From an uncultured Bacteroidales bacterium (GTDB lineage Bacteria > Bacteroidota > Bacteroidia > Bacteroidales > Paludibacteraceae), in contig CADCDS010000017.1 of assembly GCA_902800215.1 (NCBI GenBank), forward strand, positions 1 through 36,660: DNA of 36,660 nucleotides. The letters are read 5' to 3'. The notes beneath the pieces were generated by a model. That model was not told the DNA's origin. It did not search any database and was given only the letters and a program-made list of their open reading frames with translations. The position numbers and the translations under genes were made by a program. This document shows, piece by piece, positions 1 to 36,660 of this stretch (the first letter of the stretch is position 1; each line of letters starts with the position of its first letter).

Positions 1-268
1 AGGCAGCGGACCAGTGTTTGGGAAAATGGTAAGTATAGAGTTCGAAGAGGCCAGGACGGTGACGGGAAGGGCGGACGACGATGTGTTTGCGGTATTTGTT
101 GCCTTCTTTGACGGTGTTCATGGCACCCCAGAGGCAGTCAATGCCGACACAGGCACGAAAATAGCGCACGCCTCGAGTGTGAGGAGTGGCATTGGCGGGT
201 AAATCGACGAAAGTGGCAATTTTTGCCGCCAAACGGGAAATTACAATTGTTTTTAAGTGCCGTGACAT
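1..268 (-). CDS. Hypothetical protein, N-terminal fragment running off the left edge
   Basis: An open frame starts at the ATG complementary to 266-268 and stays open to base 1 (89 codons, no stop seen). The translation begins MSRHLKTIVISRLAAKIATF and continues with FVDLPANATP and VRYFRACVGIDCLWGAMNTV. I do not recognise the family and see no signal peptide or membrane segment. Support for a real gene is mainly its position: a consensus promoter on the same strand lies at 401-434, giving a leader of about 130 nt. The reading frame is also open upstream of this ATG, so the start is not certain. The opposite strand carries a 62-codon frame over the same bases, which I regard as a shadow because nothing supports it. 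Confidence 0.45.
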   Translation of the reverse strand, partial: MSRHLKTIVISRLAAKIATFVDLPANATPHTRGVRYFRACVGIDCLWGAMNTVKEGNKYRKHIVVRPSRHRPGLFELYTYHFPKHWSAA

Positions 269-400
269 GATTTGTAATGCGTTGTATATGTGGTGTTTAT
301 ACGATTTTGATTTTAATAAGGTCTAGGATTAGTCTTACGCGGTACCGATGCGGGTAGTATCCGAGTCCGATTTTATGTCCTAAGAGCTATCAAAATCTGG

Positions 401-434
401 TGCAAAGGTACGAAAAATTTTTGATATATGCAAA
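401..434 (-). promoter_or_regulatory. Bacteroidota-type promoter, leftward
   Basis: On the minus strand TTTGCATATATC (434-423) is followed 24 bp later, start to start, by TACCTTTGCA (410-401). This matches the TTTG / TAnnTTTG promoter of Bacteroidota and is nearly identical to those at 3029, 28146 and 32705. Transcription should start near 395 and run into the gene fragment at the left edge. Confidence 0.8.
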
Positions 435-453
435 TTTTCAGGAAGGATTTTGT

Positions 454-527
454 CAAAAAAGATCCAAAATGGGGCAAAAAAGATACAAGCCAATACAAAA
501 AAAAAGGAACAACTCAAAAAAGGAACA
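454..527 (-). repeat. Four phased A-tract repeats upstream of the leftward promoter
   Basis: Four copies of CAAAAAAG-like words followed by an A/C-rich tail begin at 454, 475, 496 and 515, that is with spacings of 21, 21 and 19 bp. They lie directly upstream of the promoter at 401-434. Spacing close to two helical turns would put the A-tracts on one DNA face, so bent DNA, an UP-like element or a protein array are all possible. Confidence 0.6.
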
Positions 528-694
528 GGCTATAGGATAGAAAAATATAGTTAAATAATGAGACAAACAAGCTAAAAGAATGAACCAGAATAGAATTTTT
601 GGAAACGGGGCCAAGTGGGCAGGTGGGATGTCGCATGCTATGCGACCTAATTGACAACGTTAATACCGAATAACATTCGGCACAAATGCCAAGA
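528..694. other. Intergenic stretch with two small hairpins, no gene seen
   Basis: No convincing coding frame is present; a 66-codon minus frame here starts inside the neighbouring terminator and reads as low-complexity hydrophobic sequence. Two perfect short dyads stand out: GTCGCAT / ATGCGAC at 630-646 with a 3-nt loop, and CCGAAT / ATTCGG at 666-680 with a 3-nt loop. Their role is unknown. Confidence 0.5.
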
Positions 695-733
695 AGGGAG
701 AAAGAAACCGCCACGCGGTGGGGCGTGGCGGTT
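695..733 (-). terminator. Rho-independent terminator of the leftward gene pair
   Basis: A 10-bp perfect GC-rich stem pairs 706-715 with 724-733, with an 8-nt loop. Read leftward it is followed by TTTCTTTCT. It lies 26 bp beyond the stop codon of the CsgG/LpoB-like gene and closes that operon. Confidence 0.8.
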
Positions 734-759
734 ACGAAAAGTATAGGCTTATAAGAGAA

Positions 760-1686
760 TTAGAAGTGGATTGCTAAGCCTAAACCATTTGCACTTGATT
801 GCAAATTAAATGAGACATAAGAAGTTTTTTTGTCCGGAGAGCAATTATCGTTGTATCTCTTATAGGCATTGTTCATTTTCGAATAGCCTGCCCACACTAA
901 GGAACCACCAATTCCGAATACGCCAGCGCCCATCGGAGCTAAAACACAACCAGCTGTTGCTGCATCCGGTTCCTTACTAATAAAAAACATGCCCCCCACA
1001 AAGGCTATCACTCCACCAGCTCCCATCATCCACCATCCTGCTTTTGATAATTTCTTTCCAGTTTGGAATTGCTGATAGGCAGGAATACAATTTTTATTAT
1101 TGATAAAGTTGTAATATTCTTTTCTATTCACCCATTGACCACCAATTTTGTATTCGTTATAGGTGACACGCTCTATATAGCCGGGACTAACAAACGATTT
1201 GGATACTACAGCAGGTGTGGAATCTTCCTTTAACAAACGTGATGCCAAATCTTTAGCACCCTGCTGAAGGGACTGCACATCACTTTGAACCATCAAATTA
1301 GATGTCATCTCCATACGTGCGGTTTCTACATTAAGAATTTTGGCGGTAACAAAGAGGTTTTGTGCATCAATCTTGCTTGCTTCTACGACCAAAAGATATT
1401 GAACACCTGTCATTTGACCGATTTTCTTAATTTCCTCATCGCTCACGTAACCCGTACGTTGGAACTCCTGTTCATCCATAATGGCACTTAAATCCGTACG
1501 ATCATACGCTTCATAGCCTTTTGTGTTTGTGACTGCTTCTGCAAGATAACTACGGAGCATTAGTTTTACACCATACGTGATTTGGTTCTGACGATCTACC
1601 GTTTCGAGAATCGCCACTTTGCGCGTCTGCGCCAAAGCGCTGACAGACAACACGACAGTCAGCAGAAAGAGAAATAACTTTTTCAT
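760..1686 (-). CDS. CsgG/LpoB-like periplasmic protein with C-terminal membrane segments
   Basis: 308 residues. Residues 1-19 form a signal peptide ending ALAQ. Residues about 22-155 look like the CsgG / LpoB / TolB-N type alpha-beta domain: KVAILETVDR, then a helix with YEAYDRTDLSAIMDEQ, then GVQYLLVVEASK and VTAKILNVETARMEMT, the usual order in this superfamily. LpoB activates a penicillin-binding protein and CsgG secretes curli; which role, if either, applies here cannot be told. There is no lipobox cysteine, unlike LpoB and CsgG. Two glycine-rich hydrophobic segments lie near residues 217-262 and could be a hairpin membrane anchor. The start codon overlaps the stop of the upstream gene as ATGA, so the two are translationally coupled. 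A terminator follows. Confidence 0.75.
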   Translation of the reverse strand: MKKLFLFLLTVVLSVSALAQTRKVAILETVDRQNQITYGVKLMLRSYLAEAVTNTKGYEAYDRTDLSAIMDEQEFQRTGYVSDEEIKKIGQMTGVQYLLVVEASKIDAQNLFVTAKILNVETARMEMTSNLMVQSDVQSLQQGAKDLASRLLKEDSTPAVVSKSFVSPGYIERVTYNEYKIGGQWVNRKEYYNFINNKNCIPAYQQFQTGKKLSKAGWWMMGAGGVIAFVGGMFFISKEPDAATAGCVLAPMGAGVFGIGGSLVWAGYSKMNNAYKRYNDNCSPDKKTSYVSFNLQSSANGLGLAIHF

Positions 1687-2333
1687 TTTCTTTTGATTTT
1701 AGAGGGTACTATATTTAAAATTTTTTCAATTGTCCTTTTGGAGGCTACATGTGCGGCTTCCTCATAACTGAGTGTATGTCCTTCCTTGATCTCCCAGAAA
1801 TCTTCGAATAGGACTTCTTCCTTGTCGCTCAATGTCACATGCGCATCCATATACGTAAAATACATAAATGCAACAGGGTTGGTATGTGCCTGTGTTATTA
1901 CGGTGTCACGAACGACCGTTTTGTGCATCTTTGCGTATTGACTATTCATGGCATTATTACCCATCTCCAACTCTCCCATGTTAGCGCTCATGGCATCAGC
2001 ACTATTGGCGGAGCTCGTAGCATCAACAATTAGCACCGTGTCACGACGTTTGTGATAGGTGTAGGTTGTCTCCGCTTTTGTGACTTGTTTGGTGTACTCG
2101 CGTGCTTCGGCTTCAACAGTCAAAATGTACTCTGCTTTGTCCGCAGACGACTGGATAATCCATCCTTTTTCCCTGAGAGCATTGGCTAACTGCACGCCAA
2201 ATGCTTTATCCAGTTTGCCGAATTCCTGCACATTACATTCAATGTACACTTTAGGTTTGCTCCGGTAGGGATACTGTGCGTGGAGCATAAAACTAAACTG
2301 CAGAAGGAACAGTAAAAAAATGTTTCGTTTCAT
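1683..2333 (-). CDS. Secreted protein of unknown function, partner of the CsgG-like gene
   Basis: 216 residues with a signal peptide (residues 1-19, ending LHAQ). The part after it (KVYIECNVQEFGKLDKAFGV, then a helix and YILTVEAEAREY) resembles a short version of the LpoB/CsgG-type fold, with a putative low-similarity relation to the downstream protein; this is inference. The middle is rich in Met, Ala, Asn and Ser. It is the first gene of a two-gene operon and overlaps the next by 4 bases. No separate promoter is visible between it and the 6S-like RNA terminator, so it may depend on read-through from the promoter at 2631-2664. Confidence 0.7.
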   Translation of the reverse strand: MKRNIFLLFLLQFSFMLHAQYPYRSKPKVYIECNVQEFGKLDKAFGVQLANALREKGWIIQSSADKAEYILTVEAEAREYTKQVTKAETTYTYHKRRDTVLIVDATSSANSADAMSANMGELEMGNNAMNSQYAKMHKTVVRDTVITQAHTNPVAFMYFTYMDAHVTLSDKEEVLFEDFWEIKEGHTLSYEEAAHVASKRTIEKILNIVPSKIKRK

Positions 2334-2370
2334 TGTAGTGTGTATTTAAGTTAATTTTGTTACATAGACA

Positions 2371-2627
2371 CAAAAAAGCGGGACTGCAATGTTGCTGTTC
2401 CGCTAACTCAGGCTCTGGTATTGCCCTCTAATCCGAACAAGCAACACTGAAGCCCACGCCGCATGTATCATTACTTATACGCAAACATGCGTGTATGTTG
2501 AATACACACTATGGGCGCCTTCGTGTCGCAATGCTTTGGATTATATGAATTTACCAGATTCGAGTTAGCCAAAACAAAGCGCTTAAAACGCTTTTATCAA
2601 TATGTCATATCATTCCTTTCGGAAAGA
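2371..2627 (-). ncRNA. ssrS: 6S-like rod-shaped non-coding RNA
   Basis: A promoter at 2631-2664 and a terminator at 2372-2403 bracket about 255 nt without a plausible ORF. The transcript folds into one long rod: perfect stems pair 2562-2569 with 2402-2409 (8 bp), 2552-2558 with 2414-2420 (7 bp), 2538-2543 with 2429-2434 (6 bp), 2523-2529 with 2441-2447 (7 bp, one wobble), and 2512-2516 with 2452-2456. Between the third and fourth stems is an open bubble of 8 and 6 nt, as expected for the central bubble of 6S RNA, which sequesters sigma-70-type RNA polymerase. The apex carries two small hairpins. The 3' end is a GC hairpin followed by TTTTTT. The 5' end has a GAAA-tetraloop hairpin. Identity as 6S rests on shape only, so another regulatory RNA or a long attenuator for the operon downstream remains possible. 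Confidence 0.55.
2372..2403 (-). terminator. Terminator of the 6S-like RNA
   Basis: Read leftward, GCGGAA at 2403-2398 pairs with TCCCGC at 2383-2378, an inner GCA/TGC extends the stem, and TTTTTT follows at 2377-2372. It lies 39 bp before the start codon of the next leftward gene, so it either ends a free RNA or attenuates that operon. Confidence 0.7.
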
Positions 2628-2630
2628 CGG

Positions 2631-2664
2631 TGCAAAATTAATAAAAATAATTGATATTTGCAAA
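2631..2664 (-). promoter_or_regulatory. Bacteroidota-type promoter for the 6S-like RNA
   Basis: On the minus strand TTTGCAAATATC (2664-2653) is followed, start to start at 24 bp, by TAATTTTGCA (2640-2631). This is the same layout as the other promoters of the window. Confidence 0.75.
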
Positions 2665-2783
2665 TAAATTATGAAAAAATAGCGATTTTTTCTGGAAAAT
2701 CTGGAAAATCCGTAACGCTACGCTAATCTGGAGAGCGGATAATGGCGACAATGATGTCGCAAAAATGCACAATGAGAAAAGGC

Positions 2784-2817
2784 ATAAAAAAGGAAACGCG
2801 CTCTCCGAAAGAGCGCG
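2784..2817 (-). terminator. Leftward terminator within a GC-rich gap
   Basis: CGCGCTCT at 2797-2804 pairs with AGAGCGCG at 2810-2817 over a 5-nt loop. Read leftward it is followed by TTTCCTTTTTTT, a good U-tract; read rightward there is none. No leftward gene precedes it, so what it terminates is unknown. Confidence 0.6.
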
Positions 2818-3028
2818 CATAGGACACCATACGGAGCGAAGGAGCCCACACCCGCATTGAGACCGAGCGGGCGGGGCGGCATCTTCCGCGGCTTTATGCA
2901 ATAAGACGCGGGTATGACGGACGCGAAGGTCGAAAACGTCCGCACGTGGAGGGCGGACAACGAGGAACTAAACCGCCTATGTTCCGAGCCCCCAGAGAGG
3001 AAATAAACACAGAAAAATGTAAAAAATA
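2818..3028. other. GC-rich structured gap, no protein gene supported
   Basis: The stretch is much richer in G and C than its AT-rich flanks and contains several short stems, for example GTCCGC / GCGGAC on the minus strand between about 2937 and 2957. Three overlapping short minus-strand frames exist, but none has a signal, motif or consistent start, and they run through the promoter of the next gene. With a leftward terminator at its left end, it could encode a structured RNA on the minus strand. I looked for RNase P, SRP and tmRNA signatures and did not find them. No minus-strand promoter was recognised. Confidence 0.35.
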
Positions 3029-3062
3029 TTTGCATATGTCAAAAAAAAGCAGTACCTTTGCA
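3029..3062 (+). promoter_or_regulatory. Bacteroidota-type promoter for the sufT-lpxH-mazG operon
   Basis: TTTGCATATGTC at 3029-3040 and TACCTTTGCA at 3053-3062, 24 bp start to start. The leader to the first ATG is about 50 nt. Confidence 0.85.
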
Positions 3063-3118
3063 GCCGTTTTTTCGGCTGGCGCTTTCGGGCACTCCAAGAA
3101 AACACAGCATGCACAAAT

Positions 3119-3433
3119 ATGAACGAGTTTTTAGAAAAAGAAGAAGCGATATTGAAGATGCTTAAGACCGTGTACGATCCGGAGATACCGGTGAACGTGT
3201 ACGATCTGGGCTTGATATACGGAATTGAGCTGAAGGACGACGGAGTATGCGAGATCACGATGACGCTGACCGCACCGTCGTGTCCGGCAGGGGATTTTAT
3301 CGTGGAGGATATCCGTCAGAAAGTAGGATCCGTCGATGGGATCAAGGATGTGAATGTGACGATCGTCTTTGAGCCGGAATGGACGAAAGATATGATGAGT
3401 GAGGAAGCGAAGCTTGAGCTCGGTTTCCTTTAA
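3119..3433 (+). CDS. MIP18/DUF59-family Fe-S assembly protein (SufT/PaaD-like)
   Basis: 104 residues, the usual size of the stand-alone DUF59 (MIP18) domain. The family motifs are clear: YDPEIPVNVYDLGLIYGI near residues 19-36 and TLTAPSCPAGDFIVEDI near residues 50-66, with the conserved cysteine in APSCP. Family members help to mature iron-sulfur proteins and often sit in suf operons; here no other suf gene is present. The start is the ATG about 50 nt after the promoter. It is first in an operon with the lpxH-like and mazG genes; the gap to the next gene is filled by an 8-bp tandem repeat. Confidence 0.85.
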   Translation: MNEFLEKEEAILKMLKTVYDPEIPVNVYDLGLIYGIELKDDGVCEITMTLTAPSCPAGDFIVEDIRQKVGSVDGIKDVNVTIVFEPEWTKDMMSEEAKLELGFL

Positions 3434-3442
3434 GGCTTCGCG

Positions 3443-3503
3443 TTAAATTGTTAAACTGTTAAATTGTTAAACTGTTAGACTGTTAGACTGTTAAATTGTT
3501 AAC
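3443..3503 (+). repeat. 8-bp tandem repeat TTAAAYTG filling the gap before lpxH
   Basis: Seven consecutive octamers (TTAAATTG, TTAAACTG, TTAAATTG, TTAAACTG, TTAGACTG, TTAGACTG, TTAAATTG) and a partial eighth run right up to the start codon at 3504. They occupy almost the whole intergenic space, so copy number changes would alter the spacing in front of the start codon. Confidence 0.9.
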
Positions 3504-4304
3504 ATGATATATTTTTTAAGTGATGCTCATTTGGGTAGCCTGGCGATCGAGAGAGGTTGGGCGCACCAGAAGAAACTCATCCAGATGTTGGAGATGATGA
3601 GTGAGGATGCCGTGTCGATCTACATGTTAGGCGACATGTTTGATTTCTGGATGGAGTATTTCATCCGGGACAAGAAGAAACGGCAGTATAATCCGTTCTT
3701 CAAAGAGTTAAGGAAATTAGCGAAGAAAGGTATTCATATTCATATCTTCACGGGCAACCATGACCTGTGGACCTTCGGTGGTCTGCATAAGATCACGGGT
3801 GCCGAGATTCATTTCAGTCCCTGCACTATCCAGCGTTACGGCAAGACCTTGTACTTGGCGCACGGAGACGGTTTGTTACCGAGCAACTGGGAAGATTACT
3901 ACCCCAGCCGTGTGCGGAAAAAGATCAACCGTTTTATGCGGTTAAAGAAGATTTTTAACAACAGCACGTTGCAGTTCCTGTTCCGTTGTCTGCCGCCGAA
4001 GATCGGCAATAAGATCGGTTACGGCTGGGCGAAGAAGAGTCGTTTGAAAGAGATCGCAAACCCGTGTCCGTTCAAGGGAGAACACAAGGAAGAATTGGTG
4101 CTTTTTGCCAAGGAACAGGAGAAACAGGGCAACCACCGCGACTATTATATCTTCGGTCACCGTCATATCGAGTTGGATCTGCAGATCACGCCGGACAGCC
4201 GCGTGGTGATGTTAGGAGACTGTTTCCAACAATGGACCTATGCCAAATTGGATCATCACGGCCGTTTAACGCTGCATAACTACGAAGGAGAAGATGAGCA
4301 GTAG
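3504..4304 (+). CDS. lpxH: UDP-2,3-diacylglucosamine diphosphatase (LpxH-like metallophosphoesterase)
   Basis: 266 residues with the calcineurin-like metallophosphoesterase motifs in order: SDAHLG at residues 6-11, GDMFDFW near 43-49, GNHD near 84-87, HGDG near 119-122 and GHRHIE near 218-223. This pattern, with a mid-protein basic helical insert (KKSRLKEI), is that of LpxH, which cleaves UDP-2,3-diacylglucosamine to lipid X in lipid A synthesis on the inner face of the inner membrane. A general phosphoesterase of the same fold is the alternative. The last 11 bases overlap mazG, so the two are co-translated. Confidence 0.85.
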   Translation: MIYFLSDAHLGSLAIERGWAHQKKLIQMLEMMSEDAVSIYMLGDMFDFWMEYFIRDKKKRQYNPFFKELRKLAKKGIHIHIFTGNHDLWTFGGLHKITGAEIHFSPCTIQRYGKTLYLAHGDGLLPSNWEDYYPSRVRKKINRFMRLKKIFNNSTLQFLFRCLPPKIGNKIGYGWAKKSRLKEIANPCPFKGEHKEELVLFAKEQEKQGNHRDYYIFGHRHIELDLQITPDSRVVMLGDCFQQWTYAKLDHHGRLTLHNYEGEDEQ

Positions 4305-5094
4305 AGAAGAACAACTGAAGGCTTTTGGTCGGTTATTGGACATCATGGACGAGTTGCGAGAGAAATGTCCATGGGACCGCAAGCAGACGTTTGACAGTTT
4401 GCGCCAGAACACGATCGAGGAGACGTACGAGTTAGCGACGGCGATCTCCCGGCACGACATGAACGAGATCAGCAAGGAACTCGGCGACGTGCTGTTGCAT
4501 GTGGTGTTTTATGCCAAGATGGGTTCCGAAACCGGAGACTTTGATATCGCAGACGTATGTAACCGGATTTCGGATAAGTTGATTTTCCGGCATCCCCATG
4601 TGTATGGAGAGGTTACGGGTGATGGGTTACGGGTTACGGGGAAAGTAGAAAACCCCGATGATGTAAGCAAGCTGTGGGAGCAGGTGAAGCTCAAAGAGAA
4701 AGGCGGAAACAAGACCGTGTTAGGTGGTATTCCGGACAGTTTGCCGAGTATCGTGAAGGCGTACCGAATCCAGGATAAGGTAGCAAACGTGGGTTTTGAC
4801 TGGGAGAAGAAAGAGGATGTCTGGGCGAAGGTGAAAGAGGAAATCGCTGAGTTTGAAGAAGATCCGTGTGAAGCGGAGTTGGGCGATATCCTGTTTGCAC
4901 TCATCAACGCGGCACGGTTGTATAAGTTAAAACCCGACAATGCGCTGGAACAGACGAACCTGAAGTTCATCAAGCGGTTCAACTATATCGAGCAGAAAGC
5001 GAAAGAACAAGGCAAGGACCTCAAAGATATGAGCCTTGCCGAGATGGATGAACTATGGAACGAAGCGAAACAGCGGTTAGCAGTTAGCGATTAG
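4294..5094 (+). CDS. mazG: Nucleoside triphosphate pyrophosphohydrolase MazG
   Basis: 266 residues with two MazG domains. The first has CPWDRKQTFDSLRQNTIEE (about residues 25-43) and ELGDVLLHVVF; the second has EEIAEFEEDP and ELGDILFALINAARL near residues 185-210. These EExxE and ExxD motifs bind the metal ions. The enzyme hydrolyses NTPs to NMP and pyrophosphate. Between the domains the segment GEVTGDGLRVTGK (about residues 106-118) is encoded by a tandem heptamer array rather than conserved sequence. The last residues, RLAVSD, and the stop codon are also made of a heptamer array. The gene starts inside lpxH and converges on a lipoprotein gene 3 bp away. Confidence 0.92.
   Translation: MSSREEQLKAFGRLLDIMDELREKCPWDRKQTFDSLRQNTIEETYELATAISRHDMNEISKELGDVLLHVVFYAKMGSETGDFDIADVCNRISDKLIFRHPHVYGEVTGDGLRVTGKVENPDDVSKLWEQVKLKEKGGNKTVLGGIPDSLPSIVKAYRIQDKVANVGFDWEKKEDVWAKVKEEIAEFEEDPCEAELGDILFALINAARLYKLKPDNALEQTNLKFIKRFNYIEQKAKEQGKDLKDMSLAEMDELWNEAKQRLAVSD
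4613..4640 (+). repeat. In-frame heptamer array TTACGGG in mazG
   Basis: Four heptamers in a row: TTACGGG, TGATGGG, TTACGGG, TTACGGG. They encode a linker between the two MazG domains. The reverse complement of the same word is found in murD and in the gene at 27036. Confidence 0.9.
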
Positions 5095-5103
5095 CGGTTA
5101 GCG
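5076..5103. repeat. Heptamer array RTTAGCR at the convergent ends of mazG and a lipoprotein gene
   Basis: Four heptamers (GTTAGCA, GTTAGCG, ATTAGCG, GTTAGCG). The TAG at 5092-5094 is the mazG stop and the complement of 5098-5100 is the TAA stop of the convergent lipoprotein gene, so one array supplies both stops. Confidence 0.88.
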
Positions 5104-5583
5104 GACTGCAATAAAGAAGTATTTCTGCTGGGAAGCGTAGGGTGCCTCGGCTGCCGAGATAAGGGTCATGTCGATGCGGAATGTTCCGGGACGCAGAGGG
5201 ATGTATTGGAGGGCGGTATAACAGCCGTACACTTTCTCAGGCACAAAAATCAGTTTTCCGTGTTCGGGATCGGATTCTTGCGAAAGCGCTTCTTTGAACT
5301 CGTCATTCCAGGTCAGCGAAACAGCCACGTTCGCTTCATCCGCGGAGACGGTGAAAGTACGGAGGTAGTCATAGTAACCGTTAAGCAGCAGACCAAACTG
5401 AACGGTATCTCCGACGTGGAGAGAATCCGAAAGGAGAATGGTGTCACAGACACCGTTGGTGTCGGTACGAATAATTTCAGACGCCTGTTGAATGGACGGA
5501 GACATAACCGATTTCATCTCACAGGAAACGAAAGCAAAGAGAACGGCTACAAAAGCGAGACCGAGAAAAAGATGTTTTTTCAT
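5098..5583 (-). CDS. Small lipoprotein of unknown function
   Basis: The start is taken at the ATG complementary to 5581-5583, giving 161 residues; a longer frame would begin inside the tRNA gene. MKKHLFLGLAFVAVLFAFVSC is a lipoprotein signal with the lipid-bearing cysteine at residue 21. The rest looks like a beta-rich domain (LHVGDTVQFGLLLNGYYDYL, then RPGTFRIDMTLI), the type seen in small Bacteroidota lipoproteins with an Ig-like fold; the family is not recognised. It begins 19 nt after the tRNA-Leu gene on the same strand with no promoter between, so it probably comes off the tRNA promoter. Its stop codon lies in a heptamer array shared with mazG. Confidence 0.75.
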   Translation of the reverse strand: MKKHLFLGLAFVAVLFAFVSCEMKSVMSPSIQQASEIIRTDTNGVCDTILLSDSLHVGDTVQFGLLLNGYYDYLRTFTVSADEANVAVSLTWNDEFKEALSQESDPEHGKLIFVPEKVYGCYTALQYIPLRPGTFRIDMTLISAAEAPYASQQKYFFIAVR

Positions 5584-5602
5584 TGTTGTACTCCAATAGA
5601 TG

Positions 5603-5684
5603 TGCGGCATAAAAGACTCGAACTTTCACTCCTCTCGGAACCAGATCCTAAGTCTGGCGCGTCTACCAATTCCGCCAATGCCGC
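5603..5684 (-). tRNA. tRNA-Leu (anticodon UAG)
   Basis: 82 nt with acceptor arms GCGGCAT and ATGCCGC, a D-arm start of GGCGGAATTGGTAGACGC, the anticodon arm CCAGA-CTTAGGA-TCTGG with anticodon TAG at 5650-5648, a long variable arm typical of class II tRNA-Leu, and GTTCGAGTC in the T-arm. No CCA is encoded. Its promoter lies at 5695-5728 and a lipoprotein gene follows 19 nt downstream. Confidence 0.95.
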
Positions 5685-5694
5685 GGAAATCGGC

Positions 5695-5728
5695 TGCAAA
5701 ATTAGTACTTTTTTTTGAATTATGCAAG
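5695..5728 (-). promoter_or_regulatory. tRNA-Leu promoter overlapping the start of the M16 peptidase gene
   Basis: On the minus strand CTTGCATAATTC (5728-5717) and TAATTTTGCA (5704-5695), 24 bp start to start. The upstream box covers the ATG (5722-5724) of the divergent peptidase gene. Confidence 0.75.
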
Positions 5729-6960
5729 AAAATTCGCAAACTTTTTATCATAATTTGCCAAATGGCGTTAAAATTGTCCACCGTTGGACACCCTCTCCCG
5801 TTGCCTATGTGGGTGTGATGGTAGGAACGGGTACGCGTGACGAGCGTCCGGAAGAGAACGGAATGGCGCATTACATCGAGCATTGTGTTTTTAAGGGCAC
5901 GACGCACCATTCGGCACGCCAGATCATTCATTCGATAGAAGGAATAGGCGGTGAGATCAATGCGTACACGACCAAGGAGGAGACCACTTTTTACGCGGCG
6001 ATCTTGGCGGAACATGTGCAGTTAACGCTGCATTTGATTGCCGAGATGCTCACGGAACCGGCGTTTAAGAAAGAGGAGACGGACAAGGAGCGGATGGTGA
6101 TTTTGGATGAGATCGAGAGTTACAACGATAGTCCGAGTGAATTGATCTACGATGATTTTGAGAACCTGGTTTTTGCCGGTAGTCCCTTAGCGCAGCCTAT
6201 TTTGGGCACCAAGAAGACGCTCAAACATATCTCGTCGAAGCCGAGTTATGCGCAAGAATGGATGCAGACGCATTACACGCCGGACAGGATGGTGGTTTTC
6301 TGTCAGGGAGATGTGAAACCGGAACGGTTCTTTCGAATTGCGGAGAAGGCATTTGGAACTCTGACTAGGAATCCTAGGGAGCCTAGGGAAACTATGGAGC
6401 CTAGTTTTCTGGAACGTACGCGCGCTTATAAGAAGCACACGCACCAGGTGCACGCGATGATAGGCGGGCGCGCGTATAAAATAGGTCACGAGTTGCAATT
6501 ACCGATGTTTCTGCTCAATAATATCTTAGGCGGCGGCAGTTTGAACAGCCGGTTGAATCTGAGTTTACGGGAGTCAAAAGGACTTGTTTACACGGTAGAA
6601 TCCACTTACACGCCCTTGAGTGACACGGGTTATTGGTGCATCTATTGGGCGTGCGATCCTGAAGATTATAGTTTGAGTTTTTCCTTGGTACGCAAGGAGT
6701 TGGACAAGTTAATGGAAACGCCTTTGAGTCGGTCGGCCTTGCAACATGCCTTGGTGCAGTTGAGAGGACAATTGGCGATTAGTGCGCAGAATCAGGAGAA
6801 CAGTGCGTTGGCATTGGCCAAGTCGGTTTTATACCGCGGTTATGCCCCCGAATGGCAGGAGACAATGCGGCAGATAGAACAGACTACGGAGCTGCAGTTA
6901 CAGGAAGTTGCACAAGAACTTTTCGAAGCTCAAAAAACTTTCATTTTGACATACGAATAG
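5722..6960 (+). CDS. M16-family zinc peptidase (processing-peptidase-like)
   Basis: 412 residues. The inverted zinc motif HYIEH is at residues 50-54, followed by the region with a third ligand (ERMVILDEIESYNDSP). The C-terminal half carries the R/Y substrate-binding region typical of M16B (GLVYTVESTYTPLSDTGYW). Length fits a single-chain M16B enzyme of the YmxG/PqqL-like type. It has no signal peptide, so a cytoplasmic role is likely. The start ATG lies inside the upstream box of the divergent tRNA promoter, and I find no promoter of its own. Residues about 215-229 (LTRNPREPRETMEPSF) come from a 9-bp tandem repeat in a loop before the second domain. Confidence 0.88.
   Translation: MQENSQTFYHNLPNGVKIVHRWTPSPVAYVGVMVGTGTRDERPEENGMAHYIEHCVFKGTTHHSARQIIHSIEGIGGEINAYTTKEETTFYAAILAEHVQLTLHLIAEMLTEPAFKKEETDKERMVILDEIESYNDSPSELIYDDFENLVFAGSPLAQPILGTKKTLKHISSKPSYAQEWMQTHYTPDRMVVFCQGDVKPERFFRIAEKAFGTLTRNPREPRETMEPSFLERTRAYKKHTHQVHAMIGGRAYKIGHELQLPMFLLNNILGGGSLNSRLNLSLRESKGLVYTVESTYTPLSDTGYWCIYWACDPEDYSLSFSLVRKELDKLMETPLSRSALQHALVQLRGQLAISAQNQENSALALAKSVLYRGYAPEWQETMRQIEQTTELQLQEVAQELFEAQKTFILTYE
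6365..6409 (+). repeat. In-frame 9-bp tandem repeat CTAGGGARM in the M16 gene
   Basis: Five nonamers (CTAGGAATC, CTAGGGAGC, CTAGGGAAA, CTATGGAGC, CTAGTTTTC). Because the period is a multiple of three, each copy adds one tripeptide of the type P-R-E. Confidence 0.85.
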
Positions 6961-7020
6961 TTCGATTTTGTAACATTTATACAAAAAATCGCACAAATTT
7001 TGCACTTTTTTGCCAAAAAA

Positions 7021-7054
7021 TTTGGTCAATTAAAAAAAAAGTTGTAATTTTGCG
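7021..7054 (+). promoter_or_regulatory. Bacteroidota-type promoter of the susC operon
   Basis: TTTGGTCAATTA at 7021-7032 and TAATTTTGCG at 7045-7054, 24 bp start to start. The leader of about 50 nt is A-rich near the ATG and has no Shine-Dalgarno sequence. Confidence 0.75.
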
Positions 7055-7110
7055 CGATTTTTCGTATTTACGCGTACGTATAAACATTAAATAAAAAATA
7101 ATAACAAACA

Positions 7111-10100
7111 ATGAAGAAGATTTTTACATTACTCTTCCTTGCAGCGCTGAGCGTAGGTTTGTATGCACAGCAGCAAGTAAGCGGTGTGGTAGTCGATGAG
7201 AAGGGTGAGCCTATCATCGGTGCGGCTATTATGGCGAAAGGAACCACACAGGGTACAATCTCGGATTACGACGGTCAATTCGAGATGAGCGTACCGGAGT
7301 CTGTGAAGACGCTGGTCGTTAGTTACTTGGGAATGAAGACGACGGAAGTGGACGCAGGTAAGAACCTCAAGATCACTCTTTACGATGACGCGAAAGAGTT
7401 GGACGATCTGGTTGTTACCGGTTACGGAAACGTCAGTAAAGGTGGTTATGCCGGATCGGTAGAAACCGTAAAGGCAGAGGACATCGAGAAGAAGAATCCT
7501 TCGGATATCACGAAGGCATTGGCCGGAACGACAGCCGGTATGCAGGTAACGACCTCGAGTGGTCAGCCGGGAACGGTGGCATCGATCAACCTGCGTGGTA
7601 TCGGTTCTATCTCCGCCAACAGTTCACCGCTGTTCGTGGTTGATGGTATTCCATTGGACGCAGGTTCGCTCTCATCCATCGACCCGGGTGACATCGCTTC
7701 CACTACAATTCTGAAGGATGCAACCGCTACCTCTCTGTACGGTAGCCGTGGTGCCAACGGTGTGGTCGTGATCACCACCAAAAAAGGTGCGTCCAACGGT
7801 GACGACGGAAAGATCGAAGTGGACATCAAAGCGGGTGCAAACATGCGTCTGTTGCCGATGTACGACGTAATCGACAGCCCGGAAGACTACATTGTGATGG
7901 CTTGGCAGAGCTTGTATAACGAGCAGCGCCTGGTGAAACATCAGGGAGAGAACAATGCTGTTAAAGCTGCCAACAGGAACCTGTTCAGTTCAAACGGTAT
8001 CCCGACGATCTATAACATCTGGGATCAACCGGGTAACTTGTTAATTATCCCGTATGACAACCAGGATCGCGTTATCCCGACGTTTGACTATGCCGGCGCA
8101 CAGCGTTTGGCTCAGTTCCAAAACATGGACAGTTGGTACAACACCTTGTTCCACAACGGTTTGAAACTGGAGGCAACAGCAAAGATCAGTGGTGGTAACG
8201 AGAAGTTGAACTACTACACCAGTTTCGGTTATTTGAAAGACGAGGGTTACTATACCGCATCGGATTTCCAGCGTTTCAACACACGTGCGAATATCAACTA
8301 CCAGGCTAAGAAATGGTTGAAGGGTGGTTTGAACATCCAATATTCGTATGCGGCTATCAGCAACCCGGGTCAGGGTTCTGACGCCAACAATGGTTTTGCG
8401 TTCGTAAACCAGATTCCGCCGATCTATCCGGTATATGTATATGATCCGGCAACCGGTCTTCCGGCAGTAGATCCGAAGACGGGTGGTAAGATGTACGACT
8501 ACGGAGACAACGGCAACCCGAATATCGGAGAAGAAGGTGGTCGTCCGTATAGTTTCGGTATCAACCCCGCGGGTGCATTGGAATGGGATAAGCAACGTAC
8601 GGTTCGTCACCAGACGGTTGCCAACACCTTCCTGGAGTTCAAGTTATATGAGGGCCTTAAGTTCACGGTGAACTTGGGTATGCAGTACATGAACAACAAC
8701 TCCAACTCGCTCACTAACAAGTACTACGGTAACGCCGCAGGTGTAGGTCGTGTAAGCCAGACGCAAACGAACTACTTGGCTGTTACGAGCAACCAGTTGT
8801 TGGAATACAACAAGACGTTTGACGTACACTCGATTCGTTTGATGGCCGGTCACGAAACGACGTACTTCACCTATAACATGCAATATGGTTACAAGAAGAA
8901 CATCGTAGAGGATCACTCGAACCAGTTGAGTAACGGTGTGGTTATGGACGGTGTAGAGGGTTACGCTCGTACGAGCACTCTGGAGTCCGCTTTGGCAACC
9001 GTTACCTACGAGTATGACAGCCGTTATCACATCACGGCCAACTATCGTGCAGACGGTTCGTCTAAGTTCGCTAAGGGTCATCGTTGGGGTCACTTCGGTT
9101 CCGTCGGTGGTGCTTGGAGTTTCACGAACGAGCACTTCATGGAAGGTACCGAGGCTGCTGAATGGCTGAAGAACGGTAAGTTACGTTTGAGTTGGGGTGT
9201 GCTGGGTAACCAGGACATCGGTGATATGATGTATTCCGACCAATACAACGTAGAGAACGTGGACGGTAACAAGGGTTATGTATGGAGTTACAAAGGTAAC
9301 CCGGAGTTGACCTGGGAGCGTACCAGCACGATCGACCTCGGTCTGGAGTTCAGCATCAAGAAATACCTGGATGTAGAGATCGACTACTTCTATAAGAAGA
9401 CCGATAATATGCTCTTCCCCCGTTACGTGGCACCTTCGCTGGGTTATGGCGGATACTACGTCAACGACGCAGCGATGGAGAACCAGGGTGTTGAATTTGA
9501 CTTGAAGGCACACGCTGTGAATAGTCGTAACGTGAAGTTGGATATCCGTTTGAACGGCGGTTACTATCGTAACAAGATGCTTCAGATGCCGATCGACGGT
9601 TATGACGAGGACGGCAAACCGCAACGTATGGTGATGTCCGGTGGTATGGCAGTAGGTCACTCGACGGCTGACTACTACATGGTTCATTATGAGGGTGTTA
9701 ACGACGAAGGTCAGGCATGCTACACCGCTTACTACGATGCCGACAAGGGTGATTTCGGTCACGAATCGGCAGAGTTGATCCCCGAAGGCGAGTCCGGCGA
9801 CAACTACATTGCTTCGGTTTATGAGTACAAGCTCAAGAACCCAAATGCACACATTGCCACGACGACCGTTACCAACGAGGAATACACCTACGCAGGTAGC
9901 AACTATATCGGAAAGAGTTACATGCCTGATTTGGACGGTGGTTTCGGTATTGACCTGGAGGCATACGGATTCACGTTCAGCGTAAGCTGCAGTTACCGTA
10001 TCGGTGGTTACGGATACGATAACATGTATGCGCTGTTGATGCATAGCGACAAGATCGGTTCTATGAACTGGCACAAAGATATCAAGAACGCATGGACGGA

Positions 10101-10413
10101 GACCAACACAAACACCAATATTCCGCGTTTGAGTAACGGTGCAGACGACTACGCCAATGCCTCTTCGGATCGTTTCTTAACGAGCAACTCGTACCTGAGT
10201 TTGAACAACATCAACATCGGTTACAAGTTCCCGAAGAAACTGATCGAGAAGATCAAACTGAACAACCTGCAGATCTGGGTAGCTGCTGATAACCTGGCCA
10301 TTGTTTCGGCACGTCGCGGTTACAACCCGATGATGTCCTTCAGCGGTTCGAACGGTTATGACGACTACAGTCCGTTATCTACCGTCATGGCAGGTGTGAA
10401 AGTACAATTCTAA
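7111..10413 (+). CDS. SusC/RagA-family TonB-dependent outer-membrane transporter
   Basis: 1100 residues, typical for the family. After a signal peptide (residues 1-19, ending LYAQ) comes a carboxypeptidase-regulatory-like domain (QVSGVVVDEKGEPIIGAAI, to about residue 95), then a TonB-box-like stretch (ELDDLVVTGYG) and the plug domain with the family signatures LRGIGSI, SPLFVVDGIPL and ATSLYGSRGANGVVVITTKK. The rest is the 22-strand barrel, ending in VMAGVKVQF. With the SusD partner it forms an outer-membrane importer for large nutrients such as glycans or peptides. The neighbours suggest peptides (see the M6 protease). First gene of an operon with its own promoter at 7021. Confidence 0.95.
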   Translation: MKKIFTLLFLAALSVGLYAQQQVSGVVVDEKGEPIIGAAIMAKGTTQGTISDYDGQFEMSVPESVKTLVVSYLGMKTTEVDAGKNLKITLYDDAKELDDLVVTGYGNVSKGGYAGSVETVKAEDIEKKNPSDITKALAGTTAGMQVTTSSGQPGTVASINLRGIGSISANSSPLFVVDGIPLDAGSLSSIDPGDIASTTILKDATATSLYGSRGANGVVVITTKKGASNGDDGKIEVDIKAGANMRLLPMYDVIDSPEDYIVMAWQSLYNEQRLVKHQGENNAVKAANRNLFSSNGIPTIYNIWDQPGNLLIIPYDNQDRVIPTFDYAGAQRLAQFQNMDSWYNTLFHNGLKLEATAKISGGNEKLNYYTSFGYLKDEGYYTASDFQRFNTRANINYQAKKWLKGGLNIQYSYAAISNPGQGSDANNGFAFVNQIPPIYPVYVYDPATGLPAVDPKTGGKMYDYGDNGNPNIGEEGGRPYSFGINPAGALEWDKQRTVRHQTVANTFLEFKLYEGLKFTVNLGMQYMNNNSNSLTNKYYGNAAGVGRVSQTQTNYLAVTSNQLLEYNKTFDVHSIRLMAGHETTYFTYNMQYGYKKNIVEDHSNQLSNGVVMDGVEGYARTSTLESALATVTYEYDSRYHITANYRADGSSKFAKGHRWGHFGSVGGAWSFTNEHFMEGTEAAEWLKNGKLRLSWGVLGNQDIGDMMYSDQYNVENVDGNKGYVWSYKGNPELTWERTSTIDLGLEFSIKKYLDVEIDYFYKKTDNMLFPRYVAPSLGYGGYYVNDAAMENQGVEFDLKAHAVNSRNVKLDIRLNGGYYRNKMLQMPIDGYDEDGKPQRMVMSGGMAVGHSTADYYMVHYEGVNDEGQACYTAYYDADKGDFGHESAELIPEGESGDNYIASVYEYKLKNPNAHIATTTVTNEEYTYAGSNYIGKSYMPDLDGGFGIDLEAYGFTFSVSCSYRIGGYGYDNMYALLMHSDKIGSMNWHKDIKNAWTETNTNTNIPRLSNGADDYANASSDRFLTSNSYLSLNNINIGYKFPKKLIEKIKLNNLQIWVAADNLAIVSARRGYNPMMSFSGSNGYDDYSPLSTVMAGVKVQF

Positions 10414-10417
10414 ACAT

Positions 10418-10424
10418 AGGAGGT
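10418..10424 (+). promoter_or_regulatory. Shine-Dalgarno sequence of the susD gene
   Basis: AGGAGGT lies 7 nt before the susD ATG. Such a complete Shine-Dalgarno is unusual in Bacteroidota and in this window; susC and the third gene of the operon have none. Confidence 0.7.
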
Positions 10425-10431
10425 TACAGAT

Positions 10432-12051
10432 ATGAAAAAAGCAAAATATATTTTAGCATCCATCGTGATGGGTTTGGGCCTCAGTTCCTGCGGTGATAGC
10501 TTCTTGACGCAATATCCGGACGGCGGTGTACTGCTGGAGGAACAGTTCGTAGAACTGCCGGATAACCTGCAAGGTTCGATCTTAGGTATCTACTCGAAGC
10601 TGTATGAATACGGCGGCCACGACACGTTCGGCAAGCGTTCGCTGGATATGTACAGTGATATCCAGTCGGGCGACATGGCGATGAAGAAATCCAGTTACGG
10701 ATGGTTTGAAAACTTCGAGCGCGGTTATTACTATGCTTACAACCGCAGTTACGCATGGTCGTATTTCTATGAGATCATCAACCTGACAAACCTCTGTGAC
10801 ATCGCCGTTACGGACCAGGTGGAAGAGATATTGAAGACCCTTGCCGAAGGAGGTGATCCGTCGGATGAGATCGCAGCGAACGGTTATTACTACGGTCAGA
10901 TCCTGGCTATGCGTGGTTGGGCTTATGCCAACCTGCTGGATATCTACACGGATCCCCGTGACAAAGATGTAGCGGATCTCGACGTAGATGCCATCCCTGT
11001 TTACACAGGTACAGATGTCAAGGCAGGTACCTTAGGTGCACCGCTTTCCACCGTAGGTGAAGTTTATGACCGCATCTATGAGGACCTGTCGGAGGCCATT
11101 GAGTTGTTGGATTTCTTCGCTCCGTTTAACCAGCGTTCTTCGAAGCTGGAGATCGATGCAGACGTAGCTCGTCTGATGTTGGCATATGCGATGTTGAACC
11201 ACGGCGACAAGAATGCAATCATAGCAGACGGCAAGAACTGCTACACCATTGCTTTGGAGCAAGCGCAGGCTGTTATCAACGGAGGCAAATACCCGCTGTT
11301 GAAGTACAAAGACCTGTTCTCCACCGGTTTCTCGGATGTATCTGCTGCTAACTGGATGTGGGGTCAGGATGTAACCGTAGAAACCACCACCGCTTTGGGT
11401 TCCTTCTTCGGTCAGGTTGATATCCACTCGTATAGTTACGCCGCTGCCGGTGATACCAAAGGTATCGACAGTAAGTTGTATGAAGATATCGAAACGATGG
11501 GTTGGGACGCACGTCTTGGTTGGTTCCGTTCCGGTTCGGAGAAATTCCCCTATTGTCCGGACGGTAAGTTCTACAGTCCCAAGTACAAACATGTAACGGC
11601 TCTGGATAAGGTGGACCGTGACTGGTTATGCGACAATGTGTTTATGCGTGTCGAGTCGGCTTACCTGATTGCTGCCGAAGCCGCATGGAGCAATGATGAC
11701 TATACCACAGCCGTTTCGTACCTCCAGGCATTATGTGACGAACGTGTCATTCCGGGTGAAGAGACCGCTTACAACGCTTGGTTAGCCAGTCTAACCGGTT
11801 CCGAGGCTGTAAAAGAAGCGATCATCTACAACTGGCGTGTTGAGATGTGGGGTGAAGGTTACTCGATGCAGATGTTACGTCGTCTGCAGAAACAGCGTAC
11901 GCTGGGAACAAACCACCTGAGTCGTGGAGACAAGACACTGGATATCACCAGCAGCGCTGAGGCTGAGCAGTTCCAATGCCAGATCCCGACCTCAGAGACC
12001 CGTTACAACCCGAATATCGGAAGTAAAACCAATTTACAAAACAATAACTAA
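10432..12051 (+). CDS. SusD/RagB-family surface lipoprotein
   Basis: 539 residues. MKKAKYILASIVMGLGLSSC is a lipoprotein signal with the cysteine at residue 20. The N-terminal FLTQYPDGGVLLEEQF and the helical TPR-like regions (LAMRGWAYANLLDIYTD, ESAYLIAAEAAW) are typical of SusD proteins, as is the C-terminal part with WRVEMWGEGYSMQMLRRLQ. SusD proteins form the lid on the SusC barrel and help capture the substrate at the cell surface. It is 18 bp after susC, with a strong Shine-Dalgarno in that gap. Confidence 0.95.
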   Translation: MKKAKYILASIVMGLGLSSCGDSFLTQYPDGGVLLEEQFVELPDNLQGSILGIYSKLYEYGGHDTFGKRSLDMYSDIQSGDMAMKKSSYGWFENFERGYYYAYNRSYAWSYFYEIINLTNLCDIAVTDQVEEILKTLAEGGDPSDEIAANGYYYGQILAMRGWAYANLLDIYTDPRDKDVADLDVDAIPVYTGTDVKAGTLGAPLSTVGEVYDRIYEDLSEAIELLDFFAPFNQRSSKLEIDADVARLMLAYAMLNHGDKNAIIADGKNCYTIALEQAQAVINGGKYPLLKYKDLFSTGFSDVSAANWMWGQDVTVETTTALGSFFGQVDIHSYSYAAAGDTKGIDSKLYEDIETMGWDARLGWFRSGSEKFPYCPDGKFYSPKYKHVTALDKVDRDWLCDNVFMRVESAYLIAAEAAWSNDDYTTAVSYLQALCDERVIPGEETAYNAWLASLTGSEAVKEAIIYNWRVEMWGEGYSMQMLRRLQKQRTLGTNHLSRGDKTLDITSSAEAEQFQCQIPTSETRYNPNIGSKTNLQNNN

Positions 12052-12066
12052 TAAAAAAAAATCATT

Positions 12067-13200
12067 ATGAAAAAGTATTTTGTAGTATTAGCAGCCCTTG
12101 CATTAGTTTTTGCAGGCTGTAAACCGACAGAAGATGGTAGTGCTTACACCTCTATTTCCTTCAAAGAGAAAACTGTAGAGTTGTTACCTGGTGAGACCCA
12201 GAAACTGATTGTTCGTTGGGAGCCGACCAGCATCACCACTGCACCGGAATTAACTTTCGAGAGCAGCGACGAAGAAGTTGCAACTGTAGATGAAAAAGGC
12301 GTTGTTACAGCTGTTGCTTCCGGTGAGGCTAACATCACCGCTAAGCATGGTGAACTGAGCGCAGTATGCCATGTAACCGTTATGACCTTCGAGGAAAGTT
12401 GGGCACCCAGTTCCACTGTTTATTATTTCCCGTCCACTAAGTCAGCAGAACCTGTAAGCGACACTACGATTGTCTATGAGACCAAAAAGGCTACTTATAC
12501 CTGCAAATTGTACTCTGTAGAGTTGTGTATTCCGAGCGATGTAGTTATCCCCGGTGACGAAGAAGGTGCTGGCGATTACATTTTTGTGACCGCATCCATT
12601 CCGTTCATTGAATCTTCTACTTCCGGTGAATATATCGGTGAGCCTTGGGATTTGGCTTTCACGATTGCAGAAGACTACAACAATACTGCATTCGGAGCTG
12701 AAGCTGGTTCATTAGATCCGGCAATCATTGGTAACGTATGGCAAGCTTATTTCGAAGCAAGAGACGCTGGTAGCTCACCTTCGTTTGATAAAGATCTTTA
12801 CGCTACAGGCGCAAAGGGTGCGCATCTCCGTGCAGCCATCATCCAAGACGGTAGTATCGCTTCCTATCCTTGGTTTGATGCTATCATCACCGGAGGTGTA
12901 TTCTATACCGATTACAATGAAGAGGAAGAAATTGTTCCTGTATATCAACTGAAAGTAGATTGGTGTGCAGGCGCATTAGGAACCGGTTTAGCATTGAATG
13001 AAGAAGCTCAATCTTATTCTGAAGCTCTTGCACAACCGTACGCATTGGATCTGGAAACCTACATTTATGAGGACGGAGAGAAGGGCCAACCGTATGGTGC
13101 TCCGAAGAAACAAGTTCGTGCAAAGAAAGACACGAAAGCTATGATTAACCTCGGTAAAGTAGAGCCACTTAGACTGGTAAAGGGTATTGAGGGGAAGTAA
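12067..13200 (+). CDS. Surface lipoprotein with bacterial Ig-like (BIG2) domain
   Basis: 377 residues. MKKYFVVLAALALVFAGC carries the lipobox, with the cysteine at residue 18. Residues about 28-97 form a BIG2-type Ig-like domain: VELLPGETQKLIVRWEPTS, then FESSDEEVATVDEKGVVTAV and GEANITAKHG. The remaining 270 residues are not recognised. Third gene of the susCD operon (15 bp gap), so probably a surface-exposed accessory binding protein for the same substrate. A terminator follows at 13217-13258. Confidence 0.85.
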   Translation: MKKYFVVLAALALVFAGCKPTEDGSAYTSISFKEKTVELLPGETQKLIVRWEPTSITTAPELTFESSDEEVATVDEKGVVTAVASGEANITAKHGELSAVCHVTVMTFEESWAPSSTVYYFPSTKSAEPVSDTTIVYETKKATYTCKLYSVELCIPSDVVIPGDEEGAGDYIFVTASIPFIESSTSGEYIGEPWDLAFTIAEDYNNTAFGAEAGSLDPAIIGNVWQAYFEARDAGSSPSFDKDLYATGAKGAHLRAAIIQDGSIASYPWFDAIITGGVFYTDYNEEEEIVPVYQLKVDWCAGALGTGLALNEEAQSYSEALAQPYALDLETYIYEDGEKGQPYGAPKKQVRAKKDTKAMINLGKVEPLRLVKGIEGK

Positions 13201-13216
13201 TTTTTCTTGAAAATTG

Positions 13217-13258
13217 AAAAAAAATCCTGCATACATTTGCGTATGTGGGATTTTTTTT
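13217..13258 (+). terminator. Terminator of the susCD operon, overlapping the next promoter
   Basis: An 18-bp stem: 13217-13227 pairs with 13248-13258, two G-T wobbles follow, then CATAC (13230-13234) pairs with GTATG (13241-13245) over a 6-nt loop. The descending arm ends in eight T. The loop and descending arm contain the upstream box of the promoter of the next gene. Confidence 0.75.
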
Positions 13259-13269
13259 GTACCTTTGCG
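13236..13269 (+). promoter_or_regulatory. Bacteroidota-type promoter of the M6 protease gene
   Basis: TTTGCGTATGTG at 13236-13247 and TACCTTTGCG at 13260-13269, 24 bp start to start. Both lie upstream of the ATG at 13295, which rules out the longer frame that would start at 13214. Confidence 0.8.
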
Positions 13270-13294
13270 GCCTAAATTGGAAAAATCTACGCAT

Positions 13295-16096
13295 ATGAGA
13301 AAGATATTGGTATTTCTGAGTGCCTGTTTGCTGAGTGTGAGTGCTTGGGCGGTAATGGCCACGCCGGAACCGATTGTGAAGGTACAAGCAGACGGAAGTG
13401 AGGTGACGCTGCAGTTGAAAGGCGACGAGTTTCACAGTTACTACACGCGCATGGATGGTACGCCTGTACGCATGGATAAACAAGGCATGTGGATCAACGA
13501 TGCGTCGGTGGTAACGCCTTCGGCATCGGCACGTAAGGCAAGACGCATCGCACAACAGCAACAGTTTGCCGCTACTTTCCCGTTATCCGGTAGTCCGCAT
13601 AGCGTCGTTATTCTTGTCAATTTCACCGATCAGAAGTTCCAATACAAACAGGCGGACTTTGAGAAGATGCTCAATGAGTCGGGGTACAGCGCTAACGGCG
13701 GAGTCGGTTCGGCACGGGACTACTTCATCGCATGTTCCGACAGTATCTTTTCTCCGATTTTTGATTGTTACGGACCGATTGAGTTGAATAAGACCAGCGC
13801 TTATTACGACGAGCACACCGGTCGCATGGTCGTAGAAGCCTGTACGAAAGTGTCGGACGAGTTAGGTGTCGATATGTCGATTTATGACACCAACAACGAC
13901 GGCCGTTTGGATAACGTATTTATCTATTATGCCGGTCATAACGAAGCGGAAGGTGCCTCATCGACAACCATCTGGCCGCACCGCAGCGTCGTTACCACAG
14001 GTGACCGCGTGAACGGAAAACTGATCTACGACTACGCCTGCACATCGGAGTTACGCGGTTCCGCAGGAAACGCGATGTGCGGCATCGGTACATTCTGTCA
14101 CGAGTTCGGACACGTTCTCGGTTTACCGGACTATTACGACACCGATAAGTCCGGTGCATACACCATCGGTTCATGGGACATCATGTGTTCCGGCAGTTAC
14201 AACGGAAACGGAAAGACGCCGCCCACCCACACCGCAGGAGAGCGATTTGAATTAGGCTGGCTGACACCCGTTCAGTTAACCGAAGCAGGAGTCTATACCT
14301 TGGAGCCGATCGAGAACGGAAAGAAACAGGTTTATCTGATCGCCAAAGAGACGCATAACCTCAGTTGGGGATCACCGAGTCCCAGTGAGTACTGGTTATT
14401 GGAGAACCGCCAGAATGTAGGATGGGATCGTCATTCGTCGAGTCTTCCGGGCACCGGAATGCTCATCTGGCACGTGGCTTACAGTGCATCGGCTTGGGGG
14501 AATAACAGCCCCAATAACAGCACTCCGCTGCGATATGACATCGAAGAGGCAGGTGGTGTACGAGGTTATTCAGCAGCGAGTGATCCCTACCCCGGTTCAA
14601 AGAACGTGACAACCTTCAGTCCGTTATTGCATAACGGAGAGATCGTAGAGCAACCCATCACGGACATCACCGAAAGCGGACAGAATATCGTCTTCACCTT
14701 TAAATCCAACGGATTCATGTTTCTGCCTGCAGAACTGCCGGTGATTCAAAGTACCTATAACCCGGATAGCAAGATCGGTTATACACCGGGATCCAAACTG
14801 CGCATCGCCGGAGAACATCTCGATCCGAATATGGACGTAACCATCTCCTCTTCCGGAACGGGATTCTATATCTCCAACGACAGTGTTAACTGGCGCACTT
14901 CTTTGACGGCAAGCGTTCATGCTGACTCCGTCTTAGAGACTGATATATACGTACAATACGCACCGCGTAAGATGGTGTGCGAAGTAAAACAGGGATCGAT
15001 CACCGTTCGTCAGGACAAGTCCGTTGGTACCTTAGCGGTACGTGGCATCAGTCCGAGACCGGTATTGATTGAATCGCCGTCTATCTCGGCTGTTGAAGAT
15101 GTCACACCCACCTCGTTCCTCGTACGCTGGACACCGCAAGATGACGCGGAAGAGTACTACGTGACGATGTATCATATGGAAGATGGCAAGGAATCGGTGA
15201 TGGAGAGTTTTGAAGGCTGGGATGAGGAAGTGACGGTTGCCGAAAGCGGTTGGTACACCTCTTTCTACCGAACGACAACCAAGGCAAAGGAGGAAGGTGC
15301 CGTTTCGCTTTGGTTCAAAGAAAACGACGAACATATCATCTCGCCGATCTTCCCACAACCGGTGGTGGAACTGAGTATGTGGTTGAATGCGCCTGCAACA
15401 ACCGATTCCGAAGTGGGTTTCTTCACCCTCATCGGTTTCAGTGATTCGGGTATTGACACTCTGGAAACGATTTCTGTCACCAAGAACACAAAGAAATTTA
15501 CCTATACCCGCAATTTCTCACACGAGGAGGGATACCGTCGTTTCCGGCTGAACTACACGTCTATCGGTGGTGAGGGTGTCTGCCTGGATGCGTTCACTAC
15601 TACCTTTGACCAAAAGACCGTTTACACGTACAAGGGACGTGAGATGACGATCATTCCGCAGGATCCGGAGGACCAGGAACCGTTCACGCAGTTCTACGCC
15701 TATGACCTGACACCGAACACAACGTATTATATCCGCCTGCAATGTGAGGAGAATAAAGGTTGCGACGAACACCTGAGTACACTGAGTGAACCATTCTCTA
15801 TCTACACACCGGACGGTGAACCGGCAGACTCCAAGCATCTGACTTTAGCGTACGACTCGATCAACTACGACCCTGCGACCCACGTGGTCTATCTGCCGCA
15901 GTCGTTAACGAACGGAAGTGTCAACATCTACACCACGGACGGAACACTCATCGCTACCATTCCGGTCAGTGCACACGTGAATGTAGTACCCCTTCCGGAA
16001 GACAAACTGTACACCGGAACGGTGTATGTCGTCAAATATCTGCCGAATAAAAAGATGAACCGGAAAGGTCCGTGGATCAAGATCTTATATAAATAA
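13295..16096 (+). CDS. Secreted M6-family metalloprotease (immune-inhibitor-A-like) with T9SS-like tail
   Basis: 933 residues from the ATG at 13295; the frame extends back to 13214 but those codons are terminator and promoter. MRKILVFLSACLLSVSAWA is a signal peptide. The zinc site is HEFGHVLGLPDYY (about residues 269-281), the HExxHxxGxxD pattern of M6 peptidases. The N-terminal EVTLQLKGDEFHSYYTRMDG is typical of Bacteroidota M6 proteins. A fibronectin-III-like domain follows (PTSFLVRWTPQDDAEEYYV), then a jelly-roll-like segment, and a C-terminal region (VNIYTTDGTLIATI and PLPEDKLYTGTVYVVKY) similar to type IX secretion sorting domains. Degrades protein outside the cell; next to the SusC/SusD genes this suggests uptake of the released peptides. 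Confidence 0.88.
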   Translation: MRKILVFLSACLLSVSAWAVMATPEPIVKVQADGSEVTLQLKGDEFHSYYTRMDGTPVRMDKQGMWINDASVVTPSASARKARRIAQQQQFAATFPLSGSPHSVVILVNFTDQKFQYKQADFEKMLNESGYSANGGVGSARDYFIACSDSIFSPIFDCYGPIELNKTSAYYDEHTGRMVVEACTKVSDELGVDMSIYDTNNDGRLDNVFIYYAGHNEAEGASSTTIWPHRSVVTTGDRVNGKLIYDYACTSELRGSAGNAMCGIGTFCHEFGHVLGLPDYYDTDKSGAYTIGSWDIMCSGSYNGNGKTPPTHTAGERFELGWLTPVQLTEAGVYTLEPIENGKKQVYLIAKETHNLSWGSPSPSEYWLLENRQNVGWDRHSSSLPGTGMLIWHVAYSASAWGNNSPNNSTPLRYDIEEAGGVRGYSAASDPYPGSKNVTTFSPLLHNGEIVEQPITDITESGQNIVFTFKSNGFMFLPAELPVIQSTYNPDSKIGYTPGSKLRIAGEHLDPNMDVTISSSGTGFYISNDSVNWRTSLTASVHADSVLETDIYVQYAPRKMVCEVKQGSITVRQDKSVGTLAVRGISPRPVLIESPSISAVEDVTPTSFLVRWTPQDDAEEYYVTMYHMEDGKESVMESFEGWDEEVTVAESGWYTSFYRTTTKAKEEGAVSLWFKENDEHIISPIFPQPVVELSMWLNAPATTDSEVGFFTLIGFSDSGIDTLETISVTKNTKKFTYTRNFSHEEGYRRFRLNYTSIGGEGVCLDAFTTTFDQKTVYTYKGREMTIIPQDPEDQEPFTQFYAYDLTPNTTYYIRLQCEENKGCDEHLSTLSEPFSIYTPDGEPADSKHLTLAYDSINYDPATHVVYLPQSLTNGSVNIYTTDGTLIATIPVSAHVNVVPLPEDKLYTGTVYVVKYLPNKKMNRKGPWIKILYK

Positions 16097-16108
16097 AATA
16101 TATACTGC

Positions 16109-16837
16109 ATGAAACATATTTATTCATTGCTATTGTTTGTGGCAGCAGTAGGATTCGCATCGTGCAATCCCGACACACCGGAATGGAAGGAACAATACCA
16201 GGAAGGAAAGTATTACGTGGTGAAGCTCAATCCTTTGGCAGCCGCATACCACCACAACGTGATGTTAGTGCCGGACAGCAAAGGCAATTTCCGCATGCGT
16301 GATCTGAGCCAAGGTGGTACCTGCAAAGAGTTCATCATCGGTCATGACCCGTTCATCCGTGTGGACACGGTGCAAAACTGGTACCTGGTGGACTGGAAAT
16401 GGGGACTGTTATTGAGTTATAGTCATTCCGTACTACCTATGCGATGGGTGGATGTGCGACAACCGGATGCCGTCTATGTTGCCTCGGATTTCACTTCCGT
16501 AGCAAGCGGTGTCATCAGCACCATCGGTGTGGTCAAACGGAGCGATATCGACCAGTATCTCTATATCACCCCTGCACCCGCATCAGACGAACCGGGTTCT
16601 TGGGGAAGGAACAGCGGTGGTATCTCCACTGATCATCTGGCGCCGGTCTATCTCAACCGCTACTACTCCACTCAGGACATCCCCAATGTGATCGATAAGA
16701 AAGATAATTGGCAATATACCAAGCAGGATTTCCTGACCGAACGCAAGCGTCAAGACAGCCTGCAGAACGTTTATGTAGAGCGTCTTGCCGAACTGATTTA
16801 TTCGGGAATTGGTAGTCTTGTTATCAAAAATCCATAA
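16109..16837 (+). CDS. Lipoprotein of unknown function in the protease operon
   Basis: 242 residues. MKHIYSLLLFVAAVGFASC is a lipoprotein signal with the cysteine at residue 19. No recognised domain; the sequence is rich in aromatic residues and beta-strand-like (YYVVKLNPLAAAYHHNVMLV, NWYLVDWKWGLLLSYSHSV). It starts 12 bp after the M6 protease, with no promoter between, and is followed by a terminator, so the two form one transcript. Confidence 0.75.
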   Translation: MKHIYSLLLFVAAVGFASCNPDTPEWKEQYQEGKYYVVKLNPLAAAYHHNVMLVPDSKGNFRMRDLSQGGTCKEFIIGHDPFIRVDTVQNWYLVDWKWGLLLSYSHSVLPMRWVDVRQPDAVYVASDFTSVASGVISTIGVVKRSDIDQYLYITPAPASDEPGSWGRNSGGISTDHLAPVYLNRYYSTQDIPNVIDKKDNWQYTKQDFLTERKRQDSLQNVYVERLAELIYSGIGSLVIKNP

Positions 16838-16875
16838 CACTACTCCACTTTACCCCACATTTTTATTAAATTGTT

Positions 16876-16913
16876 AATAACTCACGTAATGCACTGAAAT
16901 TACGTGGGTTATT
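16876..16913 (+). terminator. Terminator after the protease-lipoprotein operon
   Basis: A 14-bp stem with one T-G wobble pairs 16876-16889 with 16900-16913 over a 10-nt loop and ends in TTATTTTAT. It separates this operon from the dcw cluster. Confidence 0.8.
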
Positions 16914-16966
16914 TTATGCATTCAATTGTTGAAAACTTGTTAACAAAACAATTGAAAACTTTTTTT

Positions 16967-16986
16967 GTGGGGAAATGTGGGGAAAT
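16967..16986 (+). promoter_or_regulatory. Tandem MraZ boxes in front of the dcw cluster
   Basis: Two exact 10-bp direct repeats, GTGGGGAAAT at 16967-16976 and 16977-16986. MraZ of other bacteria binds tandem TGGG repeats with 10-bp spacing before its own gene. They sit where the upstream (TTTG) promoter box would be; the downstream box TAATTTTGCA is at 17001-17010. Auto-repression is therefore likely. A weaker GTGGAGAATT occurs at 17028. Confidence 0.75.
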
Positions 16987-17000
16987 TCAAATATTTTTTG

Positions 17001-17010
17001 TAATTTTGCA
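17001..17010 (+). promoter_or_regulatory. Downstream promoter box of the mraZ operon
   Basis: TAATTTTGCA matches the downstream element of the other promoters. No TTTG is present 24 bp upstream; the MraZ boxes are there instead, so the promoter may be weak or need a factor. Confidence 0.55.
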
Positions 17011-17037
17011 CCCGATTTCAAAGAAAAGTGGAGAATT

Positions 17038-17493
17038 ATGCAGACATTCATTGGAAATATCGAAGCAAGACTGGACGAAAAAGGGCGCATTTTCGTTCCG
17101 GCGACTTATCGTAAGATTCTGGCTGAGTCAGAGTCCAAGCGTATCGTAATGCGCCGCGATGCAGACAATGAGTGTCTGATGTTCTATCCGGAAGAGGTGT
17201 GGAATGAGAAAGTCGAGCAGTTGCGCCTGACGCTTGACGAGTGGGATCCGGAGGACCAACTGATCCTGATGCAGTTCATGGCCGATGCCGAGTATCTGGA
17301 ATTGGACGGTCAAGGACGCATTCTGTTGCAGAAAAAGAACTTGGAAACCATCGGTGCGCAGAACGACGTGTTGTTCGTCGGAATGCTCAACCGCTTCGCC
17401 TTATGGGCACCGGAGACATTCGCTAACAAGCGTCTGAGTCAAAGTGAGCTCGCTGCCAGATTAAGAGCCAAAATGTCCAAATCAAAAATTTGA
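17038..17493 (+). CDS. mraZ: Transcriptional regulator MraZ
   Basis: 151 residues from the ATG at 17038; an upstream in-frame ATG at 16975 would place the promoter inside the coding region. MraZ has two SpoVT/AbrB-like halves, seen here as DEKGRIFVPATYRKIL (about residues 13-28) and DGQGRILLQKKNLE (about residues 87-100). It binds tandem TGGG boxes and controls the dcw cluster, of which it is the first gene. The next gene starts 8 bp downstream. Confidence 0.93.
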   Translation: MQTFIGNIEARLDEKGRIFVPATYRKILAESESKRIVMRRDADNECLMFYPEEVWNEKVEQLRLTLDEWDPEDQLILMQFMADAEYLELDGQGRILLQKKNLETIGAQNDVLFVGMLNRFALWAPETFANKRLSQSELAARLRAKMSKSKI

Positions 17494-17501
17494 AATCCTA
17501 A

Positions 17502-18395
17502 ATGGCCGAAGTCTATCACATACCGGCAATGCTCCCTGAGACCATACAGGGTCTGAACATCCAACCGAATGGTGTCTACGCAGATGTCACATTCGGAGGA
17601 GGAGGGCACAGCCGCGCTATTATGGAGTGTTTAAAGGATGGCGGTCGGCTCTTCTCATTCGATCAGGACAAAGATGCGCTGCGCAATGCGATAGACGATA
17701 AACGCTGGACATTTGTGCATTCGAACTTCCGGTATTTGCGCAATTGGATGGATTACTACGGCATCGAGCAGATAGACGGACTGTTAGCGGATTTGGGTGT
17801 CAGTTTTCACCATTTCGACTGCCCGGAAAGAGGATTCAGTTTCCGATTCTCCGCACCGCTCGATATGCGAATGAACCAAACCGCCAAACATACCGCAGCG
17901 GATATCGTGAATACCTACAGTGAAGAACAGCTGGCGAATATCTTCCGGTTATACGGAGAACTGAAGAACGGTCGCAACATCGCGCGTAATATATGTAAGG
18001 TACGTGCGCAAAAACCGATCGAACGCACAGAAGACCTCGTAGCCGCTTCGCGCATTCCTGCCGAGATGAGTAAAGAGTTGGCACGTCTGTTCCAAGCCCT
18101 GCGTATCGAAGTGAACGATGAGATGGGTGCTTTACGGGAGATGCTGGTAGCCGCACGCGATCTGCTCAAACCCGGCGGAAGAATAGCGGTGCTGACCTAC
18201 CACTCTTTGGAAGACCGAATGGTAAAGAACTTCCTGAGAAGCGGAAACCTGGAAGGAACTATCGAAAAAGATTTTTACGGCAACAACCTGTCGCCGTTCG
18301 AGATTATAGAGAAGGGGCGTACGGCTTGCGAGGAGGAAGTAGAGAGAAATCCTCGCAGTCGTAGCGCAAAACTGAGAATAGCAGAGAAGCGATAA
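17502..18395 (+). CDS. rsmH: 16S rRNA (cytosine1402-N4)-methyltransferase
   Basis: 297 residues, family-typical. It carries the SAM-binding motif VTFGGGGHSRAIM (about residues 29-41), then FSFDQDKDAL, the catalytic-region motif DLGVSFHHFD (about residues 96-105) and ERGFSFRFSAPLDMRMN. The enzyme methylates N4 of C1402 in 16S rRNA. The C-terminal NPRSRSAKLRIAEK is the conserved tail of the family. One base separates it from ftsL. Confidence 0.96.
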   Translation: MAEVYHIPAMLPETIQGLNIQPNGVYADVTFGGGGHSRAIMECLKDGGRLFSFDQDKDALRNAIDDKRWTFVHSNFRYLRNWMDYYGIEQIDGLLADLGVSFHHFDCPERGFSFRFSAPLDMRMNQTAKHTAADIVNTYSEEQLANIFRLYGELKNGRNIARNICKVRAQKPIERTEDLVAASRIPAEMSKELARLFQALRIEVNDEMGALREMLVAARDLLKPGGRIAVLTYHSLEDRMVKNFLRSGNLEGTIEKDFYGNNLSPFEIIEKGRTACEEEVERNPRSRSAKLRIAEKR

Positions 18396-18396
18396 G

Positions 18397-18714
18397 ATGG
18401 CAAAGGCACAAGACATACAATCCTGGCTAAACGGAGACAAGCTGCGTAACAAACGATTCAGGAACCAATATCCCTTAATCGGACTTATCATCGCTTTGAT
18501 CTTCCTGTATATCCTGACCGGTTACCAGGCTGTCAAGCAGCAACACCGGTTAACCGACGCCAAGAAAGAGATGATGGATGCCAAGTACCGGTACATGACC
18601 ATTCACGCGGAACTGACCAAAACCACGCGTTTGTCGCAAATCCTGGAAGCGTTAAAAGAAAAAGGAAGTACGCTTCACGAAAATACCAAACCAACTATTA
18701 AAATTTTGAAGTAA
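18397..18714 (+). CDS. ftsL: FtsL-like division protein
   Basis: 105 residues with one transmembrane helix (about residues 29-45, LIGLIIALIFLYILTGY), a short cytoplasmic N-terminus and a periplasmic heptad-rich helix. This is the layout of FtsL, which joins FtsQ/FtsB and activates FtsW/FtsI. Sequence is poorly conserved; the identification rests on topology and on the position between rsmH and ftsI. Its stop overlaps the next start (TAATG). Confidence 0.8.
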   Translation: MAKAQDIQSWLNGDKLRNKRFRNQYPLIGLIIALIFLYILTGYQAVKQQHRLTDAKKEMMDAKYRYMTIHAELTKTTRLSQILEALKEKGSTLHENTKPTIKILK

Positions 18715-20555
18715 TGTCTAACGAACAACGAAACACGATCTGGCGTTTCGCCATCATCTTCATCATCATCCTTATCGGATTTATTGCCGTCATCGGACGC
18801 ATCGTGTACATCCAAACGGTGGAACGCGACAAATGGCTTCAAGCTGCCGAGTACCAGGAACCGACCCATAAGGTCATTCCGGCCATTCGGGGAAACATCT
18901 TGGACTGCAAAGGTCAGTTATTGGCATCCAGCATGCCGAGGTATGATGTTTTCATGGACACTAAAGCGCAGGCATTGGTCAAAGACTCCGGCAAACTATT
19001 CTACCAATACGTGGACACCCTGGCGCATGACCTGTCCGTTATCTTGAAAGCGCACTCCAAGGCGGAGTACAAACAGATGCTTACCAAGGAGTTCAAAAAA
19101 GGAAACACGCGGTATAAACTGCACAATGGACCTATTAATTACATCCAGCGCAAGCAGTTGGACCAAAATCCGCTGGTGAAGAAAGGTAAGTTCAAGAGCG
19201 GTGTCTATTACGAAGACCGTCATGAGCGTATCAATCCTTACGGAAACCTTGCCAAACGAACCATCGGCGACATCTACGCCAACAGTGGAGAAGGAAACGT
19301 AGGACTGGAAAAACGCTTTGAGAAAGAACTGCGGGGAGAAGACGGTATCGGTCGCGTAGAGCGTATTGGCGGACGGGAAGAAATGATCACCATTCAGGAA
19401 GCACAAGACGGAATGGATGTGGTCACCACGCTGGACATGAACCTGCAGGATATCGTGGACAAGGCGCTGAAAGAGAAAGTCAAAGAGCGCAATGCACAAT
19501 GGGGTTGCTGCATCCTCATGGAGACGCAGACGGGTTACATACGCGCGATTTCCAATGTGGACCGAACAGGAGAGGACAGTTTCAAAGAACGTCTCAACCA
19601 TGCCGTGCTGCGTGTCGATCCGGGTTCTACCTTCAAAACCGTTTCCTTGGCCGCGATGATGAACGACGGTCTGGTAACTTTGGATGACACCGTCAGCACC
19701 ACCGAAAAACCATGGTGGTACCCCGACAACAAGAATAAAAAAGGAGCCAGACATACCGACTCCCACCCTAAAGACACGATATACACCGTACGTAGCGCCT
19801 TGGCTGTGTCTAGTAACATCGCGTTCGCCAAACTGGTAACGGATCGATATGACCATTCTGCAACCAAGTTCGTCAAGTCGATTCAGAAATTAGGTATCCG
19901 GGACAGTGTCTATTGCGAGATTCCGGGTGCCCAGATACCTCGCATCAACCCGCCGGCCAACGATACCGTAACCGTCAGTAAGATGGCCTACGGTTATGCT
20001 GTAGAAGTGACACCAATGACTTTAGTCATGTTTTACAATGCGATCGCCAATAACGGCAAGATGATGCGACCAATGTTAGTGACCGCCATCCGGAAGGACG
20101 GGAAAGATGTTCGCTCTTTCAAACCCGAAGTGGTCAAATCGTCTATCTGCAGTAAGAAAGTGATTGCCGACCTCAAACTGGCCCTGCACGATGTGGTATG
20201 GGATAACAAATTGGGTACGGCATCTATCAACAAATGGAAACAACCCAAAGCGCAATCCAAATTGGTGTCTATTGCCGGCAAAACCGGTACGGCGCAGATC
20301 CGTAATCCCAAAGCTACCAAACGGTCCAAGAGTGACTACGACGGTTTGCACCACCGCATCACGTTCGTGGGTTATTTCCCTGAAGAAAACCCGCAATACA
20401 CCTGCATCTGTATGATCGAAGACCCGCAACCGCCGCGTACCTACGATGCCGGTATGGACTGCGGTTCAACGGTGCGTAAGATCGCAGAGAAAACCATGGC
20501 GTACACCGGTTGCTACGTGTACGAAGAAGGGGAACAACGATTAGAAAAAAGATAA
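18714..20555 (+). CDS. ftsI: Division-specific penicillin-binding protein (FtsI/PBP3 class, transpeptidase)
   Basis: 613 residues with an N-terminal membrane anchor (about residues 11-33), the PBP dimerisation domain with the RGNILD motif near residue 59, and a transpeptidase domain. Catalytic motifs: STFK with the active serine near residue 304, SSN near residues 365-367, and KTGTAQ near residue 522. It cross-links septal peptidoglycan together with FtsW. The protein ends about 90 residues after KTGT, so a C-terminal PASTA domain is absent. It overlaps ftsL by one base and is 3 bp before murE. Confidence 0.93.
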   Translation: MSNEQRNTIWRFAIIFIIILIGFIAVIGRIVYIQTVERDKWLQAAEYQEPTHKVIPAIRGNILDCKGQLLASSMPRYDVFMDTKAQALVKDSGKLFYQYVDTLAHDLSVILKAHSKAEYKQMLTKEFKKGNTRYKLHNGPINYIQRKQLDQNPLVKKGKFKSGVYYEDRHERINPYGNLAKRTIGDIYANSGEGNVGLEKRFEKELRGEDGIGRVERIGGREEMITIQEAQDGMDVVTTLDMNLQDIVDKALKEKVKERNAQWGCCILMETQTGYIRAISNVDRTGEDSFKERLNHAVLRVDPGSTFKTVSLAAMMNDGLVTLDDTVSTTEKPWWYPDNKNKKGARHTDSHPKDTIYTVRSALAVSSNIAFAKLVTDRYDHSATKFVKSIQKLGIRDSVYCEIPGAQIPRINPPANDTVTVSKMAYGYAVEVTPMTLVMFYNAIANNGKMMRPMLVTAIRKDGKDVRSFKPEVVKSSICSKKVIADLKLALHDVVWDNKLGTASINKWKQPKAQSKLVSIAGKTGTAQIRNPKATKRSKSDYDGLHHRITFVGYFPEENPQYTCICMIEDPQPPRTYDAGMDCGSTVRKIAEKTMAYTGCYVYEEGEQRLEKR

Positions 20556-20558
20556 ACT

Positions 20559-22046
20559 ATGATACTTAGCGAATTAATCAGTGTACTCAAACCCCTTGAG
20601 GTCATCGGTACCACGGACAAAGAGATACACGATCTGCATTTTGACAGCCGCAAGATCGGTGAAAATGACTTGTTTGTCGCCCAGGTAGGCACAGCAGTAG
20701 ATGGGCATCAGTTCATTGATGGTTGTGTCGCCAAAGGCGCGGCAGCAGTGGTGTTGAGTAAGCGAGAATACATCAGCCAACAGTCAATAGCCAATAGCCA
20801 ACAGCCGACTTATATCCTCGTCGAAAACACCGACAAGGCCTTGGGACTCTTAGCCTCCAAATGGTTCGGAGAACCGAGCAAACAACTGACTTTGGTAGGC
20901 GTCACCGGTACAAACGGAAAGACCACCATCGCTACCTTATTATATAAACTCGTGCGTGCGTTAGGTCACAAAGCCGGTTTACTGTCCACCGTCGTCAATT
21001 ATATCGAAGACGAAGCCGTTCCAGCCACGCATACCACCCCCGATGCAATCGAGTTAAACGGTCTGTTGCGTCGCATGGTGGATGCCGGTTGCTCCTACGC
21101 GTTCATGGAAGTATCTTCTCATGCCATCGCTCAGGAACGTATCGCCGGTCTGGACTTCAACGGTGCACTGTTCACCAACCTCACACGCGATCATATCGAC
21201 TATCACAAGACCTTCGATAACTATCGCGACACCAAGAAACGGCTCTTTGACAACCTGCCCAAAACGGCTTTTGCCGTTACGAACAAAGATGACAAAAACG
21301 GTCTGGTCATGACGCAGAACTGCAAAGCGGCCGTACACACCTACTCCACCCGTTCGCTGGCCGATTTCAAGGCGCAGATCCTTGAAGAAGGTTTTGACGG
21401 AATGATGCTGAATATCAACGGGAAAGAGGTGTTTGTGCCCCTTGTAGGTCGGTTCAACGTCTCCAACCTGCTCTGTATCTACGGTGCCGCATTATGTCTC
21501 GGTTTTGACGAACTGGAAGTACTGCGTATCCTGAGCACCCTCACACCCGTCAACGGTCGATTTGAAACTATCCACAGCCCTAAAGGTTGGACAGCCATTG
21601 TGGACTATGCCCATACCCCCGATGCGGTGGATAACGTCATACAGACGATCCGGGAGATACTGAGCAATAAAAAGCCAATAGCTAATAGCCAACAGCCAAA
21701 GTTAATCACCGTTATCGGCTGCGGTGGCAACCGCGACAAAGGTAAACGACCCATGATGGCGAAGATCGCCAAAGCCGGCAGCGAACAACTCATCCTTACC
21801 TCCGACAACCCACGTGACGAGGAGCCGCAGGATATCCTCAACGACATGAAAGCCGGACTTACGGAGGACGAACTGCGTACCACTTTGGTCATTGAAGACC
21901 GTGCCGCAGCCATCCAAACGGCTTGTATGCTCGCGCAAGCGAACGATGTCATTCTCGTTGCCGGTAAAGGACACGAAGACTACCAGATCATCAAAGGTGT
22001 CAAGCACCATTTTGACGACCATGAGCAAGTAAAGAAATATATTTGA
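20559..22046 (+). CDS. murE: UDP-MurNAc-L-Ala-D-Glu:meso-diaminopimelate ligase
   Basis: 495 residues. The ATP-binding motif GVTGTNGKTTIATLL is near residues 112-126, and DNPR, the meso-diaminopimelate-selecting motif, is near residues 415-418 (SDNPRDEEP). Other Mur motifs are VSSHAIAQERI and VDYAHTPDAV. It adds meso-DAP to the peptidoglycan precursor in the cytoplasm. Two segments are made of a heptamer array and look like inserts: QQSIANSQQP (about residues 74-83) and KPIANSQQP (about residues 372-380). Confidence 0.95.
   Translation: MILSELISVLKPLEVIGTTDKEIHDLHFDSRKIGENDLFVAQVGTAVDGHQFIDGCVAKGAAAVVLSKREYISQQSIANSQQPTYILVENTDKALGLLASKWFGEPSKQLTLVGVTGTNGKTTIATLLYKLVRALGHKAGLLSTVVNYIEDEAVPATHTTPDAIELNGLLRRMVDAGCSYAFMEVSSHAIAQERIAGLDFNGALFTNLTRDHIDYHKTFDNYRDTKKRLFDNLPKTAFAVTNKDDKNGLVMTQNCKAAVHTYSTRSLADFKAQILEEGFDGMMLNINGKEVFVPLVGRFNVSNLLCIYGAALCLGFDELEVLRILSTLTPVNGRFETIHSPKGWTAIVDYAHTPDAVDNVIQTIREILSNKKPIANSQQPKLITVIGCGGNRDKGKRPMMAKIAKAGSEQLILTSDNPRDEEPQDILNDMKAGLTEDELRTTLVIEDRAAAIQTACMLAQANDVILVAGKGHEDYQIIKGVKHHFDDHEQVKKYI
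20778..20805 (+). repeat. In-frame heptamer array CAAYAGY in murE (first)
   Basis: Four heptamers: CAACAGT, CAATAGC, CAATAGC, CAACAGC. They encode QQSIANSQQP in the N-terminal domain. Confidence 0.9.
21676..21696 (+). repeat. In-frame heptamer array YAAYAGC in murE (second)
   Basis: Three heptamers: CAATAGC, TAATAGC, CAACAGC, the same words as the array 900 bp upstream in the same gene. They encode PIANSQQP before the C-terminal domain. Confidence 0.88.
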
Positions 22047-22067
22047 AATCTAAAATATAAAATAAAA
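22046..22067 (+). repeat. Heptamer array AAATMWA between murE and mraY
   Basis: AAATCTA, AAATATA and AAATAAA run from the murE stop to one base before the mraY ATG and fill the whole gap. AT-rich and short, so less certain than the other arrays. Confidence 0.5.
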
Positions 22068-23345
22068 ATGATATATCATTTTTTTGATCATTTCAACGAC
22101 CTGTTAGGTGCCCGTCTATTCACCTACATCTCCTTCCGAGCCATCATCGCCGGTGTCATCGCTTTGTGCGTAAGCATCTGGTTCGGCAATTGGTTCATCA
22201 ACTTCATGAAACGCCGGAACATCACCGAGACCCAACGCGATGCCAAGATCGATCCGTTCAATGTAGGTAAAGTGGGTGTTCCGACGATGGGTGGACTTAT
22301 CGTCATTGCAGCCATCCTCATCCCGAGTCTGCTGCTGGGCAAACTGAACAACGTCTATATGTTGCTCATGATCATCACCACCCTCATGATGGGCGCGCTG
22401 GGTTTTGCCGATGACTATATCAAGACTTTCAAAAAACGCAAAGACGGTTTGAACGGATGGGTGAAAATCGGCGGTCAGGTAGCATTAGGCCTTATCGTCG
22501 GATTAACCCTGCGTTTCTGCCCTGCTGTCACCATGCACGAACATGTGACCACCACGATGGAGAACAACATCGTCGTAGTGGATCAGTCCACGCAGGAACC
22601 CGTCAAATCAACCCAAACCACCATTCCGTTTGTCAAACATCATAACTTCAACTATGCAGACCTCTTCTCCTGGACGGGAGAAAACAACAAATACCGTTTC
22701 GGCTGGATCTTCTTCGTGATCCTCACCATCATCGTGGTGGCTGCTGTCAGCAACGGCGCCAACCTCAACGACGGCATGGATGGTATGTGTGCCGGAAACT
22801 CAGCGATCATCGGTATCGCCTTGCTCATCTTGGCCTACACAAGCGGTAGTTTTGTGTGGGCGGAGTATTTTGATGTCATGTACATACCCGGTTCCGAAGA
22901 ACTGGTAGTCTTCCTCGCTTCCTTCGTCGGTGCACTGGTCGGTTACCTCTGGTTCAACGGTTTCCCGGCACAGGTCTTCCTGGGGGACACCGGTAGTCTC
23001 ACCATCGGTGGTATCATCGGTGTTTGCGCCATGATGATCCATAAAGAACTGCTCATCCCCATCCTCTGCGGTGTGTTCCTCATGGAAAGCGTTTCCGTCA
23101 TCTTACAGACCCAGGTGTACAAGTTCGCCAAGAAAAGAGGGCAACATATTCGCGTATGGAAACGGGCGCCGTTACATGACCATTTCCGCACATCCGTTGA
23201 TCAGGTGCTTAAGAACGACCCGACCTGCCGCATCCTCTTCAAAGGCAGTCCGAACCTGCATCATGAGACCAAGATCGTGCTCCGTTTCTGCATTGTCACC
23301 CTCATCCTCGCAGCCTTTACAATATTGACATTGAAAATAAGATAA
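22068..23345 (+). CDS. mraY: Phospho-N-acetylmuramoyl-pentapeptide-transferase
   Basis: 425 residues, polytopic membrane protein. The MraY motifs are visible: PTMGGL near residue 70, GFADDYIK near residues 111-118 (metal-binding aspartates), NLNDGMDGMCAG near residues 232-243 and PLHDHF near residue 368. It links UDP-MurNAc-pentapeptide to undecaprenyl phosphate, giving lipid I. An extra loop of about 60 residues (TMHEHVTTTMENN to YADLFSWTGENN) is as in other Bacteroidota MraY proteins. Confidence 0.96.
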   Translation: MIYHFFDHFNDLLGARLFTYISFRAIIAGVIALCVSIWFGNWFINFMKRRNITETQRDAKIDPFNVGKVGVPTMGGLIVIAAILIPSLLLGKLNNVYMLLMIITTLMMGALGFADDYIKTFKKRKDGLNGWVKIGGQVALGLIVGLTLRFCPAVTMHEHVTTTMENNIVVVDQSTQEPVKSTQTTIPFVKHHNFNYADLFSWTGENNKYRFGWIFFVILTIIVVAAVSNGANLNDGMDGMCAGNSAIIGIALLILAYTSGSFVWAEYFDVMYIPGSEELVVFLASFVGALVGYLWFNGFPAQVFLGDTGSLTIGGIIGVCAMMIHKELLIPILCGVFLMESVSVILQTQVYKFAKKRGQHIRVWKRAPLHDHFRTSVDQVLKNDPTCRILFKGSPNLHHETKIVLRFCIVTLILAAFTILTLKIR

Positions 23346-23378
23346 TTCGTAATTCGTAATTTTTAATTTTTAATTATG
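23344..23378 (+). repeat. Heptamer array AATTYKT between mraY and murD
   Basis: AATTCGT, AATTCGT, AATTTTT, AATTTTT, AATTATG: the array begins in the mraY stop codon and its last unit contains the murD start codon, so it fills the entire junction. Confidence 0.85.
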
Positions 23379-24686
23379 AAACGCATTGTTGTTTTAGGTG
23401 CAGGCGAGTCCGGTAGCGGTGCCGCTATCCTCGCCAAAGAGAAAGGATTCGATGTCTTCGTTTCCGACTGCGGTACGATATCCGAACCCTACCGTGCCCT
23501 TTTGGACCAGAACGGTGTCCGTTGGGAAGACGGTCAGCATACCGAAGACCTCATCCTCAATGCCGACGAGATCGTCAAATCACCCGGCATCCCCTTGACC
23601 GCACCGCTCATCCAAAAGTTACAAGCACAAGGAACTCCCATCATCTCGGAGATCGAGTTCGCTTCCCGATACACCAAGGCCAAGATGATCTGCATCACCG
23701 GTTCAAACGGTAAGACAACCACCACTTCCCTCATCTATTATATCCTGCGTCAGGCAGGTCTCAATGTGGGTCTGGCGGGAAACATCGGTAACTCCCTGGC
23801 TCTCCAGGTAGCACACGAAGATCATGACTACTATGTCATCGAACTCAGTTCTTTCCAACTCGATAACATGTACGATTTCAAAGCGGACATCGCCATCTTG
23901 CTGAACATCACACCCGATCACCTCGACCGGTATGATTATAAGTTTCAGAACTATATCGATGCCAAGTTCCGCATCACGCGTAACCAGACCAAAGAGGACT
24001 CGTTCATCTATTGGGCGGAAGATCCCGTCATCGATCGGGAGATGAAGAAAATCCAATTAGGTGCAACGCTTTATCCCTATGGTTTCTCCCAGCCTAACCC
24101 GCTGCCTGTGTCCGAAGAAGAACTGGCACTCAAAGGTCGGCATAATGTCCTCAACTCCATGGCCGCCACCATTGCAGCTAATGTATTGAACATCAAGAAA
24201 GACATCATCCGGGAAAGTCTGATGACCTTCCAAGGTGTCGAACATCGTCTTCAGTATGTAGCAACGGTCAAAGGCGTACGTTATATCAACGACTCCAAGG
24301 CCACTAACGTCAATTCCTGCTGGTACGCTCTGGAGTCCATGACCACCCCCACCGTCCTCATCTTAGGCGGAAAAGACAAAGGTAATGACTACTCCGAGAT
24401 TGATGATCTCGTGCGTGAGAAATGTCACACGCTCATCTTCATGGGACTGCACAACGAGAAACTACACGAACATTTCGATCCCTTTACCCGTAACCCGTCA
24501 CCCGTAACCGGTAACCCTTTGCAAATCATCGACACGGACAACCTCCACGATGCAGTGCAAGGAGCCTACCAAGCAGCGCAAGACGGAGATACCGTGCTTC
24601 TCTCTCCCTGCTGCGCATCCTTCGACCTGTTTAAGTCCTACGAAGATCGCGGTGAACAATTCATGGCCGCTGTAAGAGCCTTATGA
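23376..24686 (+). CDS. murD: UDP-MurNAc-L-alanine:D-glutamate ligase
   Basis: 436 residues. The N-terminal Rossmann-like motif is VVLGAGESGSGAA, and the ATP site is ITGSNGKTTTTSLIYY near residues 107-122. LSSFQLDNM and NITPDHLDRYDY, ligase-family motifs, and NDSKATNVNS are present. It adds D-glutamate to UDP-MurNAc-L-Ala. Residues about 370-380 (TRNPSPVTGNP) are encoded by a heptamer array in a surface loop of domain 3. It overlaps ftsW by 4 bases (ATGA). Confidence 0.95.
   Translation: MKRIVVLGAGESGSGAAILAKEKGFDVFVSDCGTISEPYRALLDQNGVRWEDGQHTEDLILNADEIVKSPGIPLTAPLIQKLQAQGTPIISEIEFASRYTKAKMICITGSNGKTTTTSLIYYILRQAGLNVGLAGNIGNSLALQVAHEDHDYYVIELSSFQLDNMYDFKADIAILLNITPDHLDRYDYKFQNYIDAKFRITRNQTKEDSFIYWAEDPVIDREMKKIQLGATLYPYGFSQPNPLPVSEEELALKGRHNVLNSMAATIAANVLNIKKDIIRESLMTFQGVEHRLQYVATVKGVRYINDSKATNVNSCWYALESMTTPTVLILGGKDKGNDYSEIDDLVREKCHTLIFMGLHNEKLHEHFDPFTRNPSPVTGNPLQIIDTDNLHDAVQGAYQAAQDGDTVLLSPCCASFDLFKSYEDRGEQFMAAVRAL
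24487..24514 (+). repeat. In-frame heptamer array CCCGTAA in murD
   Basis: CCCGTAA, CCCGTCA, CCCGTAA, CCGGTAA in a row. It is the reverse complement of the word in mazG and nearly the same as the array at 27969. Confidence 0.9.
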
Positions 24687-25915
24687 AACTGAATTTCAAA
24701 AATACGGATAAGACCTTCTGGGTGCTGTTCATGCTCCTCATCGGAGTAGCGATCATCGCCTTGTTCTCGGCATCCTCCACCCTGGTCTATTCGAACCATT
24801 CGGTGCTGGGACCGATCGGTCAGCAGATGATCTATATCTTCTTAGGCATCGCCGCCGCGTATGGTATCCAGTTCGTACCCACTTACTGGGTGCGGTTCTT
24901 CGGGTATATCCTCTTGGGCATCAGTGCCCTACTCGTCTATACGACGCTCATACCGGGAAACCCCTTGGTGGTCACCATCAACGGTGCCGCACGATGGATC
25001 CGCATCGCCGGCATCACGTTCCAGCCTTCCGAACTGGCCAAACTGTCCCTCATCATCGTGGTGGCGGATCAGTTGGCGCGCATACGCAGTGAAGCGGATA
25101 AGCGGAAGTATTTCTACCGCACGCTGGGCATCACCGCCGCCGTGACGCTGCCCATTATGCTTTCCAACCTCTCCACCGCCATCCTCATCGCCATGATCGT
25201 CTTCTTTCTCTGGATCCTGGCACGTATCCCGTGGAAATATACGATGTCCGTGGCAGGCATCGCCATCCTCGCCCTGGTCTTGGGATATATCATCGTGGAG
25301 TTTGCGTTTGTGCGGCAGGGAAGAGAACTGGGTGGACCGTTCAAACGGGCTACCACCTGGGTCAGCCGTGTCGATGGAAACGGTGGTTCGGAAGCCACAT
25401 CCAAGTATCAGTTGACCGATAAGAACTATCAGGAATACTATGCCTCCATCGCCATCGCTCGTGGAGGAAAATCGCCGGTCGGTGTACTACCGGGAAACAG
25501 TAAGGAACGGGATTACCTGCCGCTGGCTTTCGCCGATTATATCTTCGCCATCATCGTCGAAGAATCCGGTGTCATCGGTGCAGGATTCCTCATCTTCCTC
25601 TACCTGGCTATCCTCTTCCGTGCCTGCTATGTCTCCAGCCGTTATACCGACATGCCGGCTATGATGATGACCATGGGTCTGGCGCTCATGCTTACCTGCC
25701 AGGCGCTGATATCCATGCTTGTTGCGGTCGGTCTCGGACCCGTTACCGGACAACCGCTACCGCTCATCTCCCGGGGTGGAACATCCGTGCTCATCACCTC
25801 GTTCTACTTCGGTATCATGATGGCGGTCAGCAAAGAACAACTCGAACTCTCCAGACGTGTCAACGAGACCAAGAAAGAGAGTATCGACGAAGTACCCGAA
25901 ATAACCGTTGAATAA
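24683..25915 (+). CDS. ftsW: Septal peptidoglycan polymerase FtsW
   Basis: 410 residues with about ten transmembrane helices, a SEDS-family glycosyltransferase. Recognisable motifs are GAARWIRIAGITFQPSELAK (about residues 100-119), SNLSTA, and the C-terminal PLPLISRGGTSVL near residues 355-367. It polymerises lipid II at the septum with FtsI. The start overlaps murD, and murG follows 1 bp after its stop. Confidence 0.94.
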   Translation: MKLNFKNTDKTFWVLFMLLIGVAIIALFSASSTLVYSNHSVLGPIGQQMIYIFLGIAAAYGIQFVPTYWVRFFGYILLGISALLVYTTLIPGNPLVVTINGAARWIRIAGITFQPSELAKLSLIIVVADQLARIRSEADKRKYFYRTLGITAAVTLPIMLSNLSTAILIAMIVFFLWILARIPWKYTMSVAGIAILALVLGYIIVEFAFVRQGRELGGPFKRATTWVSRVDGNGGSEATSKYQLTDKNYQEYYASIAIARGGKSPVGVLPGNSKERDYLPLAFADYIFAIIVEESGVIGAGFLIFLYLAILFRACYVSSRYTDMPAMMMTMGLALMLTCQALISMLVAVGLGPVTGQPLPLISRGGTSVLITSFYFGIMMAVSKEQLELSRRVNETKKESIDEVPEITVE

Positions 25916-25916
25916 T

Positions 25917-27023
25917 ATGAAATATTTAATCTCCGGAGGGGGAACCGGTGGACATATATTCCCCGCTGTCAGCATTGCCAATGCATTGAAAGAGTTGGAC
26001 CCGCAAGCCGAGATCCTCTTCGTAGGAGCGCTGGGTCGTATGGAGATGGAGCGTGTTCCGCAAGCCGGTTATAACATCGTCGGTTTACCCGTTCGCGGTT
26101 TTAACCGTGCCCAACCCTGGAAGAACGTCTCCGTACTCATGGACCTCTTCAAGTCCCTCAAACAAGTCAAACGCATCATCCGTGATTTCCGGCCTGACGT
26201 AGGTGTCGGTGTTGGCGGTTACGCCTCCGGTGCAGCGATGTGGCAGGCGTCCAAAATGGGCATTCCTATCCTGCTGCAGGAACAAAACGGTTTCGCCGGA
26301 GTCACCAATAAAATCCTCAAAGACAAGGCCGCTAAGATCTGCGTCGCCTACGAAGGTATGGAGCGATTCTTCCCTGCCGATAAGATCATCCTTACCGGTA
26401 ACCCCGTTCGTCAGAACCTGCTAAACGGTGTCAAACAACCTCAAACAACATCAAACAACGTCAAACATCTCTTGATCATCGGCGGTTCTCTCGGTGCTCG
26501 CACCATCAACGAAGCCATCCTTGCTGGTCTGCCCGAGTTGCAGAAAGCCGGCATCCACGTCGTCTGGCAAACAGGCAAATACTACTACGAAAATATCAAA
26601 TCTTCAATCTCCAATCTCCAATCTCCAATTTCCAATCTCCAATCTCCAATTGAGGAATGGTTGGAAGTCCAACCTTTCCTCTCTGACATGCCCGACCGTT
26701 ACGCCAATGCCGACCTCGTCATCAGCCGTGCCGGTGCCTCGTCGATCAGCGAACTCTGTCTGCTCGGCAAACCCGCTATCCTCGTGCCCTCTCCCAACGT
26801 AGCCGAAGATCATCAGACCCATAACGCCATGGCACTCGTTCGCAAAGATGCCGCCGTACTCGTCAAAGACAGCGAAGCAGCTGACAAACTCGTTTCCACG
26901 GCTTTGGAACTCATCAAGGACGATGCCAAACTGCAATCCCTGCATACGAACATCCTTACACTCGCACAAACGGATTCCGCACGCCGCATCGCAGAAGAAG
27001 TTATCAAACTGGCACACAAATAA
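25917..27023 (+). CDS. murG: UDP-GlcNAc:lipid I N-acetylglucosaminyltransferase
   Basis: 368 residues from the ATG at 25917; a TTG nine bases upstream inside ftsW is possible but gives three extra residues the family lacks. N-terminal GGGTGGHIFPA (about residues 7-17), GVGGYASGAAM and QEQNGFAGVTNK are MurG motifs, as are GGSLGART and SRAGASSISEL in the C-terminal half. It adds GlcNAc to lipid I at the inner membrane. Two arrays give in-frame inserts, KQPQTTSNNVK (about residues 172-182) and SSISNLQSPISNLQSPI (about residues 229-246), the latter in the linker region between strands of the C-terminal domain. Confidence 0.95.
   Translation: MKYLISGGGTGGHIFPAVSIANALKELDPQAEILFVGALGRMEMERVPQAGYNIVGLPVRGFNRAQPWKNVSVLMDLFKSLKQVKRIIRDFRPDVGVGVGGYASGAAMWQASKMGIPILLQEQNGFAGVTNKILKDKAAKICVAYEGMERFFPADKIILTGNPVRQNLLNGVKQPQTTSNNVKHLLIIGGSLGARTINEAILAGLPELQKAGIHVVWQTGKYYYENIKSSISNLQSPISNLQSPIEEWLEVQPFLSDMPDRYANADLVISRAGASSISELCLLGKPAILVPSPNVAEDHQTHNAMALVRKDAAVLVKDSEAADKLVSTALELIKDDAKLQSLHTNILTLAQTDSARRIAEEVIKLAHK
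26431..26467 (+). repeat. In-frame 10-bp array TCAAACAACN in murG
   Basis: Three decamers (TCAAACAACC, TCAAACAACA, TCAAACAACG) and a partial fourth. Nearly the same decamer forms the array at 36484, about 10 kb away in non-coding DNA. Confidence 0.88.
26605..26651 (+). repeat. In-frame heptamer array CAATYTC in murG
   Basis: Six heptamers, all CAATCTC except one CAATTTC, and a partial seventh. It encodes repeated SNLQSPI. Each set of three units (21 bp) adds seven residues without changing frame. Confidence 0.92.
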
Positions 27024-27035
27024 AACCCATCAGCC

Positions 27036-28079
27036 ATGAAGAGATCCCTTGTCTTAACCCTTTGCGGATTACTGCTATCCGCCGTCACGTGGGCGGCATC
27101 CGGCATCAACTACAACGGCACCAACCTCGCATTGGACAATGCGTTTACGCGCACCCAATGCGGCACGACGAATAAAGATGAACTTAAAGAGATAAGCGGT
27201 TTGGCTTGTTCACGTACCACCCCCGGTTACCTCTGGGCACACGGCGACGAGAACACAGGAAACAACAAGAAGATCGTGGCACTCACGCCTTCCGGCTCCA
27301 TAACCATGACGGTGAAGATCAGCAATGACCCGGGACGGGATGACTGGGAAGATATCGCCACCGGTATCTATAACAGCACCAACTACCTCTTCATCGGCGC
27401 CTTTGGCGATAACGACCTCGCGTTCAACGACGAATACTATATCTATTATCTCCCCGAACCTGCCATCACCGGCGGCACCCAGACACTCGCCGTCAACTAT
27501 ATCCGTTTCGGCTATCCCGACAACCAAGCGCATAACACCGAGACACTCATGTACGATAACATCGAACAGATGCTCTACATCGTGGATAAAGTCAAAGACG
27601 GAGTCTGTACCCTGTATCAACTGCCGTTCCGAACCGATTACGGCACCGGCGTGCAACGGTTAACCAAAGTGTGTGAGTTAGGAAACGGCAGTAAGTTCAA
27701 TTTCCTCACCGCCGGTGACATCACACCCGACGGACACTGGATGGCTATCAAAAGCAAAAAATACGTCTTACTGTGGGAACGACAAGGTTCCGAAAGCCTT
27801 TCCGTCACCGCTACCCGCCAACCTGTGCAGATCGCCGCCTATGAGGAAGAAGAACAAGGCGAATCGCTCGCCTGGTACGACGCTTCCCTTTTCTATACCA
27901 CCAGCGACAGCAAAAAGAACACCCCCATCTATCAGTACCAGCGTCCCATCGACACGTCCGCTCTCGATCCCGTAACCGCTAACCCCTCACCCGTAACCCA
28001 TCAGGTCATCCGTGATGGCCAAATCCTCATCCTCCGTGATAGCAAGACCTACACCGTGATGGGCATGGAATTGAAATAA
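27036..28079 (+). CDS. Secreted beta-propeller-like protein with shared C-terminal tail
   Basis: 347 residues. Residues 1-20 are a signal peptide (ending TWAA). The sequence ELKEISGLACSRTTPGYLWA, then DDWEDIATGIYNSTNYLFIG, resembles secreted Bacteroidota proteins with a beta-propeller of the SdiA-regulated kind (motifs ISGL, DWED, GAFGDND); function unknown. Residues about 312-320 (PVTANPSPVT) are encoded by a heptamer array, followed by the tail VIRDGQILILRDSKTYTVMG, which also ends the two later secreted proteins. It begins 12 bp after murG, in the place usually held by murC, so it may be expressed with the dcw cluster. Confidence 0.75.
   Translation: MKRSLVLTLCGLLLSAVTWAASGINYNGTNLALDNAFTRTQCGTTNKDELKEISGLACSRTTPGYLWAHGDENTGNNKKIVALTPSGSITMTVKISNDPGRDDWEDIATGIYNSTNYLFIGAFGDNDLAFNDEYYIYYLPEPAITGGTQTLAVNYIRFGYPDNQAHNTETLMYDNIEQMLYIVDKVKDGVCTLYQLPFRTDYGTGVQRLTKVCELGNGSKFNFLTAGDITPDGHWMAIKSKKYVLLWERQGSESLSVTATRQPVQIAAYEEEEQGESLAWYDASLFYTTSDSKKNTPIYQYQRPIDTSALDPVTANPSPVTHQVIRDGQILILRDSKTYTVMGMELK
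27969..27996 (+). repeat. In-frame heptamer array CCCGTAA before the C-terminal tail
   Basis: CCCGTAA, CCGCTAA, CCCCTCA, CCCGTAA. It gives PVTANPSPVT, nearly the same peptide as in murD, and lies between the propeller-like domain and the sorting-type tail. Confidence 0.9.
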
Positions 28080-28083
28080 TTTG

Positions 28084-28114
28084 CCGTACAGGCACGATCT
28101 GCTTCGCTGTATGG
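28084..28114. other. Hairpin after the secreted protein gene
   Basis: CCGTACAG at 28084-28091 pairs with CTGTATGG at 28107-28114 (one wobble). There is no T-tract after it on either strand, so it is not a standard intrinsic terminator. Confidence 0.4.
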
Positions 28115-28145
28115 TTGACCCAAAAAAGAAAAAAAACAAAAAATA

Positions 28146-28179
28146 TTTGCATATATCGAAAAAAATGTGTATCTTTGCA
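28146..28179 (+). promoter_or_regulatory. Bacteroidota-type promoter for the secreted-protein operon
   Basis: TTTGCATATATC at 28146-28157 and TATCTTTGCA at 28170-28179, 24 bp start to start. The leader to the ATG at 28384 is about 200 nt, the longest protein-gene leader in the window. Confidence 0.82.
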
Positions 28180-28383
28180 GCCGATTTTGATTAGTGCAGA
28201 AGGATGAATAATCAAATGTTTAATTTTACCCCCCCCCATTACGAATATGTCGTAAATGGTAACATAAAGGGTAGCAACAACGTCATAGGCGGTGCATGGC
28301 TTTCGTAGCTATGCGTCGTCTTTTCTGTATATAGCAACAAATCAAATTAACAATATTGTTTAACGAACTAAAAATCTAATCGT
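28180..28383 (+). promoter_or_regulatory. Long leader with C9 tract and terminator-like hairpin
   Basis: The leader holds nine C in a row at 28229-28237 and a 14-bp stem (four wobbles) pairing 28288-28301 with 28307-28320 over a TTCGT loop, followed by TTTTCT. This could end a short RNA of about 140 nt or attenuate the operon. I do not recognise a known riboswitch. No coding frame is seen. Confidence 0.5.
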
Positions 28384-30276
28384 ATGAAACACAAATTTCT
28401 ACTTCTCGCGGCTTTTTTATGTTGCTCATTAGGTGCGTGGGCTGGTTGTGACATCTCAAACACCTATTTTTATTTTGATAACACCCGTTCTAATTGGGAA
28501 GTCACTTCTACGAAAAGTATCTATGTCTATATCCATAAGGATAGTAGTTCTGGAAAGGCATACAAGATGACTCGGATTCCTAATACCAATCTATATTACT
28601 ATTATAGAGGTAGTACTGCGTGGAGCGGCGCAACAAAAGTAGCCTTTTTGTATGTAGAGAGTACAGCAGATGATATATCGTCAGGCTCTCGCTCCGTTAG
28701 TGGAAAAATCCAATATACGGCATATCAGACCTTAGATAAATCATTGGATGGATATTACATCCTTGGTCGTATTGAGGAAGGAGCCTCGGGAGATGACGCT
28801 GCGCTGCACTGGGATAGAAAAGATTCATGGAGCTCTAAAGGTACTGATTCTTTCTTGGCGGGTATTCTACATCGTGAGCAGACTGTCCATGTGCGTCTTT
28901 CTACGAATGGTAGCACCTATTCCGGGCAAAGCGATTGGGGAAATAATGTGCTATGTAATATCGCAGCGGATTATTGGCAGATGAATAGTGATACAAAAAC
29001 ATCTACCACATCTGTACACAAGGATATGACCCATTCCAATCAGACAGCTACCGGTGTGCGTTCTTCCGTACAAACGTTTGTGGCTTCTGCGGTAGATGGC
29101 TACAAGATTACGGGTTGGGGGTTGACTAATGAAGGACCGAGTTCTTCTTCTGCTACTTATGAATATACTGTCACCGCCACTGCTACACCTATTTATGCCT
29201 ATGTGGAGCAAGGACGGGCTATTACAACAGTTTGCGCAGATGCCAAAGGATCCATTACGGCAGGCGCCGCAATTACCTATTTCGCAGGTGACGCCCCGAC
29301 GATTACCGCTACTCCTGCTCAATCGTATTACGAATTCGATCATTGGGATGTTCCTTCGGGTATTACGGTATCAAATGACCATGCTGCTTCTACCACCATT
29401 ACCGCTGCAGCAAACGGCGGTACGATTACTGCTTATTTTCATGAAGTACCTCGTTCGATAAATGTAGCATCTGAAGACAATGCCAAGGGTACGGTGACAC
29501 CGACAAGTGAAATTTCTTATACTGTGGGGGCTACACCAACCATAGAAGCAACAGTAGTGGATGACCACTATGCGTTTGATTATTGGGATGTTCCATCGGG
29601 TATTTCGGTATCAAATGACCATGCTGCTTCTACCACCATTACTGCTGCCGATAACAATGGTACAATTACTGCGCATTTTAAGAAAGTTGGTGTCGATTTG
29701 ACGATTACAGCGGCTGGTTATGCATCTCACTACGGTGCAGACAACCTTGTTATTCCTGACGGTATCACCGCGCAATATGTGACCGATTGGAACAATACGA
29801 TTCTATCGTGGGAGAGTCTAGCATCGATTATCCCTGCTGAGACAGGTGTTATCCTCTCCGGTGCGCCTGGTACGTATCGCGCAGCAATTACCTCGGAAAC
29901 CGAATCAGCTGAAGGTAACATGCTTAAAGGTTCGTTGACCGACGAAGTGATCAACAACGCGTGCGTACATTATATATTATCTGCCGAATCTGACGGTAGT
30001 CGTGTGGGATTCTACTGGCCGAACGAAGCCACAGTTGACGACAATACCGGTGTCGGACAGTTCACCAACAAAGCTAAGAAAGCCTATCTGGAACTGCCCG
30101 CAAGCGGCGCGAGCCTGGCTCCTCGCCGTTATGTCTTCGGCGCCAATCAGATGCCGACGGATATCGAAAATGTTCAGCCCTCAGCGAACAGTAGTCAGAA
30201 GTTCCTCCGCGACGGACAACTCTTCATTCGACGAGGCGAACATACATATAACGCACAAGGTAAGATCGTAAAATAA
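28384..30276 (+). CDS. Secreted protein with two InlB-B-type repeats and sorting-type tail
   Basis: 630 residues. Residues 1-20 are a signal peptide (ending GAWA). The N-terminal stretch YFYFDNTRSNWEVTSTKSIY resembles a starch-binding-module-26-like start and matches the N-terminus of the gene at 30451. Two repeats of about 80 residues (roughly 280-437) fit the divergent InlB B-repeat pattern (GSITAGAAITYFAGDAPTIT, then YEFDHWDVPSG, ending ITAYF). The C-terminal part ends with FLRDGQLFIRRGEHTYNAQG, the tail shared with the genes at 27036 and 30451. Base composition is more AT-rich than in the dcw genes. Likely secreted or surface-attached; substrate unknown. Confidence 0.75.
   Translation: MKHKFLLLAAFLCCSLGAWAGCDISNTYFYFDNTRSNWEVTSTKSIYVYIHKDSSSGKAYKMTRIPNTNLYYYYRGSTAWSGATKVAFLYVESTADDISSGSRSVSGKIQYTAYQTLDKSLDGYYILGRIEEGASGDDAALHWDRKDSWSSKGTDSFLAGILHREQTVHVRLSTNGSTYSGQSDWGNNVLCNIAADYWQMNSDTKTSTTSVHKDMTHSNQTATGVRSSVQTFVASAVDGYKITGWGLTNEGPSSSSATYEYTVTATATPIYAYVEQGRAITTVCADAKGSITAGAAITYFAGDAPTITATPAQSYYEFDHWDVPSGITVSNDHAASTTITAAANGGTITAYFHEVPRSINVASEDNAKGTVTPTSEISYTVGATPTIEATVVDDHYAFDYWDVPSGISVSNDHAASTTITAADNNGTITAHFKKVGVDLTITAAGYASHYGADNLVIPDGITAQYVTDWNNTILSWESLASIIPAETGVILSGAPGTYRAAITSETESAEGNMLKGSLTDEVINNACVHYILSAESDGSRVGFYWPNEATVDDNTGVGQFTNKAKKAYLELPASGASLAPRRYVFGANQMPTDIENVQPSANSSQKFLRDGQLFIRRGEHTYNAQGKIVK
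29341..29648 (+). repeat. 240-bp-spaced near-identical DNA repeat within the gene
   Basis: Bases 29341-29408 and 29581-29648 match at all but about five positions, at exactly 240 bp offset (80 codons). They encode the core of the two B-repeats (WDVPSGI, SNDHAASTTITAA). Such high DNA identity suggests recent duplication or conversion. Confidence 0.85.
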
Positions 30277-30285
30277 TTTAATAGT

Positions 30286-30432
30286 ATGAAAAAGCAATAT
30301 TTCATTCCGCAAACGGAACAAACCGAGTTAGGTGATTCCATCTATCTCTGTCAAACAACTTCTACGAACCAAGAGAAAGCACCCGGGCAACAATTGGCAC
30401 CGAAACGGGAAGAAGTTCAAAAAGTTTACTAA
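30286..30432 (+). CDS. 48-residue small protein of unknown function
   Basis: ATG at 30286 to TAA at 30430-30432. The peptide starts MKKQYFIPQTEQTELGDSIY and ends KREEVQKVY; it has one cysteine and no signal peptide or membrane helix. It lies 9 bp after one secreted-protein gene and 18 bp before the next, in the same orientation, so it would be on the same transcript. Small ORFs starting MKK-Y-x-x-P and lying beside secreted-protein genes are often seen in Bacteroidales, but I know no function. Confidence 0.6.
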   Translation: MKKQYFIPQTEQTELGDSIYLCQTTSTNQEKAPGQQLAPKREEVQKVY

Positions 30433-30450
30433 TCCATAATTTAATACATT

Positions 30451-32469
30451 ATGAAACGTTTATTATTCTTTGTAGTTGCTGCATTATGCAGTTTACACAT
30501 GTTTGCTGCATGGTCGTTCAGCGGCGGTTGTATGTATTTCGATAATAGCCAGACCCAATGGAACGATGGCTCTATGATGCTCATTATCGGTAAATCGACC
30601 TATTCATCCGTCTATACGATGATGGCCGATCCTACCAACGCTGACCGCTGGATGTGCGACCTGCCTACGTCCGGTTGGTCCGATGCCGAGTACATGGCGA
30701 TTATCTCTGCTTCCAAGGCATGGAAATCCGGCAATTTTGGTCCGGATAACCTCGTCAATGCCAAGCATTATAGTGCAGCCTATACTGCCGGTCTATCCTC
30801 TTCTGCCGGACATGGATATCTCTTGACTCCGCAAACAACCGCCAACGGCTGTACATTGATACTCAGCAGTTTAGGCTCCGGCTATAACGGTGTCACGTTT
30901 ACCGAAACAGAGAAAAACAACTGTTATAAACTGGATGAGGCTAATCAACAGATTACACTCATCTTCTCTACTTCCTCCAAGCGCTTCAATATCTCCAAAT
31001 CGGATGTGAGCAAGGTGTATGCCTACGGTTCGATCAGCCTTTGGAGCAAGGAAGATGAAGGATTTCGTTTGACGAACTACTCGTCGGATGGTTGTTTTTA
31101 TCGCACACTGCCCTTCAGCAGCGTGGAGCGCTTAGGTAACTGCGGCCAGGCGGAGTGGTTGTTCCATGTGGTCAAATCCGATGGCAGCACATACGATGTC
31201 CGTTCGCATTCGTCATGGCAAGGTGGTATTGACAGCCGGCTGGTCTTTGGCAACAAGATGCTCATCGCCATGCCCGGAGACGACTTGGACGAGATTGCTT
31301 CGCGTTGGCAGTACGCCAAGTATGTGAAGCCGCTCTCCGAATGGAACCTTACGGACAGTATGGAGCAGGCGCGGATCTCCAATTTCCGCCGCGTGCCGGG
31401 AACGAAGCATCTCTATCGTTCCTATCACCCGTACGATCCATGTCGCGAAGAGTACGATACCGAGGTGGAGCGTCTGCATTATATCCGCCATTTTGCGGAG
31501 CAGTTCGGTATCCGCAATGATATCGCACTCAGCGGAAACATGACCTCGCATGCCGGTCAGACCTATACGTGTGCCGGTACAACATATACGATCACTATTC
31601 CGGAGTATTACCAACCGATTATCGCAACGAATAATGTCCTGTATGTGGGCACGCGCAACGGTCACACGCCGGGATACAACGATGTTCTCTATTACTCGGA
31701 CGGCGAGCGTTTTGCTCAATGGATACAGGAGGTCGTGGAGTTCATTATTGACGATGCCCACCCGGGTCCGTTCCAGATCCACTGCGCGCTTGGCGCCGAC
31801 CGTACCGGTGTTTTTAGCGAAACGCTAGGTGCGCTTTGCGATGCCAATTGGGAAGACCTGAGTTACGACTATTTCCGTACATCCGAACTGCGAATCGAGG
31901 AGTACCGTCACCCCAATACCATCCGCTACAGCCTGCGTCACATGTGCGGTGTTGATCCGGCTACCGATCCTAATTTCAACGAGGCCGTCAAACAGCATTT
32001 CATCCAAGGCGGATGGCTGACAGCAGACCAGATCAATGCGCTCAAAGCCAAACTGAATAAGACCTACGAACTGACCTATAATGTCACCGTGCCGGAAGGT
32101 ACTCCTGCTTGTTATATCGCAGCACAATGGTCGGGATGGAATCCTGTGGCTATGGAAAAAGTGGACGAGACGCACTATACGCTCACTATGACGGATATCA
32201 ATGATTCGCACCGTTATAAATACCTCTGCGGACCTTCGTGGGACTACGAAGAGTACGGTGCGGATGGACAACGACTTCCCGATAATCGCCACTATGCAGA
32301 GAATGATGTGGTAGCTATGTGGAAAACCGTTCCGCCAATAACCGCCATTGACCAAATCAACGATAATCAATCACCAATGATTAATGCCGTCAAGGTGCTT
32401 CGTGACGGTCAACTGCTGATTGAGAAGAACGACAAACTATATAACGTTACCGGCGCAGAGGTAAGATAA
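30451..32469 (+). CDS. Secreted tyrosine-phosphatase-like protein with carbohydrate-binding-like domains
   Basis: 672 residues. Signal peptide 1-19. An N-terminal region starting CMYFDNSQTQWNDGSMMLII is like that of the gene at 28384. The middle is a Y_phosphatase3-type phosphatase: FRRVPGTKHLYRSYHPYDP, and the P-loop HCALGADRTG with catalytic Cys near residue 445 and Arg near residue 451 (C-x5-R). A C-terminal region (YNVTVPEGTPACYIAAQW, then YKYLCGPSWDYEEYGADG) resembles a CBM20-like starch-binding fold. It ends with VLRDGQLLIEKNDKLYNVTG, the shared tail. Such phosphatases act on phosphotyrosine, phosphoinositides or phytate-like substrates; which one is unknown. A terminator follows. Confidence 0.78.
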   Translation: MKRLLFFVVAALCSLHMFAAWSFSGGCMYFDNSQTQWNDGSMMLIIGKSTYSSVYTMMADPTNADRWMCDLPTSGWSDAEYMAIISASKAWKSGNFGPDNLVNAKHYSAAYTAGLSSSAGHGYLLTPQTTANGCTLILSSLGSGYNGVTFTETEKNNCYKLDEANQQITLIFSTSSKRFNISKSDVSKVYAYGSISLWSKEDEGFRLTNYSSDGCFYRTLPFSSVERLGNCGQAEWLFHVVKSDGSTYDVRSHSSWQGGIDSRLVFGNKMLIAMPGDDLDEIASRWQYAKYVKPLSEWNLTDSMEQARISNFRRVPGTKHLYRSYHPYDPCREEYDTEVERLHYIRHFAEQFGIRNDIALSGNMTSHAGQTYTCAGTTYTITIPEYYQPIIATNNVLYVGTRNGHTPGYNDVLYYSDGERFAQWIQEVVEFIIDDAHPGPFQIHCALGADRTGVFSETLGALCDANWEDLSYDYFRTSELRIEEYRHPNTIRYSLRHMCGVDPATDPNFNEAVKQHFIQGGWLTADQINALKAKLNKTYELTYNVTVPEGTPACYIAAQWSGWNPVAMEKVDETHYTLTMTDINDSHRYKYLCGPSWDYEEYGADGQRLPDNRHYAENDVVAMWKTVPPITAIDQINDNQSPMINAVKVLRDGQLLIEKNDKLYNVTGAEVR

Positions 32470-32495
32470 GCAGAGCTATCAGGCTATCCCTTTCG

Positions 32496-32525
32496 AGCCG
32501 CATCTCTTTGGAGGTGCGGCTTTTT
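32496..32525 (+). terminator. Terminator of the secreted-protein operon
   Basis: An 11-bp stem (one wobble) pairs 32496-32506 with 32511-32521 over a TTTG loop and is followed by TTTTT. It ends the transcript begun at 28146. Confidence 0.85.
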
Positions 32526-32543
32526 CGTAAGTATGCCGGAGGA
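32521..32543 (+). repeat. Left copy of a 23-bp direct repeat flanking the ATPase module
   Basis: Starts with the T-tract of the terminator and continues CGTAAGTATGCCGGAGGA. An exact copy is at 36200-36222, again directly after a terminator stem. Confidence 0.85.
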
Positions 32544-32586
32544 ACACTCCCGGACCCGTCGTCCCGAGCATTCCCCCCTCCGGTGT

Positions 32587-32691
32587 ACGAAAACACGTAA
32601 CGATTTATCACGAAAACACGTAACAAACAGTCTCAACTTGCCGAACAAAATAGTCTCAATATGCCGAATAAAACAGTCTCAACTTGCCGAA
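32587..32691 (+). repeat. Two 23-bp-period direct repeat arrays before the first ATPase gene
   Basis: ACGAAAACACGTAAC occurs at 32587 and 32610 (23 bp apart). AGTCTCAACTTGCCGAA-like units occur at 32629, 32652 and 32675 (23 bp apart). The last copy ends 13 bp before the upstream promoter box. They look like binding sites for a regulator, possibly for autoregulation. Confidence 0.75.
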
Positions 32692-32704
32692 TTTTCAAAA
32701 AATA

Positions 32705-32738
32705 TTTGCATATATCAATTATTTTTACTACCTTTGCA
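32705..32738 (+). promoter_or_regulatory. Bacteroidota-type promoter of the first ATPase gene
   Basis: TTTGCATATATC at 32705-32716 and TACCTTTGCA at 32729-32738, 24 bp start to start; leader about 18 nt. Confidence 0.85.
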
Positions 32739-32761
32739 GCGGATTTTGAAAATCAACCAAA

Positions 32762-34036
32762 ATGGAGAAGTACAAACAACGCGTGGCGGACTTATTATTA
32801 GAACGCAAATTAGCCGGTAAAGGAGCAGTGTTAGTGGTTGGTCCTAAATGGTGCGGTAAAACAACAACAGCCAAACAACAATCAAAAAGTCTTTTGGATC
32901 TAAGCAAGAAACTGATCTTAGACCAGAGTCTTCAGATGATGGATATCAATCCGGAGAGTTTGCTTGTGGGAGACACTCCTCGTTTGATTGATGAGTGGCA
33001 ACAGATACCAGCGCTGTGGGATGTGGTACGGACAGAAGTGGACGAACGGAATGAGTTCGGTCAGTTCGTGCTGACCGGTAGTGCTGTGCTTCCCAAAGCG
33101 GAAGAAACGCTGCATAGCGGTACAGGCAGAATAGGTCGTCTCAAGATGCGTCCCATGAGTCTGTACGAGTCAGGTGAAAGTACAGGAGAGGTTACGCTAA
33201 CTGATTTGTTTAATAAAGCCGATATCCCTGTCATTCAACATAACAAATCTTTGGAAGAGATGGCATTCCTGATCTGTCGCGGTGGTTGGCCGCAAGCGAC
33301 TTTCCTGCAAGGTGATATTGCGCTTGATCAAGCAGAAGACTATGTTGAATCCCTTCTCAACATTGATATGCATCGAGTAGATAAGGTGCAACGCTCATCG
33401 GAAAGAATGCGTTATATTATGCGCTCCTACGCTCGCCATCAAGGTGCTCAATGCCCGATAAGTATGATTCGGGAAGATTTGTTGGGTAGCGATGGGCAGT
33501 CCATATCCGATGATACGATATCTTCTTATCTAGGTGTGCTGAATAGATTATATGTCATTGAAGATATGCCGGCTTGGAATCCGAACTTACGTTCAAAAGC
33601 AGCTATTCGAACGTCCGCAACACGCTATTACATTGATCCATCCATCGCTACTGCAACTTTGGGAATTGCCCCGAAAGATCTCATCAATGATCTGCGTACA
33701 TTCGGTTTCATGTTTGAAACAATGGCTGTAAGAGATATTCGAGTGTATGCTGATGCGTTGAAAGCAAAAGTGTATCACTTCAGAGATAGTAATGGCTTGG
33801 AATGCGATACGGTTATTCATCGCCGCGACGGTAGTTATGGACTGGTAGAGATCAAATTAGGAGGACCTAACAACATAGAACAAGCAGCTACTAATCTTCA
33901 AACTCTGGCGAATACCATTGATACCGAAAAAATGGCTGCTCCAAGTTTCATGATGGTTCTTACCGCTATTGGACCGTACGCCTATCGCCGTAAGGATGGC
34001 GTATATGTGGTGCCATTGGCTTGCTTAAGACCATAA
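32762..34036 (+). CDS. P-loop ATPase of the AAA_14/DUF4143 family
   Basis: 424 residues. Walker A is GPKWCGKT at residues 27-34. The Walker-B-like PRLIDEWQQIP is near residues 74-84, and FVLTGSAVLP near 101-110 is the sensor motif. The C-terminal DUF4143 domain contains a PD-(D/E)xK-like core, ECDTVIHRRDG near residue 347 and VEIKLGG near residue 362. Family members are common in Bacteroidota and archaea and are of unknown function, often mobile and variable between strains. It has its own promoter, repeat arrays before it and a terminator after it. Confidence 0.88.
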   Translation: MEKYKQRVADLLLERKLAGKGAVLVVGPKWCGKTTTAKQQSKSLLDLSKKLILDQSLQMMDINPESLLVGDTPRLIDEWQQIPALWDVVRTEVDERNEFGQFVLTGSAVLPKAEETLHSGTGRIGRLKMRPMSLYESGESTGEVTLTDLFNKADIPVIQHNKSLEEMAFLICRGGWPQATFLQGDIALDQAEDYVESLLNIDMHRVDKVQRSSERMRYIMRSYARHQGAQCPISMIREDLLGSDGQSISDDTISSYLGVLNRLYVIEDMPAWNPNLRSKAAIRTSATRYYIDPSIATATLGIAPKDLINDLRTFGFMFETMAVRDIRVYADALKAKVYHFRDSNGLECDTVIHRRDGSYGLVEIKLGGPNNIEQAATNLQTLANTIDTEKMAAPSFMMVLTAIGPYAYRRKDGVYVVPLACLRP

Positions 34037-34075
34037 TCGTATTCCCCTTTGCCTTCATCGGCTTCTCTCGATCTA

Positions 34076-34107
34076 CGTCGACCTCATTTGAGGCCGGCGT
34101 TTTTTTT
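34076..34107 (+). terminator. Terminator of the first ATPase gene
   Basis: An 11-bp stem with one mismatch starts at 34076 (CGTCGACCTC, loop ATTT, GAGGCCGGCG) and is followed by eight T at 34100-34107. Confidence 0.8.
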
Positions 34108-34143
34108 ATGCCCTAATAGTAATCATTTAAACAACAAAAAACA

Positions 34144-34361
34144 ATGAACAAGTATCAGTATCTGATCAAAAAAAAGAAAGCGGAGAGTTGAGCATTCTCT
34201 TTGAGTTGGGACTTCCCGTTCATTTATCCGGTTGGATGGAGTATTATGCGTATCATTTAGCGCATCCGAAGATGAGCAACGTGGAAATTTCGTACTATTT
34301 TACAGCAACGAAGAGTACCATTCAACGAGCTATCACATTTATGGAGTCTCCGATTGGATAG
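34144..34361 (+). pseudogene. Small HTH protein gene split by a frameshift (or expressed by -1 frameshifting)
   Basis: Frame 0 from the ATG at 34144 gives MNKYQYLIKKKKAES and stops at 34189-34191. A -1 shift on A AAA AAG (34170-34176) instead gives a 72-residue protein: MNKYQYLIKKK, then ESGELSILFELGLPVHLSGW and PKMSNVEISYYFTATKSTIQ, ending at the TAG at 34359. The part MSNVEISYYFTATKSTIQRA reads as a helix-turn-helix. The slip site lies in a run of eight A. Either one A was lost (pseudogene or sequencing error) or the heptamer is a programmed slip site as in dnaX. No strong downstream stimulatory hairpin is seen. It lies between the two ATPase genes. Confidence 0.55.
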
Positions 34362-34375
34362 CATTCTATTCACAC

Positions 34376-34404
34376 AAATGCCGACCCTCATCAGGTCGGC
34401 ATTT
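34376..34404. terminator. Bidirectional terminator between convergent genes
   Basis: An 11-bp perfect stem pairs 34376-34386 with 34394-34404 over a 7-nt loop, with moderately T-rich flanks on both strands. It serves the small HTH gene and the leftward ATPase gene, which ends at 34407. Confidence 0.75.
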
Positions 34405-34406
34405 GC

Positions 34407-35831
34407 TTATTCTTGGAACAGGTCGTCCATGGTTAATTCTTCTGCAACCTCGGAGGAATGGATATTATGCTTAAGACCGTAGCTTGTGATCATCGTCAAT
34501 CGAATGGCTTGGCGGGATTCGGTCTCGGAGATGAAATTGCGCTGACGAGTGTTTAATTTCTTCTCTTCGTCCTCCTTGATGGAATATTCGCCCTGAGAGT
34601 ACTTGATCTCGCATAAGTTAACGATACCGTCTGCACGGTCTAACAACAAATCAATCTGCGATGCCGGAGTTGAATATTTACTGCGCCATGCGTAATATTC
34701 CACACCGATTCGGTCGATACCAAGCGCTTTCTTGATCGGCTCAATATGGTGCATAGCTACTCGTTCGTATGCTATACCTTGCCAAGTGTGCAGATCGGAA
34801 GTGTTGAGATGGTTTTGCCAGTAATTGCCGTCTGTGATGCCTTTCTTTGCAAAATGAATATGGAACAGACAGAACATGTCCGTTAGCTGGTATACTTTTT
34901 CGGTACGTTTGATCTTCTTTTCGCGCGTAAAGAACGACCGAACGAAATCGCACTGCTCCAGTTCTTTGAGAAGTTTGCTCAGGTTGCCTCCGGTTTTCAT
35001 CTTCAACTCATCGCTGATATCGTCGCGGGTCATGCCGTGTTTGTGTTGCGAAAGAACCTCAATGATCTTGCGGTAAGGTTCGGGCGATCGGAAAAGAGAA
35101 GCCAACATGCGGCTATACTCTCCGCTCAACGGCGCGTCTTTCCGGAAATACAACCGATCCACAGCTTGCGGAAGGCTTTCCTTTGGATTGACCAAACTCA
35201 AATAGAACGGTATTCCGCCAAAGACCATGTAGAACTGTAGCACCATGTTCCTGTTCCACAGCACGCGGCGTTCATTCAGATATTGCTCACATTCTTTGAG
35301 CGTGAATGGATGAAGGTGAATGGTGCTGGTGATACGGTCGTGTAAGCCTCCGTGGCTGTCAATTAGATTTTTGATCATCCATGATGTCGCACTACCGCAT
35401 ACGATCAGTTTGACATTCGAGTAATTGGAAGCCCATGTGTTCCAGAAATAATCCAATGCTGGTACGAAACCAGAACGCGGTGTGTCCAGACATGGCATTT
35501 CATCGATGAAGATGACGCACGTTTCTCCGCTTTCTGCCTTTGGCTGGAGTAACTTGCGCAGGGAGTAGAACATGTCCATCCAGGTCTTTCCTTGCGGAAC
35601 AGGAGCGCCATAGGAATCTAATGCTTGCATGAACGCTTTCACTTGCGTGTGCGTTTTTTCATTAAGGACGCCTGACGCGTAAAACGTGATTTGGTCACGC
35701 AGATGTTCCTTGATCAGGAATGTTTTTCCTACACGGCGACGACCATAGACTGCGATAAACTCCGCTTTGTCGCTATTAAGCAACTGCGATAACTGTGCTT
35801 TCTCTTGCTCTCTTCCAAATAAGGCACTCAT
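34407..35831 (-). CDS. P-loop ATPase of the archaeal ATPase/DUF234 family
   Basis: 474 residues from the ATG complementary to 35829-35831; a longer frame to 35930 would translate the promoter and operator repeats, so I reject it. Walker A is GRRRVGKT at residues 30-37, Walker B is VIFIDEMP at residues 106-113, and CGSATSW is a sensor motif. A winged-helix region follows (HGMTRDDISDELKMKTGGNL), and the C-terminal domain has a nuclease-like core (QIDLLLDRADGIVNLCEIKY, with D394, E408 and K410). Function is unknown. It shares architecture, but little sequence, with the ATPase at 32762, and the two genes converge. Confidence 0.88.
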   Translation of the reverse strand: MSALFGREQEKAQLSQLLNSDKAEFIAVYGRRRVGKTFLIKEHLRDQITFYASGVLNEKTHTQVKAFMQALDSYGAPVPQGKTWMDMFYSLRKLLQPKAESGETCVIFIDEMPCLDTPRSGFVPALDYFWNTWASNYSNVKLIVCGSATSWMIKNLIDSHGGLHDRITSTIHLHPFTLKECEQYLNERRVLWNRNMVLQFYMVFGGIPFYLSLVNPKESLPQAVDRLYFRKDAPLSGEYSRMLASLFRSPEPYRKIIEVLSQHKHGMTRDDISDELKMKTGGNLSKLLKELEQCDFVRSFFTREKKIKRTEKVYQLTDMFCLFHIHFAKKGITDGNYWQNHLNTSDLHTWQGIAYERVAMHHIEPIKKALGIDRIGVEYYAWRSKYSTPASQIDLLLDRADGIVNLCEIKYSQGEYSIKEDEEKKLNTRQRNFISETESRQAIRLTMITSYGLKHNIHSSEVAEELTMDDLFQE

Positions 35832-35853
35832 AGTACTCTTGATTAAAAACCGC

Positions 35854-35887
35854 TGCAAAGGTACAACTTTTTTTTGAATTGTGCAAA
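35854..35887 (-). promoter_or_regulatory. Bacteroidota-type promoter of the second ATPase gene
   Basis: On the minus strand TTTGCACAATTC (35887-35876) and TACCTTTGCA (35863-35854), 24 bp start to start. The leader to the ATG at 35831 is about 17 nt. Confidence 0.82.
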
Positions 35888-35890
35888 TAA

Positions 35891-35982
35891 ATTCAGCCAA
35901 ATCGGTGAATTTTTCTTTAATTTGGCGCATTTTTAATATTAAAACTCAGCCAAATCGACGAAATTTGCTTCAATTTGGCGCA
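35891..35982 (-). promoter_or_regulatory. Two operator-like dyad repeats upstream of the second ATPase promoter
   Basis: Two 39-bp copies at 35891-35929 and 35944-35982 match at 33 of 39 positions and are 53 bp apart, about five helical turns. Each has inverted arms GCCAAAT and ATTTGGC. The first copy abuts the upstream promoter box, where bound protein would block polymerase. Confidence 0.7.
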
Positions 35983-36173
35983 GTTTAGTTGCCTTAACTG
36001 GCGGAAATCGGGTAGATTTGTGCAAATAGAATGGGAGCATAGTAGCATTGTCCAGTCGCAAGTCATGTTAGACGACCTCTTTCTTCCGAATAGAGAATGA
36101 TAAATATCGTTACTTAAACGATTAAGCGGTAAATCCAATAAGTATAAAAAACAAACAAAACCCTTTATCTTTT

Positions 36174-36204
36174 CCCCGTCATGTACTCCATGGCGGGGAT
36201 TTTT
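36174..36204 (+). terminator. Rightward terminator ahead of the right 23-bp repeat
   Basis: A 10-bp stem with one wobble pairs 36174-36183 with 36189-36198, followed by ATTTTT. No intact rightward gene precedes it within the window, so its transcript is unknown. Confidence 0.7.
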
Positions 36205-36222
36205 CGTAAGTATGCCGGAGGA
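36200..36222 (+). repeat. Right copy of the 23-bp direct repeat flanking the ATPase module
   Basis: Identical to 32521-32543 over 23 bp, and again beginning with the T-tract of a terminator. The repeats are 3,679 bp apart. Confidence 0.85.
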
Positions 36223-36256
36223 TACGAATAATTACTGAAATATGCAAGGAAAATTA

Positions 36257-36319
36257 AAGATTTCAACTAAAAATAGTCAAAAATATGCCGATAGGTCGTT
36301 GAAATCTTGAATTTTTGAC
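36257..36319. repeat. Two interleaved inverted repeats
   Basis: AAGATTTCAAC (36257-36267) is inverted at 36298-36308, and GTCAAAAAT (36275-36283) is inverted at 36311-36319. The order A-B-A'-B' cannot form two nested hairpins but could form a pseudoknot, or two overlapping operator pairs. Confidence 0.75.
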
Positions 36320-36417
36320 CACATTTCAACATAAAAACAGTGTTTTATTGCGCAGTATAATATCCTATACCCACACACGACCCGTCATCACGGGCTATGT
36401 GTTTCGTAGAAAAGCAG

Positions 36418-36427
36418 TACCTTTGCA
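36418..36427 (+). promoter_or_regulatory. Downstream promoter box of the gene at the right edge
   Basis: TACCTTTGCA matches the downstream element of the other promoters. The upstream TTTG box is missing; a small dyad CCCGT/ACGGG (36381-36394) lies near its expected place. A perfect 14-bp palindrome GGCTGGCGCCAGCC follows at 36455-36468 in the leader. Confidence 0.55.
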
Positions 36428-36483
36428 CTCGAAATCGATTTACAGCTAACAAACGGCTGGCGCCAGCCATAATTTTTAAACCG

Positions 36484-36523
36484 TCAAACGATGTCAAACG
36501 ACATCAAACGACATCAAACAATT
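36484..36523 (+). repeat. 10-bp tandem repeat TCAAACGAYR before the right-edge gene
   Basis: Four decamers (TCAAACGATG, TCAAACGACA, TCAAACGACA, TCAAACAATT) just before the start codon at 36532. The core word TCAAACRAC is the same as in the murG array at 26431. Confidence 0.88.
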
Positions 36524-36531
36524 TAATCATT

Positions 36532-36660
36532 ATGGCAAAGAAAAAGTACCAAGCAATCGAAGAGATGATTGCGTTTAAGAAAACAGAACGTCTGACAACG
36601 GCTAACATCAAAGCACTGCGTGAGCAGTTTGTGAACGACATGCAAGCGCTCTACAAAGAG
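36532..36660 (+). CDS. Unidentified protein, N-terminal fragment at the right edge
   Basis: An open frame from the ATG at 36532 to the window end, 43 codons: MAKKKYQAIEEMIAFKKTER, then LTTANIKALREQFVNDMQAL. Helical and charged, without a signal peptide; family not recognised. A promoter box at 36418 and a repeat array directly before the start support a real gene. Confidence 0.6.
   Translation, partial: MAKKKYQAIEEMIAFKKTERLTTANIKALREQFVNDMQALYKE

Follow-up and report, generated by a model that had tools for sequence, protein, structure and literature searches.

Paludibacteraceae of the gut and rumen carry many arrays of short tandem words, which lie in gene gaps and also in frame inside essential enzymes, and a site keeps the period of its array, whereas its word changes from one species to the next. 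In the window, a 36,660-bp stretch of DNA from an uncultured bacterium placed in this family by its named relatives, the first-pass annotation had listed 13 tandem word arrays, and all of them were confirmed (Table 1). Twelve were recovered by TRF (score of at least 30), including the 9-mer array (74% matches) and the weak murE-mraY array (score 34). The thirteenth, at 27969 (CCCGTAA CCGCTAA CCCCTCA CCCGTAA CCCATCA), is too low in self-similarity for a TRF call, and was confirmed by the degenerate rule CCNNTMA, which all five of its units match. The CCNNTMA array pattern gave six matches at three window loci (24487, 27969 and, on the minus strand, 4611-4640) and none in 100 dinucleotide shuffles. 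A stricter scan for periods 5-12, which misses the arrays at 4611, 6365, 21673, 22046 and 27969, found eight arrays (five of period 7, one of period 8 and two of period 10), and 50 first-order Markov shuffles gave none at periods 7, 8 and 10. Pfam supports the window genes MazG, M16, MurE, MraY (glycosyltransferase family 4), MurD and MurG.

Table 1. Tandem word arrays in the window
Array	Position	Strand	Placement	Detection
8-mer TAACNNTT, core TAAC..TT	3442..3502	-	Fills gap before gene 3504-4304 (weak metallophosphatase match)	TRF, period scan
7-mer CCCGTAA/CCCATCA (CCNNTMA word)	4611..4640	-	In frame in mazG, +9 aa	TRF	
7-mer CCGCTAA	5072..5104	-	mazG 3' end into junction	TRF, period scan
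9-mer	6365..6404	+	In frame, M16 peptidase loop	TRF
7-mer AACAGCC/AATAGCC	20774..20806	+	MurE loop 1	TRF, period scan
7-mer AATAGCC	21673..21699	+	MurE loop 2, +8 aa vs empty form	TRF
Weak 7-mer AAATATA	22046..22069	+	murE-mraY junction	TRF
Two abutting 7-mer words, TAATTCG and TAATTTT	23343..23375	+	mraY-murD junction	TRF, period scan
7-mer CCCGTAA/CCCGTCA/CCGGTAA	24486..24517	+	In frame in MurD, TRNPSPVTGNP, +10 aa	TRF, period scan
10-mer TCAAACNANN	26431..26467	+	In frame in MurG	TRF, period scan
7-mer AATCTCC, peptide SNLQSPISNLQSPI	26599..26650	+	In frame in MurG	TRF, period scan
Degenerate 7-mer, five CCNNTMA units	27969..28003	+	In frame near C-terminus of gene 27036-28079 (Pfam: no hit)	CCNNTMA rule	
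10-mer TCAAACNANN	36483..36519	+	12 bp before ATG (36532), or within longer ORF from 36397	TRF, period scan

The abundance of arrays was determined in a genome sample of 436,660 bp, made up of the window and 20 stretches of 20 kb, from a total of 1,963,562 bp. The results showed 131 arrays where about 1.4 were expected per pass (five passes, second-order Markov sequence). Seventy were of period 7 against 0.2 per Markov pass, an excess of the STRR/LSSR type, so that the check proposed by the first-pass annotation, a count of 7-bp-period arrays against shuffled controls, came out far above chance for the DNA sampled. In 387 kb from ten genomes outside the family there was one 7-bp array. The period-7 arrays (n = 73) are direct repeats of 19-73 bp, with 41 of them at 31-34 bp; 39 of the 73 lie in reading frames as placed by a home-made codon-usage gene caller, by whose construction in-frame arrays are free of stops. 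Among arrays in codirectional gaps, 27 of 50 come to within 21 bp of the following start. Four units is the commonest array size in each of the five families tested (minimum counted, three units; two for the 10-mer). Among 265 arrays of periods 4-12, period 7 accounts for 144, period 11 for 75 and periods 6, 9 and 12 for 18, and a further 41 arrays have periods of 15, 18, 21 and 24. Densities and top words of G004 and G007 are biased upward, as some of their stretches were chosen on contigs with known word hits.

Each locus had been thought to have its own word. The results showed instead that a small vocabulary (CCNNTMA, AATNNCM, TAACNNTT and TCAAACNANN) recurs at many unrelated loci of the genome. 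CCCGTAA occurs at 16 sampled loci whose flanks are unrelated, and TAACNNTT forms 34 arrays genome-wide, its reversed pattern giving no match. CCNNTMA gave 63 + 75 matches genome-wide against 36 + 38 for the reversed pattern, which is an unclean null because it resembles the AATNNCC word. Array pairs within a genome have a common word in 19.6% of 388 cases compared to 7.6% after shuffling (maximum of 1000 shuffles, 12.1%; kinship uncontrolled), and arrays at the same coding site in different genomes do so in 22.1% of 154 pairs; as this is no lower than the sharing within genomes, part of the word sharing is due to ancestry. Vocabularies differ between species: among 61 genomes of the genus, CCCGTMA is found in 12, GTCRAAA in 27 and GGACAAW in 10. 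One word was also scanned for in viral contigs (39 stretches).

At unrelated loci, including intergenic arrays of several words, a word consists of a nearly invariant core and a few free spacer positions. In 14 intergenic loci the mismatches per position of TAACAGTT were 0, 0, 0, 0, 15, 30, 3 and 4 (P ≤ 5e-5); for CCCGTAA, position-specific variation was not significant in five intergenic loci alone (P 0.15). In the 8-mer family, adjacent units have an identical spacer in 8 of 96 cases against 16.8 expected. This deficit is the reverse of what unit duplication would produce and argues against slippage for that family. Identical neighbours exceed the expectation from Markov samples in AATNNCM (49/92 vs 22.5) and CCNNTMA (24/81 vs 16.3), as slippage would give, and the excess is not significant in a third 7-mer family and the 10-mer family (P 0.08). 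Transitions and transversions among unit variants number 40/12 for TAACAGTT, 25/8 for AACAGCC, 6/19 for CCCGTAA, 29/29 for AATCTCC and 11/12 for TCAAAC. RNA-type wobble as the cause of the variants was dropped, as transitions dominate in the first two but not in the other three. The edges of the arrays at 16 CCCGTAA loci fade gradually, with no sharp end. CCGGTAA/CCTGTAA is always the fourth unit in these 16 loci, a set selected for two leading CCCGT units; among the matches listed, the variants also occur at other unit positions (e.g. C1:100787, C2:45632, C6:25441 and C6:90623), and a fixed order was rejected as proof of copying. A single master copy for the 8-mer family was likewise dropped, since the TAACNNTT spacer strings differ between loci.

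Alignment with relatives bore out the first-pass view of the arrays in MazG, MurD, MurE and MurG as loop inserts that keep the frame, as relatives show gaps or different sequence there. A comparable insert at the 4611 site is lacking in 17 of 20 congeneric MazG, and the other three have a different one. The M16 loop contains an 11-mer array of another word in four anchored relatives of at least 77% identity, whereas the 11-mer is absent from two anchored relatives at 64-65% identity (anchoring failed for 13 relatives). Pairwise whole-locus alignments are noisy outside the mur cluster, and well-aligned indels alone were used. In MurD, L050 against L052 (locus pair 88.7% identical) shows +21 bp between conserved flanks. 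The period was 7 in all arrays of MurE loop 1 (11/11), MurE loop 2 (10/10) and the MurD loop (6/6). It was also 7 in 16 of 20 arrays at the murE-mraY junction across close species, and it was 11 in 17 of 23 at the mraZ-mraW junction, where just 14 of 146 same-period pairs have a common word. None of 5000 permutations reached the observed association of period with site, although its coding-loop part may partly reflect frame selection. In L043, L045 and L054, short blocks of difference surround MurE loops 1 and 2 and the remainder is nearly identical; between the sister species L045 and L054 a junction array differs in length by 41 bp. The survey of MurE loops, which covered species of at least 78% identity, showed further short inserts there, and some of these look palindromic (L036, L039, L049, L058, L060, L040 and L062). 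The 11-mers between mraZ and mraW were considered as MraZ boxes and dropped, as the only MraZ-box-like repeat sits at the start of mraZ (in the window, TGTGGGGAAA twice at 16966-16986; L066 and L081 have it too; 55 mraZ genes examined).

Heptanucleotide STRR repeats occur in cyanobacteria, and the DNA uptake sequences of Neisseriaceae are single words of 10-12 bases, unlike the tandem arrays found here. The dialects of the latter are species-specific short words dispersed genome-wide (PMC3630211), as are the words here, for which uptake is a candidate role. In the heptanucleotide STRR/LSSR repeats 7-bp units dominate, as they do here (Mrazek 2007 via PMC4679880; PMC4692102); as summarised in PMC4679880, multiples of three are likeliest in coding regions there, whereas the coding arrays here are mostly 7-mers. 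The first-pass annotation knew of no described counterpart in Bacteroidota. However, heptamer direct repeats (TAACTGA and others) are on record for five Bacteroidetes as well as for Beggiatoaceae and cyanobacteria (PMC4679880), and the present arrays are a variant of this known kind of repeat. The repeats reported there are mostly at junctions, often just before start codons, with a few inside ORFs, one of these at the end of a MurG; their distribution among relatives is patchy, Microcystis reportedly has a variety of heptamers, and that paper mentions mobility or a protein binding the repeats as suggestions (PMC4679880). Both sets consist of direct 7-bp units at junctions and, in some cases, inside ORFs. 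They differ in that about half of the 7-mer arrays here are in reading frames, that the words here have a core and a spacer, and that site and period are kept here while the word changes between species. In addition, one genome here uses many words of 7, 8, 10 and 11 bp rather than one dominant heptamer with rare related ones as in BOGUAY, and the TAACTGA repeats of BOGUAY lie mostly in one orientation before the start codon (PMC4679880), whereas the C/A-rich strand of arrays in codirectional gaps here is on the gene strand in 21 of 50 and on the opposite strand in 29 of 50. Rickettsia palindromic elements measure about 150 bp and sit in frame within metabolic genes (PMC10969869); the arrays here resemble them in being in frame in the housekeeping genes MurD, MurE and MazG and empty in relatives, but are direct repeats of about 30 bp.

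Unit-by-unit slippage alone does not explain the arrays. Growth of each array on its own, in place, through replication slippage, which is the expansion process of the first-pass annotation and a proposal for heptamer repeats attributed to Mrazek et al. 2007 (PMC4679880), is rather unlikely. It is consistent with the fading edges, the excess of identical neighbours in two 7-mer families, the variable length of junction arrays between sister species and the heptamers being the commonest class in PMC4679880 too. However, words are common to loci genome-wide, the 8-mer spacers avoid identity, and periods 6, 9 and 12 are rare beside periods 7 and 11. Moreover, single 7-bp steps shift the frame, which makes addition of one unit at a time impossible inside an essential reading frame, and more than half of the period-7 arrays occupy reading frames. 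The active expansion put forward in the first-pass annotation is not supported as a complete account, although neighbour identity in the two 7-mer families points the opposite way. A dedicated REP/MITE-like mobile element, driven by a transposase or reverse transcriptase and with the array as its minimal form, is very improbable, although in-frame insertion in housekeeping genes recalls the Rickettsia elements and the short MurE loop inserts include apparent palindromes. Reverse transcriptase gave no match in G000 (assembly 85% complete) or in 9 of 12 congeners; Y1 transposase gave two partial matches just above the cut-off in G000 (about 50/121 positions) and none in G001, G002, G004, G005 and G006, so that neither is supported as a driver. 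No terminal inverted repeat was seen and no target-site duplication at the arrays was established. All genomes used are draft assemblies, and most of the named ones are MAGs, but an assembly or binning artefact is scarcely credible for arrays that are in frame and site-consistent over dozens of separately assembled species.

We weakly favour, as a tentative account, whole-cassette copying within a genome followed by homogenisation, together with exchange of loop alleles between species. The units copied would be dispersed direct-repeat cassettes, usually of about four 7-bp units (also 8, 10 and 11 bp), with a vocabulary differing between species. About 30 bp of an existing array would be copied as one block to a new place in the same genome, probably through template switching at short homologies and not through reverse transcription. 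As distribution and alignments suggest, purifying selection would spare cassettes in gene junctions and, in protein loops, those whose length is a multiple of three with no in-frame stop. The site would then persist with its period, as the period-by-site pattern shows, while the word presumably drifts and is homogenised, and loop alleles may be swapped between related species in recombination tracts of about 60-150 bp, as seen in one trio. Lastly, the invariant core suggests a protein or process that reads the word in trans. The common vocabulary and its differences between species, the 31-34-bp length peak, the share of arrays in reading frames, the 21 bp gained in MurD, the memory of period by site, the core/spacer pattern, the exchanged blocks of the MurE trio and the negative reverse transcriptase search argue for this account. 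The fading edges, the unfaithful order of unit variants, the differing TAACNNTT spacer strings, the ancestral sharing, the neighbour excess in two 7-mer families, the non-significant position effect in intergenic CCCGTAA loci and the possible part of frame selection in the period-by-site pattern count against it, as does the failure to find a source locus, an enzyme, an insertion intermediate or an established target-site duplication. Nearly as likely is recognition of the core in trans: one or several DNA-binding factors specific to the species, with candidate roles in the nucleoid, segregation, recombination or DNA uptake, would read the tandem core, and selection or biased uptake and recombination would build and keep arrays, tolerant loops included. 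This possibility accords with the near-invariant core and free spacer at the same positions of unrelated loci, also intergenic ones, with the avoidance of identity between adjacent 8-mer spacers, the mode of four units in five families, the two orientations and the short recombination blocks around loops. It is at odds with the several unrelated words and periods per genome; a candidate factor was not identified, and it hardly explains why in-frame sites in essential enzymes are favoured and not just tolerated. ComEC was found in 9 of 9 genus genomes tested, but its matches in 10 of 14 control genomes mean that this proves nothing. A bolder reading, which we consider unlikely, is that the arrays are species dialects of a tandem recognition code, with an invariant core, a free spacer and a fixed spacing of 7, 8, 10 or 11 bp, which would be read by fast-evolving trans-acting factors and spread by biased recombination or uptake even into loops of essential cell-wall enzymes, where they stay in frame; the period would belong largely to the site and the word largely to the species.

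Bacterial short tandem repeats are usually taken for noise from slippage or for phase-variation switches. In these bacteria the repeats act as a vocabulary that can be reused, is built of core and spacer and varies among species, and the same places are occupied, even in essential enzymes, though the word differs between sister species. What copies, homogenises and reads such words can be addressed with sequence data alone. In MurD, MurE, MurG and similar markers, gaps in an alignment may represent repeat inserts and recombined loop alleles.

Twelve of the 13 tandem word arrays listed for the window by the first-pass annotation were recovered by TRF, and the thirteenth, weak as a repeat, fits the degenerate rule CCNNTMA in all five of its units. 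A stricter scan gave eight arrays in the window, while 50 shuffles yielded no array of the periods concerned, and the CCNNTMA rule matched six times versus no match in 100 shuffles. The draft genome G000 (1,963,562 bp, 85% complete), whose contig C17 is the window, was searched together with 12 congeners. For the window's MurE, the nearest named relatives carry the titles Paludibacteraceae or Bacteroidales bacterium, and many come from rumen or gut; the assignment to the family is drawn from these relatives. The expected excess of 7-bp periods over chance was confirmed: the G000 sample (the window plus 20 stretches, 436,660 bp in total) contained 131 arrays, 70 of them with period 7, versus about 1.4 arrays per pass of Markov sequence. 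Two congeners were also array-rich (period-7 densities of 8.6 and 6.7 per 100 kb, in stretches partly picked for word matches), and ten genomes of other families (387,412 bp) gave 16 arrays, one with period 7. The 80 named loci taken from the surroundings of murE (1,472,757 bp) contained 368 arrays. Among the 265 arrays of periods 4-12 in the murE-region loci, 144 had period 7 and 75 period 11, versus 18 with periods 6, 9 or 12, indicating that the period is not tuned to the reading frame.

Repeat features of the window, with positions on the contig
Feature	Position	Word or units
CCNNTMA array	4611	
Repeat at the start of mraZ	16966-16986	TGTGGGGAAATGTGGGGAAAT
MurE loop 1 array	20774-20806	AACAGCC-type
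MurE loop 2 array	21673-21699	AACAGCC-type
MurD loop array	24486-24517 (rule match at 24487)	CCNNTMA
10-mer array	26431	TCAAAC
Thirteenth array	27969	CCCGTAA CCGCTAA CCCCTCA CCCGTAA CCCATCA (CCNNTMA)
23-bp direct repeats upstream of the ORF at 32762	32587-32692	AAACAGTCTCAACTTGCCGAATA, about three copies, preceded by another 23-bp pair
10-mer array	36484	TCAAAC

The repeat at the start of mraZ, which also occurs in the relatives' loci L066 and L081, resembles an MraZ box (GTGGG repeats).

The view that such arrays have no counterpart in Bacteroidota has to be given up: PMC4679880 describes repeats of TAACTGA from Beggiatoaceae, from cyanobacteria and from five Bacteroidetes, with a small number lying within ORFs, and mentions other heptamers for Microcystis, Gramella and Elizabethkingia. 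No report of word vocabularies in Paludibacteraceae was found in the open-licence PMC literature.

Nor does each locus have its own word. In the sampled G000 DNA, CCCGTAA occurs at 16 loci with unrelated flanks, two of which have two units only. Across G000, the CCNNTMA rule gave 63+75 matches and its reversed pattern, which is close to another word, 36+38; TAACNNTT formed 34 arrays and its reversed pattern had no match. Words differ between species: CCCGTMA was present in 12, GTCRAAA in 27 and GGACAAW in 10 of 61 genus genomes, and an exact AATCTCC array occurred eight times in G000 and in none of 295 other Bacteroidota genomes. Among 195 period-7 arrays in 60 loci, with kinship not controlled, 19.6% of 388 same-genome pairs had a common word versus 7.6% when shuffled (maximum of 1000 shuffles, 12.1%), and so did 22.1% of 154 different-genome pairs at the same coding site versus 7.2% of 18,373 other pairs. 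Words thus track genome as well as site ancestry. Viral contigs (IMG/VR; L165-L203) provided 39 stretches with GTCRAAA arrays resembling those of the congeners.

Differences between adjacent units of an array concentrate at certain positions (the spacer of a word, the rest being its core), identical across unrelated loci. Mismatches by position were 0,0,0,0,15,30,3,4 for TAACAGTT (14 loci, all intergenic; P<=5e-5), 1,0,0,31,3,12,11 for AATCTCC (22 loci; P<=5e-5 in 8 intergenic loci alone) and 2,0,12,7,0,3,9 for AACAGCC (11 loci; P 0.01); TCAAACAACG has six invariant positions, then 7,0,5,11 (7 loci; P<=5e-5). The CCCGTAA pattern was significant over 10 loci (P 2e-4) but not in the five intergenic loci alone (P 0.15). 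The most frequent unit number was 4 in five families (search minimum three units; two for the 10-mer), and 41 of 73 period-7 arrays were 31-34 bp long.

Arrays of periods 4-12 lay inside reading frames in 46 of 113 cases in the G000 sample, while 85% of the sample is coding; the coding share was 39/73 for 7-mers, 2/22 for 8-mers, 1/7 for 10-mers and 0/6 for 11-mers. The coding strand was the C/A-rich strand in 33 of the 46 (P 0.005). Junction arrays favoured codirectional gaps (50/63, P 1e-4), with 30 of these 50 beginning at most 23 bp from the preceding stop and 27 ending at most 21 bp from the following start. In the MurD array, the stop triplet of CCCGTAA reads TCA precisely where it would fall in frame. 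The TCA variant also occurs at L025:4581, read on the other strand with no stop at stake, implying that TCA pre-exists in the pool.

The proposal that array peptides are gaps in relatives held for MazG (no comparable insert in 17 of 20 congeners, different inserts in three), MurD (array missing from the genomes G003 and G006 and opposite gaps in a solved MurD) and MurG (opposite a gap in a solved MurG). For MurE it held against congeners but not against the best solved hit, which has no matching gap, so the MurE comparison rests on congeners. Many species have nothing inserted at MurE loops 1 and 2; in others these loops hold differing words (AACAGCC, CCCGTAA, GGACAAT, AGTCGAA, AATCATC) or short inserts of another kind, some apparently palindromic; at loop 1, the sisters L048, L062 and L060 have three different inserts. 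In-frame inserts of this other kind were seen at the MurE loops of L036, L039, L040, L049, L058, L060 and L062, for example PSPALPSREGEKP, SPLRGEPERG and PCSDLSRPEAKRP, several being C/G-rich and apparently palindromic. The Rickettsia palindromic elements are likewise in-frame, as summarised in PMC10969869. The M16 loop holds 11-mers of differing words in four anchorable relatives of at least 77% identity and none in two anchored at 64-65%; 13 others could not be anchored.

The period goes with the site across close species (39 with MurE, fewer elsewhere; 0/5000 permutations reached the observed pattern). Period 7 accounted for 11/11 arrays at MurE loop 1, 10/10 at loop 2, 6/6 in MurD and 16/20 between murE and mraY, and period 11 for 17/23 between mraZ and mraW. 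Same-period pairs had a common word in 14/146 cases at mraZ-mraW, 9/55 at MurE loop 1 and 42/123 at murE-mraY; the sisters L046 and L053 differ in the word of their mraZ-mraW 11-mers. Of 34 close species having the mraZ-mraW gap, 17 carry an 11-mer array there; its word varies, though the units often have an AA..AC core in common (L045:6314, L053:6780, L046:6837, L036:6654 and others).

L043, L045 and L054 are 87-90% identical over their loci and nearly identical in the MurE parts shown, with short blocks of differences, synonymous changes included, around loops 1 and 2; the loop-1 block of L043 is similar to L035 and L037. Such sequence blocks suggest short-tract recombination between species. 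In MurE and MurD of these three, clustered-difference blocks span about 60-150 bp around the loops, some differences being synonymous. A cleaner +21 bp insert with conserved flanks distinguishes L050 from L052 in MurD.

Unit-by-unit slippage at each locus (polymerase slippage is linked to heptanucleotide repeats by Mrazek et al., 2007, as PMC4679880 summarises) is not sufficient, because a single 7-bp unit cannot enter an essential frame, unlinked loci share words in trans, and the spacers of the 8-mers avoid identity. Identical neighbouring spacers were rarer than chance in TAACNNTT arrays (8/96 vs 16.8 expected, P 0.007). The reading that we prefer, tentatively and at less than even confidence, is cassette copying inside one genome. 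Against it, array edges fade, variants of the CCNNTMA word follow no fixed order genome-wide, and two 7-mer families have a surplus of identical neighbours (49/92 vs 22.5 and 24/81 vs 16.3; a third, 9/58 vs 5.5, and the 10-mer, 3/19 vs 1.1, were not significant). Also against it, no enzyme was found. Searches for reverse transcriptase gave nothing in G000 (85% complete) or in nine of the 12 congeners, and Y1 transposase gave partial matches only, in G000. A candidate trans-acting reader of the word core is almost as likely as cassette copying. Under cassette copying, whole cassettes would be copied within the genome, selection would favour harmless places, arrays would be homogenised and loops may be exchanged between species; this combination fits most facts.
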